Of a stretch of DNA of 64,000 bases, positions 1 through 64,000 are shown one piece after another (position 1 is the stretch's first letter; the number at the start of each line of letters is the position of its first letter). The translations under genes were made by a program, and so were the position numbers. Source of the stretch: Henricia sp. BOLD:AAB3569 (Eukaryota > Echinodermata > Asteroidea > Spinulosida > Echinasteridae). The stretch covers positions 310,001 to 374,000 of the forward strand of contig JBBELK010000376.1 of assembly GCA_037783545.1 (NCBI GenBank), read 5' to 3'. Below the pieces are notes generated by a model. The model worked only from the letters and a program-made list of their open reading frames with translations. It searched no databases and was not told where the DNA came from.

Positions 1-63
1 AAATGGTCAATTAACAACGCAATCTTTGAATACAACAACGGTATGATGACGTGGTTGATATAA
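1..63 (+). CDS. ORF2 C-terminus of LINE copy A (partial)
   Basis: Twenty codons and a TAA stop, matching the C-terminal residues KWSINNAIFEYNNGMMTWLI of ORF2 in copies B and C. The start is outside the window, so the state of the rest of the ORF is unknown. Confidence 0.9.
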   Translation, partial: KWSINNAIFEYNNGMMTWLI

Positions 64-1170
64 CTTTCATATTTCCCTGTGACTCTTCTTCGGCTCATCT
101 CCCGGAGCGTTTGCTCGCTTTTAGCGAGACAGGCTGTATGCCACGCTTTCCGGGTTTCGAGCCATTCTGTCTTTTTTTTTCATTTCCCCCCCTTTTTTGT
201 CCTGGGATTTTGCGTCGGCTCTCTTGCCCCTGGATCGGCTGCTCGACTTGTCGAGACATGGTGTATACCTCCGGTCTGGATGTGGGTTTGCTGGCGTAAA
301 TCTTCTTGCTGGTGTCTAGATCGGCTGCTCGGCTTTTGTCGAGACATGGCAGTTGCCTCCGATCTGGGCACCGGCGTCCGCCCCAACCCCCGCTCTTTAT
401 TTTGTCTTTTTGTCTTTCTTTTTATGTTGCGTCGGCTTGCCCGTCCCTCCGGTGTGGGGGCGGGCTTGCTGACGTGAATCTCCTTGCTAGTGTCCGGATC
501 GGCTGCTCGGCTTTTGTCGAGACATGGCGTAGCCTCCGGTCCGGGCATTGGTGATCCCCTCTCAGTCTTCACTCATGTTTCTCTTCTGTTTTCTTTCTTC
601 TTGTTTTTGTCTAATCCAATCTAAGTGACAACAACACGTCCCTCCTCCTACCCCCGTGGACGGAGGTCGCCACTTGCGGGCGCATTGCGCCCGCATGCTG
701 TGGTTGGCGGCCCCTGGCCTTCCCCACCCATTCCTCCCCGGATGGGTACCCACTTTTTTTCTTCTCTACTTCTTTCTCTGTGTTGTTGTCAAGAATGTAT
801 CGTCTTTTTTCTTCTTTGTAAGTGGAGCGCCACTTGTGTATGTTTAAATACGCCTTTGTTTCATGATTTAACATGTATTATGAACTATTTTGTTTTGTTG
901 ATCAGTTATTTTCTTATTTGTTTAAAAGTATATTCAAGTAACATAGTTTCCTATTTACTATCCCTAATGAGACCTACAATGTGTTCAACTTATTATGTTA
1001 CTTTACTAAATACCAAATCAATGATTCTGTTCACTAATATATCTATGTACTTATTTTGACTTAGATTTTGCATCTTTGTGTTAATATTATGTTTTCGTTT
1101 TTTACTTTGTAAATATTATTGTTATCATTACTGAAGATGCAATAAAGATGTCCTTTTGAAAAGTCAAAAG
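64..1170 (+). other. 3' UTR of LINE copy A
   Basis: No coding region is supported here; open frames of 80-144 codons are not kept in copy B. It holds three hairpin modules of the form CTCGR...YCGAG (242-255, 328-343, 506-521) followed by cgagacatgg, a GC-rich inverted repeat with 10-bp arms (675-684 and 686-695), an AT-rich tail and an AATAAA at 1140-1145, about 25 bases before the 3' end. Confidence 0.8.
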
Positions 1171-1190
1171 TCTTTGTGCCAACCCAAAGG
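1171..1190. repeat. LINE 3' joint: target sequence after copy A
   Basis: tctttgtgccaacccaaagg directly follows the 3' end of copy A and continues into intact unit sequence (cggcctcgttggg). The matching 5' duplicate of copy A lies outside the window. Confidence 0.85.
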
Positions 1191-1244
1191 CGGCCTCGTT
1201 GGGAAGTATTCGCTCCTGTTTCAGAGAGAACGAAAAAAAGAAAA

Positions 1245-1545
1245 GAGTTGGGTCTCACCTTATTGTCTGGGTTGCGAGTAGACTACTGTTCTCGAGTGCG
1301 GTCCCGCTGCTGATCCACACGGGGACTTTTGTCTGCTGCGTTTCCGCCCTGGACCGGTTCGCCCCTCCTCAGTCAAACCTGGTCACCCCGGCCTTCGCCA
1401 GATAGACCATGCCGATGCCGAGCTCAGCGTGGACACCCGATCGTCACAGTAGAAACAAACCCACATAGACTCCCGAACTCATGCGATCCGCCAACCCCAG
1501 CTTCCAAAGTGGCTGGATTACAGGCGCACGCCACAACGCCCAGCC
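1245..1545 (-). ncRNA. SRP RNA (7SL), unit 1
   Basis: Complete ~301-nt gene. Differs from most units by agatagacc for agattgacc and ccccagctt for ccccggctt on the plus strand. Confidence 0.92.
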
Positions 1546-1633
1546 AATGAGCAGTTGAAAATAAATTCTCATGAACTTTTCTCAAATACCTCACCCGACA
1601 AAAAAAAAAAATACCCTTTAACAAATCACAAAC

Positions 1634-1714
1634 CGTCGTGGGCAGGATTCGAACTTACGCGGGACATCCCATTGGATTTTATGTCCAACTTCTTAACCAC
1701 TCGGCCACCGCGAC
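1634..1714 (-). pseudogene. tRNA-Leu(UAA)-like, unit 1 (position 33 altered)
   Basis: Type T (first G of the B box is A). The anticodon loop reads CATAAAA instead of CTTAAAA, so the almost universal U at position 33 is A. Unlikely to work as a tRNA. Confidence 0.5.
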
Positions 1715-1875
1715 CTTTGATAAAACAAGTCAGTGGCAGCATCAACACTAGTTTACAAGACTGCAATATCAGTAATGATTCCAACGATGACAAATAAAAT
1801 ATCGTCCACAACAGTGGCCAAACTTTATGCTTGTTAGGTTATAAAGCTCAGCCAAGACTATCTTTACAGCTGCGC

Positions 1876-1895
1876 TCTTTGTGCCAACCCAAAGG
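1876..1895. repeat. 5' target-site duplication of LINE copy B
   Basis: tctttgtgccaacccaaagg, identical to 8905-8924 on the other side of the element. The base before it is c here and g at the 3' joint, which fixes the left limit; the base after it differs (t of the LINE, c of the unit), which fixes the right limit. Confidence 0.92.
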
Positions 1896-2120
1896 TCGTG
1901 TTTTACATCGAGCTCCGGGAATCGTAAGAAAACTTCGCTTTTGAGCGTATTATGGTTACAAATTTTATATCATTGTGACCGACATTATACACTGATTCTG
2001 CTGGACCGCCCTCGAATTGTCAGGTTTAGTAATTTTGGTGTATTTTGTAGTTAAAATATTGTATATTTCTTAGGTTTATTGCTATGGCTGACCATTAAGG
2101 TCAGTCAAGCGCAACCAGCC
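1896..2120 (+). other. 5' UTR of LINE copy B
   Basis: 225 bp from the target duplication to the ORF1 ATG. AT-rich in its second half. Presumably holds the internal promoter, as in other full-length LINEs; no motif is recognised with confidence. Ends with a tiny upstream ORF and hairpin at 2084-2107. Confidence 0.6.
2084..2098 (+). promoter_or_regulatory. Upstream ORF (MADH-stop) within a hairpin, copy B
   Basis: atg gct gac cat taa, 23 bases before the ORF1 ATG. It lies in an inverted repeat ggctgacc-attaa-ggtcagtc (8-bp stem with one G-T pair; perfect in copy C). Such a short uORF and hairpin could limit or redirect ribosomes reaching ORF1. Conserved in both full copies. Confidence 0.5.
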
Positions 2121-3845
2121 ATGCAGGGCCAGACAAGCAGTACCGCGTCTTGCTCTGCTGGCCCCATTGTTCCCGGTGACGAGCCCTTTCAAGGGGTCAC
2201 CAGGAACAATGGAGTGTTTTTCCATGCGGTCGACAATGTCTCCGTTCAGGATTACATGAACTCCTTTGCAGACCAACTACCACAACAATCTATTGTCTCC
2301 GCGTCAAGGATTTCCAATGGCAGAGTTGCTTTTTACTTAAGCTCGAGAACCGAAGTCATCGAGGCAGTCCACACAGGACTTGCCTACGATGGCGGCTTTA
2401 TCGAGCTAACACCACTCAATCGCCCTACTACCCGGCTAACGCTCTCAAACGTATACCCAGAAATCCCGAACGGAGTCATTGCGGCCCAACTATCATCCTT
2501 TTGTAAGGTGGTGTCGCAGATCCGTCCGATCCCCCTGGGAATTAAAAACAAGAAACAATTAAACATAATGAGCTTCCGACGACAGGTCCAGATCCTTCTT
2601 AATCCTAACATTAATCCCCCCGACCACATAAATTTTACATTTTCTGGAGCCAACTATCGTGTTTTCTTAACAACCGAGTCGGTTCGGTGTTTCAACTGCC
2701 GGGAGTTCGGGCACGTAAGCAAAAACTGCAAGAAACACCCTTCCAACCCTGAACATCAACCGGACCCCACCGTAGACAATCCTCTAAACCCACCACCCGT
2801 ATTCATGCACGGAAAAAACAAAAAATCTGACCCCAAACACCCACCCAAATCGTCTAAACCCAACAATCCCATCTCTTCTGCCACCGCCCCTCCCAAAGCA
2901 CCTCCACCCAAACCTCCCCGCGCGGCTGCGCCCGCCCCCGGCCCGTCTAACTACCCTGGTAGGAAAGGCGGGTCGGCCCCGGCTGGTGCCTCGAGCGCGA
3001 CCGGTGCTGCCAATTCTGCCGCACCGAAGTCGTCGTCCGTGGCCGATGCGGATGTAGCCAGCGGGGGCACAACCCCGTCCCAACCCTCCTCCTCCAGTTC
3101 AACGACAAATGAGAATGCGACAAACTTCGGCTCTCCCCCTGCTCCTCACAGAACATTTTCTGAAGTCTTGACTAAACGCAAGAACCCCCCACCCAAATCG
3201 CCCCCTGTTCCCTTCAAACTGACTCCCCTCAAATCTACCTCTCCTGTTCACAAAATGGCTAAGACAGCCATGAGCCCTAGTTCGTCACAATCTCCTTCTC
3301 TCTCCCAGGCCCTCGAGGCCCAGACACCGGTTTCTTCACCCGCTCCTTCTCCTCGTGTGGCCAATGCCCCTCCCATTCCAGCACAAACCACTCCAGTCCA
3401 TCCTACTCTAGCCCCACCCACCTCAGCCCCACCCACTTCAGCTCCATCAATTACCCCTGTTCCCGCCCCACCCACCTCCGCCCCCTCCACTGCCACTCCT
3501 GGTCCATCTGTTTCCTCTCCCATGCCTCTCTCACAGACTTCCGTACTTTCGACTCCCGGCGGTCAGAACACCGACACCGACTCTATGCAATGGGAGGATA
3601 CTCAGGCGGAAGATGATCTGACGTCTGATATCCTCCCTACATCCCGTGGCCCCATGTCGTCGGAAGATCTCATAAAATTTCTTGTCTCGGTGAAGGGTAA
3701 AAAAAAAACAGTCCAGTTTGCGAAGAAATTCACGTCTAACATCCCTGGACTGATAAAACAACTCAAACCTCTAAAAAACCACGCCCCTATCGGTAAGCCC
3801 ATGCAGAAGAGGATAGGTACACTCTTAAAATCTCTTGATCGTTAA
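2121..3845 (+). CDS. LINE ORF1, gag-like RNA-binding protein (copy B)
   Basis: 574 aa if translation starts at the ATG at 2121, the first in-frame ATG; the frame is open a little further upstream but only from TTG. Residues ~30-185 form a globular N-terminal region, probably RRM-like as in Tx1-type gag proteins (inference). One CCHC zinc knuckle follows, RCFNCREFGHVSKNC (C190-X2-C-X4-H-X4-C203). Residues ~210-510 are a Pro/Ser/Ala/Thr-rich linker with PPTSAP repeats. The C-terminus (~530-574) is basic, with KGKKKTVQFAKKF. ORF1 proteins of this group bind element RNA and form the RNP for retrotransposition. ORF2 starts 29 bp downstream in another frame. Confidence 0.92.
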   Translation: MQGQTSSTASCSAGPIVPGDEPFQGVTRNNGVFFHAVDNVSVQDYMNSFADQLPQQSIVSASRISNGRVAFYLSSRTEVIEAVHTGLAYDGGFIELTPLNRPTTRLTLSNVYPEIPNGVIAAQLSSFCKVVSQIRPIPLGIKNKKQLNIMSFRRQVQILLNPNINPPDHINFTFSGANYRVFLTTESVRCFNCREFGHVSKNCKKHPSNPEHQPDPTVDNPLNPPPVFMHGKNKKSDPKHPPKSSKPNNPISSATAPPKAPPPKPPRAAAPAPGPSNYPGRKGGSAPAGASSATGAANSAAPKSSSVADADVASGGTTPSQPSSSSSTTNENATNFGSPPAPHRTFSEVLTKRKNPPPKSPPVPFKLTPLKSTSPVHKMAKTAMSPSSSQSPSLSQALEAQTPVSSPAPSPRVANAPPIPAQTTPVHPTLAPPTSAPPTSAPSITPVPAPPTSAPSTATPGPSVSSPMPLSQTSVLSTPGGQNTDTDSMQWEDTQAEDDLTSDILPTSRGPMSSEDLIKFLVSVKGKKKTVQFAKKFTSNIPGLIKQLKPLKNHAPIGKPMQKRIGTLLKSLDR

Positions 3846-3874
3846 TATCACTGTCTTTTCTCATTTCCTTTAAT

Positions 3875-6800
3875 ATGGAGGTTTCTTTGCGTGTGTTTTT
3901 GGCCTGCGTCATGACATTGTCATTGCTCACTCTTAACACGGGGGGATGCCTATCCCCCATAAAAAATACTGCTCTCAAAATTTTCACTGATACCCTTGGT
4001 AATAGCCCTGATATTGTTTTCCTTCAAGAAACATATACTTTAAAAGAACAAAACTCGTGCTGGAACGTATGGTCCCACAGCCCCCACTGTTCTCCCGGGC
4101 CCACCCCCGGATCGGGAGTCACCACGCTCATAAAATCCAACAAAATTGATGTTCTCTCTCATTCTTCTATTTTCCCCGGTTATATTCATTACACTAAATT
4201 TAAATTTCAAGACACTGTTTTTCACCTCTACAATACTTTAATTCCACAAAATAACGATACTGCTCTTAAAGCCATTCAATCCTTTGTGGACCATAGTTCC
4301 AGCTGCAGTGACAATGTCATAATAGGAGGTGATTTCAATTGTTGTCTTAATCCTCTTGTTGATCGTCTGCGTACGTCGGTTGAGCGTAGACCCAAAGTCG
4401 TCATGGCTCTCAGGGGCGCTGTCAATGCATTGTCCCTTTGTGATGCCTGGCGCAGACTGAATCCCAACAAACAAGAGTTCACCTGGTTTCATAACTACCC
4501 AGCCTCTGTGCAGGGTGTTTATAAAGCCAGGTTAGATCGTGTTTACATTCCTTCCTCCTTATGCCCCTCGGTTAATTCTGTGTCTATTATTCCCTGTTCT
4601 CTCTCCGATCACAGTGCTGTCAGTATTGCGTTTACTTTCCCCTATCGAATTCAAAGAGGGAGTGCTTACTGGCATTTTAATAACTCTCTCTTAGATGATG
4701 ACAACTACAAAGACATTATAAACCACTTCTGGGCTGATTGGACAATGAAAAAAGGAGACTTTCCAGATCTAGCCTCGTGGTGGGACTTTGGAAAGTCCCA
4801 CATAAAGTCCATCACCCAGATGTATAGCAGTAAAATCGCTCGCCAAAAACGTCAAACACTCTTTCAACTTAACAAAAAAATCAACGATCTTCAGTCTGCG
4901 CCAGACTTCACTCTAGAAATAAGAGACGCTCTTAAGGAGCATAGGGACAATTTAAATTTTCTGTTAAAGTGTGAAGCGAAGGGCGCTCTTGTCAGATCCC
5001 GCTTCAAATTCACTAATGAAACTGACACCTGCTCCACATTCTTCTTCAACTTGGAAAAAAACAACTCTGCTTCTAAACACATCTCTAGAATTCGTCTTGC
5101 CACTGGGCAAATCACCGATAATCCTAAAGAAATCAAAACCCATATCCATGACTTTTACCAGTCCCTCTACACTTCTACTCCAACAGACGAGAGCGCCCTC
5201 GGCGAACTGTTAATTGGATTAAATCAACTTGACCCTGCAGACTCAGAGGACCTCGAGCGCCCTCTATCTCTGCAGGAACTCGACCTCGCCGTCAGGGAAC
5301 TTGGCAAAAACAAAACGCCCGGTCTTGACGGCCTCTCTTCAGAATTTTTTCAGTGCTTCTGGCCCACTCTCAAAAATGATTTTCTTGCCGTTCTCAACGC
5401 TTCCTTCTCCTCAGGTTCCCTTCCTCATTCCTTGAGACGTGCTGTCATCACCCTTTTGCCCAAGAAAGGTGACTTGGCCGATATTGCCAATTGGCGGCCC
5501 GTCTCCCTTTCAAACACTGACTACAAGATTTTTGCCAAGTTGCTTGCCGGCAGGTTAAAGCAATGCATTGGCAGCGTCGTCGGCCCGGACCAGACCTACT
5601 GTGTTCCGGGCCGATCAATATATGATAATTTAAATTTAATTCGGGATATTTTATTTTACTTTAATGCTAATGACTTGCCTTTAGCCGTGGTCAACCTTGA
5701 TCAGAAGAAAGCCTTTGATAACGTTGACCACGGCTACTTGTTTAACACAATGAGGGCCATGGGCTTTGGGGATCGTTTCATCCGACACATCGACATTTTG
5801 TACGGCAGCGCCGAGAGCCTTGTTAAGGTCGGTGGCTCCCTGACCTCTCCTTTCCCATTTGAGAAAGGAATAAGGCAGGGATGCCCGCTCTCGGGGCTGC
5901 TGTACTCAATTGCCATTGAACCACTCCTCAATAAACTTAGACTAAAACTTTCTCCCTATTCGTTTCATATTCCTGATACAAACTCATCTGTCTCTGTGTC
6001 GGCGTACGCAGACGACGTGTCTCTCTTTATCACCTCCGACGCAGGCTTTAACGTTGCTGAAGAGGTATATGACCTCTTTAGCAGCGCCTCTTCTGCATGT
6101 CTCAATACCCGGAAGTCCCAGGGATTGTGGGTCGGATCATGGACCGGACGGAAAGACAATCCTCTGGGTTTTTCTTGGAATAGCGAAGGACTTGCCTTTC
6201 TTGGAGTTCACCTTGGGAACACAAATAACTACATAAAACAAAACTGGATTAAATGCAAAGAAAAACTTAACAAAACTCTTAATTCCTGGTTTCACCGTCT
6301 TTACTCTCTTTCTTTCAAAGGGAAAGTTTTAATTGCTAATCAACTTGCCGCTTCAAAAATCTTCCACTGCATTGCTGTTCTTTCTCCTCCAGACAATGTT
6401 ATCCGTGAACTCCAAGAAAGTCTTGTCAATTTCGTCTGGTCCCGCAAGCAGCACCACCTTAAAAAGGAACTTTTGTATCAAAAACCTGACAATGGAGGGA
6501 TGGGTCTGGCACGCCTCCAGGCACGCATTATGACATTTCGACTTCGCACTATACAACGTTTTCTCGACCTCTCCCCCCATCCCAGTTTCCTACTCTTCCG
6601 CCATTTCTTAAGACAGTACAAGAAACTGGGTTATGATTTCCAACTTTTTCACTTCAACACTGATCCGAAATTCCACTCTCGCCTTCCCTGCTTCTACAGT
6701 GACATACTGCGTGCCTGGACGGCGTCCGGGGCTCGATTGGAAACGCGACCTGACAATATCAACCACGTCATTAATTTACCAATTGCTAGCCTACTTAATG

Positions 6801-7756
6801 ATGCAGCTGATGGTGACGCTATGCCTCCCCTGCGGCTCAAAGCGTGCGGTATTCTTCTCGTCCGCCATCTCATCGACTTTAACACCGCTCTCTGGATTGA
6901 CGCCCGGACCTTCCATTTCCCCCTCCAAGGACTCCGCCCACCCTCGCTTCGACTTCTTGAACAAGATCTTCACCGTATCCATCTGTCACTACTTCAGCAC
7001 TTCCCAACTGTCTTCTGCGTGAATGGATGTCGTCTTCCCGTTTCTCAACTCTGCGCTCTCGCACCATTTCCGGACACTCCCGTCAATTTTGTCTTCTCTT
7101 CAATACAAAATGGACTCTCCGCACCATCCAAAGTCATCTACAATATCTTCAACACTTCGTCTTCTCCGTTACTTTCACACTGGCATGAAAACGGCTTTCT
7201 GAATCCTGGAACTTCCATTCAATGGAAACAATTATATCACCTGCACTCAACAAAGAAAGAGGACGACGTACAGTTCAAGCTTTTTCACAACATCCTTCCA
7301 TCGCTTGCTGTACTAAGCCACATCATACCCGACAGATCTGCTTCCTGTGGATGGTGCGGAGAGCCGGGCTCAATCAAGCACCTATTCATCACCTGCCCAG
7401 CAATCCAGCCAACCCTCACAACTCTTCATCAGATGCTAAGTCGCCTTCTTCCTTCTACACAACTGAACTTTGACCTCTACTGGGCCCTCATCCCGCACGC
7501 GAAGAGTCGCAGCAAGGAGACAGTTCGATTGTCGAATTCTCTCATCATCAGCTGCAAAAACACCATCTATTTTCTCTACCGTACTTCTCGCTTCGTCGAC
7601 CCTCTCATCATCTGGAAACACAATCTCAAATTCAAAATTCTCATAAATTTCTCATTTTACAAATCAATCAACAATCTCCCTCGTTTTCACCAAAAATGGT
7701 CAATTAACAACGCAATCTTTGAATACAACAACGGTATGATGACGTGGTTGATATAA
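3875..7756 (+). CDS. LINE ORF2, endonuclease/reverse transcriptase (copy B)
   Basis: 1,293 aa. The N-terminal ~260 residues are an apurinic-endonuclease-type domain: LNTGG (N21), FLQETY (E52), GGDFNCCL (D153, N155), LDRVYIP and the SDHSAV signature (D245, H246); this domain nicks the target. Reverse transcriptase: NWRPVSL near 539, QTYCVPGRSIYDN, LDQKKAFDNVDH, GIRQGCPLSGLLYSIAIEPL, and the catalytic YADD at 711-714. A C-terminal zinc knuckle is C1158-X2-C-X7-H-X4-C1174 (CGWCGEPGSIKHLFITC). Start: ATG 3875; ATG 3911 (residue 13) just before the endonuclease is an alternative. Downstream of ORF1 on the same transcript, so reinitiation or termination coupling is likely. All catalytic residues I can check are present. 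Confidence 0.95.
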   Translation: MEVSLRVFLACVMTLSLLTLNTGGCLSPIKNTALKIFTDTLGNSPDIVFLQETYTLKEQNSCWNVWSHSPHCSPGPTPGSGVTTLIKSNKIDVLSHSSIFPGYIHYTKFKFQDTVFHLYNTLIPQNNDTALKAIQSFVDHSSSCSDNVIIGGDFNCCLNPLVDRLRTSVERRPKVVMALRGAVNALSLCDAWRRLNPNKQEFTWFHNYPASVQGVYKARLDRVYIPSSLCPSVNSVSIIPCSLSDHSAVSIAFTFPYRIQRGSAYWHFNNSLLDDDNYKDIINHFWADWTMKKGDFPDLASWWDFGKSHIKSITQMYSSKIARQKRQTLFQLNKKINDLQSAPDFTLEIRDALKEHRDNLNFLLKCEAKGALVRSRFKFTNETDTCSTFFFNLEKNNSASKHISRIRLATGQITDNPKEIKTHIHDFYQSLYTSTPTDESALGELLIGLNQLDPADSEDLERPLSLQELDLAVRELGKNKTPGLDGLSSEFFQCFWPTLKNDFLAVLNASFSSGSLPHSLRRAVITLLPKKGDLADIANWRPVSLSNTDYKIFAKLLAGRLKQCIGSVVGPDQTYCVPGRSIYDNLNLIRDILFYFNANDLPLAVVNLDQKKAFDNVDHGYLFNTMRAMGFGDRFIRHIDILYGSAESLVKVGGSLTSPFPFEKGIRQGCPLSGLLYSIAIEPLLNKLRLKLSPYSFHIPDTNSSVSVSAYADDVSLFITSDAGFNVAEEVYDLFSSASSACLNTRKSQGLWVGSWTGRKDNPLGFSWNSEGLAFLGVHLGNTNNYIKQNWIKCKEKLNKTLNSWFHRLYSLSFKGKVLIANQLAASKIFHCIAVLSPPDNVIRELQESLVNFVWSRKQHHLKKELLYQKPDNGGMGLARLQARIMTFRLRTIQRFLDLSPHPSFLLFRHFLRQYKKLGYDFQLFHFNTDPKFHSRLPCFYSDILRAWTASGARLETRPDNINHVINLPIASLLNDAADGDAMPPLRLKACGILLVRHLIDFNTALWIDARTFHFPLQGLRPPSLRLLEQDLHRIHLSLLQHFPTVFCVNGCRLPVSQLCALAPFPDTPVNFVFSSIQNGLSAPSKVIYNIFNTSSSPLLSHWHENGFLNPGTSIQWKQLYHLHSTKKEDDVQFKLFHNILPSLAVLSHIIPDRSASCGWCGEPGSIKHLFITCPAIQPTLTTLHQMLSRLLPSTQLNFDLYWALIPHAKSRSKETVRLSNSLIISCKNTIYFLYRTSRFVDPLIIWKHNLKFKILINFSFYKSINNLPRFHQKWSINNAIFEYNNGMMTWLI

Positions 7757-8904
7757 CTTTCATATTTCCCTGTGACTCTTCTTCGGCTCGTCTCCCGGAG
7801 CGTTTGCTCGCTTTTAGCGAGACAGGCTTTATGCCACGCTTCCGGGTTTCGAGCCATTCTGTCTTTTTTTTCATTTCCCCCCCCCCCCCTTTTTTGTCCT
7901 GGGATTTTGCGTCGGCTCTCTTGCCCCTGGATCGGCTGCTCGACTTGTCGAGACATGGTGTATACCTCCGGTCTGGATGTGGGTTTGCTGGCGTAAATCT
8001 TCTTGCTGGTGTCTAGATCGGCTGCTCGGCTTTTGTCGAGACATGGCAGTTGCCTCCGATCTGGGCACCGGCGTCCGCCCCAACCCCCGCTCTTTATTTT
8101 GTCTTTTTGTCTTTCTTTTTCTGTTGCGTCGGCTTGCCCGTCCCTAAATCGGCTGCTCGACTTGTCGAGACGTGGCGTATGCCTCCGGTATGGGGGCGGG
8201 CTTGCTGACGTGAATCTCCTTGCTAGTGTCCGGATCGGCTGCTCGGCTTTTGTCGAGACATGGCGTAGCCTCCGATCCGGGCATTGGTGATCCCCTCTCA
8301 GTCTTCACTCATGTTTCTCTTCTGTTTTTCTTTCTTCTTGTTTTTGTTTCATTCAATCTAAGTGACAACAACACGTCCCTCCTCCTACCCCCGTGGACGG
8401 AGGTCGCCACTTGCGGGCGCATTGCGCCCGCATGCTGTGGTTGGCGGCCCCTGCCTTCCCCACCCATTCCTCCCCGGATGGGTACTCCCCTTTTTTTCTT
8501 CTCTCCTTCTTTCTCTGTGTTGTTGTCAAGAATGTATCGTCTTTTTCTTCTTTGTAAGTGGAGCGCCACTTGTGTATGTTTAAATACGCCTTTGTTTCAT
8601 GATTTAACATGAACTATTTTGTTTTGTTGATCAGTTATTTTCTTATTTGTTTAAAAGTATATTCAAGTAACATAGTTTCCTATTTACTATCCCTAATGAG
8701 ACCTACAATGTGTTCAACTTATTATGTTACTTTACTAAATACCAAATCAATGATTCTGTTCACTAATATATCTATGTACTTATTTTGACTTATATTTTGC
8801 ATCTTTGTGTTAATATTATGTTTTCGTTTTTTACTTTGTAAATATTATTGTTATCATTACTGAAGATGCAATAAAGATGTCCTTTTGAAAAGTCAAAAAA
8901 AAAG
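7757..8904 (+). other. 3' UTR of LINE copy B
   Basis: Four hairpin modules (7939-7952, 8025-8040, 8156-8169, 8242-8257), each CTCGR...YCGAG followed by cgagac(a/g)tgg. The third is absent from copies A and C. GC inverted repeat with 10-bp arms at 8412-8421 and 8423-8432. Then ~450 bp AT-rich, AATAAA at 8870-8875, and the end aaaagtc-aaaaaaaaag. Such 3' UTR structure is a candidate for recognition by the element's own reverse transcriptase. Confidence 0.75.
8870..8875 (+). promoter_or_regulatory. Polyadenylation signal of LINE copy B
   Basis: aataaa in gatgcaataaagatg, about 30 bases before the element's 3' joint; present at the same place in copies A and C. Confidence 0.7.
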
Positions 8905-8924
8905 TCTTTGTGCCAACCCAAAGG
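8905..8924. repeat. 3' target-site duplication of LINE copy B
   Basis: Same 20 bases as 1876-1895; intact unit sequence continues from 8925. Confidence 0.92.
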
Positions 8925-8961
8925 CGGCCTCGTTGGGAAGTATTCGCTCCTGTTTCAGAGA

Positions 8962-8978
8962 GAACGAAAAAAAGAAAA
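8962..8978 (-). terminator. Pol III T-run after SRP RNA (example, unit 2)
   Basis: On the minus strand the SRP RNA is followed by TTTT, C, then TTTTTTT. Pol III stops at runs of four or more T. The same run follows the SRP RNA in every unit; one T shorter in units 16 and 26, and interrupted in units 36, 42 and 57. Confidence 0.7.
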
Positions 8979-9279
8979 GAGTTGGGTCTCACCGTATTGT
9001 CTGGGTTGCGAGTAGACTACTGTTCTCGAGTGCGGTCCCGCTGCTGATCCACACGGGGACTTTTGTCTGCTGCGTTTCCGCCCTGGACCGGTTCGCCCCT
9101 CCTCAGTCAAACCTGGTCACCCCGGCCTTCGCCAGATTGACCATGCCGATGCCGAGCTCAGCGTGGACACCCGATCGTCACAGTAGAAACAAACCCACAT
9201 AGACTCCCGAACTCATGCGATCCGCCAACCCCGGCTTCCAAAGTGGCTGGATTACAGGCGCACGCCACAACGCCCAGCC
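8979..9279 (-). ncRNA. SRP RNA (7SL), unit 2 (reference description)
   Basis: About 301 nt, the usual animal length. RNA core of the signal recognition particle, which pauses translation and docks secretory ribosomes at the ER. Minus strand, 5' to 3': Alu-domain start GGCTGGGCG with the CCTGTAATCC turn; the stretch CGATCGGGTGTCC and CTCGGCAT as in human 7SL; GGGGTGACCAGGTTTG; the helix 6 loop region TGAGGAGGGGCGAACCGG; helix 8 GGGCGGAAACGCAGCAG with a GAAA loop closed by GCG/CGC (human has a weaker closing pair); AAAGTCCCCGTG and GCTGATCC-like 3' strand; terminal GGTGAGACCC, then T-run. The 3' end is placed at the last base before TTTT. Plus-strand change in this unit: caccgtatt for caccttatt. 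Confidence 0.95.
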
Positions 9280-9290
9280 AATGAGCAGTT

Positions 9291-9301
9291 GAAAATAAAT
9301 T
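9291..9301 (-). promoter_or_regulatory. TATA-like element upstream of SRP RNA (example, unit 2)
   Basis: Minus strand ATTTATTTTC lies ~12-22 bases before the SRP RNA 5' end and is kept in nearly all units. Animal 7SL genes use upstream as well as internal pol III elements; the role here is an inference. Confidence 0.3.
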
Positions 9302-9333
9302 CTCATGAACTTTTCTCAAAAACCTCACCCGAC

Positions 9334-9343
9334 AAAAAAAAAA
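9334..9343 (-). terminator. Pol III T-run after tRNA-like gene (example, unit 2)
   Basis: Ten T on the minus strand, ~25 bases past the tRNA-like 3' end and ~55 bases before the SRP RNA. The run is the most length-variable part of the unit (about 6-14 A on the plus strand, often broken by g, c or t), so read-through into SRP RNA may differ between units. Confidence 0.55.
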
Positions 9344-9368
9344 GAATACCCTTTAACAAATCACAAAC

Positions 9369-9449
9369 CGTCGTGGGCAGGATTCGAACCTACGCGGGAC
9401 ATCCCATTGGATTTTAAGTCCAACTTCTTAACCACTCGGCCACCGCGAC
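9369..9449 (-). tRNA. tRNA-Leu(UAA)-like, unit 2 (type C, reference description)
   Basis: 81 nt, type II tRNA. Acceptor GTCGCGG/CCACGAC pairs except position 5-68 (C-A). Anticodon arm TTGGA-CTTAAAA-TCCAA, anticodon TAA (Leu), very like animal tRNA-Leu(UAA). The long variable arm has GGG/CCC. T arm GTAGG-TTCGAAT-CCTGC pairs fully. A box TGGCCGAGTGG and B box GGTTCGAATCC are intact. The D stem is broken (GCC against GAA, two of three pairs lost) in this and all other copies, so tRNA function is doubtful. It lies 89 bp upstream of the SRP RNA in the same direction and may serve as its pol III promoter element. Confidence 0.65.
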
Positions 9450-9684
9450 CTTCGATAAAACAAGTCAGTGGCAGCATCAACACTAGTTTACAAGACTGCA
9501 ATATCAGTAATGATTCCAACGATGACAAATAAAATATCGTCCCCAACAGTGGCCAATCTTTATGCTTGTTAGGTTATAAAGCTCAGCCAAGACCATCTTT
9601 ACAGCTGCGCTCTTTGTGCCAACCCAAAGGCGGCCTCGTTGGGAAGTATTCGCTCCTGTTTCAGAGAGAACGAAAAAAAGAAAA

Positions 9685-9985
9685 GAGTTGGGTCTCACCT
9701 TATTGTCTGGGTTGCGAGTAGACTACTGTTCTCGAGTGCGGTCCCGCTGCTGATCCACACGGGGACTTTTGTCTGCTGCGTTTCCGCCCTGGACCGGTTC
9801 TCCCCTCCTCAGTCAAACCTGGTCACCCCGGCCTTCGCCAGATTGACCATGCCGATGCCGAGCTCAGCGTGGACACCCGATCGTCACAGTAGAAACAAAC
9901 CCACATAGACTCCCGAACTCATGCGATCCGCCAACCCCGGCTTCCAAAGTGGCTGGATTACAGGCGCACGCCACAACGCCCAGCC
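9685..9985 (-). ncRNA. SRP RNA (7SL), unit 3
   Basis: Plus-strand ggttctcccc for ggttcgcccc, in the helix 6 region; shared only with unit 4. Confidence 0.92.
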
Positions 9986-10075
9986 AATGAACAGTTGAAA
10001 ATAAATTATCATGAACTTTTCTCAAAAACCTCGCCCGACAAAAAAGAAAAGAATACCCTTTAACAAATCACAAGC

Positions 10076-10156
10076 CGTCGTGGGCAGGATTCGAACCTAC
10101 GCGGGACATCCCATTGGATTTTAAGTCCAACTTCTTAACCACTCGGCCACCGCGAC
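10076..10156 (-). tRNA. tRNA-Leu(UAA)-like, unit 3
   Basis: Type C: B box and T stem intact, D stem broken. Confidence 0.6.
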
Positions 10157-10391
10157 CTTCGATAAAACAAGTCAGTGGCAGCATCAACACTAGTTTACAA
10201 GACTGCAATATCAGTAATGATTCCAACGATGACAAATAAAATATCGTCCCCAACAGTGGCCAATCTTTATGCTTGTTAGGTTATAAAGCTCAGCCAAGAC
10301 CATCTTTACAGCTGCGCTCTTTGTGCCAACCCAAAGGCGGCCTCGTTGGGAAGTATTCGCTCCTGTTTCAGAGAGAACGAAAAAAAGAAAA

Positions 10392-10692
10392 GAGTTGGGT
10401 CTCACCTTATTGTCTGGGTTGCGAGTAGACTACTGTTCTCGAGTGCGGTCCCGCTGCTGATCCACACGGGGACTTTTGTCTGCTGCGTTTCCGCCCTGGA
10501 CCGGTTCTCCCCTCCTCAGTCAAACCTGGTCACCCCGGCCTTCGCCAGATTGACCATGCCGATGCCGAGCTCAGCGTGGACACCCGATCGTCACAGTAGA
10601 AACAAACCCACATAGACTCCCGAACTCATGCGATCCGCCAACCCCGGCTTCCAAAGTGGCTGGATTACAGGCGCACGCCACAACGCCCAGCC
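10392..10692 (-). ncRNA. SRP RNA (7SL), unit 4
   Basis: Same ggttctcccc change as unit 3, showing that the two are recent duplicates. Confidence 0.92.
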
Positions 10693-10782
10693 AATGAGCA
10701 GTTGAAAATAAATTATCATGAACTTTTCTCAAAAACCTCGCCCGACAAAAAAGAAAAGAATACCCTTTAACAAATCACAAAC

Positions 10783-10863
10783 CGTCGTGGGCAGGATTCG
10801 AACTTACGCGGGACATCCCATTGGATTTTAAGTCCAACTTCTTAACCACTCGGCCACCGCGAC
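10783..10863 (-). tRNA. tRNA-Leu(UAA)-like, unit 4
   Basis: Type T in a unit whose left flank (aaaaacctcgcc) is of the C kind: a chimeric unit. Confidence 0.5.
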
Positions 10864-11098
10864 CTTCGATAAAACAAGTCAGTGGCAGCATCAACACTCG
10901 TTTACAAGACTGCAATATCAGTAATGATTCCAACGATGACAAATACAATATCGTCCCCAACAGTGGCCAAACTTTATGCTTGTTAGGTTATAAAGCTCAG
11001 CCAAGACTATCTTTACAGCTGCGCTCTTTGTGCCAACCCAAAGGCGGCCTCGTTGGGAAGTATTCGCTCCTGTTTCAGAGAGAACGAAAAAAAGAAAA

Positions 11099-11399
11099 GA
11101 GTTGGGTCTCACCGTACTGTCTGGGTTGCGAGTAGACTACTGTTCTCGAGTGCGGTCCCGCTGCTGATCCACACGGGGACTTTTGTCTGCTGCGTTTCCG
11201 CCCTGGACCGGTTCGCCCCTCCTCAGTCAAACCTGGTCACCCCGGCCTTCGCCAGATTGACCATGCCGATGCCGAGCTCAGCGTGGACACCCGATCGTCA
11301 CAGTAGAAACAAACCCACATAGACTCCCGAACTCATGCGATCCGCCAACCCCGGCTTCCAAAGTGGCTGGATTACAGGCGCACGCCACAACGCCCAGCC
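11099..11399 (-). ncRNA. SRP RNA (7SL), unit 5
   Basis: Plus-strand caccgtactgtc near the RNA 3' end for caccttattgtc. Confidence 0.92.
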
Positions 11400-11488
11400 A
11401 ATGAGCAGTTGAAAATAAATTCTCATGAACTTTTCTCAAAAACCTCACCCGACAAAAAAAAAAGAATACCCTTTAACAAATCACAAAC

Positions 11489-11569
11489 CGTCGTGGGCAG
11501 GATTCGAACCTACGCGGGACATCCCATTGGATTTTAAGTCCAACTTCTTAACCACTCGGCCACCGCGAC
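11489..11569 (-). tRNA. tRNA-Leu(UAA)-like, unit 5
   Basis: Type C. Confidence 0.6.
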
Positions 11570-11804
11570 CTTCGATAAAACAAGTCAGTGGCAGCATCAA
11601 CACTAGTTTACAAGACTGCAATATCAGTAATTATTCCAACGATGACAAATAAAATATCGTCCCCAACAGTGGCCAATCTTTATGCTTGTTAGGTTATAAA
11701 GCTCAGCCAAGACCATCTTTACAGCTGCGCTCTTTGTGCCAACCCAAAGGCGGCCTCGTTGGGAAGTATTCGCTCCTGTTTCAGAGAGAACGAAAAAAAG
11801 AAAA

Positions 11805-12105
11805 GAGTTGGGTCTCACCTTATTGTCTGTGTTGCGAGTAGACTACTGTTCTCAAGTGCGGTCCCGCTGCTGATCCACACGGGGACTTTTGTCTGCTGCG
11901 TTTCCGCCCTAGACCGGTTCGCCCCTCCTCAGTCAAACCTGGTCACCCCGGCCTTCGCCAGATTGACCATGCCGATGCCGAGCTCAGCGTGGACACCCGA
12001 TCGTCACAGTAGAAACAAACCCACATAGACTCCCGAACTCATGCGATCCGCCAACCCCGGCTTCCAAAGTGGCTGGATTACAGGCGCACACCACAACGCC
12101 CAGCC
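11805..12105 (-). ncRNA. SRP RNA (7SL), unit 6
   Basis: Most diverged SRP copy of this block: tgtctgtgtt, ctcaagtgcgg, ccctagacc and gcgcacacc on the plus strand. Confidence 0.91.
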
Positions 12106-12195
12106 AATGAGCAGTTGAAAATAAATTATCATGAACTTTTCTCAAAAACCTCGCCCGACAAAAAAAGAAAGAATACCCTTTAACAAATCACAAAC

Positions 12196-12276
12196 CGTCG
12201 TGGGCAGGATTCGAACCTACGCGGGACATCCCATTGGATTTTAAGTCCAACTTCTTAACCACTCGGCCACCGCGAC
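12196..12276 (-). tRNA. tRNA-Leu(UAA)-like, unit 6
   Basis: Type C. Confidence 0.6.
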
Positions 12277-12511
12277 CTTCGATAAAACAAGTCAGTGGCA
12301 GCATCAACACTAGTTTACAAGACTGCAATATCAGTAATGATTCCAACGATGACAAATAAAATATCGTCCCCAACAGTGGCCAATCTTTATGCTTGTTAGG
12401 TTATAAAGCTCAGCCAAGACCACCTTTACAGCTGCGCTCTTTGTGCCAACCCAAAGGCGGCCTCGTTGGGAAGTATTCGCTCCTGTTTCAGAGAGAACGA
12501 AAAAAAGAAAA

Positions 12512-12812
12512 GAGTTGGGTCTCACCTTATTGTCTGGGTTGCGAGTAGACTACTGTTCTCGAGTGCGGTCCCGCTGCTGATCCACACGGGGACTTTTGTC
12601 TGCTGCGTTTCCGCCCTGGACCGGTTCGCCCCTCCTCAGTCAAACCTGGTCACCCCGGCCTTCGCCAGATTGACCATGCCGATGCCGAGCTCAGCGTGGA
12701 CACCCGATCGTCACAGTAGAAACAAACCCACATAGACTCCCGAACTCATGCGATCCGCCAACCCCGGCTTCCAAAGTGGCTGGATTACAGGCGCACGCCA
12801 CAACGCCCAGCC
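12512..12812 (-). ncRNA. SRP RNA (7SL), unit 7
   Basis: Common form; no private change noticed. Confidence 0.92.
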
Positions 12813-12901
12813 AATGAGCAGTTGAAAATAAATTCTCATGAACTTTTCTCAAATACCTCACCCGACAAAAAAAATAAAATACCCTTTAACAAATCACAAA
12901 C

Positions 12902-12982
12902 CGTCGTGGGCAGGATTCGAACTTACGCGGGACATCCCATTGGATTTTAAGTCCAACTTCTTAACCACTCGGCCACCGCGAC
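12902..12982 (-). tRNA. tRNA-Leu(UAA)-like, unit 7
   Basis: Type T; followed by cgataaacc (not cgataaaac), a marker shared with units 8, 14, 17, 23 and 27. Confidence 0.5.
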
Positions 12983-13217
12983 CTTCGATAAACCAAGTCA
13001 GTGGCAGCATCAACACTAGTTTACAAGACTGCAATATCAGTAATGATTCCAACGATGACAAATAAAATATCGTCCCCAACAGTGGCCAAACTTTATGCTT
13101 GTTAGGTTATAAAGCTCAGCCAAGACCACCTTTACAGCTGCGCTCTTTGTGCCAACCCAAAGGCGGCCTCGTTGGGAAGTATTCGCTCCTGTTTCAGAGA
13201 GAACGAAAAAAAGAAAA

Positions 13218-13518
13218 GAGTTGGGTCTCACCTTATTGTCTGGGTTGCGAGTAGACTACTGTTCTCGAGTGCGGTCCCGCTGCTGATCCACACGGGGACT
13301 TTTGTCTGCTGCGTTTCCGCCCTGGACCGGTTCGCCCCTCCTCAGTCAAACCTGGTCACCCCGGCCTTCGCCAGATTGACCATGCCGATGCCGAGCTCAG
13401 CGTGGACACCCGATCGTCACAGTAGAAACAAACCCACATAGACTCCCGAACTCATGCGATCCGCCAACCCCGGCTTCCAAAGTGGCTGGATTACAGGCGC
13501 ACGCCACAACGCCCAGCC
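13218..13518 (-). ncRNA. SRP RNA (7SL), unit 8
   Basis: Common form; no private change noticed. Confidence 0.92.
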
Positions 13519-13607
13519 AATGAGCAGTTGAAAATAAATTCTCATGAACTTTTCTCAAATACCTCACCCGACAAAAAAAATAAAATACCCTTTAACAAAT
13601 CACAAAC

Positions 13608-13688
13608 CGTCGTGGGCAGGATTCGAACTTACGCGGGACATCCCATTGGATTTTAAGTCCAACTTCTTAACCACTCGGCCACCGCGAC
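13608..13688 (-). tRNA. tRNA-Leu(UAA)-like, unit 8
   Basis: Type T with the cgataaacc flank marker. Confidence 0.5.
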
Positions 13689-13923
13689 CTTCGATAAACC
13701 AAGTCAGTGGCAGCATCAACACTAGTTTACAAGACTGCAATATCAGTAATGATTCCAACGATGACAAATAAAATATCGTCCCCAACAGTGGCCAAACTTT
13801 ATGCTTGTTAGGTTATAAAGCTCAGCCAAGACCATCTTTACAGCTGCGCTCTTTGTGCCAACCCAAAGGCGGCCTCGTTGGGAAGTATTCGCTCCTGTTT
13901 CAGAGAGAACGAAAAAAAGAAAA

Positions 13924-14224
13924 GAGTTGGGTCTCACCTTATTGTCTGGGTTGCGAGTAGACTACTGTTCTCGAGTGCGGTCCCGCTGCTGATCCACACG
14001 GGGACTTTTGTCTGCTGCGTTTCCGCCCTGGACCGGTTCGCCCCTCCTCAGTCAAACCTGGTCACCCCGGCCTTCGCCAGATTGACCATGCCGATGCCGA
14101 GCTCAGCGTGGACACCCGATCGTCACAGTAGAAACAATCCCACATAGACTCCCGAACTCATGCGATCCGCCAACCCCGGCTTCCAAAGTGGCTGGATTAC
14201 AGGCGCACGCCACAACGCCCAGCC
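13924..14224 (-). ncRNA. SRP RNA (7SL), unit 9
   Basis: aacaatcccac for aacaaacccac on the plus strand, shared with unit 18 nine units away. Confidence 0.92.
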
Positions 14225-14315
14225 AATGAGCAGTTGAAATTAAATTATCATGAACTTTTCTCAAAAACCTCGCCCGACAAAAAAAAGAAAGAATACCCTT
14301 TAACAAATCACAAAC

Positions 14316-14396
14316 CGTCGTGGGCAGGATTCGAACCTACGCGGGACATCCCATTGGATTTTAAGTCCAACTTCTTAACCACTCGGCCACCGCGAC
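14316..14396 (-). tRNA. tRNA-Leu(UAA)-like, unit 9
   Basis: Type C; followed downstream by aaattatcg, shared with unit 18. Confidence 0.6.
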
Positions 14397-14631
14397 CTTC
14401 GATAAAACAAGTCAGTGGCAGCATCAACACTAGTTTACAAGACTGCAATATCAGTAATGATTCCAACGATGACAAATAAATTATCGTCCCCAACAGTGGC
14501 CAATCTTTATGCTTGTTAGGTTATAAAGCTCAGCCAAGACCATCTTTACAGCTGCGCTCTTTGTGCCAACCCAAAGGCGGCCTCGTTGGGAAGTATTCGC
14601 TCCTGTTTCAGAGAGAACGAAAAAAAGAAAA

Positions 14632-14932
14632 GAGTTGGGTCTCACCTTATTGTCTGGGTTGCGAGTAGACTACTGTTCTCGAGTGCGGTCCCGCTGCTGA
14701 TCCACACGGGGACTTTTGTCTGCTGCGTTTCCGCCCTGGACCGGTTCGCCCCTTCTCAGTCAAACCTTGTCACCCCGGCCTTCGCCAGATTGACCATGCC
14801 GATGCCGAGCTCAGCGTGGACACCCGATCGTCACAGTAGAAACAAACCCACATAGACTCCCGAACTCATGCGATCCGCCAACCCCGGCTTCCAAAGTGGC
14901 TGGATTACAGGCGCACGCCACAACGCCCAGCC
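14632..14932 (-). ncRNA. SRP RNA (7SL), unit 10
   Basis: Two linked changes, cccttctc and aaccttgtcacc on the plus strand, shared only with unit 19. Confidence 0.92.
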
Positions 14933-15022
14933 AATGAGCAGTTGAAAATAAATTATCATGAACTTTTCTCAAAAACCTCGCCCGACAAAAAAGAAAAGAA
15001 TACCCTTTAACAAATCACAAAC

Positions 15023-15103
15023 CGTCGTGGGCAGGATTCGAACCTACGCGGGACATCCCATTGGATTTTAAGTCCAACTTCTTAACCACTCGGCCACCGC
15101 GAC
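15023..15103 (-). tRNA. tRNA-Leu(UAA)-like, unit 10
   Basis: Type C. Confidence 0.6.
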
Positions 15104-15338
15104 CTTCGATAAAACAAGTCAGTGGCAGCATCAACACTAGTTTACAAGACTGCAATATCAGTAATGATTCCAACGATGACAAATAAAATATCGTCCCCAA
15201 CAGTGGCCAATCTTTATGCTTGTTAGGTTATAAAGCTCAGCCAAGACCATCTTTACAGCTGCGCTCTTTGTGCCAACCCAAAGGCGGCCTCGTTGGGAAG
15301 TATTCGCTCCTGTTTCAGAGAGAACGAAAAAAAGAAAA

Positions 15339-15639
15339 GAGTTGGGTCTCACCTTATTGTCTGGGTTGCGAGTAGACTACTGTTCTCGAGTGCGGTCCCG
15401 CTGCTGATCCACACGGGGACTTTTGTCTGCTGCGTTTCCGCCCTGGACCGGTTCGCCCCTCCTCAGTCAAACCTGGTCACCCCGGCCTTCGCCAGATTGA
15501 CCATGCCGATGCCGAGCTCAGCGTGGACACCCGATCGTCACAGTAGAAACAAACCCACATAGACTCCCGAACTCATGCGATCCGCCAACCCCGGCTTCCA
15601 AAGTGGCTGGATTACAGGCGCACGCCACAACGCCCAGCC
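15339..15639 (-). ncRNA. SRP RNA (7SL), unit 11
   Basis: Common form; no private change noticed. Confidence 0.92.
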
Positions 15640-15728
15640 AATGAGCAGTTGAAAATAAATTATCATGAACTTTTCTCAAATACCTCACCCGACAAAAAAA
15701 AAATAATACCCTTTAACAAATCACAAAC

Positions 15729-15809
15729 CGTCGTGGGCAGGATTCGAACTTACGCGGGACATCCCATTGGATTTTAAGTCCAACTTCTTAACCACTCGGC
15801 CACCGCGAC
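15729..15809 (-). tRNA. tRNA-Leu(UAA)-like, unit 11
   Basis: Type T. Confidence 0.5.
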
Positions 15810-16044
15810 CTTCGATAAAACAAGTCAGTGGCAGCATCAACACTAGTTTACAAGACTGCAATATCAGTAATGATTCCAACGATGACAAATAAAATATCGT
15901 CCCCAACAGTGGCCAAACTTTATGCTTGTTAGGTTATAAAGCTCAGCCAAGACTATCTTTACAGCTGCGCTCTTTGTGCCAACCCAAAGGCGGCCTCGTT
16001 GGGAAGTATTCGCTCCTGTTTCAGAGAGAACGAAAAAAAGAAAA

Positions 16045-16345
16045 GAGTTGGGTCTCACCGTATTGTCTGGGTTGCGAGTAGACTACTGTTCTCGAGTGCG
16101 GTCCCGCTGCTGATCCACACGGGGACTTTTGTCTGCTGCGTTTCCGCCCTGGACCGGTTCGCCCCTCCTCAGTCAAACCTGGTCACCCCGGCCTTCGCCA
16201 GAGTGACCATGCCGATGCCGAGCTCAGCGTGGACACCCGATCGTCACAGTAGAAACAAACCCACATAGACTCCCGAACTCATGCGATCCGCCAACCCCGG
16301 CTTCCAAAGTGGCTGGATTACAGGTGCACGCCACAACGCCCAGCC
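16045..16345 (-). ncRNA. SRP RNA (7SL), unit 12
   Basis: caccgtatt, agagtgacc and aggtgcacg on the plus strand; the first and last are shared with unit 21. Confidence 0.92.
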
Positions 16346-16434
16346 AATGAGCAGTTGAAAATTAATTCTCCTGAACTTTTCTCAAAAACCTCACCCGACA
16401 AAAAAAAAAGAATACCCTTTAACAAATCACAAAC

Positions 16435-16515
16435 CGTCGTGGGCAGGATTCGAACCTACGCGGGACATCCCATTGGATTTTAAGTCCAACTTCTTAACCA
16501 CTCGGCCACCGCGAC
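16435..16515 (-). tRNA. tRNA-Leu(UAA)-like, unit 12
   Basis: Type C. Confidence 0.6.
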
Positions 16516-16750
16516 CTTCGATAAAACAAGTCAGTGGCAGCATCAACACTAGTTTACAAGACTGCAATATCAGTAATTATTCCAACGATGACAAATAAAA
16601 TATCGTCCCCAACAGTGGCCAATCTTTATGCTTGTTAGGTTATAAAGCTCAGCCAAGACCACCTTTACAGCTGCGCTCTTTGTGCCAACCCAAAGGCGGC
16701 CTCGTTGGGAAGTATTCGCTCCTGTTTCAGAGAGAACGAAAAAAAGAAAA

Positions 16751-17051
16751 GAGTTGGGTCTCACCTTATTGTCTGGGTTGCGAGTAGACTACTGTTCTCG
16801 AGTGCGGTCCCGCTGCTGATCCACACGGGGACTTTTGTCTGCTGCGTTTCCGCCCTGGACCGGTTCGCCCCTCCTCAGTCAAACCTGGTCACCCCGGCCT
16901 TCGCCAGATTGACCATGCCGATGCCGAGCTCAGCGTGGACACCCGATCGTCACAGTAGAAACAAACCCACATAGACCCCCGAACTCATGCGATCCGCCAA
17001 CCCCGGCTTCCAAAGTGGCTGGATTACAGGCGCACGCCACAACGCCCAGCC
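16751..17051 (-). ncRNA. SRP RNA (7SL), unit 13
   Basis: atagaccccc for atagactccc in the Alu-domain side. Confidence 0.92.
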
Positions 17052-17140
17052 AATGAGCAGTTGAAAATAAATTCTCATGAACTTTTCTCAAATACCTCAC
17101 CCGACAAAAAAAATAAAATACCCTTTAACAAATCACAAAC

Positions 17141-17221
17141 CGTCGTGGGCAGGATTCGAACTTACGCGGGACATCCCATTGGATTTTAAGTCCAACTTTT
17201 TAACCACTCGGCCACCGCGAC
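17141..17221 (-). tRNA. tRNA-Leu(UAA)-like, unit 13
   Basis: Type T; D arm also changed (AAAAAG for AAGAAG), losing the last D-stem pair. Shared with unit 22. Confidence 0.45.
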
Positions 17222-17456
17222 CTTCGATAAAACAAGTCAGTGGCAGCATCAACACTAGTTTACAAGACTGCAATATCAGTAATGATTCCAACGATGACAA
17301 ATAAAATATCGTCCCCAACAGTGGCCAATCTTTATGCTTGTTAGGTTATAAAGCTCAGCCAAGACCACCTTTACAGCTGCGCTCTTTGTGCCAACCCAGA
17401 GGCGGCCTCGTTGGGAAGTATTCGCTCCTGTTTCAGAGAGAACGAAAAAAAGAAAA

Positions 17457-17757
17457 GAGTTGGGTCTCACCTTATTGTCTGGGTTGCGAGTAGACTACTG
17501 TTCTCGAGTGCGGTCCCGCTGCTGATCCACACGGGGACTTTTGTCTGCTGCGTTTCCGCCCTGGACCGGTTCGCCCCTCCTCAGTCAAACCTGGTCACCC
17601 CGGCCTTCGCCAGATTGACCATGCCGATGCCGAGCTCAGCGTGGACACCCGATCGTCACAGTAGAAACAAACCCACATAGACTCCCGAACTCATGCGATC
17701 CGCCAACCCCGGCTTCCAAAGTGGCTGGATTACAGGCGCACGCCACAACGCCCAGCC
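17457..17757 (-). ncRNA. SRP RNA (7SL), unit 14
   Basis: Common form; no private change noticed. Confidence 0.92.
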
Positions 17758-17846
17758 AATGAGCAGTTGAAAATAAATTCTCATGAACTTTTCTCAAATA
17801 CCTCACCCGACAAAAAAAAAAAAATACCCTTTAACAAATCACAAAC

Positions 17847-17927
17847 CGTCGTGGGCAGGATTCGAACTTACGCGGGACATCCCATTGGATTTTAAGTCCA
17901 ACTTCTTAACCACTCGGCCACCGCGAC
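17847..17927 (-). tRNA. tRNA-Leu(UAA)-like, unit 14
   Basis: Type T with cgataaacc flank. Confidence 0.5.
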
Positions 17928-18163
17928 CTTCGATAAACCAAGTCAGTGGCAGCATCAACACTAGTTTACAAGACTGCAATATCAGTAATGATTCCAACGA
18001 TGACAAATAAAATATCGTCCCCAACAGTGGCCAAACTTTATGCTTGTTAGGTTATAAAGCTCAGCCAAGACCATCTTTACAGCTGCCGTTCTTTGTGCCA
18101 ACCCAAAGGCGGCCTCGTTGGGAAGTATTCGCTCCTGTTTCAGAGAGAACGAAAAAAAGAAAA

Positions 18164-18464
18164 GAGTTGGGTCTCACCTTATTGTCTGGGTTGCGAGTAG
18201 ACTACTGTTCTCGAGTGCGGTCCCGCCGCTGATCCACACGGGGACTTTTGTCTGCTGCGTTTCCGCCCTGGACCGGTTCGCCCCTCCTCAGTCAAACCTG
18301 GTCACCCCGGCCTTCGCCAGATTGACCATGCCGATGCCGAGCTCAGCGTGGACACCCGATCGTCACAGTAGAAACAAACCCACATAGACTCCCGAACTCA
18401 TGCGATCCGCCAACCCCGGCTTCCAAAGTGGCTGGATTACAGGCGCACGCCACAACGCCCAGCC
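18164..18464 (-). ncRNA. SRP RNA (7SL), unit 15
   Basis: cccgccgctg for cccgctgctg on the plus strand, shared with unit 25. Confidence 0.92.
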
Positions 18465-18553
18465 AATGAGCAGTTGAAAATAAATTCTCATGAACTTTTC
18501 TCAAAAACCTCACCCGACAAAAAAAAAAGAATACCCTTTAACAAATCACAAAC

Positions 18554-18634
18554 CGTCGTGGGCAGGATTCGAACCTACGCGGGACATCCCATTGGATTTT
18601 AAGTCCAACTTCTTAACCACTCGGCCACCGCGAC
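18554..18634 (-). tRNA. tRNA-Leu(UAA)-like, unit 15
   Basis: Type C. Confidence 0.6.
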
Positions 18635-18868
18635 CTTCGATAAAACAAGTCAGTGGCAGCATCAACACTAGTTTACAAGACTGCAATATCAGTAATTATT
18701 CCAACGATGACAAATAAAACATCGTCCCCAACAGTGGCCAATCTTTATGTTTGTTAGGTTATAAAGCTCAGCCAAGACCATCTTTACAGCTGCGCTCTTT
18801 GTGCCAACCCAAAGGCGGCCTCGTTGGGAAGTATTCGCTCCTGTTTCAGAGAGAACGAAAAAAGAAAA

Positions 18869-19169
18869 GAGTTGGGTCTCACCTTATTGTCTGGGTTGCG
18901 AGTAGACTACTGTTCTCGAGTGCGGTCCCGCTGCTGATCCACACGGGGACTTTTGTCTGCTGCGTTTCCGCCCTGGACCGGTTCGCCCCTCCTCAGTCAA
19001 ACCTGGTCACCCCGGCCTTCGCCAGATTGACCATGCCGATGCCGAGCTCAGCGTGGACACCCGATCGTCACAGTAGAAACAAACCCACATAGACTCCCGA
19101 ACTCATGCGATCCGCCAACCCCGGCTTCCAAAGTGGCTGGATTACAGGCGCACACCACAACGCCCAGCC
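18869..19169 (-). ncRNA. SRP RNA (7SL), unit 16
   Basis: gcgcacacc on the plus strand; terminator T-run one base shorter than usual, as in unit 26. Confidence 0.92.
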
Positions 19170-19259
19170 AATGAGCAGTTGAAAATAAATTATTATGAAC
19201 TTTTCTCAAAAACCTCGCCCGACAAAAAAAAAAAGAATACCCTTTAACAAATCACAAAC

Positions 19260-19340
19260 CGTCGTGGGCAGGATTCGAACCTACGCGGGACATCCCATTG
19301 GATTTTAAGTCCAACTTCTTAACCACTCGGCCACCGCGAC
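19260..19340 (-). tRNA. tRNA-Leu(UAA)-like, unit 16
   Basis: Type C. Confidence 0.6.
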
Positions 19341-19575
19341 CTTCGATAAAACAAGTCAGTGGCAGCATCAACACTAGTTTACAAGACTGCAATATCAGTA
19401 ATGATTCCAACGATGACAAATAAAATATCGTCCCCAACAGTGGCCAATCTTTATGCTTGTTAGGTTATAAAGCTCAGCCAAGACCACCTTTACAGCTGCG
19501 CTCTTTGTGCCAACCCAAAGGCGGCCTCGTTGGGAAGTATTCGCTCCTGTTTCAGAGAGAACGAAAAAAAGAAAA

Positions 19576-19876
19576 GAGTTGGCTCTCACCTTATTGTCTG
19601 GGTTGCGAGTAGACTACTGTTCTCGAGTGCGGTCCCGCTGCTGATCCACACGGGGACTTTTGTCTGCTGCGTTTCCGCCCTGGACCGGTTCGCCCCTCCT
19701 CAGTCAAACCTGGTCACCCCGGCCTTCGCCAGATTGACCATGCCGATGCCGAGCTCAGCGTGGACACCCGATCGTCACAGTAGAAACAAACCCACATAGA
19801 CTCCCGAACTCATGCGATCCGCCAACCCCGGCTTCCAAAGTGGCTGGATTACAGGCGCACGCCACAACGCCCAGCC
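19576..19876 (-). ncRNA. SRP RNA (7SL), unit 17
   Basis: gttggctctc for gttgggtctc on the plus strand, in the 3'-terminal helix. Confidence 0.91.
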
Positions 19877-19965
19877 AATGAGCAGTTGAAAATAAATTCT
19901 CATGAACTTTTCTCAAATACCTCACCCGACAAAAAAAAAAAAATACCCGTTAACAAATCACAAAC

Positions 19966-20046
19966 CGTCGTGGGCAGGATTCGAACTTACGCGGGACATC
20001 CCATTGGATTTTAAGTCCAACTTCTTAACCACTCGGCCACCGCGAC
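19966..20046 (-). tRNA. tRNA-Leu(UAA)-like, unit 17
   Basis: Type T with cgataaacc flank. Confidence 0.5.
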
Positions 20047-20281
20047 CTTCGATAAACCAAGTCAGTGGCAGCATCAACACTAGTTTACAAGACTGCAATA
20101 TCAGTAATGATTCCAACGATGACAAATAAAATATCGTTCCCAACAGTGGCCAAACTTTATGCTAGTTAGGTTATAAAGCTCAACCAAGACCATCTTTACA
20201 GCTGCGCTCTTTGTGCCAACCCAAAGGCGGCCTCGTTGGGAAGTATTCGCTCCTGTTTCAGAGAGAACGAAAAAAAGAAAA

Positions 20282-20582
20282 GAGTTGGGTCTCACCTTAT
20301 TGTCTGGGTTGCGAGTAGACTACTGTTCTCGAGTGCGGTCCCGCTGCTGATCCACACGGGGACTTTTGTCTGCTGCGTTTCCGCCCTGGACCGGTTCGCC
20401 CCTCCTCAGTCAAACCTGGTCACCCCGGCCTTCGCCAGATTGACCATGCCGATGCCGAGCTCAGCGTGGACACCCGATCGTCACAGTAGAAACAATCCCA
20501 CATAGACTCCCGAACTCATGCGATCCGCCAACCCCGGCTTCCAAAGTGGCTGGATTACAGGCGCACGCCACCACGCCCAGCC
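20282..20582 (-). ncRNA. SRP RNA (7SL), unit 18
   Basis: aacaatcccac as in unit 9; gccaccacgcc near the 5' end is private. Confidence 0.92.
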
Positions 20583-20671
20583 AATGAGCAGTTGAAAATA
20601 AATTATCATGAACTTTTCTCAAAAACCTCGCCCGACAAAAAAAAAAGAATACCCTTTAACAAATCACAAAC

Positions 20672-20752
20672 CGTCGTGGGCAGGATTCGAACCTACGCGG
20701 GACATCCCATTGGATTTTAAGTCCAACTTCTTAACCACTCGGCCACCGCGAC
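20672..20752 (-). tRNA. tRNA-Leu(UAA)-like, unit 18
   Basis: Type C. Confidence 0.6.
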
Positions 20753-20987
20753 CTTCGATAAAACAAGTCAGTGGCAGCATCAACACTAGTTTACAAGACT
20801 GCAATATCAGTAATGATTCCAACGATGACAAATAAATTATCGTCCCCAACAGTGGCCAATCTTTATGCTTGTTAGGTTATAAAGCTCAGCCAAGACCATC
20901 TTTACAGCTGCGCTCTTTGTGCCAACCCAAAGGCGGCCTCGTTGGGAAGTATTCGCTCCTGTTTCAGAGAGAACGAAAAAAAGAAAA

Positions 20988-21288
20988 GAGTTGGGTCTCA
21001 CCTTATTGTCTGGGTTGCGAGTAGACTACTGTTCTCGAGTGCGGTCCCGCTGCTGATCCACACGGGGACTTTTGTCTGCTGCGTTTCCGCCCTGGACCGG
21101 TTCGCCCCTTCTCAGTCAAACCTTGTCACCCCGGCCTTCGCCAGATTGACCATGCCGATGCCGAGCTCAGCGTGGACACCCGATCGTCACAGTAGAAACA
21201 AACCCACATAGACTCCCGAACTCATGCGATCCGCCAACCCCGGCTTCCAAAGTGGCTGGATTACAGGCGCACGCCACAACGCCCAGCC
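20988..21288 (-). ncRNA. SRP RNA (7SL), unit 19
   Basis: Same pair of changes as unit 10. Confidence 0.92.
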
Positions 21289-21378
21289 AATGAGCAGTTG
21301 AAAATAAATTATCATGAACTTTTCTCAAAAACCTCGCCCGACAAAAAAGAAAAGAATACCCTTTAACAAATCACAAAC

Positions 21379-21459
21379 CGTCGTGGGCAGGATTCGAACC
21401 TACGCGGGACATCCCATTGGATTTTAAGTCCAACTTCTTAACCACTCGGCCACCGCGAC
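21379..21459 (-). tRNA. tRNA-Leu(UAA)-like, unit 19
   Basis: Type C. Confidence 0.6.
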
Positions 21460-21694
21460 CTTCGATAAAACAAGTCAGTGGCAGCATCAACACTAGTTTA
21501 CAAGACTGCAATATCAGTAATGATTCCAACGATGACAAATAAAATATCGTCCCCAACAGTGGCCAATCTTTATGCTTGTTAGGTTATAAAGCTCAGCCAA
21601 GACCATCTTTACAGCTGCGCTCTTTGTGCCAACCCAAAGGCGGCCTCGTTGGGAAGTATTCGCTCCTGTTTCAGAGAGAACGAAAAAAAGAAAA

Positions 21695-21995
21695 GAGTTG
21701 GGTCTCACCTTATTGTCTGGGTTGCGAGTAGACTACTGTTCTCGAGTGCGGTCCCGCTGCTGATCCACACGGGGACTTTTGTCTGCTGCGTTTCCGCCCT
21801 GGACCGGTTCGCCCCTCCTCAGTCAAACCTGGTCACCCCGGCCTTCGCCAGATTGACCATGCCGATGCCGAGCTCAGCGTGGACACCCGATCGTCACAGT
21901 AGAAACAAACCCACATAGACTCCCGAACTCATGCGATCCGCCAACCCCGGCTTCCAAAGTGGCTGGATTACAGGCGCACGCCACAACGCCCAGCC
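21695..21995 (-). ncRNA. SRP RNA (7SL), unit 20
   Basis: Common form; no private change noticed. Confidence 0.92.
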
Positions 21996-22084
21996 AATGA
22001 GCAGTTGAAAATAAATTCTCATGAACTTTTCTCAAATACCTCACCCGACAAAAAAAAAATAATACCCTTTAACAAATCACAAAC

Positions 22085-22165
22085 CGTCGTGGGCAGGATT
22101 CGAACTTACGCGGGACATCCCATTGGATTTTAAGTCCAACTTCTTAACCACTCGGCCACCGCGAC
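22085..22165 (-). tRNA. tRNA-Leu(UAA)-like, unit 20
   Basis: Type T. Confidence 0.5.
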
Positions 22166-22400
22166 CTTCGATAAAACAAGTCAGTGGCAGCATCAACACT
22201 AGTTTACAAGACTGCAATATCAGTAATGATTCCAACGATGACAAATAAAATATCGTCCCCAACAGTGGCCAAACTTTATGCTTGTTAGGTTATAAAGCTC
22301 AGCCAAGACTATCTTTACAGCTGCGCTCTTTGTGCCAACCCAAAGGCGGCCTCGTTGGGAAGTATTCGCTCCTGTTTCAGAGAGAACGAAAAAAAGAAAA

Positions 22401-22701
22401 GAGTTGGGTCTCACCGTATTGTCTGGGTTGCGAGTAGACTACTGTTCTCGAGTGCGGTCCCGCTGCTGATCCACACGGGGACTTTTGTCTGCTGCGTTTC
22501 CGCCCTGGACCGGTTCGCCCCTCCTCAGTCAAACCTGGTCACCCCGGCCTTCGCCAGATTGACCATGCCGATGCCGAGCTCAGCGTGGACACCCGATCGT
22601 CACAGTAGAAACAAACCCACATAGACTCCCGAACTCATGCGATCCGCCAACCCCGGCTTCCAAAGTGGCTGGATTACAGGTGCACGCCACAACGCCCAGC
22701 C
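22401..22701 (-). ncRNA. SRP RNA (7SL), unit 21
   Basis: caccgtatt and aggtgcacg as in unit 12. Confidence 0.92.
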
Positions 22702-22790
22702 AATGAGCAGTTGAAAATAAATTCTCCTGAACTTTTCTCAAAAACCTCACCCGACAAAAAAAAAAGAATACCCTTTAACAAATCACAAAC

Positions 22791-22871
22791 CGTCGTGGGC
22801 AGGATTCGAACCTACGCGGGACATCCCATTGGATTTTAAGTCCAACTTCTTAACCACTCGGCCACCGCGAC
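22791..22871 (-). tRNA. tRNA-Leu(UAA)-like, unit 21
   Basis: Type C. Confidence 0.6.
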
Positions 22872-23106
22872 CTTCGATAAAACAAGTCAGTGGCAGCATC
22901 AACACTAGTTAACAAGACTGCAATATCAGTAATTATTCCAACGATGACAAATAAAATATCGTCCCCAACAGTGGCCAATCTTTATGCTTGTTAGGTTATA
23001 AAGCTCAGCCAAGACCACCTTTACAGCTGCGCTCTTTGTGCCAACCCAAAGGCGGCCTCGTTGGGAAGTATTCGCTCCTGTTTCAGAGAGAACGAAAAAA
23101 AGAAAA

Positions 23107-23407
23107 GAGTTGGGTCTCACCTTATTGTCTGGGTTGCGAGTAGACTACTGTTCTCGAGTGCGGTCCCGCTGCTGATCCACACGGGGACTTTTGTCTGCTG
23201 CGTTTCCGCCCTGGACCGGTTCGCCCCTCCTCAGTCAAACCTGGTCACCCCGGCCTTCGCCAGATTGACCATGCCGATGCCGAGCTCAGCGTGGACACCC
23301 GATCGTCACAGTAGAAACAAACCCACATAGACTCCCGAACTCATACGATCCGCCAACCCCGGCTTCCAAAGTGGCTGGATTACAGGCGCACGCCACAACG
23401 CCCAGCC
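23107..23407 (-). ncRNA. SRP RNA (7SL), unit 22
   Basis: ctcatacgatcc for ctcatgcgatcc on the plus strand. Confidence 0.92.
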
Positions 23408-23496
23408 AATGAGCAGTTGAAAATAAATTCTCATGAACTTTTCTCAAATACCTCACCCGACAAAAAAAATAAAATACCCTTTAACAAATCACAAAC

Positions 23497-23577
23497 CGTC
23501 GTGGGCAGGATTCGAACTTACGCGGGACATCCCATTGGATTTTAAGTCCAACTTTTTAACCACTCGGCCACCGCGAC
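23497..23577 (-). tRNA. tRNA-Leu(UAA)-like, unit 22
   Basis: Type T with the extra D-arm change of unit 13. Confidence 0.45.
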
Positions 23578-23812
23578 CTTTGATAAAACAAGTCAGTGGC
23601 AGCATCAACACTAGTTTACAAGACTGCAATATCAGTAATGATTCCAACGATGACAAATAAAATATCGTCCCCAACAGTGGCCAATCTTTATGCTTGTTAG
23701 GTTATAAAGCTCAGCCAAGACCACCTTTACAGCTGCGCTCTTTGTGCCAACCCAAAGGCGGCCTCGTTGGGAAGTATTCGCTCCTGTTTCAGAGAGAACG
23801 AAAAAAAGAAAA

Positions 23813-24113
23813 GAGTTGGGTCTCACCTTATTGTCTGGGTTGCGAGTAGACTACTGTTCTCGAGTGCGGTCCCGCTGCTGATCCACACAGGGACTTTTGT
23901 CTGCTGCGTTTCCGCCCTGGACCGGTTCGCCCCTCCTCAGTCAAACCTGGTCACCCCGGCCTTCGCCAGATTGACCATGCCGATGCCGAGCTCAGCGTGG
24001 ACACCCGATCGTCACAGTAGAAACAAACCCACATAGACTCCCGAACTCATGCGATCCGCCAACCCCGGCTTCCAAAGTGGCTGGATTACAGGCGCACGCC
24101 ACAACGCCCAGCC
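23813..24113 (-). ncRNA. SRP RNA (7SL), unit 23
   Basis: cacacaggg for cacacgggg on the plus strand. Confidence 0.92.
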
Positions 24114-24202
24114 AATGAGCAGTTGAAAATAAATTCTCATGAACTTTTCTCAAATACCTCACCCGACAAAAAAAATAAAATACCCTTTAACAAATCACAA
24201 AC

Positions 24203-24283
24203 CGTCGTGGGCAGGATTCGAACTTACGCGGGACATCCCATTGGATTTTAAGTCCAACTTCTTAACCACTCGGCCACCGCGAC
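24203..24283 (-). tRNA. tRNA-Leu(UAA)-like, unit 23
   Basis: Type T with cgataaacc flank. Confidence 0.5.
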
Positions 24284-24518
24284 CTTCGATAAACCAAGTC
24301 AGTGGCAGCATCAACACTAGTTTACAAGACTGCAATATCAGTAATGATTCCAACGATGACAAATAAAATATCGTCCCCAACAGTGGCCAAACTTTATGCT
24401 TGTTAGGTTATAAAGCTCAGCCAAGACCATCTTTACAGCTGCGCTCTTTGTGCCAACCCAAAGGCGGCCTCGTTGGGAAGTATTCGCTCCTGTTTCAGAG
24501 AGAACGAAAAAAAGAAAA

Positions 24519-24819
24519 GAGTTGGGTCTCACCTTATTGTCTGGGTTGCGAGTAGACTACTGTTCTCGAGTGCGGTCCCGCTGCTGATCCACACGGGGAC
24601 TTTTGTCTGCTGCGTTTCCGCCCTGGACCGGTTCGCCCCTCCTCAGTCAAACCTGGTCACCCCGGCCTTCGCCAGATTGACCATGCCGATGCCGAGCTCA
24701 GCGTGGACACCCGATCGTCACAGTAGAAACAAACCCACATAGACTCCCGAACTCATGCGATCCGCCAACCCCGGCTTCCAAAGTGGCTGGATTACAGGCG
24801 CACACCACAACGCCCAGCC
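24519..24819 (-). ncRNA. SRP RNA (7SL), unit 24
   Basis: gcgcacacc. This unit has no partner in the otherwise parallel units 9-16 and 18-26, so it is the extra unit of the second block. Confidence 0.92.
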
Positions 24820-24909
24820 AATGAGCAGTTGAAAATAAATTATCATGAACTTTTGTCAAAAACCTCGCCCGACAAAAAAAAAAAGAATACCCTTTAACAA
24901 ATCACAAAC

Positions 24910-24990
24910 CGTCGTGGGCAGGATTCGAACCTACGCGGGACATCCCATTGGATCTTAAGTCCAACTTCTTAACCACTCGGCCACCGCGAC
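24910..24990 (-). tRNA. tRNA-Leu(UAA)-like, unit 24
   Basis: Type C; anticodon loop CTTAAGA, with G37 as in vertebrate tRNA-Leu(UAA), against CTTAAAA elsewhere. Confidence 0.6.
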
Positions 24991-25225
24991 CTTCGATAAA
25001 ACAAGTCAGTGGCAGCATCAACACTAGTTTACAAGACTGCAATATCAGTAATGATTCCAACGATGACAAATAAAATATCGTCCCCAACAGTGGCCAATCT
25101 TTATGCTTGTTAGGTTATAAAGCTCAGCCAAGACCACCTTTACAGCTGCGCTCTTTGTGCCAACCCAAAGGCGGCCTCGTTGGGAAGTATTCGCTCCTGT
25201 TTCAGAGAGAACGAAAAAAAGAAAA

Positions 25226-25526
25226 GAGTTGGGTCTCACCTTATTGTCTGGGTTGCGAGTAGACTACTGTTCTCGAGTGCGGTCCCGCCGCTGATCCACA
25301 CGGGGACTTTTGTCTGCTGCGTTTCCGCCCTGGACCGGTTCGCCCCTCCTCAGTCAAACCTGGTCACCCCGGCCTTCGCCAGATTGACCATGCCGATGCC
25401 GAGCTCAGCGTGGACACCCGATCGTCACAGTAGAAACAAACCCACATAGACTCCCGAACTCATGCGATCCGCCAACCCCGGTTTCCAAAGTGGCTGGATT
25501 ACAGGCGCACGCCACAACGCCCAGCC
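25226..25526 (-). ncRNA. SRP RNA (7SL), unit 25
   Basis: cccgccgctg as in unit 15; cccggtttcc private. Confidence 0.92.
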
Positions 25527-25615
25527 AATGAGCAGTTGAAAATAAATTCTCATGAACTTTTCTCAAAAACCTCACCCGACAAAAAAAAAAGAATACCCTT
25601 TAACAAATCACAAAC

Positions 25616-25696
25616 CGTCGTGGGCAGGATTTGAACCTACGCGGGACATCCCATTGGATTTTAAGTCCAACTTCTTAACCACTCGGCCACCGCGAC
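25616..25696 (-). tRNA. tRNA-Leu(UAA)-like, unit 25
   Basis: Type C at the first B-box base, but B box GGTTCAAATCC has lost the central G. Confidence 0.5.
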
Positions 25697-25930
25697 CTTC
25701 GATAAAACAAGTCAGTGGCAGCATCAACACTAGTTTACAAGACTGCAATATCAGTAATTATTCCAACGATGACAAATAAAATATCGTCCCCAACAGTGGC
25801 CAATCTTTATGTTTGTTAGGTTATAAAGCTCAGCCAAGACCATCTTTACAGCTGCGCTCTTTGTGCCAACCCAAAGGCGGCCTCGTTGGGAAGTATTCGC
25901 TCCTGTTTCAGAGAGAACGAAAAAAGAAAA

Positions 25931-26231
25931 GAGTTGGGTCTCACCTTATTGTCTGGGTTGCGAGTAGACTACTGTTCTCGAGTGCGGTCCCGCTGCTGAT
26001 CCACACGGGGACTTTTGTCTGCTGCGTTTCCGCCCTGGACCGGTTCGCCCCTCCTCAGTCAAACCTGGTCACCCCGGCCTTCGCCAGATTGACCATGCCG
26101 ATGCCGAGCTCAGCGTGGACACCCGATCGTCACAGTAGAAACAAACCCACATAGACTCCCGAACTCATGCGATCCGCCAACCCCGGCTTCCAAAGTGGCT
26201 GGATTACAGGCGCACACCACAACGCCCAGCC
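25931..26231 (-). ncRNA. SRP RNA (7SL), unit 26
   Basis: gcgcacacc and short T-run as in unit 16. Confidence 0.92.
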
Positions 26232-26321
26232 AATGAGCAGTTGAAAATAAATTATCATGAACTTTTCTCAAAAACCTCGCCCGACAAAAAAAAAAAGAAT
26301 ACCCTTTAACAAATCACAAAC

Positions 26322-26402
26322 CGTCGTGGGCAGGATTCGAACTTACGCGGGACATCCCATTGGATTTTAAGTCCAACTTCTTAACCACTCGGCCACCGCG
26401 AC
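26322..26402 (-). tRNA. tRNA-Leu(UAA)-like, unit 26
   Basis: Type T inside C-type flanks (aaaaacctcgcc, caatcttt): chimeric. Confidence 0.5.
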
Positions 26403-26637
26403 CTTCGATAAAACAAGTCAGTGGCAGCATCAACACTAGTTTACAAGACTGCAATATCAGTAATGATTCCAACGATGACAAATAAAATATCGTCCCCAAC
26501 AGTGGCCAATCTTTATGCTTGTTAGGTTATAAAGCTCAGCCAAGACCACGTTTACAGCTGCGCTCTTTGTGCCAACCCAAAGGCGGCCTCGTTGGGAAGT
26601 ATTCGCTCCTGTTTCAGAGAGAACGAAAAAAAGAAAA

Positions 26638-26938
26638 GAGTTGGGTCTCACCTTATTGTCTGGGTTGCGAGTAGACTACTGTTCTCGAGTGCGGTCCCGC
26701 TGCTGATCCACACGGGGACTTTTGTCTGCTGCGTTTCCGCCCTGGACCGGTTCGCCCCTCCTCAGTCAAACCTGGTCACCCCGGCCTTCGCCAGATTGAC
26801 CATGCCGATGCCGAGCTCAGCGTGGACACCCGATCGTCACAGTAGAAACAAACCCACATAGACTCCCGAACTCATGCGATCCGCCAACCCCGGCTTCCAA
26901 AGTGGCTGGATTACAGGCGCACGCCACAACGCCCAGCC
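26638..26938 (-). ncRNA. SRP RNA (7SL), unit 27
   Basis: Common form; last unit before LINE copy C. Confidence 0.92.
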
Positions 26939-27027
26939 AATGAGCAGTTGAAAATAAATTCTCATGAACTTTTCTCAAATACCTCACCCGACAAAAAAAA
27001 TAAAATACCCGTTAACAAATCACAAAC

Positions 27028-27108
27028 CGTCGTGGGCAGGATTCGAACTTACGCGGGACATCCCATTGAATTTTAAGTCCAACTTCTTAACCACTCGGCC
27101 ACCGCGAC
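27028..27108 (-). tRNA. tRNA-Leu(UAA)-like, unit 27
   Basis: Type T; anticodon stem has TTCAA, giving a G-T pair. A private 3-bp insertion (cagtacctaatg) lies 60 bp upstream of it. Confidence 0.45.
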
Positions 27109-27273
27109 CTTCGATAAACCAAGTCAGTGGCAGCATCAACACTAGTTTACAAGACTGCAATATCAGTACCTAATGATTCCAACGATGACAAATAAAATAT
27201 CGTCCCCAACAGTGGCCAAACTTTATGCTTGTTAGGTTATAAAGCTCAGCCAAGGCCATCTTTACAGCTGCGC

Positions 27274-27293
27274 TCTTTGTGCCAACCCAAAGG
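27274..27293. repeat. 5' target-site duplication of LINE copy C
   Basis: tctttgtgccaacccaaagg, identical to 34273-34292 and to the duplication of copy B. Confidence 0.92.
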
Positions 27294-27518
27294 TCGTGTT
27301 TTACATCGAGCTCCGGGAATCGTAAGAAAACTTCGTTTTTGAGCGTATTATGGTCACAAATGTTATATCATTGTGACCGACATTATACACTGATTCTGCT
27401 GGACCGCCCTCGAATTGTCAGGTTTAGTAATTTTGGTGTATTTTGTAGTTAAAATATTGTATATTTCTTAGGTTTATTGCTATGGCTGACCATTAAGGTC
27501 AGCCAAGCGCAACCAGCC
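27294..27518 (+). other. 5' UTR of LINE copy C
   Basis: 225 bp, almost identical to copy B (small changes such as cttcgtttttg for cttcgcttttg). Full-length 5' end at the same base as B. Confidence 0.6.
27482..27496 (+). promoter_or_regulatory. Upstream ORF (MADH-stop) within a hairpin, copy C
   Basis: Same 4-codon uORF as copy B. Here the inverted repeat ggctgacc-attaa-ggtcagcc is a perfect 8-bp stem. Confidence 0.5.
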
Positions 27519-29249
27519 ATGCAGGGCCAGACAAGCAGTACCGCGTCTTGCTCTGCTGGCCCCATTGTTCCCGGTGACGAGCCCTTTCAAGGGGTCACCA
27601 GGAACAATGGAGTGTTTTTCCATGCGGTCGACAATGTCTCCGTTCAGGATTACATGAACTCCTTTGCAGACCAACTACCACAACAATCTATTGTCTCCGC
27701 GTCAAGGATTTATAATGGCAGAATTGCTTTTTACTTAAGCTCGAGAACAGAAGTCATCGAGGCAGTCCACACAGGACTCGCCTACGATGGCGGCTTTATC
27801 GAGCTTACACCACTCAATCGCCCTACTACCCGGCTAACACTCTCAAACGTATACCCAGAAATCCCGAACGGAGTCATTGCGGCCCAACTATCATCCTTTT
27901 GCAAGGTGGTGTCGCAGATCCGTCCGATCCCCCTGGGAATTAAAAACAAGAAACAATTAAACATAATGAGCTTCCGACGACAGGTCCAGATCCTTCTTAA
28001 TCCTAACATTAATCCCCCCGACCACATAAATTTTACATTTTCTGGAGCCAACTATCGTGTTTTCCTAACAACTGAGTCGGTTCGGTGTTTCCTCTGCCGG
28101 GAGTTCGGGCACGTAAGCAAAAACTGCAAGAAACAGCCTTCCAACCCTGAAAAACAACCGGACCCCACCGTAGACAATCCTCTAAACCCACCACCCGTAT
28201 TCATGCACGAAAAAAACAAAAAATCTGACCCCAAACACCCACCCAAATCGTCTAAACCCAACAATCCCATCTCTTCTGCCACCACCCCTCCCAAAGCACC
28301 CCCACCCAAACCTCCCCGCGCGGCTGCGCCCGCCCCCGGCCCGTCTAACCACCCAGGTAGGAAAGGCGGGTCAGCCCCGGCTTGTGCCTCGGGAGCGACC
28401 GGTGCTGCCAATTCTGGCGCACCGAACTCGTCGTCCGGCTCCGTGGCCGATGCGGGTGTAACCCGCGGGGTCACAACCCCGTCCCAACCCTCCTCCTCCA
28501 GTTCAACGACAAATGAGAATGTGACAAACTTCGGCTCTCCCCCTGCTCCTCACAGAACATTTTCTGAAGTCTTGACTAAACGCAAGAACCCCCCACCCAA
28601 ATCGCCCCCTGTTCCCTTCAAACTGACTTCCCTCAAATCTACCTCTCCTGTTCACAAAATGGCTAAGACAGCCATGAGCCCTAGTTCGTCACAACCTCCT
28701 TCTCTCTCCCAGGCCCTCGAGGCCCAGACACCGGTTTCTTCACCCGCTCCTTCTCCTCGTGTGGCCAATGCCCCTCCCATTCCAGCACAACCCACTCCAG
28801 TCCATCCTACTCTAGCCCCACCCACCTCAGCCCCACCCACTTCAGCTCCATCAATTACCCCTGTTCCCGCCCCACCCACCTCCGCCCCCTCCACTGACAC
28901 TCCTGGTCCATCTGTTTCCTCTCCCATGCCTCTCTCACAGACTTCCGTACTTTCGACTCCCGGCGGTCAGAACACCGACACCGACTCTATGCAATGGGAG
29001 GATACTCAGGCGGAAGATGATCTGACGTCTGATATCCTCCCTACATCCCGTGGCCCCCTGTCGTCGGAAGATCTCATAAAATTTCTTGTCTTGGTGAAGG
29101 GTAAAAAAAAAACAGTCCAGTTTGCAAAGAAATTCACGTCTAACATCCCTGGACTGGTAAAACAACTCAAACCTCTAAAAAACCACGCCCCTATCGGTAA
29201 GCCCATGCAGAAGAGGATAGGTACACTCTTAAAATCTCTTGATCGTTAA
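27519..29249 (+). CDS. LINE ORF1, gag-like RNA-binding protein (copy C)
   Basis: 576 aa from the ATG at 27519. Same layout as copy B. The CCHC knuckle is kept (RCFLCREFGHVSKNC, residues 190-203) with a harmless N-to-L change inside. Most differences from copy B fall in the Pro/Ser/Ala-rich linker, including two extra residues there (NSSSGSVADAG region). No stop or frameshift. Confidence 0.92.
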   Translation: MQGQTSSTASCSAGPIVPGDEPFQGVTRNNGVFFHAVDNVSVQDYMNSFADQLPQQSIVSASRIYNGRIAFYLSSRTEVIEAVHTGLAYDGGFIELTPLNRPTTRLTLSNVYPEIPNGVIAAQLSSFCKVVSQIRPIPLGIKNKKQLNIMSFRRQVQILLNPNINPPDHINFTFSGANYRVFLTTESVRCFLCREFGHVSKNCKKQPSNPEKQPDPTVDNPLNPPPVFMHEKNKKSDPKHPPKSSKPNNPISSATTPPKAPPPKPPRAAAPAPGPSNHPGRKGGSAPACASGATGAANSGAPNSSSGSVADAGVTRGVTTPSQPSSSSSTTNENVTNFGSPPAPHRTFSEVLTKRKNPPPKSPPVPFKLTSLKSTSPVHKMAKTAMSPSSSQPPSLSQALEAQTPVSSPAPSPRVANAPPIPAQPTPVHPTLAPPTSAPPTSAPSITPVPAPPTSAPSTDTPGPSVSSPMPLSQTSVLSTPGGQNTDTDSMQWEDTQAEDDLTSDILPTSRGPLSSEDLIKFLVLVKGKKKTVQFAKKFTSNIPGLVKQLKPLKNHAPIGKPMQKRIGTLLKSLDR

Positions 29250-29278
29250 TATCACTGTCTTTTCTCATTTCCTTTAAT

Positions 29279-32200
29279 ATGGAGGTTTCTTTGCGTGTGT
29301 TTTTGGCCTGCGTCATGACATTGTCATTGCTCACTCTTAACACGGGGGGATGCCTATCCCCCATAAAAAATACTGCTCTCAACATTTTCACTGATACCCT
29401 TGGTAATAGCCCTGATATTGTTTTCCTTCAAGAAACATATACTTTAAAAGAACAAAACTCGTGCTGGAACGTATGGTCCCACAGCCCCCACTGTTCTCCC
29501 GGGCCCACCCCCGGATCGGGAGTCACCACGCTCATAAAATCCAACAAAATTGATGTTCTCTCTCATTCTTCTATTTTCCCCGGTTATATTCATTACACTA
29601 AATTTAAATTTCAAGATACTGTTTTTCACCTCTACAATACTTTAATTCCACAAAATAACGATACTGCTCTTAAAGCCATTCAATCCTTTGTGGACCATAG
29701 TTCCAGCTGCAGTGACAATGTCATAATAGGAGGTGATTTCAATTGTTGTCTTAATCCTCTTGTTGATCGTCTGCGTACGTTGGTTGAGCGTAGACCCAAA
29801 GTCGTCATGGCTCTCAGGGGCGCTGTCAATGCATTGTCCCTTTGTGATGCCTGGCGCAGACTGAATCCCAACAAACAAGAGTTCACCTGGTTTCATAACT
29901 ACCCAGCCTCTGTGCAGGGTGTTTATAAAGCCAGGTTAGATCGTGTTTACATTCCTTCCTCCTTATGCCCCTCGGTTAATTCTGTGTCTATTATTCCCTG
30001 TTCTCTCTCCGATCACAGTGCTGTCAGTATTGCGTTTACTTTCCCCTCTCGAATTCAAAGAGGGAGTGCTTACTGGCATTTTAATAACTCTCTCTTAGAT
30101 GATGACAACTACAAAGACATTATAAACCACTTCTGGGCTGATTGGACAATTAAAAAAGGAGACTTTCCAGATCTAGCCTCGTGGTGGGACTTTGGAAAGT
30201 CCCACATAAAGTCCATCACCCAGATGTATAGCAGTAAAATCGCTCGCCAAAAACGTCAAACACTCTTTCAACTTAACAAAAAAATAAACGATCTTCAGTC
30301 TGCGCCAGACTTCACTTTAGAAATAAGAAACGCTCTTAAGGGGCATAGGGACAATTTAAATTTTCTGTTAAAGTGTGAAGCGGAGGGCGCTCTTGTCAGA
30401 TCCCGCTTCAAATTCACTAATGAAACTGACACCTGCTCCACATTCTTCTTCAACTTGGAAAAAAACAACTCTGCTTCTAAACACATCTCTAGAATTCGTC
30501 TTGCCACTGGGCAAATCACCGATAATCCTAAAGAAATCAAAACCCATATCCATGACTTTTACCAGTCCCTCTACACTTCTACTCCAACAGACAAGAGCGC
30601 CCTCGGCGAACTGTTAATTGGACTAAATCAACTTGACCCTGCAGACTCAGAGGACCTCGAGCGCCCTCTATCTCTGCAGGAACTCGACCTCGCCGTCAGG
30701 GAACTTGGCAAAAACAAAACGCCCGGTCTTGACGGCCTCTCTTCAGAATTTTTTCAGTGCTTCTGGCCCACTCTCAAAAATGATTTTCTTGCCGTTCTCA
30801 ACGCTTCCTTCTCCTCAGGTTCCCTTCCTCATTCCTTGAGACGTGCTGTCATCACCCTTTTGCCCAAGAAAGGTGACTTGGCCGATATTGCCAATTGGCG
30901 GCCCGTCTCCCTTTCAAACACTGACTACAAGATTTTTGCCAAGTTGCTTGCCGGCAGGTTAAAGCAATGCATTGGCAGCGTCGTCGGCCCCGACCAGACC
31001 TACTGTGTCCCGGGCCGATCAATATATGATAATTTAAATTTAATTCGGGATATTTTATTTTACTTTAATGCTAATGACTTGCCTTTAGCCGTGGTCAACC
31101 TTGATCAGAAGAAAGCCTTTGATAACGTTGACCACGGCTACTTGTTTAACACAATGAGGGCCATGGGCTTTGGGGATCGTTTCATCCGACACATCGACAT
31201 TTTGTACGGCAGCGCCGAGAGCCTTGTTAAGGTCGGTGGCTCCCTGACCTCTCCTTTCCCATTTGAGAAAGGAATAAGGCAGGGATGCCCGCTCTCGGGG
31301 CTGCTGTACTCAATCGCCATTAAACCACTCATCAATAAACTTAGACTAAAACTTTCTCCCTATTCGTTTCATATTCCTGATACAAACTCATCTGTCTCTG
31401 TGTCGGCGTACGCAGACGACGTGTCTCTCTTTATCAACTCCGACGCAGGCTTTAACGTTGCTGAAGAGGTATATGACCTCTTTAGCAGCGCCTCTTCTGC
31501 ATGTCTCAATACCCGGAAGTCCCAGGGATTGTGGGTCGGATCCTGGACCGGACGGAAAGACAATCCTCTGGGTTTTTCTTGGAATAGCGAAGGACTTGCC
31601 TTTCTTGGAGTTCACCTTGGGAACACAAATAACTACATAAAACAAAACTGGATTAAATGCAAAGAAAAACTTAACAAAACTCTTAATTCCTGGTTTCACC
31701 GTCTTTACTCTCTTTCTTTCAAAGGAAAAGTTTTAATTGCTAATCAACTTGCCGCTTCAAAAATCTTCCACTGCATTGCTGTTCTTTCTCCTCCAGACAA
31801 TGTTATCCGTGAACTCCAAGAAAGTCTTGTCAATTTCGTCTGGTCCCGCAAGCAGCACCACCTTAAAAAGGAACTTTTGTATCAAAAACCTGACAATGGA
31901 GGGATGGGTCTGGCACGCCTCCAGGCACGCATTATGACATTTCGACTTCGCACTATACAACGTTTTCTCGACCTCTCCCCCCATCCCAGTTTCCTACTCT
32001 TCCGCCATTTCTTAAGACAGTACAAGAAACTGGGTTATGATTTCCAACTTTTTCACTTCAACACTGATCCGAAATTTCACTCTCGCCTTCCCTGCTTCTA
32101 CAGTGACATACTGCGTGCCTGGACGGCGTCCGGGGCTCGATTGGAAACGCGACCTGACAATATCAACCACGTCATTAATTTACCAATTGCTAGCCTACTT

Positions 32201-33160
32201 AATGATGCAGCTGATGGTGACGCTATGCCCCCCCTGCGGCTCAAAGCGTGCGGTATTCTTCTCGTCCGCCATCTCATCGACTTTAACACCGCTCTCTGGA
32301 TTGACGCCCGGACCTTCCATTTCCCCCTCCAAGGACTCCGCCCACCCTCGCTTCGTCTTCTTGAACAAGATCTTCACCGTATCCATCTGTCACTACTTCA
32401 GCACTTCCCAACTGTCTTCTGCGTTAATGGATGTCGTCTTCCCGTTTCTCAACTCTGCGCTCTCCCACCATTTCCGGACACTCCCGTCAATTTTGTCTTC
32501 TCTTCAATACAAAATGGACTCTCCGCACCATCCAAAGTCATCTACAATATCTTCAACACTTCGTCTTCTCCGTTATCTTCACACTGGCATGAAAACGGCT
32601 TTCTGAATCCTGGAACTTCCATTCAATGGAAACAATTATATCACCTGCACTCAACAAAGAAAGAGGACGACGTACAGTTCAAGCTTTTTCACAACATCCT
32701 TCCATCGCTTGCTGTACTAAGTCACATCATACTCGACAGATCTGCTTCCTGTGGATGGTGCGGAGAGCCGGGCTCAATCAAGCACCTATTCATCACCTGC
32801 CCAGCAATCCAGCCAATCCTCACAACTCTTCATCAGATGCTAAGTCGCCTTCTTCCTTCTACAGAACTGAACTTTGACCTCTACTGGGCCCTCATCCCGC
32901 ACGCGAAGAGTCGCAGCAAGGAGACCGTTCGATTGTCGAATTCTCTCATCATCAGCTGCAAAAACACCATCTATTTTCTCTACCGTACTTCTCGCTTCGT
33001 CGACCCTCTCATCATCTGGAAACACAATCTCAAATTCAAAATTCTCATAAATTTGTCATTTTACAAATCAATCAACAATCTCCCTCGTTTTCACAAAAAA
33101 TGGTCAATTAACAACGCAATCTTTGAATACAACAACGGTATGATGACGTGGTTGATATAA
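29279..33160 (+). CDS. LINE ORF2, endonuclease/reverse transcriptase (copy C)
   Basis: 1,293 aa, no stop or frameshift; endonuclease residues, YADD (711-714) and C-terminal zinc knuckle as in copy B. One notable change: residue 682 is K in GLLYSIAIKPL where copy B has E. An acidic residue at this place is strongly conserved in L1/Tx1-group reverse transcriptases, so this copy may be weaker or dead despite its open frame. Starts 29 bp after the ORF1 stop. Confidence 0.94.
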   Translation: MEVSLRVFLACVMTLSLLTLNTGGCLSPIKNTALNIFTDTLGNSPDIVFLQETYTLKEQNSCWNVWSHSPHCSPGPTPGSGVTTLIKSNKIDVLSHSSIFPGYIHYTKFKFQDTVFHLYNTLIPQNNDTALKAIQSFVDHSSSCSDNVIIGGDFNCCLNPLVDRLRTLVERRPKVVMALRGAVNALSLCDAWRRLNPNKQEFTWFHNYPASVQGVYKARLDRVYIPSSLCPSVNSVSIIPCSLSDHSAVSIAFTFPSRIQRGSAYWHFNNSLLDDDNYKDIINHFWADWTIKKGDFPDLASWWDFGKSHIKSITQMYSSKIARQKRQTLFQLNKKINDLQSAPDFTLEIRNALKGHRDNLNFLLKCEAEGALVRSRFKFTNETDTCSTFFFNLEKNNSASKHISRIRLATGQITDNPKEIKTHIHDFYQSLYTSTPTDKSALGELLIGLNQLDPADSEDLERPLSLQELDLAVRELGKNKTPGLDGLSSEFFQCFWPTLKNDFLAVLNASFSSGSLPHSLRRAVITLLPKKGDLADIANWRPVSLSNTDYKIFAKLLAGRLKQCIGSVVGPDQTYCVPGRSIYDNLNLIRDILFYFNANDLPLAVVNLDQKKAFDNVDHGYLFNTMRAMGFGDRFIRHIDILYGSAESLVKVGGSLTSPFPFEKGIRQGCPLSGLLYSIAIKPLINKLRLKLSPYSFHIPDTNSSVSVSAYADDVSLFINSDAGFNVAEEVYDLFSSASSACLNTRKSQGLWVGSWTGRKDNPLGFSWNSEGLAFLGVHLGNTNNYIKQNWIKCKEKLNKTLNSWFHRLYSLSFKGKVLIANQLAASKIFHCIAVLSPPDNVIRELQESLVNFVWSRKQHHLKKELLYQKPDNGGMGLARLQARIMTFRLRTIQRFLDLSPHPSFLLFRHFLRQYKKLGYDFQLFHFNTDPKFHSRLPCFYSDILRAWTASGARLETRPDNINHVINLPIASLLNDAADGDAMPPLRLKACGILLVRHLIDFNTALWIDARTFHFPLQGLRPPSLRLLEQDLHRIHLSLLQHFPTVFCVNGCRLPVSQLCALPPFPDTPVNFVFSSIQNGLSAPSKVIYNIFNTSSSPLSSHWHENGFLNPGTSIQWKQLYHLHSTKKEDDVQFKLFHNILPSLAVLSHIILDRSASCGWCGEPGSIKHLFITCPAIQPILTTLHQMLSRLLPSTELNFDLYWALIPHAKSRSKETVRLSNSLIISCKNTIYFLYRTSRFVDPLIIWKHNLKFKILINLSFYKSINNLPRFHKKWSINNAIFEYNNGMMTWLI

Positions 33161-34272
33161 CTTTCATATTTCCCTGTGACTCTTCTTCGGCTCGTCTGCC
33201 GGAGCGTTTGCTCGCTTTTAGCGAGACAGGCTGTATGCCACGCTTTCCGGGTTTCGAGCCATTCTGTCTTTTTTGTTCATTTCACCCCCTTTTTTGTCCT
33301 TGGATTTTGCGTCGGCTCTCTTGCCCCTGGATCGGCTGCTCGACTTGTCGAGACATGGTGTATACCTCTGGTCTGGATGTGGGTTTGCTGGCGTAAATCT
33401 TCTTGCTGGTGTCTAGATCGGCTGCTCGGCTTTTGTCGAGACATGGCAGTTGCCTCCGATCTGGGCACCGGCGTCCGCCCCAACCCCCGCTCTTTATTTT
33501 GTCTTTTTGTCTTTCTTTTTATGTTGCGTCGGCTTGCCCGTCCCTCCGGTGTGGGGGCGGGCTTGCTGACGTGAATCTCCTTGCTAGTGTCCGGATCGGC
33601 TGCTCGGCTTTTGTCGAGACATGGCGTAGCCTCCGGTCCGGGCATTGGTGATCCCCTCTCAGTCTTCACTCATGTTTCTCTTCTGTTTTCTTTCTTCTTG
33701 TTTTTGTCTAATCCAATCTAAGTGACAACAACACGTCCCTCCTCCTACCCCCGTGGACGGAGGTCGCCACATGCGGGCGCATTGCGCCCGCATGCTGTGG
33801 TTGGCGGCCCCTGGCCTTTCCCACCCATTCCTCCCCGGATGGGTACCCCCTTTTTTTCTTCTCTCCTTCTTTCTCTGTGTTGTTGTCAAGAATGTATCAT
33901 CTTTTTTCTTCTTTGTAAGTGGAGCGCCACTTGTGTATGTTTAAATACGCCTTTGTTTCATGATTTAACATGTATTATGAACTATTTTGTTTTGTTGATC
34001 AGTTATTTTCTTATTTGTTTAAAAGTATATTCAAGTAACATAGTTTCCTATTTACTATCCCTAATGAGACCTACAATGTGTTCAACTTATTATGTTACTT
34101 TACTAAATACCAAATCAATGATTCTGTTCACTAATATATCTATGTACTTATTTTGACTTAGATTTTGCATCTTTGTGTTAATATTATGTTTTCGTTTTTT
34201 ACTTTGTAAATATTATTGTTATCATTACTGAAGATGCAATAAAGATGTCCTTTTGAAAAGTCAAAAAAAAAG
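33161..34272 (+). other. 3' UTR of LINE copy C
   Basis: Three hairpin modules (33339-33352, 33425-33440, 33603-33618). The GC inverted repeat is longer than in A and B: 12-bp perfect arms 33770-33781 and 33783-33794 around one T. AATAAA near 34238, end aaaagtc-aaaaaaaaag as in copy B. Confidence 0.75.
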
Positions 34273-34292
34273 TCTTTGTGCCAACCCAAAGG
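34273..34292. repeat. 3' target-site duplication of LINE copy C
   Basis: Pairs with 27274-27293; intact unit sequence follows. Confidence 0.92.
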
Positions 34293-34346
34293 CGGCCTCG
34301 TTGGGAAGTATTCGCTCCTGTTTCAGAGAGAACGAAAAAAAGAAAA

Positions 34347-34648
34347 GAGTTGGGTCTCACCTTATTGTCTGGGTTGCGAGTAGACTACTGTTCTCGAGTG
34401 CGGTCCCGCTGCTGATCCACACGGGGACTTTTGTCTGCTGCGTTTCCGCCCTGGACCGGTTCGCCCCTCCTCAGTCAAACCTGGTCACCCCCGGCCTTCG
34501 CCAGATTGACCATGCCGATGCCGAGCTCAGCGTGGACACCCGATCGTCACAGTAGAAACAAACCCACATAGACTCCCGAACTCATGCGATCCGCCAACCC
34601 CGGCTTCCAAAGTGGCTGGATTACAGGCGCACGCCACAACGCCCAGCC
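34347..34648 (-). ncRNA. SRP RNA (7SL), unit 28
   Basis: One extra C (cacccccggcc) in the S domain, the only length change inside an SRP RNA that I noticed in the window. First unit after LINE copy C. Confidence 0.9.
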
Positions 34649-34737
34649 AATGAGCAGTTGAAAATAAATTCTCATGAACTTTTCTCAAATACCTCACCCG
34701 ACAAAAAAAAAAAAATACCCTTTAACAAATCACAAAC

Positions 34738-34818
34738 CGTCGTGGGCAGGATTCGAACTTACGCGGGACATCCCATTGGATTTTAAGTCCAACTTCTTAA
34801 CCACTCGGCCACCGCGAC
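34738..34818 (-). tRNA. tRNA-Leu(UAA)-like, unit 28
   Basis: Type T. Confidence 0.5.
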
Positions 34819-35053
34819 CTTCGATAAAACAAGTCAGTGGCAGCATCAACACTAGTTTACAAGACTGCAATATCAGTAATGATTCCAACGATGACAAATA
34901 AAATATCGTCCCCAACAGTGGCCAAACTTTATGCTTGTTAGGTTATAAAGCTCAGCCAAGACCATCTTTACAGCTGCGCTCTTTGTGCCAACCCAAAGGC
35001 GGCCTCGTTGGGAAGTATTCGCTCCTGTTTCAGAGAGAACGAAAAAAAGAAAA

Positions 35054-35354
35054 GAGTTGGGTCTCACCTTATTGTCTGGGTTGCGAGTAGACTACTGTTC
35101 TCGAGTGCGGTCCCGCTGCTGATCCACACGGGGACTTTTGTCTGCTGCGTTTCCGCCCTGGACCGGTTCGCCCCTCCTCAGTCAAACCTGGTCACCCCGG
35201 CCTTCGCCAGATTGACCATGCCGATGCCGAGCTCAGCGTAGACACCCGATCGTCACAGTAGAAACAAACCCACATAGACTCCCGAACTCATGCGATCCGC
35301 CAACCCCGGCTTCCAAAGTGGCTGGATTACAGGCGTACGCCACAACGCCCAGCC
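35054..35354 (-). ncRNA. SRP RNA (7SL), unit 29
   Basis: Two linked changes, agcgtagac and aggcgtacgcc, on the plus strand; found together in units 29, 30, 37, 39 and 43. Confidence 0.92.
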
Positions 35355-35443
35355 AATGAGCAGTTGAAAATAAATTCTCATGAACTTTTCTCAAATACCT
35401 CACCCGACAAAAAAAAAAAAATACCCTTTAACAAATCACAAAC

Positions 35444-35524
35444 CGTCGTGGGCAGGATTCGAACTTACGCGGGACATCCCATTGGATTTTAAGTCCAACT
35501 TCTTAACCACTCGGCCACCGCGAC
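35444..35524 (-). tRNA. tRNA-Leu(UAA)-like, unit 29
   Basis: Type T. Confidence 0.5.
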
Positions 35525-35759
35525 CTTCGATAAAACAAGTCAGTGGCAGCATCAACACTAGTTTACAAGACTGCAATATCAGTAATGATTCCAACGATGA
35601 CAAATAAAATATCGTCCCCAACAGTGGCCAAACTTTATGCTTGTTAGGTTATAAAGCTCAGCCAAGACCATCTTTACAGCTGCGCTCTTTGTGCCAACCC
35701 AAAGGCGGCCTCGTTGGGAAGTATTCGCTCCTGTTTCAGAGAGAACGAAAAAAAGAAAA

Positions 35760-36060
35760 GAGTTGGGTCTCACCTTATTGTCTGGGTTGCGAGTAGACTA
35801 CTGTTCTCGAGTGCGGTCCCGCTGCTGATCCACACGGGGACTTTTGTCTGCTGCGTTTCCGCCCTGGACCGGTTTGCCCCTCCTCAGTCAAACCTGGTCA
35901 CCCCGGCCTTCGCCAGATTGACCATGCCGATGCCGAGCTCAGCGTAGACACCCGATCGTCACAGTAGAAACAAACCCACATAGACTCCCGAACTCATGCG
36001 ATCCGCCAACCCCGGCTTCCAAAGTGGCTGGATTACAGGCGTACGCCACAACGCCCAGCC
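35760..36060 (-). ncRNA. SRP RNA (7SL), unit 30
   Basis: agcgtagac and aggcgtacgcc pair, plus ggtttgcccc for ggttcgcccc. Confidence 0.92.
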
Positions 36061-36149
36061 AATGAGCAGTTGAAAATAAATTCTCATGAACTTTTCTCAA
36101 ATACCTCACCCGACAAAAAAAAAATAATACCCTTTAACAAATCACAAAC

Positions 36150-36230
36150 CGTCGTGGGCAGGATTCGAACTTACGCGGGACATCCCATTGGATTTTAAGT
36201 CCAACTTCTTAACCACTCGGCCACCGCGAC
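36150..36230 (-). tRNA. tRNA-Leu(UAA)-like, unit 30
   Basis: Type T. Confidence 0.5.
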
Positions 36231-36465
36231 CTTCGATAAAACAAGTCAGTGGCAGCATCAACACTAGTTTACAAGACTGCAATATCAGTAATGATTCCAA
36301 CGATGACAAATAAAATATCGTCCCCAACAGTGGCCAAACTTTATGCTTGTTAGGTTATAAAGCTCAGCCAAGACCATCTTTACAGCTGCGCTCTTTGTGC
36401 CAACCCAAAGGCGGCCTCGTTGGGAAGTATTCGCTCCTGTTTCAGAGAGAACGAAAAAAAGAAAA

Positions 36466-36766
36466 GAGTTGGGTCTCACCTTATTGTCTGGGTTGCGAGT
36501 AGACTACTGTTCTCGAGTGCGGTCCCGCTGCTGATCCACACGGGGACTTTTGTCTGCTGCGTTTCCGCCCTGGACCGGTTCGCCCCTCCTCAGTCAAACC
36601 TGGTCACCCCGGCCTTCGCCAGATTGACCATGCCGATGCCGAGCTCAGCGTGGACACCCGATCGTCACAGTAGAAACAAACCCACATAGACTCCCGAACT
36701 CATGCGATCCGCCAACCCCGGCTTCCAAAGTGGCTGGATTACAGGCGCACGCCACAACGCCCAGCC
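36466..36766 (-). ncRNA. SRP RNA (7SL), unit 31
   Basis: Common form. Confidence 0.92.
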
Positions 36767-36856
36767 AATGAGCAGTTGAAAATAAATTATCATGAACTTT
36801 TCTCAAAAACCTCGCCCGACCAAAAAATAAAGAATACCCTTTAACAAATCACAAAC

Positions 36857-36937
36857 CGTCGTGGGCAGGATTCGAACCTACGCGGGACATCCCATTGGAT
36901 TTTAAGTCCAACTTCTTAACCACTCGGCCACCGCGAC
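36857..36937 (-). tRNA. tRNA-Leu(UAA)-like, unit 31
   Basis: Type C, the first in this block. Confidence 0.6.
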
Positions 36938-37172
36938 CTTCGATAAAACAAGTCAGTGGCAGCATCAACACTAGTTTACAAGACTGCAATATCAGTAATG
37001 ATTCCAACGATGACAAATAAAATATCGTCCCCAACAGTGGCCAATCTTTATGCTTGTTAGGTTATAAAGCTCAGCAAAGACCATCTTTACAGCTGCGCTC
37101 TTTGTGCCAACCCAAAGGCGGCCTCGTTGGGAAGTATTCGCTCCTGTTTCAGAGAGAACGAAAAAAAGAAAA

Positions 37173-37473
37173 GAGTTGGGTCTCACCTTATTGTCTGGGT
37201 TGCGAGTAGACTACTGTTCTCGAGTGCGGTCCCGCTGCTGATCCACACGGGGACTTTTGTCTGCTGCGTTTCCGCCCTGGACCGGTTCGCCCCTCCTCAG
37301 TCAAACCTGGTCACCCCGGCCTTCGCCAGATTGACCATGCCGATGCCGAGCTCAGCGTGGACACCCGATCGTCACAGTAGAAACAAACCCACATAGACTC
37401 CCGAACTCATGCGATCCGCCAACCCCGGCTTCCAAAGTGGCTGGATTACAGGCGCACGCCACAACGCCCAGCC
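37173..37473 (-). ncRNA. SRP RNA (7SL), unit 32
   Basis: Common form. Confidence 0.92.
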
Positions 37474-37563
37474 AATGAGCAGTTGAAAATAAATTCTCAT
37501 GAACTGTTCTCAAATACCTCACCCGACAAAAAAAAAAAAAATACCTTTTAACAAATCACAAAC

Positions 37564-37644
37564 CGTCGTGGGCAGGATTCGAACTTACGCGGGACATCCC
37601 ATTGGATTTTAAGTCCAACTTCTTAACCACTCGGCCACCGCGGC
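37564..37644 (-). tRNA. tRNA-Leu(UAA)-like, unit 32
   Basis: Type T; acceptor starts GCCGCGG instead of GTCGCGG, adding a second mismatch. Shared with units 54, 60 and 65. Confidence 0.45.
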
Positions 37645-37879
37645 CTTCGGTAAAACAAGTCAGTGGCAGCATCAACACTAGTTTACAAGACTGCAATATC
37701 AGTAATGATTCCAACGATGACAAATAAAATATCGTCCCCAACAGTGGCCAAACTTTATGCTTGTTAGGTTATAAAGCTCAGCCAAGACCATCTTTACAGC
37801 TGCGCTCTTTGTGCCAACCCAAAGGCGGCCTCGTTGGGAAGTATTCGCTCCTGTTTCAGAAAGAACGAAAAAAAGAAAA

Positions 37880-38180
37880 GAGTTGGGTCTCACCTTATTG
37901 TCTGGGTTGCGAGTAGACTACTGTTCTCGAGTGCGGTCCCGCTGCTGATCCACACGGGGACTTTTGTCTGCTGCGTTTCCGCCCTGGACCGGTTCGCCCC
38001 TCCTCAGTCAAACCTGGTCACCCCGGCCTTCGCCAGATTGACCATGCCGATGCCGAGCTCAGCGTGGACACCCGATCGTCACAGTAGAAACAAACCCACA
38101 TAGACTCCCGAACTCATGCGATCCGCCAACCCCGGCTTCCAAAGTGGCTGGATTACAGGCGCACGCCACAACGCCCAGCC
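37880..38180 (-). ncRNA. SRP RNA (7SL), unit 33
   Basis: Common form; the spacer just beyond its T-run has cagaaagaac, shared with units 55 and 61. Confidence 0.92.
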
Positions 38181-38269
38181 AATGAGCAGTTGAAAATAAA
38201 TTCTCATGAACTTTTCTCAAATACCTTACCCGACAAAAAAAAAAAAATACCCTTTAACAAATCACAAAC

Positions 38270-38350
38270 CGTCGTGGGCAGGATTCGAACTTACGCGGGA
38301 CATCCCATTGGATTTTAAGTCCAACTTTTTAACCACTCGGCCACCGCGAC
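38270..38350 (-). tRNA. tRNA-Leu(UAA)-like, unit 33
   Basis: Type T with AAAAAG in the D arm. Confidence 0.45.
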
Positions 38351-38585
38351 CTTCGATAAAACAAGTCAGTGGCAGCATCAACACTAGTTTACAAGACTGC
38401 AATATCAGTAATGATTCCAACGATGACAAATAAAATATCGTCCCCAACAGTGGCCAAACTTTATGCTTGTTAGGTTATAAAGCTCAGCCAAGACCATCTT
38501 TACAGCTGCGCTCTTTGTGCCAACCCAAAGGCGGCCTCGTTGGGAAGTATTCGCTCCTGTTTCAGAGAGAACGAAAAAAAGAAAA

Positions 38586-38886
38586 GAGTTGGGTCTCACC
38601 TTATTGTCTGGGTTGCGAGTAGACTACTGTTCTCGAGTGCGGTCCCGCTGCTGATCCACACGGGGACTTTTGTCTGCTGCGTTTCCGCCCTGGACCGGTT
38701 TGCCCCTCCTCAGTCGAACCTGGTCACCCCGGCCTTCGCCAGATTGACCATGCCGATGCCGAGCTCAGCGTGGACACCCGATCGTCACAGTAGAAACAAA
38801 CCCACATAGACTCCCGAACTCATGCGATCCGCCAACCCCGGCTTCCAAAGTGGCTGGATTACAGGCGCACGCCACAACGCCCAGCC
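38586..38886 (-). ncRNA. SRP RNA (7SL), unit 34
   Basis: ggtttgcccc and cagtcgaacc on the plus strand; also in units 35, 36, 42, 56, 57 and 62. Confidence 0.92.
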
Positions 38887-38975
38887 AATGAGCAGTTGAA
38901 AATAAATTCTCATGAACTTTTCTCAAATACCTCACCCGACAAAAAAAAAAAAATACCCTTTAACAAATCACAAAC

Positions 38976-39056
38976 CGTCGTGGGCAGGATTCGAACTTAC
39001 GCGGGACATCCCATTGGATTTTAAGTCCAACTTTTTAACCACTCGGCCACCGCGAC
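38976..39056 (-). tRNA. tRNA-Leu(UAA)-like, unit 34
   Basis: Type T with AAAAAG in the D arm. Confidence 0.45.
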
Positions 39057-39291
39057 CTTCGATAAAACAAGTCAGTGGCAGCATCAACACTAGTTTACAA
39101 GACTGCAATATCAGTAATGATTCCAACGATGACAAATAAAATATCGTCCCCAACAGTGGCCAAACTTTATGCTTGTTAGGTTATAAAGCTCAGCCAAGAC
39201 CATCTTTACAGCTGCGCTCTTTGTGCCAACCCAAAGGCGGCCTCGTTGGGAAGTATTCGCTCCTGTTTCAGAGAGAACGAAAAAAAGAAAA

Positions 39292-39592
39292 GAGTTGGGT
39301 CTCACCTTATTGTCTGGGTTGCGAGTAGACTACTGTTCTCGAGTGCGGTCCCGCTGCTGATCCACACGGGGACTTTTGTCTGCTGCGTTTCCGCCCTGGA
39401 CCGGTTTGCCCCTCCTCAGTCGAACCTGGTCACCCCGGCCTTCGCCAGATTGACCATGCCGATGCCGAGCTCAGCGTGGACACCCGATCGTCACAGTAGA
39501 AACAAACCCACATAGACTCCCGAACTCATGCGATCCGCCAACCCCGGCTTCCAAAGTGGCTGGATTACAGGCGCACGCCACAACGCCCAGCC
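39292..39592 (-). ncRNA. SRP RNA (7SL), unit 35
   Basis: Same two changes as unit 34. Confidence 0.92.
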
Positions 39593-39681
39593 AATGAGCA
39601 GTTGAAAATAAATTCTCATGAACTTTTCTCAAATACCTCACCCGACAAAAAAAAAAAAATACCCTTTAACAAATCACAAAC

Positions 39682-39762
39682 CGTCGTGGGCAGGATTCGA
39701 ACTTACGCGGGACATCCCATTGGATTTTAAGTCCAACTTTTTAACCACTCGGCCACCGCGAC
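39682..39762 (-). tRNA. tRNA-Leu(UAA)-like, unit 35
   Basis: Type T with AAAAAG in the D arm. Confidence 0.45.
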
Positions 39763-39997
39763 CTTCGATAAAACAAGTCAGTGGCAGCATCAACACTAGT
39801 TTACAAGACTGCAATATCAGTAATGATTCCAACGATGACAAATAAAATATCGTCCCCAACAGTGGCCAAACTTTATGCTTGTTAGGTTATAAAGCTCAGC
39901 CAAGACCATCTTTACAGCTGCGCTCTTTGTGCCAACCCAAAGGCGGCCTCGTTGGGAAGTATTTGCTCCTGTTTCAGAGAGAACGAAAAAAAGAAAG

Positions 39998-40298
39998 GAG
40001 TTGGGTCTCACCTTATTGTCTGGGTTGCGAGTAGACTACTGTTCTCGAGTGCGGTCCCGCTGCTGATCCACACGGGGACTTTTGTCTGCTGCGTTTCCGC
40101 CCTGGACCGGTTTGCCCCTCCTCAGTCGAACCTGGTCACCCCGGCCTTCGCCAGATTGACCATGCCGATGCCGAGCTCAGCGTGGACACCCGATCGTCAC
40201 AGTAGAAACAAACCCACATAGACTCCCGAACTCATGCGATCCGCCAACCCCGGCTTCCAAAGTGGCTGGATTACAGGCGCACGCCACAACGCCCAGCC
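39998..40298 (-). ncRNA. SRP RNA (7SL), unit 36
   Basis: Changes of unit 34. Its first T-run is reduced (gaaaggag, so CTCC then TTTC), which may shift the 3' end to the second run. Confidence 0.91.
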
Positions 40299-40387
40299 AA
40301 TGAGCAGTTGAAAATAAATTCTCATGAACATTTCTCAAATACCTCACCCGACAAAAACAAAAAAATACCCTTTAACAAATCACAAAC

Positions 40388-40468
40388 CGTCGTGGGCAGG
40401 ATTCGAACTTACGCGGGACATCCCATTGGATTTTAAGTCCAACTTCTTAACCACTCGGCCACCGCGAC
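40388..40468 (-). tRNA. tRNA-Leu(UAA)-like, unit 36
   Basis: Type T. Confidence 0.5.
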
Positions 40469-40703
40469 CTTCGATAAAACAAGTCAGTGGCAGCATCAAC
40501 ACTAGTTTACAAGACTGCAATATCAGTAATGATTCCAACGATGACAAATAAAATATCGTCCCCAACAGTGGCCAAACTTTATGCTTGTTAGGTTATAAAG
40601 CTCAGCCAAGACCATCTTTACAGCTGCGCTCTTTGTGCCAACCCAAAGGCGGCCTCGTTGGGAAGTATTCGCTCCTGTTTCAGAGAGAACGAAAAAAAGA
40701 AAA

Positions 40704-41004
40704 GAGTTGGGTCTCACCTTACTGTCTGGGTTGCGAGTAGACTACTGTTCTCGAGTGCGGTCCCGCTGCTGATCCACACGGGGACTTTTGTCTGCTGCGT
40801 TTCCGCCCTGGACCGGTTTGCCCCTCCTCAGTCAAACCTGGTCACCCCGGCCTTCGCCAGATTGACCATGCCGATGCCGAGCTCAGCGTAGACACCCGAT
40901 CGTCACAGTAGAAACAAACCCACATAGACTCCCGAACTCATGCGATCCGCCAACCCCGGCTTCCAAAGTGGCTGGATTACAGGCGTACGCCACAACGCCC
41001 AGCC
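40704..41004 (-). ncRNA. SRP RNA (7SL), unit 37
   Basis: ttactgtc, ggtttgcc, agcgtagac and aggcgtacgcc on the plus strand. Confidence 0.92.
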
Positions 41005-41093
41005 AATGAGCAGTTGAAAATAAATTCTCATGAACTTTTCTCAAATACCTCACCCGACAAAAAAAAAATAATACCCTTTAACAAATCACAAAC

Positions 41094-41174
41094 CGTCGTG
41101 GGCAGGATTCGAACTTACGCGGGACATCCCATTGGATTTTAAGTCCAACTTCTTAACCACTCGGCCACCGCGAC
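41094..41174 (-). tRNA. tRNA-Leu(UAA)-like, unit 37
   Basis: Type T. Confidence 0.5.
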
Positions 41175-41409
41175 CTTCGATAAAACAAGTCAGTGGCAGC
41201 ATCAACACTAGTTTACAAGACTGCAATATCAGTAATGATTCCAACGATGACAAATAAAATATCGTCCCCAACAGTCGCCAAACTTTATGCTTGTTAGGTT
41301 ATAAAGCTCAGCCAAGACCATCTTTACAGCTGCGCTCTTTGTGCCAACCCAAAGGCGGCCTCGTTGGGAAGTATTCGCTCCTGTTTCAGAGAGAACGAAA
41401 AAAAGAAAA

Positions 41410-41710
41410 GAGTTGGGTCTCACCTTATTGTCTGGGTTGCGAGTAGACTACTGTTCTCGAGTGCGGTCCCGCTGCTGATCCACACGGGGACTTTTGTCTG
41501 CTGCGTTTCCGCCCTGGACCGGTTCGCCCCTCCTCAGTCAAACCTGGTCACCCCGGCCTTCGCCAGATTGACCATGCCGATGCCGAGCTCAGCGTGGACA
41601 CCCGATCGTCACAGTAGAAACAAACCCACATAGACTCCCGAACTCATGCGATCCGCCAACCCCGGCTTCCAAAGTGGCTGGATTACAGGCGCACGCCACA
41701 ACGCCCAGCC
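41410..41710 (-). ncRNA. SRP RNA (7SL), unit 38
   Basis: Common form. Confidence 0.92.
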
Positions 41711-41798
41711 AATGAGCAGTTGAAAATAAATTCTCATGCACTTTTCTCAAATACCTCACCCGACAAAACAAAAAAATACCCTTTAACAAATCACAAAC

Positions 41799-41879
41799 CG
41801 TCGTGGGCAGGATTCGAACTTACGCGGGACATCCCATTGGATTTTAAGTCCAACTTCTTAACCACTCGGCCACCGCGAC
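41799..41879 (-). tRNA. tRNA-Leu(UAA)-like, unit 38
   Basis: Type T. Confidence 0.5.
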
Positions 41880-42114
41880 CTTCGATAAAACAAGTCAGTG
41901 GCAGCATCAACACTAGTTTACAAGACTGCAATATCAGTAATGATTCCAACGATGACAAATAAAATATCGTCCCCAACAGTGGCCAAACTTTATGCTTGTT
42001 AGGTTATAAAGCTCAGCCAAGACCATCTTTACAGCTGCGCTCTTTGTGCCAACCCAAAGGCGGCCTCGTTGGGAAGTATTCGCTCCTGTTTCAGAGAGAA
42101 CGAAAAAAAGAAAA

Positions 42115-42415
42115 GAGTTGGGTCTCACCTTACTGTCTGGGTTGCGAGTAGACTACTGTTCTCGAGTGCGGTCCCGCTGCTGATCCACACGGGGACTTTT
42201 GTCTGCTGCGTTTCCGCCCTGGACCGGTTCGCCCCTCCTCAGTCAAACCTGGTCACCCCGGCCTTCGCCAGATTGACCATGCCGATGCCGAGCTCAGCGT
42301 AGACACCCGATCGTCACAGTAGAAACAAACCCACATAGACTCCCGAACTCATGCGATCCGCCAACCCCGGCTTCCAAAGTGGCTGGATTACAGGCGTACG
42401 CCACAACGCCCAGCC
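42115..42415 (-). ncRNA. SRP RNA (7SL), unit 39
   Basis: ttactgtc, agcgtagac and aggcgtacgcc. Confidence 0.92.
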
Positions 42416-42504
42416 AATGAGCAGTTGAAAATAAATTCTCATGAACTTTTCTCAAATACCTCACCCGACAAAAAAAAAAAAATACCCTTTAACAAATCAC
42501 AAAC

Positions 42505-42585
42505 CGTCGTGGGCAGGATTCGAACTTACGCGGGACATCCCATTGGATTTTAAGTCCAACTTCTTAACCACTCGGCCACCGCGAC
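42505..42585 (-). tRNA. tRNA-Leu(UAA)-like, unit 39
   Basis: Type T. Confidence 0.5.
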
Positions 42586-42820
42586 CTTCGATAAAACAAG
42601 TCAGTGGCAGCATCAACACTAGTTTACAAGACTGCAATATCAGTAATGATTCCAACGATGACAAATAAAATATCGTCCCCAACAGTCGCCAAACTTTATG
42701 CTTGTTAGGTTATAAAGCTCAGCCAAGACCATCTTTACAGCTGCGCTCTTTGTGCCAACCCAAAGGCGGCCTCGTTGGGAAGTATTCGCTCCTGTTTCAG
42801 AGAGAACGAAAAAAAGAAAA

Positions 42821-43121
42821 GAGTTGGGTCTCACCTTATTGTCTGGGTTGCGAGTAGACTACTGTTCTCGAGTGCGGTCCCGCTGCTGATCCACACGGGG
42901 ACTTTTGTCTGCTGCGTTTCCGCCCTGGACCGGTTCGCCCCTCCTCAGTCAAACCTGGTCACCCCGGCCTTCGCCAGATTGACCATGCCGATGCCGAGCT
43001 CAGCGTGGACACCCGATCGTCACAGTAGAAACAAACCCACATAGACTCCCGAACTCATGCGATCCGCCAACCCCGGCTTCCAAAGTGGCTGGATTACAGG
43101 CGCACGCCACAACGCCCAGCC
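42821..43121 (-). ncRNA. SRP RNA (7SL), unit 40
   Basis: Common form. Confidence 0.92.
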
Positions 43122-43209
43122 AATGAGCAGTTGAAAATAAATTCTCATGCACTTTTCTCAAATACCTCACCCGACAAAACAAAAAAATACCCTTTAACAA
43201 ATCACAAAC

Positions 43210-43290
43210 CGTCGTGGGCAGGATTCGAACTTACGCGGGACATCCCATTAGATTTTAAGTCCAACTTCTTAACCACTCGGCCACCGCGAC
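43210..43290 (-). tRNA. tRNA-Leu(UAA)-like, unit 40
   Basis: Type T; cattagatttt gives a G-T pair in the anticodon stem. Shared with units 44, 45, 49, 58 and 63. Confidence 0.45.
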
Positions 43291-43525
43291 CTTCGATAAA
43301 ACAAGTCAGTGGCAGCATCAACACTAGTTTACAAGACTGCAATATCAGTAATGATTCCAACGATGACAAATAAAATATCGTCCCCAACAGTGGCCAAACT
43401 TTATGCTTGTTAGGTTATAAAGCTCAGCCAAGACCATCTTTACAGCTGCGCTCTTTGTGCCAACCCAAAGGCGGCCTCGTTGGGAAGTATTCGCTCCTGT
43501 TTCAGAGAGAACGAAAAAAAGAAAA

Positions 43526-43826
43526 GAGTTGGGTCTCACCTTATTGTCTGGGTTGCGAGTAGACTACTGTTCTCGAGTGCGGTCCCGCTGCTGATCCACA
43601 CGGGGACTTTTGTCTGCTGCGTTTCCGCCCTGGACCGGTTCGCCCCTCCTCAGTCAAACCTGGTCACCCCGGCCTTCGCCAGATTGACCATGCCGATGCC
43701 GAGCTCAGCGTGGACACCCGATCGTCACAGTAGAAACAAACCCACATAGACTCCCGAACTCATGCGATCCGCCAACCCCGGCTTCCAAAGTGGCTGGATT
43801 ACAGGCGCACGCCACAACGCCCAGCC
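43526..43826 (-). ncRNA. SRP RNA (7SL), unit 41
   Basis: Common form. Confidence 0.92.
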
Positions 43827-43916
43827 AATGAGCAGTTGAAAATAAATTATAATGAACTTTTCTCAAAAACCTCGCCCGACCAAAAAAAAAAGAATACCCT
43901 TTAACAAATCACAAAC

Positions 43917-43997
43917 CGTCGTGGGCAGGATTCGAACTTACGCGGGACATCCCATTGGATTTTATGTCCAACTTCTTAACCACTCGGCCACCGCGAC
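43917..43997 (-). pseudogene. tRNA-Leu(UAA)-like, unit 41 (position 33 altered)
   Basis: Type T, loop CATAAAA as in unit 1, in a C-type left flank. Confidence 0.5.
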
Positions 43998-44232
43998 CTT
44001 CGATAAAACAAGTCAGTGGCAGCATCAACACTAGTTTACAAGACTGCAATATCAGTAATGATTCCAACGATGACAAATAAAATATCGTCCCCAACAGTGG
44101 CCAATCTTTATGCTTGTTAGGTTATAAAGCTCAGCCAAGACCATCTTTACAGCTGCGCTCTTTGTGCCAACCCAAAGGCGGCCTCGTTGGGAAGTATTTG
44201 CTCCTGTTTCAGAGAGAACGAAAAAAAGAAAG

Positions 44233-44533
44233 GAGTTGGGTCTCACCTTATTGTCTGGGTTGCGAGTAGACTACTGTTCTCGAGTGCGGTCCCGCTGCTG
44301 ATCCACACGGGGACTTTTGTCTGCTGCGTTTCCGCCCTGGACCGGTTTGCCCCTCCTCAGTCGAACCTGGTCACCCCGGCCTTCGCCAGATTGACCATGC
44401 CGATGCCGAGCTCAGCGTGGACACCCGATCGTCACAGTAGAAACAAACCCACATAGACTCCCGAACTCATGCGATCCGCCAACCCCGGCTTCCAAAGTGG
44501 CTGGATTACAGGCGCACGCCACAACGCCCAGCC
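44233..44533 (-). ncRNA. SRP RNA (7SL), unit 42
   Basis: ggtttgcccc and cagtcgaacc, with the reduced T-run of unit 36. The base pairs just upstream of its 5' end differ (aatgaagagg for aatgagcag). Confidence 0.91.
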
Positions 44534-44623
44534 AATGAAGAGGTTGAAAATAAATTCTCATGAACATTTCTCAAATACCTCACCCGACAAAAAAAAAAAA
44601 ATACCCTTTAACAAATCACAAAC

Positions 44624-44704
44624 CGTCGTGGGCAGGATTCGAACTTACGCGGGACATCCCATTGGATTTTAAGTCCAACTTCTTAACCACTCGGCCACCG
44701 CGAC
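44624..44704 (-). tRNA. tRNA-Leu(UAA)-like, unit 42
   Basis: Type T. Confidence 0.5.
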
Positions 44705-44939
44705 CTTCGATAAAACAAGTCAGTGGCAGCATCAACACTAGTTTACAAGACTGCAATATCAGTAATGATTCCAACGATGACAAATAAAATATCGTCCCCA
44801 ACAGTGGCCAAACTTTATGCTTGTTAGGTTATAAAGCTCAGCCAAGACCATCTTTACAGCTGCGCTCTTTGTGCCAACCCAAAGGCGGCCTCGTTGGGAA
44901 GTATTCGCTCCTGTTTCAGAGAGAACGAAAAAAAGAAAA

Positions 44940-45240
44940 GAGTTGGGTCTCACCTTACTGTCTGGGTTGCGAGTAGACTACTGTTCTCGAGTGCGGTCCC
45001 GCTGCTGATCCACACGGGGACTTTTGTCTGCTGCGTTTCCGCCCTGGACCGGTTCGCCCCTCCTCAGTCAAACCTGGTCACCCCGGCCTTCGCCAGATTG
45101 ACCATGCCGATGCCGAGCTCAGCGTAGACACCCGATCGTCACAGTAGAAACAAACCCACATAGACTCCCGAACTCATGCGATCCGCCAACCCCGGCTTCC
45201 AAAGTGGCTGGATTACAGGCGTACGCCACAACGCCCAGCC
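44940..45240 (-). ncRNA. SRP RNA (7SL), unit 43
   Basis: ttactgtc, agcgtagac and aggcgtacgcc. Confidence 0.92.
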
Positions 45241-45329
45241 AATGAGCAGTTGAAAATAAATTCTCATGAACTTTTCTCAAATACCTCACCCGACAAAAAA
45301 ATAATAATACCCTTTAACAAATCACAAAC

Positions 45330-45410
45330 CGTCGTGGGCAGGATTCGAACTTACGCGGGACATCCCATTGGATTTTAAGTCCAACTTCTTAACCACTCGG
45401 CCACCGCGAC
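45330..45410 (-). tRNA. tRNA-Leu(UAA)-like, unit 43
   Basis: Type T. Confidence 0.5.
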
Positions 45411-45645
45411 CTTCGATAAAACAAGTCAGTGGCAGCATCAACACTAGTTTACAAGACTGCAATATCAGTAATGATTCCAACGATGACAAATAAAATATCG
45501 TCCCCAACAGTCGCCAAACTTTATGCTTGTTAGGTTATAAAGCTCAGCCAAGACCATCTTTACAGCTGCGCTCTTTGTGCCAACCCAAAGGCGGCCTCGT
45601 TGGGAAGTATTCGCTCCTGTTTCAGAGAGAACGAAAAAAAGAAAA

Positions 45646-45946
45646 GAGTTGGGTCTCACCTTATTGTCTGGGTTGCGAGTAGACTACTGTTCTCGAGTGC
45701 GGTCCCGCTGCTGATCCACACGGGGACTTTTGTCTGCTGCGTTTCCGCCCTGGACCGGTTCGCCCCTCCTCAGTCAAACCTGGTCACCCCGGCCTTCGCC
45801 AGATTGACCATGCCGATGCCGAGCTCAGCGTGGACACCCGATCGTCACAGTAGAAACAAACCCACATAGACTCCCGAACTCATGCGATCCGCCAACCCCG
45901 GCTTCCAAAGTGGCTGGATTACAGGCGCACGCCACAACGCCCAGCC
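45646..45946 (-). ncRNA. SRP RNA (7SL), unit 44
   Basis: Common form. Confidence 0.92.
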
Positions 45947-46034
45947 AATGAGCAGTTGAAAATAAATTCTCATGCACTTTTCTCAAATACCTCACCCGAC
46001 AAAACAAAAAAATACCCTTTAACAAATCACAAAC

Positions 46035-46115
46035 CGTCGTGGGCAGGATTCGAACTTACGCGGGACATCCCATTAGATTTTAAGTCCAACTTCTTAACCA
46101 CTCGGCCACCGCGAC
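46035..46115 (-). tRNA. tRNA-Leu(UAA)-like, unit 44
   Basis: Type T with the cattag change of unit 40. Confidence 0.45.
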
Positions 46116-46350
46116 CTTCGATAAAACAAGTCAGTGGCAGCATCAACACTAGTTTACAAGACTGCAATATCAGTAATGATTCCAACGATGACAAATAAAA
46201 TATCGTCCCCAACAGTGGCCAAACTTTATGCTTGTTAGGTTATAAAGCTCAGCCAAGACCATCTTTACAGCTGCGCTCTTTGTGCCAACCCAAAGGCGGC
46301 CTCGTTGGGAAGTATTCGCTCCTGTTTCAGAGAGAACGAAAAAAAGAAAA

Positions 46351-46651
46351 GAGTTGGGTCTCACCTTATTGTCTGGGTTGCGAGTAGACTACTGTTCTCG
46401 AGTGCGGTCCCGCTGCTGATCCACACGGGGACTTTTGTCTGCTGCGTTTCCGCCCTGGACCGGTTCGCCCCTCCTCAGTCAAACCTGGTCACCCCGGCCT
46501 TCGCCAGATTGACCATGCCGATGCCGAGCTCAGCGTGGACACCCGATCGTCACAGTAGAAACAAACCCACATAGACTCCCGAACTCATGCGATCCGCCAA
46601 CCCCGGCTTCCAAAGTGGCTGGATTACAGGCGCACGCCACAACGCCCAGCC
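46351..46651 (-). ncRNA. SRP RNA (7SL), unit 45
   Basis: Common form. Confidence 0.92.
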
Positions 46652-46739
46652 AATGAGCAGTTGAAAATAAATTCTCATGCACTTTTCTCAAATACCTCAC
46701 CCGACAAAACAAAAAAATACCCTTTAACAAATCACAAAC

Positions 46740-46820
46740 CGTCGTGGGCAGGATTCGAACTTACGCGGGACATCCCATTAGATTTTAAGTCCAACTTCTT
46801 AACCACTCGGCCACCGCGAC
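46740..46820 (-). tRNA. tRNA-Leu(UAA)-like, unit 45
   Basis: Type T with the cattag change. Confidence 0.45.
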
Positions 46821-47055
46821 CTTCGATAAAACAAGTCAGTGGCAGCATCAACACTAGTTTACAAGACTGCAATATCAGTAATGATTCCAACGATGACAAA
46901 TAAAATATCGTCCCCAACAGTGGCCAAACTTTATGCTTGTTAGGTTATAAAGCTCAGCCAAGACCATCTTTACAGCTGCGCTCTTTGTGCCAACCCAAAG
47001 GCGGCCTCGTTGGGAAGTATTCGCTCCTGTTTCAGAGAGAACGAAAAAAAGAAAA

Positions 47056-47356
47056 GAGTTGGGTCTCACCTTATTGTCTGGGTTGCGAGTAGACTACTGT
47101 TCTCGAGTGCGGTCCCGCTGCTGATCCACACGGGGACTTTTGTCTGCTGCGTTTCCGCCCTGGACCGGTTCGCCCCTCCTCAGTCAAACCTGGTCACCCC
47201 GGCCTTCGCCAGATTGACCATGCCGATGCCGAGCTCAGCGTGGACACCCGATCGTCACAGTAGAAACAAACCCACATAGACTCCCGAACTCATGCGATCC
47301 GCCAACCCCGGCTTCCAAAGTGGCTGGATTACAGGCGCACGCCACAACGCCCAGCC
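47056..47356 (-). ncRNA. SRP RNA (7SL), unit 46
   Basis: Common form. Confidence 0.92.
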
Positions 47357-47446
47357 AATGAGCAGTTGAAAATAAATTATAATGAACTTTTCTCAAAAAC
47401 CTCGCCCGACCAAAAAAAAAAGAATACCCTTTAACAAATCACAAAC

Positions 47447-47527
47447 CGTCGTGGGCAGGATTCGAACTTACGCGGGACATCCCATTGGATTTTATGTCCA
47501 ACTTCTTAACCACTCGGCCACCGCGAC
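47447..47527 (-). pseudogene. tRNA-Leu(UAA)-like, unit 46 (position 33 altered)
   Basis: Type T with loop CATAAAA; flank aagttagtgg shared with units 50 and 52. Confidence 0.5.
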
Positions 47528-47762
47528 CTTCGATAAAACAAGTTAGTGGCAGCATCAACACTAGTTTACAAGACTGCAATATCAGTAATGATTCCAACGA
47601 TGACAAATAAAATATCGTCCCCAACAGTCGCCAAACTTTATGCTTGTTAGGTTATAAAGCTCAGCCAAGACCATCTTTACAGCTGCGCTCTTTGTGCCAA
47701 CCCAAAGGCGGCCTCGTTGGGAAGTATTCGCTCCTGTTTCAGAGAGAACGAAAAAAAGAAAA

Positions 47763-48063
47763 GAGTTGGGTCTCACCTTATTGTCTGGGTTGCGAGTAGA
47801 CTACTGTTCTCGAGTGCGGTCCCGCTGCTGATCCACACGGGGACTTTTGTCTGCTGCGTTTCCGCCCTGGACCGGTTCGTCCCTCCTCAGTCAAACCTGG
47901 TCACCCCGGCCTTCGCCAGATTGACCATGCCGATGCCGAGCTCAGCGTGGACACCCGATCGTCACAGTAGAAACAAACCCACATAGACTCCCGAACTCAT
48001 GCGATCCGCCAACCCCGGCTTCCAAAGTGGCTGGATTACAGGCGCACGCCACAACGCCCAGCC
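47763..48063 (-). ncRNA. SRP RNA (7SL), unit 47
   Basis: ggttcgtccc on the plus strand, shared with units 51 and 53. Confidence 0.92.
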
Positions 48064-48153
48064 AATGAGCAGTTGAAAATAAATTATCATGAACTTTTCT
48101 CAAAAACCTCGCCCGACCAAAAAAGAAAGAATACCCTTTAACAAATCACAAAC

Positions 48154-48234
48154 CGTCGTGGGCAGGATTCGAACCTACGCGGGACATCCCATTGGATTTT
48201 AAGTCCAACTTCTTAACCACTCGGCCACCGCGAC
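48154..48234 (-). tRNA. tRNA-Leu(UAA)-like, unit 47
   Basis: Type C. Confidence 0.6.
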
Positions 48235-48469
48235 CTTCGATAAAACAAGTCAGTGGCAGCATCAACACTAGTTTACAAGACTGCAATATCAGTAATGATT
48301 CCAACGATGACAAATAAAATATCGTCCCCAACAGTGGCCAATCTTTATGCTTGTTAGGTTATAAAGCTCAGCCAAGACCATCTTTACAGCTGCGCTCTTT
48401 GTGCCAACCCAAAGGCGGCCTCGTTGGGAAGTATTCGCTCCTGTTTCAGAGAGAACGAAAAAAAGAAAA

Positions 48470-48770
48470 GAGTTGGGTCTCACCTTATTGTCTGGGTTGC
48501 GAGTAGACTACTGTTCTCGAGTGCGGTCCCGCTGCTGATCCACACGGGGACTTTTGTCTGCTGCGTTTCCGCCCTGGACCGGTTCGCCCCTCCTCAGTCA
48601 AACCTGGTCACCCCGGCCTTCGCCAGATTGACCATGCAGATGCCGAGCTCAGCGTGGACACCCGATCGTCACAGTAGAAACAAACCCACATAGACTCCCG
48701 AACTCATGCGATCCGCCAACCCCGGCTTCCAAAGTGGCTGGATTACAGGCGCACGCCACAACGCCCAGCC
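48470..48770 (-). ncRNA. SRP RNA (7SL), unit 48
   Basis: catgcagatgcc for catgccgatgcc, shared with units 52 and 54; lies in the conserved CGGCATCGGCATGG stretch. Confidence 0.91.
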
Positions 48771-48860
48771 AATGAGCAGTTGAAAATAAATTATAATGAA
48801 CTTTTCTCAAAAACCTCGCCCGACCAAAAAAAAAAGAATACCCTTTAACAAATCACAAAC

Positions 48861-48941
48861 CGTCGTGGGCAGGATTCGAACTTACGCGGGACATCCCATT
48901 GGATTTTAAGTCCAACTTCTTAACCACTCGGCCACCGCGAC
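48861..48941 (-). tRNA. tRNA-Leu(UAA)-like, unit 48
   Basis: Type T in a C-type left flank. Confidence 0.5.
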
Positions 48942-49176
48942 CTTCGATAAAACAAGTCAGTGGCAGCATCAACACTAGTTTACAAGACTGCAATATCAGT
49001 AATGATTCCAACGATGACAAATAAAATATCGTCCCCAACAGTCGCCAAACTTTATGCTTGTTAGGTTATAAAGCTCAGCCAAGACCATCTTTACAGCTGC
49101 GCTCTTTGTGCCAACCCAAAGGCGGCCTCGTTGGGAAGTATTCGCTCCTGTTTCAGAGAGAACGAAAAAAAGAAAA

Positions 49177-49477
49177 GAGTTGGGTCTCACCTTATTGTCT
49201 GGGTTGCGAGTAGACTACTGTTCTCGAGTGCGGTCCCGCTGCTGATCCACACGGGGACTTTTGTCTGCTGCGTTTCCGCCCTGGACCGGTTCGCCCCTCC
49301 TCAGTCAAACCTGGTCACCCCGGCCTTCGCCAGATTGACCATGCCGATGCCGAGCTCAGCGTGGACACCCGATCGTCACAGTAGAAACAAACCCACATAG
49401 ACTCCCGAACTCATGCGATCCGCCAACCCCGGCTTCCAAAGTGGCTGGATTACAGGCGCACGCCACAACGCCCAGCC
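49177..49477 (-). ncRNA. SRP RNA (7SL), unit 49
   Basis: Common form. Confidence 0.92.
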
Positions 49478-49565
49478 AATGAGCAGTTGAAAATAAATTC
49501 TCATGCACTTTTCTCAAATACCTCACCCGACAAAACAAAAAAATACCCTTTAACAAATCACAAAC

Positions 49566-49646
49566 CGTCGTGGGCAGGATTCGAACTTACGCGGGACATC
49601 CCATTAGATTTTAAGTCCAACTTCTTAACCACTCGGCCACCGCGAC
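49566..49646 (-). tRNA. tRNA-Leu(UAA)-like, unit 49
   Basis: Type T with the cattag change. Confidence 0.45.
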
Positions 49647-49881
49647 CTTCGATAAAACAAGTCAGTGGCAGCATCAACACTAGTTTACAAGACTGCAATA
49701 TCAGTAATGATTCCAACGATGACAAATAAAATATCGTCCCCAACAGTGGCCAAACTTTATGCTTGTTAGGTTATAAAGCTCAGCCAAGACCATCTTTACA
49801 GCTGCGCTCTTTGTGCCAACCCAAAGGCGGCCTCGTTGGGAAGTATTCGCTCCTGTTTCAGAGAGAACGAAAAAAAGAAAA

Positions 49882-50182
49882 GAGTTGGGTCTCACCTTAT
49901 TGTCTGGGTTGCGAGTAGACTACTGTTCTCGAGTGCGGTCCCGCTGCTGATCCACACGGGGACTTTTGTCTGCTGCGTTTCCGCCCTGGACCGGTTCGCC
50001 CCTCCTCAGTCAAACCTGGTCACCCCGGCCTTCGCCAGATTGACCATGCCGATGCCGAGCTCAGCGTGGACACCCGATCGTCACAGTAGAAACAAACCCA
50101 CATAGACTCCCGAACTCATGCGATCCGCCAACCCCGGCTTCCAAAGTGGCTGGATTACAGGCGCACGCCACAACGCCCAGCC
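49882..50182 (-). ncRNA. SRP RNA (7SL), unit 50
   Basis: Common form. Confidence 0.92.
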
Positions 50183-50272
50183 AATGAGCAGTTGAAAATA
50201 AATTATAATGAACTTTTCTCAAAAACCTCGCCCGACCAAAAAAAAAAGAATACCCTTTAACAAATCACAAAC

Positions 50273-50353
50273 CGTCGTGGGCAGGATTCGAACTTACGCG
50301 GGACATCCCATTGGATTTTATGTCCAACTTCTTAACCACTCGGCCACCGCGAC
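50273..50353 (-). pseudogene. tRNA-Leu(UAA)-like, unit 50 (position 33 altered)
   Basis: Type T, loop CATAAAA. Confidence 0.5.
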
Positions 50354-50588
50354 CTTCGATAAAACAAGTTAGTGGCAGCATCAACACTAGTTTACAAGAC
50401 TGCAATATCAGTAATGATTCCAACGATGACAAATAAAATATCGTCCCCAACAGTCGCCAAACTTTATGCTTGTTAGGTTATAAAGCTCAGCCAAGACCAT
50501 CTTTACAGCTGCGCTCTTTGTGCCAACCCAAAGGCGGCCTCGTTGGGAAGTATTCGCTCCTGTTTCAGAGAGAACGAAAAAAAGAAAA

Positions 50589-50889
50589 GAGTTGGGTCTC
50601 ACCTTATTGTCTGGGTTGCGAGTAGACTACTGTTCTCGAGTGCGGTCCCGCTGCTGATCCACACGGGGACTTTTGTCTGCTGCGTTTCCGCCCTGGACCG
50701 GTTCGTCCCTCCTCAGTCAAACCTGGTCACCCCGGCCTTCGCCAGATTGACCATGCCGATGCCGAGCTCAGCGTGGACACCCGATCGTCACAGTAGAAAC
50801 AAACCCACATAGACTCCCGAACTCATGCGATCCGCCAACCCCGGCTTCCAAAGTGGCTGGATTACAGGCGCACGCCACAACGCCCAGCC
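50589..50889 (-). ncRNA. SRP RNA (7SL), unit 51
   Basis: ggttcgtccc as in unit 47. Intact although its upstream tRNA-like gene is truncated. Confidence 0.91.
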
Positions 50890-50979
50890 AATGAGCAGTT
50901 GAAAATAAATTATCATGAACTTTTCTCAAAAACCTCGCCCGACCAAAAAAGAAAGAATACCCTTTAACAAATCACAAAC

Positions 50980-51049
50980 CGTCGTGGGCAGGATTCGAAC
51001 CTACGCGGGACATCCCATTGGATTTTAAGTCCAACTTCTTAACCACTCG
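50980..51049 (-). pseudogene. tRNA-Leu(UAA)-like, unit 51, 5' end deleted
   Basis: Type C body with intact B box, but a 16-bp deletion joins cactcg to ataaaac and removes the 5' acceptor strand and the first half of the A box. A tcg repeat at both sides suggests a microhomology deletion. Confidence 0.75.
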
Positions 51050-51279
51050 ATAAAACAAGTCAGTGGCAGCATCAACACTAGTTTACAAGACTGCAATATC
51101 AGTAATGATTCCAACGATGACAAATAAAATATCGTCCCCAACAGTGGCCAATCTTTATGCTTGTTAGGTTATAAAGCTCAGCCAAGACCATCTTTACAGC
51201 TGCGCTCTTTGTGCCAACCCAAAGGCGGCCTCGTTGGGAAGTATTCGCTCCTGTTTCAGAGAGAACGAAAAAAAGAAAA

Positions 51280-51580
51280 GAGTTGGGTCTCACCTTATTG
51301 TCTGGGTTGCGAGTAGACTACTGTTCTCGAGTGCGGTCCCGCTGCTGATCCACACGGGGACTTTTGTCTGCTGCGTTTCCGCCCTGGACCGGTTCGCCCC
51401 TCCTCAGTCAAACCTGGTCACCCCGGCCTTCGCCAGATTGACCATGCAGATGCCGAGCTCAGCGTGGACACCCGATCGTCACAGTAGAAACAAACCCACA
51501 TAGACTCCCGAACTCATGCGATCCGCCAACCCCGGCTTCCAAAGTGGCTGGATTACAGGCGCACGCCACAACGCCCAGCC
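51280..51580 (-). ncRNA. SRP RNA (7SL), unit 52
   Basis: catgcagatgcc as in unit 48. Confidence 0.91.
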
Positions 51581-51670
51581 AATGAGCAGTTGAAAATAAA
51601 TTATAATGAACTTTTCTCAAAAACCTCGCCCGACCAAAAAAAAAAGAATACCCTTTAACAAATCACAAAC

Positions 51671-51751
51671 CGTCGTGGGCAGGATTCGAACTTACGCGGG
51701 ACATCCCATTGGATTTTATGTCCAACTTCTTAACCACTCGGCCACCGCGAC
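51671..51751 (-). pseudogene. tRNA-Leu(UAA)-like, unit 52 (position 33 altered)
   Basis: Type T, loop CATAAAA. Confidence 0.5.
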
Positions 51752-51986
51752 CTTCGATAAAACAAGTTAGTGGCAGCATCAACACTAGTTTACAAGACTG
51801 CAATATCAGTAATGATTCCAACGATGACAAATAAAATATCGTCCCCAACAGTCGCCAAACTTTATGCTTGTTAGGTTATAAAGCTCAGCCAAGACCATCT
51901 TTACAGCTGCGCTCTTTGTGCCAACCCAAAGGCGGCCTCGTTGGGAAGTATTCGCTCCTGTTTCAGAGAGAACGAAAAAAAGAAAA

Positions 51987-52287
51987 GAGTTGGGTCTCAC
52001 CTTATTGTCTGGGTTGCGAGTAGACTACTGTTCTCGAGTGCGGTCCCGCTGCTGATCCACACGGGGACTTTTGTCTGCTGCGTTTCCGCCCTGGACCGGT
52101 TCGTCCCTCCTCAGTCAAACCTGGTCACCCCGGCCTTCGCCAGATTGACCATGCCGATGCCGAGCTCAGCGTGGACACCCGATCGTCACAGTAGAAACAA
52201 ACCCACATAGACTCCCGAACTCATGCGATCCGCCAACCCCGGCTTCCAAAGTGGCTGGATTACAGGCGCACGCCACAACGCCCAGCC
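51987..52287 (-). ncRNA. SRP RNA (7SL), unit 53
   Basis: ggttcgtccc as in units 47 and 51. Confidence 0.92.
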
Positions 52288-52377
52288 AATGAGCAGTTGA
52301 AAATAAATTATCATGAACTTTTCTCAAAAACCTCGCCCGACCAAAAAAGAAAGAATACCCTTTAACAAATCACAAAC

Positions 52378-52458
52378 CGTCGTGGGCAGGATTCGAACCT
52401 ACGCGGGACATCCCATTGGATTTTAAGTCCAACTTCTTAACCACTCGGCCACCGCGAC
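52378..52458 (-). tRNA. tRNA-Leu(UAA)-like, unit 53
   Basis: Type C. Confidence 0.6.
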
Positions 52459-52693
52459 CTTCGATAAAACAAGTCAGTGGCAGCATCAACACTAGTTTAC
52501 AAGACTGCAATATCAGTAATGATTCCAACGATGACAAATAAAATATCGTCCCCAACAGTGGCCAATCTTTATGCTTGTTAGGTTATAAAGCTCAGCCAAG
52601 ACCATCTTTACAGCTGCGCTCTTTGTGCCAACCCAAAGGCGGCCTCGTTGGGAAGTATTCGCTCCTGTTTCAGAGAGAACGAAAAAAAGAAAA

Positions 52694-52994
52694 GAGTTGG
52701 GTCTCACCTTATTGTCTGGGTTGCGAGTAGACTACTGTTCTCGAGTGCGGTCCCGCTGCTGATCCACATGGGGACTTTTGTCTGCTGCGTTTCCGCCCTG
52801 GACCGGTTCGCCCCTCCTCAGTCAAACCTGGTCACCCCGGCCTTCGCCAGATTGACCATGCAGATGCCGAGCTCAGCGTGGACACCCGATCGTCACAGTA
52901 GAAACAAACCCACATAGACTCCCGAACTCATGCGATCCGCCAACCCCGGCTTCCAAAGTGGCTGGATTACAGGCGCACGCCACAACGCCCAGCC
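52694..52994 (-). ncRNA. SRP RNA (7SL), unit 54
   Basis: catgcagatgcc, plus private cacatgggg for cacacgggg. Confidence 0.91.
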
Positions 52995-53082
52995 AATGAG
53001 CAGTTGAAAATAAATTCTCATGAACTTTTCTCAAATACCTCACCCGACAAAAAAAAAAAATACCTTTTAACAAATCACAAAC

Positions 53083-53163
53083 CGTCGTGGGCAGGATTCG
53101 AACTTACGCGGGACATCCCATTGGATTTTAAGTCCAACTTCTTAACCACTCGGCCACCGCGGC
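53083..53163 (-). tRNA. tRNA-Leu(UAA)-like, unit 54
   Basis: Type T with the GCCGCGG acceptor change of unit 32. Confidence 0.45.
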
Positions 53164-53398
53164 CTTCGGTAAAACAAGTCAGTGGCAGCATCAACACTAG
53201 TTTACAAGACTGCAATATCAGTAATGATTCCAACGATGACAAATAAAATATCGTCCCCAACAGTGGCCAAACTTTATGCTTGTTAGGTTATAAAGCTCAG
53301 CCAAGACCATCTTTACAGCTGCGCTCTTTGTGCCAACCCAAAGGCGGCCTCGTTGGGAAGTATTCGCTCCTGTTTCAGAAAGAACGAAAAAAAGAAAA

Positions 53399-53699
53399 GA
53401 GTTGGGTCTCACCTTATTGTCTGGGTTGCGAGTAGACTACTGTTCTCGAGTGCGGTCCCGCTGCTGATCCACACGGGGACTTTTGTCTGCTGCGTTTCCG
53501 CCCTGGACCGGTTCGCCCCTCCTCAGTCAAACCTGGTCACCCCGGCCTTCGCCAGATTGACCATGCCGATGCCGAGCTCAGCGTGGACACCCGATCGTCA
53601 CAGTAGAAACAAACCCACATAGACTCCCGAACTCATGCGATCCGCCAACCCCGGCTTCCAAAGTGGCTGGATTACAGGCGCACGCCACAACGCCCAGCC
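53399..53699 (-). ncRNA. SRP RNA (7SL), unit 55
   Basis: Common form; cagaaagaac spacer marker. Confidence 0.92.
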
Positions 53700-53788
53700 A
53701 ATGAGCAGTTGAAAATAAATTCTCATGAACTTTTCTCAAATACCTTACCCGACAAAAAAAAAAATATACCCTTTAACAAATCACAAAC

Positions 53789-53869
53789 CGTCGTGGGCAG
53801 GATTCGAACTTACGCGGGACATCCCATTGGATTTTAAGTCCAACTTTGTAACCACTCGGCCACCGCGAC
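53789..53869 (-). tRNA. tRNA-Leu(UAA)-like, unit 55
   Basis: Type T; D arm private change (aactttgtaacc on the plus strand). Confidence 0.45.
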
Positions 53870-54104
53870 CTTCGATAAAACAAGTCAGTGGCAGCATTAA
53901 CACTAGTTTACAAGACTGCAATATCAGTAATGATTCCAACGATGACAAATAAAATATCGTCCCCAACAGTGGCCAAACTTTATGCTTGTTAGGTTATAAA
54001 GCTCAGCCAAGACCATCTTTACAGCTGCGCTCTTTGTGCCAACCCAAAGGCGGCCTCGTTGGGAAGTATTCGCTCCTGTTTCAGAGAGAACGAAAAAAAG
54101 AAAA

Positions 54105-54405
54105 GAGTTGGGTCTCACCTTATTGTCTGGGTTGCGAGTAGACTACTGTTCTCGAGTGCGGTCCCGCTGCTGATCCACACGGGGACTTTTGTCTGCTGCG
54201 TTTCCGCCCTGGACCGGTTTGCCCCTCCTCAGTCGAACCTGGTCACCCCGGCCTTCGCCAGATTGACCATGCCGATGCCGAGCTCAGCGTGGACACCCGA
54301 TCGTCACAGTAGAAACAAACCCACATAGACTCCCGAACTCATGCGATCCGCCAACCCCGGCTTCCAAAGTGGCTGGATTACAGGCGCACGCCACAACGCC
54401 CAGCC
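54105..54405 (-). ncRNA. SRP RNA (7SL), unit 56
   Basis: ggtttgcccc and cagtcgaacc. Confidence 0.92.
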
Positions 54406-54494
54406 AATGAGCAGTTGAAAATAAATTCTCATGAACTTTTCTCAAATACCTCACCCGACAAAAAAAAAAAAATACCCTTTAACAAATCACAAAC

Positions 54495-54575
54495 CGTCGT
54501 GGGCAGGATTCGAACTTACGCGGGACATCCCATTGGATTTTAAGTCCAACTTTTTAACCACTCGGCCACCGCGAC
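54495..54575 (-). tRNA. tRNA-Leu(UAA)-like, unit 56
   Basis: Type T with AAAAAG in the D arm. Confidence 0.45.
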
Positions 54576-54810
54576 CTTCGATAAAACAAGTCAGTGGCAG
54601 CATCAACACTAGTTTACAAGACTGCAATATCAGTAATGATTCCAACGATGACAAATAAAATATCGTCCCCAACAGTGGCCAAACTTTATGCTTGTTAGGT
54701 TATAAAGCTCAGCCAAGACCATCTTTACAGCTGCGCTCTTTGTGCCAACCCAAAGGCGGCCTCGTTGGGAAGTATTTGCTCCTGTTTCAGAGAGAACGAA
54801 AAAAAGAAAG

Positions 54811-55111
54811 GAGTTGGGTCTCACCTTATTGTCTGGGTTGCGAGTAGACTACTGTTCTCGAGTGCGGTCCCGCTGCTGATCCACACGGGGACTTTTGTCT
54901 GCTGCGTTTCCGCCCTGGACCGGTTTGCCCCTCCTCAGTCGAACCTGGTCACCCCGGCCTTCGCCAGATTGACCATGCCGATGCCGAGCTCAGCGTGGAC
55001 ACCCGATCGTCACAGTAGAAACAAACCCACATAGACTCCCGAACTCATGCGATCCGCCAACCCCGGCTTCCAAAGTGGCTGGATTACAGGCGCACGCCAC
55101 AACGCCCAGCC
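54811..55111 (-). ncRNA. SRP RNA (7SL), unit 57
   Basis: ggtttgcccc and cagtcgaacc, with the reduced T-run of unit 36. Confidence 0.91.
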
Positions 55112-55200
55112 AATGAGCAGTTGAAAATAAATTCTCATGAACTTTTCTCAAATACCTCACCCGACAAAAAAAATAAAATACCCTTTAACAAATCACAAAC

Positions 55201-55281
55201 CGTCGTGGGCAGGATTCGAACTTACGCGGGACATCCCATTGGATTTTAAGTCCAACTTCTTAACCACTCGGCCACCGCGAC
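55201..55281 (-). tRNA. tRNA-Leu(UAA)-like, unit 57
   Basis: Type T. Confidence 0.5.
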
Positions 55282-55516
55282 CTTCGATAAAACAAGTCAG
55301 TGGCAGCATCAACACTAGTTTACAAGACTGCAATATCAGTAATGATTCCAACGATGACAAATAAAATATCGTCACCAACAGTGGCCAAACTTTATGCTTG
55401 TTAGGTTATAAAGCTCAGCCAAGACCATCTTTACAGCTGCGCTCTTTGTGCCAACCCAAAGGCGGCCTCGTTGGGAAGTATTCGCTCCTGTTTCAGAGAG
55501 AACGAAAAAAAGAAAA

Positions 55517-55817
55517 GAGTTGGGTCTCACCTTATTGTCTGGGTTGCGAGTAGACTACTGTTCTCGAGTGCGGTCCCGCTGCTGATCCACACGGGGACTT
55601 TTGTCTGCTGCGTTTCCGCCCTGGACCGGTTCGCCCCTCCTCAGTCAAACCTGGTCACCCCGGCCTTCGCCAGATTGACCATGCCGATGCCGAGCTCAGC
55701 GTGGACACCCGATCGTCACAGTAGAAACAAACCCACATAGACTCCCGAACTCATGCGATCCGCCAACCCCGGCTTCCAAAGTGGCTGGATTACAGGCGCA
55801 CGCCACAACGCCCAGCC
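55517..55817 (-). ncRNA. SRP RNA (7SL), unit 58
   Basis: Common form. Confidence 0.92.
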
Positions 55818-55905
55818 AATGAGCAGTTGAAAATAAATTCTCATGCACTTTTCTCAAATACCTCACCCGACAAAACAAAAAAATACCCTTTAACAAATCA
55901 CAAAC

Positions 55906-55986
55906 CGTCGTGGGCAGGATTCGAACTTACGCGGGACATCCCATTAGATTTTAAGTCCAACTTCTTAACCACTCGGCCACCGCGAC
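55906..55986 (-). tRNA. tRNA-Leu(UAA)-like, unit 58
   Basis: Type T with the cattag change. Confidence 0.45.
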
Positions 55987-56221
55987 CTTCGATAAAACAA
56001 GTCAGTGGCAGCATCAACACTAGTTTACAAGACTGCAATATCAGTAATGATTCCAACGATGACAAATAAAATATCGTCCCCAACAGTGGCCAAACTTTAT
56101 GCTTGTTAGGTTATAAAGCTCAGCCAAGACCATCTTTACAGCTGCGCTCTTTGTGCCAACCCAAAGGCGGCCTCGTTGGGAAGTATTCGCTCCTGTTTCA
56201 GAGAGAACGAAAAAAAGAAAA

Positions 56222-56522
56222 GAGTTGGGTCTCACCTTATTGTCTGGGTTGCGAGTAGACTACTGTTCTCGAGTGCGGTCCCGCTGCTGATCCACACGGG
56301 GACTTTTGTCTGCTGCGTTTCCGCCCTGGACCGGTTCGCCCCTCCTCAGTCAAACCTGGTCACCCCGGCCTTCGCCAGATTGACCATGCCGATGCCGAGC
56401 TCAGCGTGGACACCCGATCGTCACAGTAGAAACAAACCCACATAGACTCCCGAACTCATGCGATCCGCCAACCCCGGCTTCCAAAGTGGCTGGATTACAG
56501 GCGCACGCCACAACGCCCAGCC
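56222..56522 (-). ncRNA. SRP RNA (7SL), unit 59
   Basis: Common form. Confidence 0.92.
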
Positions 56523-56612
56523 AATGAGCAGTTGAAAATAAATTATCATGAACTTTTCTCAAAAACCTCGCCCGACCAAAAAAAAAAAAATACCCTTTAA
56601 CAAATCACAAAC

Positions 56613-56693
56613 CGTCGTGGGCAGGATTCGAACCTACGCGGGACATCCCATTGGATTTTAAGTCCAACTTCTTAACCACTCGGCCACCGCGAC
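56613..56693 (-). tRNA. tRNA-Leu(UAA)-like, unit 59
   Basis: Type C. Confidence 0.6.
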
Positions 56694-56928
56694 CTTCGAT
56701 AAAACAAGTCAGTGGCAGCATCAACACTAGTTTACAAGACTGCAATATTAGTAATGATTCCAACGATGACAAATAAAATATCGTCCCCAACAGTGGCCAA
56801 TCTTTATGCTTGTTAGGTTATAAAGCTCAGCCAAGACCATCTTTACAGCTGCGCTCTTTGTGCCAACCCAAAGGCGGCCTCGTTGGGAAGTATTCGCTCC
56901 TGTTTCAGAGAGAACGAAAAAAAGAAAA

Positions 56929-57229
56929 GAGTTGGGTCTCACCTTATTGTCTGGGTTGCGAGTAGACTACTGTTCTCGAGTGCGGTCCCGCTGCTGATCC
57001 ACACGGGGACTTTTGTCTGCTGCGTTTCCGCCCTGGACCGGTTCGCCCCTCCTCAGTCAAACCTGGTCACCCCGGCCTTCGCCAGATTGACCATGCCGAT
57101 GCCGAGCTCAGCGTGGACACCCGATCGTCACAGTAGAAACAAACCCACATAGACTCCCGAACTCATGCGATCCGCCAACCCCGGCTTCCAAAGTGGCTGG
57201 ATTACAGGCGCACGCCACAACGCCCAGCC
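56929..57229 (-). ncRNA. SRP RNA (7SL), unit 60
   Basis: Common form. Confidence 0.92.
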
Positions 57230-57316
57230 AATGAGCAGTTGAAAATAAATTCTCATGAACTTTTCTCAAATACCTCACCCGACAAAAAAAAAAATACCTT
57301 TTAACAAATCACAAAC

Positions 57317-57397
57317 CGTCGTGGGCAGGATTCGAACTTACGCGGGACATCCCATTGGATTTTAAGTCCAACTTCTTAACCACTCGGCCACCGCGGC
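57317..57397 (-). tRNA. tRNA-Leu(UAA)-like, unit 60
   Basis: Type T with the GCCGCGG acceptor change. Confidence 0.45.
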
Positions 57398-57632
57398 CTT
57401 CGGTAAAACAAGTCAGTGGCAGCATCAACACTAGTTTACAAGACTGCAATATCAGTAATGATTCCAACGATGACAAATAAAATATCGTCCCCAACAGTGG
57501 CCAAACTTTATGCTTGTTAGGTTATAAAGCTCAGCCAAGACCATCTTCACAGCTGCGCTCTTTGTGCCAACCCAAAGGCGGCCTCGTTGGGAAGTATTCG
57601 CTCCTGTTTCAGAAAGAACGAAAAAAAGAAAA

Positions 57633-57933
57633 GAGTTGGGTCTCACCTTATTGTCTGGGTTGCGAGTAGACTACTGTTCTCGAGTGCGGTCCCGCTGCTG
57701 ATCCACACGGGGACTTTTGTCTGCTGCGTTTCCGCCCTGGACCGGTTCGCCCCTCCTCAGTCAAACCTGGTCACCCCGGCCTTCGCCAGATTGACCATGC
57801 CGATGCCGAGCTCAGCGTGGACACCCGATCGTCACAGTAGAAACAAACCCACATAGACTCCCGAACTCATGCGATCCGCCAACCCCGGCTTCCAAAGTGG
57901 CTGGATTACAGGCGCACGCCACAACGCCCAGCC
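57633..57933 (-). ncRNA. SRP RNA (7SL), unit 61
   Basis: Common form; cagaaagaac spacer marker. Confidence 0.92.
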
Positions 57934-58022
57934 AATGAGCAGTTGAAAATAAATTCTCATGAACTTTTCTCAAATACCTTACCCGACAAAAAAAAAAAAA
58001 TACCCTTTAACAAATCACAAAC

Positions 58023-58103
58023 CGTCGTGGGCAGGATTCGAACTTACGCGGGACATCCCATTGGATTTTAAGTCCAACTTTTTAACCACTCGGCCACCGC
58101 GAC
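58023..58103 (-). tRNA. tRNA-Leu(UAA)-like, unit 61
   Basis: Type T with AAAAAG in the D arm. Confidence 0.45.
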
Positions 58104-58338
58104 CTTCGATAAAACAAGTCAGTGGCAGCATCAACACTAGTTTACAAGACTGCAATATCAGTAATGATTCCAACGATGACAAATAAAATATCGTCCCCAA
58201 CAGTGGCCAAACTTTATGCTTGTTAGGTTATAAAGCTCAGCCAAGACCATCTTTACAGCTGCGCTCTTTGTGCCAACCCAAAGGCGGCCTCGTTGGGAAG
58301 TATTCGCTCCTGTTTCAGAGAGAACGAAAAAAAGAAAA

Positions 58339-58639
58339 GAGTTGGGTCTCACCTTATTGTCTGGGTTGCGAGTAGACTACTGTTCTCGAGTGCGGTCCCG
58401 CTGCTGATCCACACGGGGACTTTTGTCTGCTGCGTTTCCGCCCTGGACCGGTTTGCCCCTCCTCAGTCGAACCTGGTCACCCCGGCCTTCGCCAGATTGA
58501 CCATGCCGATGCCGAGCTCAGCGTGGACACCCGATCGTCACAGTAGAAACAAACCCACATAGACTCCCGAACTCATGCGATCCGCCAACCCCGGCTTCCA
58601 AAGTGGCTGGATTACAGGCGCACGCCACAACGCCCAGCC
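58339..58639 (-). ncRNA. SRP RNA (7SL), unit 62
   Basis: ggtttgcccc and cagtcgaacc. Confidence 0.92.
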
Positions 58640-58727
58640 AATGAGCAGTTGAAAATAAATTCTCATGAACTTTTCTCAAATACCTCACCCGACAAAAAAA
58701 AAAAATACCCTTTAACAAATCACAAAC

Positions 58728-58808
58728 CGTCGTGGGCAGGATTCGAACTTACGCGGGACATCCCATTGGATTTTAAGTCCAACTTTTTAACCACTCGGCC
58801 ACCGCGAC
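58728..58808 (-). tRNA. tRNA-Leu(UAA)-like, unit 62
   Basis: Type T with AAAAAG in the D arm. Confidence 0.45.
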
Positions 58809-59043
58809 CTTCGATAAAACAAGTCAGTGGCAGCATCAACACTAGTTTACAAGACTGCAATATCAGTAATGATTCCAACGATGACAAATAAAATATCGTC
58901 CCCAACAGTGGCCAAACTTTATGCTTGTTAGGTTATAAAGCTCAGCCAAGACCATCTTTACAGCTGCGCTCTTTGTGCCAACCCAAATGCGGCCTCGTTG
59001 GGAAGTATTTGCTCCTGTTTCAGAGAGAACGAAAAAAAGAAAA

Positions 59044-59344
59044 GAGTTGGGTCTCACCTTATTGTCTGGGTTGCGAGTAGACTACTGTTCTCGAGTGCGG
59101 TCCCGCTGCTGATCCACACGGGGACTTTTGTCTGCTGCGTTTCCGCCCTGGACCGGTTCGCCCCTCCTCAGTCGAACCTGGTCACCCCGGCCTTCGCCAG
59201 ATTGACCATGCCGATGCCGAGCTCAGCGTGGACACCCGATCGTCACAGTAGAAACAAACCCACATAGACTCCCGAACTCATGCGATCCGCCAACCCCGGC
59301 TTCCAAAGTGGCTGGATTACAGGCGCACGCCACAACGCCCAGCC
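59044..59344 (-). ncRNA. SRP RNA (7SL), unit 63
   Basis: cagtcgaacc without the ggtttg change that usually goes with it; also caaatgcgg in the LINE target region for caaaggcgg. Confidence 0.92.
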
Positions 59345-59432
59345 AATGAGCAGTTGAAAATAAATTCTCATGCACTTTTCTCAAATACCTCACCCGACAA
59401 AACAAAAAAATACCCTTTAACAAATCACAAAC

Positions 59433-59513
59433 CGTCGTGGGCAGGATTCGAACTTACGCGGGACATCCCATTAGATTTTAAGTCCAACTTCTTAACCACT
59501 CGGCCACCGCGAC
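59433..59513 (-). tRNA. tRNA-Leu(UAA)-like, unit 63
   Basis: Type T with the cattag change. Confidence 0.45.
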
Positions 59514-59748
59514 CTTCGATAAAACAAGTCAGTGGCAGCCTCAACACTAGTTTACAAGACTGCAATATCAGTAATGATTCCAACGATGACAAATAAAATA
59601 TCGTCCCCAACAGTGGCCAAACTTTATGCTTGTTAGGTTATAAAGCTCAGCCAAGACCATCTTTACAGCTGCGCTCTTTGTGCCAACCCAAAGGCGGCCT
59701 CGTTGGGAAGTATTCGCTCCTGTTTCAGAGAGAACGAAAAAAAGAAAA

Positions 59749-60049
59749 GAGTTGGGTCTCACCTTATTGTCTGGGTTGCGAGTAGACTACTGTTCTCGAG
59801 TGCGGTCCCGCTGCTGATCCACACGAGGACTTTTGTCTGCTGCGTTTCCGCCCTGGACCGGTTCGCCCCTCCTCAGTCAAACCTGGTCACCCCGGCCTTC
59901 GCCAGATTGACCATGCCGATGCCGAGCTCAGCGTGGACACCCGATCGTCACAGTAGAAACAAACCCACATAGACTCCCGAACTCATGCGATCCGCCAACC
60001 CCGGCTTCCAAAGTGGCTGGATTACAGGCGCACGCCACAACGCCCAGCC
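59749..60049 (-). ncRNA. SRP RNA (7SL), unit 64
   Basis: cacacgagg for cacacgggg on the plus strand. Confidence 0.92.
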
Positions 60050-60139
60050 AATGAGCAGTTGAAAATAAATTATCATGAACTTTTCTCAAAAACCTCGCCC
60101 GACCAAAAAAAAAAGAATACCCTTTAACAAATCACAAAC

Positions 60140-60220
60140 CGTCGTGGGCAGGATTCGAACCTACGCGGGACATCCCATTGGATTTTAAGTCCAACTTCTT
60201 AACCACTCGGCCACCGCGAC
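60140..60220 (-). tRNA. tRNA-Leu(UAA)-like, unit 64
   Basis: Type C. Confidence 0.6.
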
Positions 60221-60455
60221 CTTCGATAAAACAAGTCAGTGGCAGCATCAACAATAGTTTACAAGACTGCAATATTAGTAATGATTCCAACGATGACAAA
60301 TAAAATATCGTCCCCAACAGTGGCCAATCTTTATGCTTGTTAGGTTATAAAGCTCAGCCAAGACCATCTTTACAGCTGCGCTCTTTGTGCCAACCCAAAG
60401 GCGGCCTCGTTGGGAAGTATTCGCTCCTGTTTCAGAGAGAACGAAAAAAAGAAAA

Positions 60456-60756
60456 GAGTTGGGTCTCACCTTATTGTCTGGGTTGCGAGTAGACTACTGT
60501 TCTCGAGTGCGGTCCCGCTGCTGATCCACACGGGGACTTTTGTCTGCTGCGTTTCCGCCCTGGACCGGTTCGCCCCTCCTCAGTCAAACCTGGTCACCCC
60601 GGCCTTCGCCAGATTGACCATGCCGATGCCGAGCTCAGCGTGGACACCCGATCGTCACAGTAGAAACAAACCCACATAGACTCCCGAACTCATGCGATCC
60701 GCCAACCCCGGCTTCCAAAGTGGCTGGATTACAGGCGCACGCCACAACGCCCAGCC
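60456..60756 (-). ncRNA. SRP RNA (7SL), unit 65
   Basis: Common form; last SRP RNA of the array in the window. Confidence 0.92.
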
Positions 60757-60844
60757 AATGAGCAGTTGAAAATAAATTTTCATGAACGTTTCTCAAATAC
60801 CTCACCCGACAAAAAAAAAAAATACCCTTTAACAAATCACAAAC

Positions 60845-60925
60845 CGTCGTGGGCAGGATTCGAACTTACGCGGGACATCCCATTGGATTTTAAGTCCAAC
60901 TTCTTAACCACTCGGCCACCGCGGC
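60845..60925 (-). tRNA. tRNA-Leu(UAA)-like, unit 65
   Basis: Type T with the GCCGCGG acceptor change; last copy before the gypsy LTR. Confidence 0.45.
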
Positions 60926-61069
60926 CTTCGGTAAAACAAGTCAGTGGCAGCATCAACACTAGTTTACAAGACTGCAATATCAGTAATGATTCCAACGATG
61001 ACAAATAAAATATCGTCCCCAACAGTGGCCAAACTTTATGCTTGTTAGGTTATAAAGCTCAGTCAAGAC

Positions 61070-61181
61070 TGTAATGTACTCATAGACTCAGCGAGTGGGT
61101 TGTGAAACAGTAGCGTTTATTATACACGTCATGCGAACGTAACTAGTAAAGTACGGTGGCTTAAAAGCACCATATGTGACA
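61070..61181 (-). repeat. 3' LTR of gypsy element (112 bp)
   Basis: On the minus strand it starts TGTCACATATGG and ends CATTACA, so it has TG...CA ends (TGT...ACA). It is short for a Ty3/gypsy LTR. It contains TATAATAAACG on the minus strand, which can serve as TATA or polyadenylation signal. The outer edge abuts array sequence; the inner edge abuts the polypurine tract. The other LTR is not in the window, so the limits rest on these features only. Confidence 0.75.
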
Positions 61182-61195
61182 TCTCCCTCTTTTTA
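61182..61195 (-). other. Polypurine tract of gypsy element
   Basis: Minus strand AAAAAGAGGGAGA directly before the LTR TGT. Primes plus-strand DNA synthesis in LTR retrotransposons. Confidence 0.75.
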
Positions 61196-61498
61196 ACAGT
61201 TAACGGAAGATGTACAACAAACATACACACAAGAGTTTAACTGTCCTTACAAATACAATGGGCTATGTATGAACGTTTGACTGTACAGTTAACAAGATAG
61301 TTATTTGAAAGCTGTCTGTCAAAGTAACTGCGACTTGAGTTTGCAACTAAATCAAGCAAATGCGTACAAACTAACTTGAGAGTCTTTCATTGTATTATTT
61401 AAATATTTTCGGTTATCTTGTGACTGAATGACTAGAGTGTGTGACTGAGTGACTCAAATTGTGACTGAGTGAGTTGAGGTTGGTTGTCCATGTCCTAA
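61196..61498. other. Gypsy element region between pol stop and polypurine tract
   Basis: AT-rich, no coding region recognised. At 61420-61474 it holds a short tandem repeat, about three copies of gtgactgagtgact. Confidence 0.6.
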
Positions 61499-63946
61499 TT
61501 ACAAGTCCATGCGGATGGGTGATTCGGAGCTGCGTCCGCTTCTGGTGACGTAGGGTGGTTTGGCGGGTTTGGTCCTGCTCTCATCCGTTTGGCGGTGACG
61601 AGAATCCTTAGGGGTTTTCTGCCATGGGGTGGTCGGTTCTGGTGGAGGATCCGGGTCTGGGATAGCTACCAATGAGGGTTGCTTGTTGGCGCGATAGGTG
61701 GAGATACGAAGGTGTCGCCGGTTGCGTCGGTATTTGCGACCTTGGTGCTGCACTACGTATGACCTCGGTGCTTCGTGCTGATCAACCACAGTGGCTGGAA
61801 CCCACTGCTTAGCACCTGGAAATGGTGCCATGGTCACAGGGTCTCCGGGTTTCAGTGGAGGCAAGTCATGACTTCCTTTCTTATCGAAGTAGCGTTGCTG
61901 TTTAGCTTTGTCTTGGTTGAATCGGCGTTTTATGTCTGAAGTTTTGTGTACTTTAGGACGAAGCAAGGATCGAGCAGCTGGTAGCTTGTTTCGCGGTCTA
62001 CGACTCATGAGCAACTGCGCCGGTGAGAGGTCACAGCTCGCGAGTGGGGTCGTACGATAGTCAAGCAGTGCGAGGTGTTTATCTGGACATTTCCTCCACA
62101 GCCGCTTCACTGTTTGAACAGCACGCTCAGCTTCCCCGTTAGACTGAGGGTAATGGGGTGAAGAAGTGACGTGAGTGATCTGGTAGTTTTTGCAGAAACT
62201 GTCAAATGCGATGGATGAGTATTGTGGGCCATTGTCAGTGCGCAACTTCTCAGGTATGCCATGCCGACTGAACTGCGACTTTAAGGCATCAATGACTGTT
62301 GCGCTGGTTGTGTCTGTGAGCTTGTCGACTTCAATAAATTTGGAGTAGTAGTCGACGGTTAATAGGTACTGCTGACCTTCAAGCTCGAACATGTCAGATC
62401 CTAGTTCAATCCAAGGAAGATCAGGCACCTTTGTGGGCTTAAGTGTCTCAGCAGGTTGTCGGTTCTGGTACGTGTTACAGGCTTTGCAGCCTTCGACCAG
62501 TTCCTCTACTTGTCGGGTCATTCCAGGCCAAAACGGGGCTTCCCTTGCTCTCTGTTTGCACTTCACAATGCCCAGGTGCGACTCATGGACTAAGGCAAGC
62601 ATGTCGTGTCTCATGCTCGTGGGCACAACGACTTTCATCCCCTTGTATATAATGCCATCAGAGACCGCAAGCTCATCTCTGGCGTTCCAGTACTCGCGCA
62701 CAGAGTGTGGCGCCTCTTGCTTTGTGTCGGGCCAGCCTTTCAGAATGACTGCGTGTAGCTCATTTAGCTCTTCTGCAGTTTTCTTCTGGAACTCTGCATA
62801 TCGGGTTGGCGTCACTGAAATGTAGTCCACCATGTTGACGAAGACTGGTTTGAAATCTGGTTCTGCATCAGGTAGGTTTGCTCTACTCAACAGGTCTCCG
62901 ATCGGGATCTCTTTGCCAGGTTTGTATGTCACTTGCAGATCATATGGCTGAAGCCTCAGGAGCATAGACTGGAGTCTCATGGGAGCCGAAAGGAGGGGTT
63001 TGGAGCAGATAGCTTGCAACGGTTTGTGGTCACTTTCAACGGTTACACTTTTTCCGAAGATGTAGTGATGGAATTTTCTGCATGCATGGACAACTGCAAG
63101 CATTTCTTTTTCTATCTGCGCATACCTGGTTTCTGTGGGAGTTAGGGCTCTAGATGTGTAGGCAACTGGTTTGCCAATCTGAAGGAGAACTCCACCCAAG
63201 GCATAGCTACTGGCATCACATTGTACTGTTGTCTCTTTTCTTACGTCATAGTACGCCAGCACTGGTGCTAAGGTACAAAGCTCCTTGAGCCTGTCAAAGC
63301 TTTCCTGTTGTGGCTTGTCCCAGTGAAATGTCACATCTTTCTTCATCATTTGGCGGAGTGGCTGGTCAACTTCACTTAGGTTTGGAATGAACTTCGCCAA
63401 ATACTGGATGCAACCAAGAAATCTCCGTACATCATCCTTGGTCTGTGGCTCAGGCATCTCTCTCATTGCTTTGACCTTATCGGGGTCTGGCTTTAGTCCG
63501 CTGGCTGTCACAAGGTGACCGACGTACTTGACTTGTGTTTTCTTTATTTGACACTTGTCAAAGTTCAGCTTGAGGTTCCATTGGGTTGTCCGATCAACGA
63601 CGGCCCTCATGACTTCGTCGTGATGCTTTGCGGTCTTTCCTGCAATGAGGATGTCATCCATGATGGCGCGTGCTCCATCTATGCCCTCTAGCATAGTGTC
63701 CATAATGCGTTGGTATATTTCCGGTGCACTTTTGATGCCAAATGGAAGACGTAGCCATCTAAAACGCCCAATTGGTGTATTGAACGTTGTGAGCAGACTC
63801 GACTCATAATCAAGCTCAATTTGCAGAAAGCCAGACTTGGCATCTATGACGGAGAAAACCTTTGCCTCTTGCAAGGATGCCACAACTCCCTCAACTGACG
63901 GGATGGGGTAATGTTCTCGACGAATCGCTTTGTTGAGATCCTTGGG
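61499..63946 (-). CDS. Gypsy pol: reverse transcriptase (part), RNase H, integrase (partial, frameshifted)
   Basis: Open for ~815 codons in one frame; the true start lies upstream, outside the window. Counting from VASLQEAK (codon at 63883): reverse transcriptase with VIDAKSGF (catalytic D14), LPFGIKSAPEIYQR and MDD at 75-77; RNase H with D223 (QCDASS), E260 (EKEML) and D285 (ESDHKPL); integrase zinc finger H433, H436, C466, C469 (CKACN); integrase core D497, D550 (TDNGPQY) and E586, with 35 residues between the last two; then a GPY/F-like C-terminal module (KPGDPVTMAPF...) and a basic tail. Upstream the frame meets TGA at 63947-63949 in the middle of a conserved motif. Confidence 0.92.
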   Translation of the reverse strand, partial: PKDLNKAIRREHYPIPSVEGVVASLQEAKVFSVIDAKSGFLQIELDYESSLLTTFNTPIGRFRWLRLPFGIKSAPEIYQRIMDTMLEGIDGARAIMDDILIAGKTAKHHDEVMRAVVDRTTQWNLKLNFDKCQIKKTQVKYVGHLVTASGLKPDPDKVKAMREMPEPQTKDDVRRFLGCIQYLAKFIPNLSEVDQPLRQMMKKDVTFHWDKPQQESFDRLKELCTLAPVLAYYDVRKETTVQCDASSYALGGVLLQIGKPVAYTSRALTPTETRYAQIEKEMLAVVHACRKFHHYIFGKSVTVESDHKPLQAICSKPLLSAPMRLQSMLLRLQPYDLQVTYKPGKEIPIGDLLSRANLPDAEPDFKPVFVNMVDYISVTPTRYAEFQKKTAEELNELHAVILKGWPDTKQEAPHSVREYWNARDELAVSDGIIYKGMKVVVPTSMRHDMLALVHESHLGIVKCKQRAREAPFWPGMTRQVEELVEGCKACNTYQNRQPAETLKPTKVPDLPWIELGSDMFELEGQQYLLTVDYYSKFIEVDKLTDTTSATVIDALKSQFSRHGIPEKLRTDNGPQYSSIAFDSFCKNYQITHVTSSPHYPQSNGEAERAVQTVKRLWRKCPDKHLALLDYRTTPLASCDLSPAQLLMSRRPRNKLPAARSLLRPKVHKTSDIKRRFNQDKAKQQRYFDKKGSHDLPPLKPGDPVTMAPFPGAKQWVPATVVDQHEAPRSYVVQHQGRKYRRNRRHLRISTYRANKQPSLVAIPDPDPPPEPTTPWQKTPKDSRHRQTDESRTKPAKPPYVTRSGRSSESPIRMDL

Positions 63947-64000
63947 TCAGAACATATCCTCACTTTCTCTTTCTTTACCACTACTACCATGGAGCTTACC
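63944..64000 (-). pseudogene. Gypsy pol, upstream reverse transcriptase segment in shifted frame
   Basis: Reads SSMVVVVKKEKVRICSDP in the frame one base off from the downstream pol. The conserved sequence of this family runs straight from RICSDP into KDLNKAIRREHYPIP, which here lies in the other frame, so one base is missing around 63941-63946 (or miscalled). Confidence 0.75.

Follow-up and report, generated by a model that had tools for sequence, protein, structure and literature searches.

A tandem array of SRP RNA and tRNA-Leu genes

Most of the window, by which we mean the whole analyzed stretch of 64,000 nucleotides, is taken up by a tandem array with a unit of about 706 bp. In the order of transcription a unit consists of a tRNA-Leu gene with anticodon TAA, 90 bp, an SRP RNA gene, 51 bp, a 20-bp sequence that is the target of the LINE described below, 161 bp and the next tRNA-Leu gene. 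Rfam detected 65 Metazoa SRP RNA genes in the window (RF00017), all on the minus strand and with scores of 208–222 bits. ARAGORN called 64 tRNA-Leu(TAA) genes, on the strand that also carries the SRP RNA genes, and Rfam found 65 tRNA genes, one of them partial. This discrepancy is due to the unit at 50515–51205, in which the tRNA-Leu gene lacks 16 bp. The array itself had been recognized in an earlier note on this DNA; the gene labeled there as tRNA-like is a tRNA-Leu(TAA) gene.

1171–61070, minus strand: tandem array of ~706-bp units, delimited by RF00017 matches, tRNA-Leu calls and their spacing, interrupted by LINE copies B and C
8976–9278, minus strand: SRP RNA gene, one example of 65 (RF00017, 217.7 bits)
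9369–9449, minus strand: tRNA-Leu(TAA) gene, one example (ARAGORN; RF00005, 46.3 bits)

Units differ from one another at a mean of 10.9 positions per ~706 bp. In the unit left of copy C the last spacer measures 165 bp rather than 161 bp because of a 4-bp insertion. No match to U2 or 5S RNA was obtained within the window at Rfam gathering scores. When about two units (8905–10400) were searched with Rfam at E values up to 1, the matches comprised SRP RNA, tRNA, a sub-threshold mir-1268 inside the SRP RNA gene and one chance match. None of them lies at the target, so a further RNA gene at this position was rejected.

The array ends near position 61,070 and is followed by unrelated sequence. Between 61070 and 64000 this leads toward a minus-strand pol of the Gypsy type with reverse transcriptase, RNase H and integrase; it may be part of an LTR element that inserted into the array. 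Next to the pol region, at 61418–61472, a short sequence of about 21 bp (TTGTGACTGAGTGACTAAAA) is repeated in tandem.

Three LINE copies occupy the same base of the unit

Three copies of a LINE, designated A, B and C, are joined to the array.

1–1170, plus strand: LINE copy A, truncated by the window edge to its 3' part
1171–1190, plus strand: 3' target copy of A
1876–1895, plus strand: 5' target duplication of B
1896–8904, plus strand: LINE copy B, full length, 7009 bp
8905–8924, plus strand: 3' target duplication of B
9611–9630, plus strand: empty target site, one example of 62
27274–27293, plus strand: 5' target duplication of C
27294–34272, plus strand: LINE copy C, full length, 6979 bp
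34273–34292, plus strand: 3' target duplication of C

Copies B and C begin with the same base (tcgtgttttac...) after one copy of the target, and A, B and C all end with the same base before another target copy, in a single orientation. The 20-bp duplications flanking B and C are identical. Both central observations of the earlier note, three copies at exactly one base in one orientation (3/3) and a common 20-bp duplication in B and C, are therefore borne out. Its interval of 1876–34292 holds B and C, while A lies to the left of it.

The target 20-mer TCTTTGTGCCAACCCAAAGG occurs exactly 65 times, always on the plus strand and never on the other. A scan of the plus strand with up to four mismatches gave 67 occurrences, with two variants at 17383 and 58970. 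Of these, 62 are empty and five border on LINEs: one at A (1171), two at B (1876 and 8905) and two at C (27274 and 34273). Three of 65 sites are therefore occupied. With the three copies masked, a BLASTN search of the window with LINE B as query returned no match at an E value of 0.01, though only about 2.9 kb of the sequence searched lie outside the array. Together with the 62 empty targets this agrees with the earlier statement that the array contains no other LINE. If insertion were random with respect to position and orientation within a 706-bp unit, the probability that two more copies match the first would be about 5e-7.

The LINEs are inserted in the spacer, 51 bp beyond the 3' end of the SRP RNA gene and 161 bp ahead of the tRNA gene, so that neither RNA gene is broken; an insertion inside an RNA gene was considered and rejected on these measurements. 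The LINE is antisense to both genes. Its 5' end faces the 5' end of the tRNA-Leu gene at a distance of 181 bp, and its 3' end faces that of the SRP RNA gene.

Coding capacity and divergence of the LINE copies

Two open reading frames are present and open in B as well as in C.

2121–3845, plus strand: ORF1 of B, 574 aa counted from the first in-frame ATG, CCHC pattern
3875–7756, plus strand: ORF2 of B, 1293 aa, APE-type endonuclease (PF03372, 18–246) and reverse transcriptase (PF00078, 529–780)
27519–29249, plus strand: ORF1 of C, 576 aa, CCHC pattern, no Pfam match at 0.001
29279–33160, plus strand: ORF2 of C, 1293 aa

The Pfam domains of ORF2 are Exo_endo_phos and RVT_1, and the motifs QET, GDFN, RLDR, SDHSA and YADD were all found in ORF2 of B. 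For ORF1 a CCHC match is reported by Pfam in B only, although the pattern itself is present in both copies.

As the earlier note had it, B and C are full-length copies separated by many substitutions and indels. We counted 98 substitutions in 6963 positions (1.4%) and nine indels; some of the substitutions that cluster within the homopolymer stretch of the 3' UTR could be artifacts of alignment. Eight of the indels fall into the 3' UTR, one of 6 bp into ORF1 and none into ORF2. A differs from C by 12 substitutions in 1170 positions with like indel states except for the A-run, and from B by 17 in 1160 with nine indels; A and C are the closest pair. Between B and C dN/dS is 0.37 for ORF2, a value as low as this being reached in 2.2% of simulations, and 0.66 for ORF1, which is not significant (23% of simulations). 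The ORF2 differences between B and C are thus biased against amino-acid change.

Repeated hairpins in the 3' UTR

The 3' UTR contains a series of hairpins with three-way junctions.

7785–8290, plus strand: five three-way-junction hairpins in the 3' UTR of B, at 7785–7855, 7909–7995, 8005–8072, 8124–8213 and 8220–8290
33189–33651, plus strand: the same hairpins in C, four intact, the fourth without its core

Folding of positions 7757–8380 of B gave -233.7 kcal/mol compared to a mean of -182.1 kcal/mol in 20 shuffles (z -8.3). Taken singly and compared with 200 simple shuffles each, the five hairpins reached z scores of -6.5, -1.8, -7.0, -5.1 and -5.7. In an alignment of the five copies, in which the first is off by one base in part, the common pairing holds in 94.2% of cells against 28–48% when it is slid. 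Three pairs are changed on both sides and the covariation score was reached in 9 of 500 shuffles, five copies being few for such a comparison. The fourth copy seems dispensable since its core is deleted in C. It may be guessed that these hairpins are recognized by the ORF2 protein.

Relationship to Tx1-type LINEs

In the protein search with ORF2, the 7977 candidates with the most words in common were scored, giving 398 matches. Among the best 120 of these the top five are 63–66% identical to the query, and TX1 of Xenopus (P0072), with 39% identity over the searched part, ranks highest of those that are named as known transposons. The best relative with a solved structure is human L1 ORF2p. Over the reverse transcriptase region identity amounts to 43.8% with TX1 and 27.5% with human L1. 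A reverse transcriptase tree was built from 29 rows (20 of alignment A1, eight further matches among the best 120 of 398, and human L1). It groups the window pair with P0001, P0003, P0004 and P0006 (support 92/82, not starred), the sole outgroup being the long-branched L1, which makes the root unsure. No relative was found among viral contigs by ORF2, by the target 20-mer or by alignment A1.

With APE-type endonuclease and reverse transcriptase in ORF2 and CCHC in ORF1 the LINE has a Tx1-type layout, which is not exclusive to Tx1; the layout of ORF2 is shared with TX1 of Xenopus laevis. The target of TX1 is another transposon, in which the window LINE differs. The Tx1 assignment of the earlier note agrees with TX1 as best named match. 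Placement in the clade draws on this similarity and on a tree in which a single L1 with a long branch serves as outgroup, and we treat it as provisional.

A probably site-specific LINE and its possible mode of insertion

In our view this LINE is a site-specific non-LTR retrotransposon of the Tx1 kind, intact in appearance and recently active, with one base in the spacer of the SRP RNA/tRNA-Leu unit as its site; we assign this reading a probability of roughly 0.82. The data given above support a two-ORF LINE of the APE type whose insertion point and strand within the unit are constant, as is its 20-bp duplication. The placement of a distant relative in a U2 snRNA gene (L001, see below) and the precedent of Dewa for the target also speak for this reading.

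A possible course of insertion can be drawn from the junctions. The APE-type endonuclease of ORF2 would nick the bottom strand at 5'-CAAAGA^GCGCAG-3', and the freed 3' end would prime reverse transcription of the LINE RNA. Priming might be aided by the structured 3' UTR and by a two-base overlap at the LINE 3' end: the LINE ends with ...AAAAGTC(A)nG and the target starts with TC, two bases that may belong to both and could help annealing. Cleavage of the top strand 20 nt away would then yield the 20-bp duplication. This geometry appears to fit target-primed reverse transcription. An element inserted in this way would come to lie antisense to both RNA genes and leave both of them whole.

It could be argued that the LINE has no strict specificity and inserts widely in the genome, the array merely retaining those copies that reached one tolerated spot. 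The spacer is indeed a harmless place. However, 65 sites offer many other harmless spacer positions in both orientations, yet all three copies are found at one base and on one strand, and we regard this reading as very improbable. A stronger version of site specificity, in which the family is strictly confined to one base of the SRP RNA/tRNA-Leu unit, between two essential Pol III genes, and the three-way-junction modules of its 3' UTR are read by its own ORF2 protein, is tentative and in our estimate falls slightly short of even odds. Placed between two small-RNA genes without breaking either and with its ORFs open, the LINE is a good subject for studying how an APE-type endonuclease chooses its base. 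Site-specific LINEs are also natural tools for putting DNA at a harmless repeated site.

Separate insertions or copying with the array

The fixed position of A, B and C would reduce to a single event if one insertion had been copied by unequal crossing-over or gene conversion within the array. The divergence between B and C (1.4%) is about that of typical units, as would also be expected under array copying, and since the LINEs are about as divergent as the units, age alone cannot decide. Block duplications do occur, for example of u13850–u15265 with u20208–u21621. Copy C sits at a boundary of array types, with 24 of 31 common unit variants found on one side only (variants present in at least three units, counted without alignment columns 425–450, which hold the A-run and its neighbors); recombination through LINE copies is therefore possible. 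Furthermore, u1171 to the right of A differs from u34273 to the right of C at only eight positions, near the minimum of seven observed for u1171, and the flanks of the LINEs could have been replaced later by exchange within the array.

The flanks nevertheless speak for separate events. Those of B and C show 13 differences on the left and 8 on the right, have no private variant in common and are closer to LINE-free units than to each other, the nearest being u21621 for u1171 (7 differences), u11025 for u8905 (2), and u13144 for both u26564 (4) and u34273 (3). Likewise, u1171 and u34273 share no non-consensus variant, and the A-run of A differs. The three units left of C (u25152–u26564) have a paralogous block ten units upstream, u18090–u19502, which ends in an empty target; the two blocks differ at 14 positions, tied for the sixth and seventh lowest value of 231 block pairs. 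Finally, the low dN/dS of ORF2 and its freedom from indels point to function between the copies. Flank variants, the paralogous empty block and ORF2 dN/dS thus favor, though not decisively, the earlier view that A, B and C do not go back to one insertion copied with the array. Judged from the sequence, separate insertions appear to be the better explanation and copying of a single insertion an unlikely one. With the SRP RNA genes arranged in tandem with tRNA-Leu, the turnover of the array and the insertion of LINEs can each serve to date the other.

The stretches 8905–27273 and 34273–61070 carry different common variants on either side of C, and the left part shows block duplications at a distance of 9–10 units.

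Comparison with known target-specific elements

Site-specific LINEs are known, and the SRP RNA/tRNA-Leu unit is an unusual home for one. Dewa, Keno and Mutsu are assigned to the Tx1 clade. According to PMC3706591, which cites Kojima & Fujiwara 2004, the target of the zebrafish LINE Dewa is a tRNA-Leu spacer, and the earlier supposition that the target here had not been described does not hold to that extent. The likeness to Dewa lies in insertion into a tRNA-Leu spacer; here the site is 161 bp from tRNA-Leu and 51 bp from SRP RNA. Other LINEs in tRNA genes are listed in PMC4640811 for the NeSL/LIN group (NeSL-1_TV, LIN15_SM, LIN25_SM), and given these and Dewa a LINE in a tRNA-Leu spacer is of a known kind. 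The NeSL/LIN elements resemble the window LINE in having tRNA genes as target, but as characterized there they use a restriction-like endonuclease and insert inside the tRNA genes, in contrast to the APE-type endonuclease and spacer site found here. A search of the open-licence PMC literature turned up no LINE described from an SRP/7SL array or an SRP RNA/tRNA-Leu unit.

The Tx1 clade is counted among the target-specific lineages in PMC4640811. Keno is located in U2 snRNA genes (PMC3706591, PMC4640811) and Mutsu in 5S rRNA genes (PMC3706591). Like the window LINE they keep to a single site of a small-RNA gene that is present in many copies, but their targets as given there lie inside the RNA gene and not in a spacer. 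The niche of multicopy small-RNA genes is also used by Dada DNA transposons, which according to PMC3706591 include Dada-tL in tRNA-Leu; these differ from the window LINE in being DNA transposons that insert inside the tRNA gene with short duplications.

Among 61 candidate genome-contig stretches one, L001 (5340 bp), encodes an ORF2 relative. Its title names a MAG from a Taylorina sp. symbiont, but it is probably an animal contaminant contig in a bacterial MAG. Within L001:11–3600 the ORF2 part is only 32% identical to that of the window, and the tail, ...AACAAAAAAAA, is similar to that of the window LINE. It is followed by GTATCTGTTCTTATCAG, which we take to be an inner part of U2 snRNA; Rfam matched U2 after the LINE tail with 129.9 bits, and a further U2 gene seems to begin at the end of the contig. 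From its sequence L001 looks like a Keno-type insertion. Its 3' UTR is also strongly folded (z -7.0).
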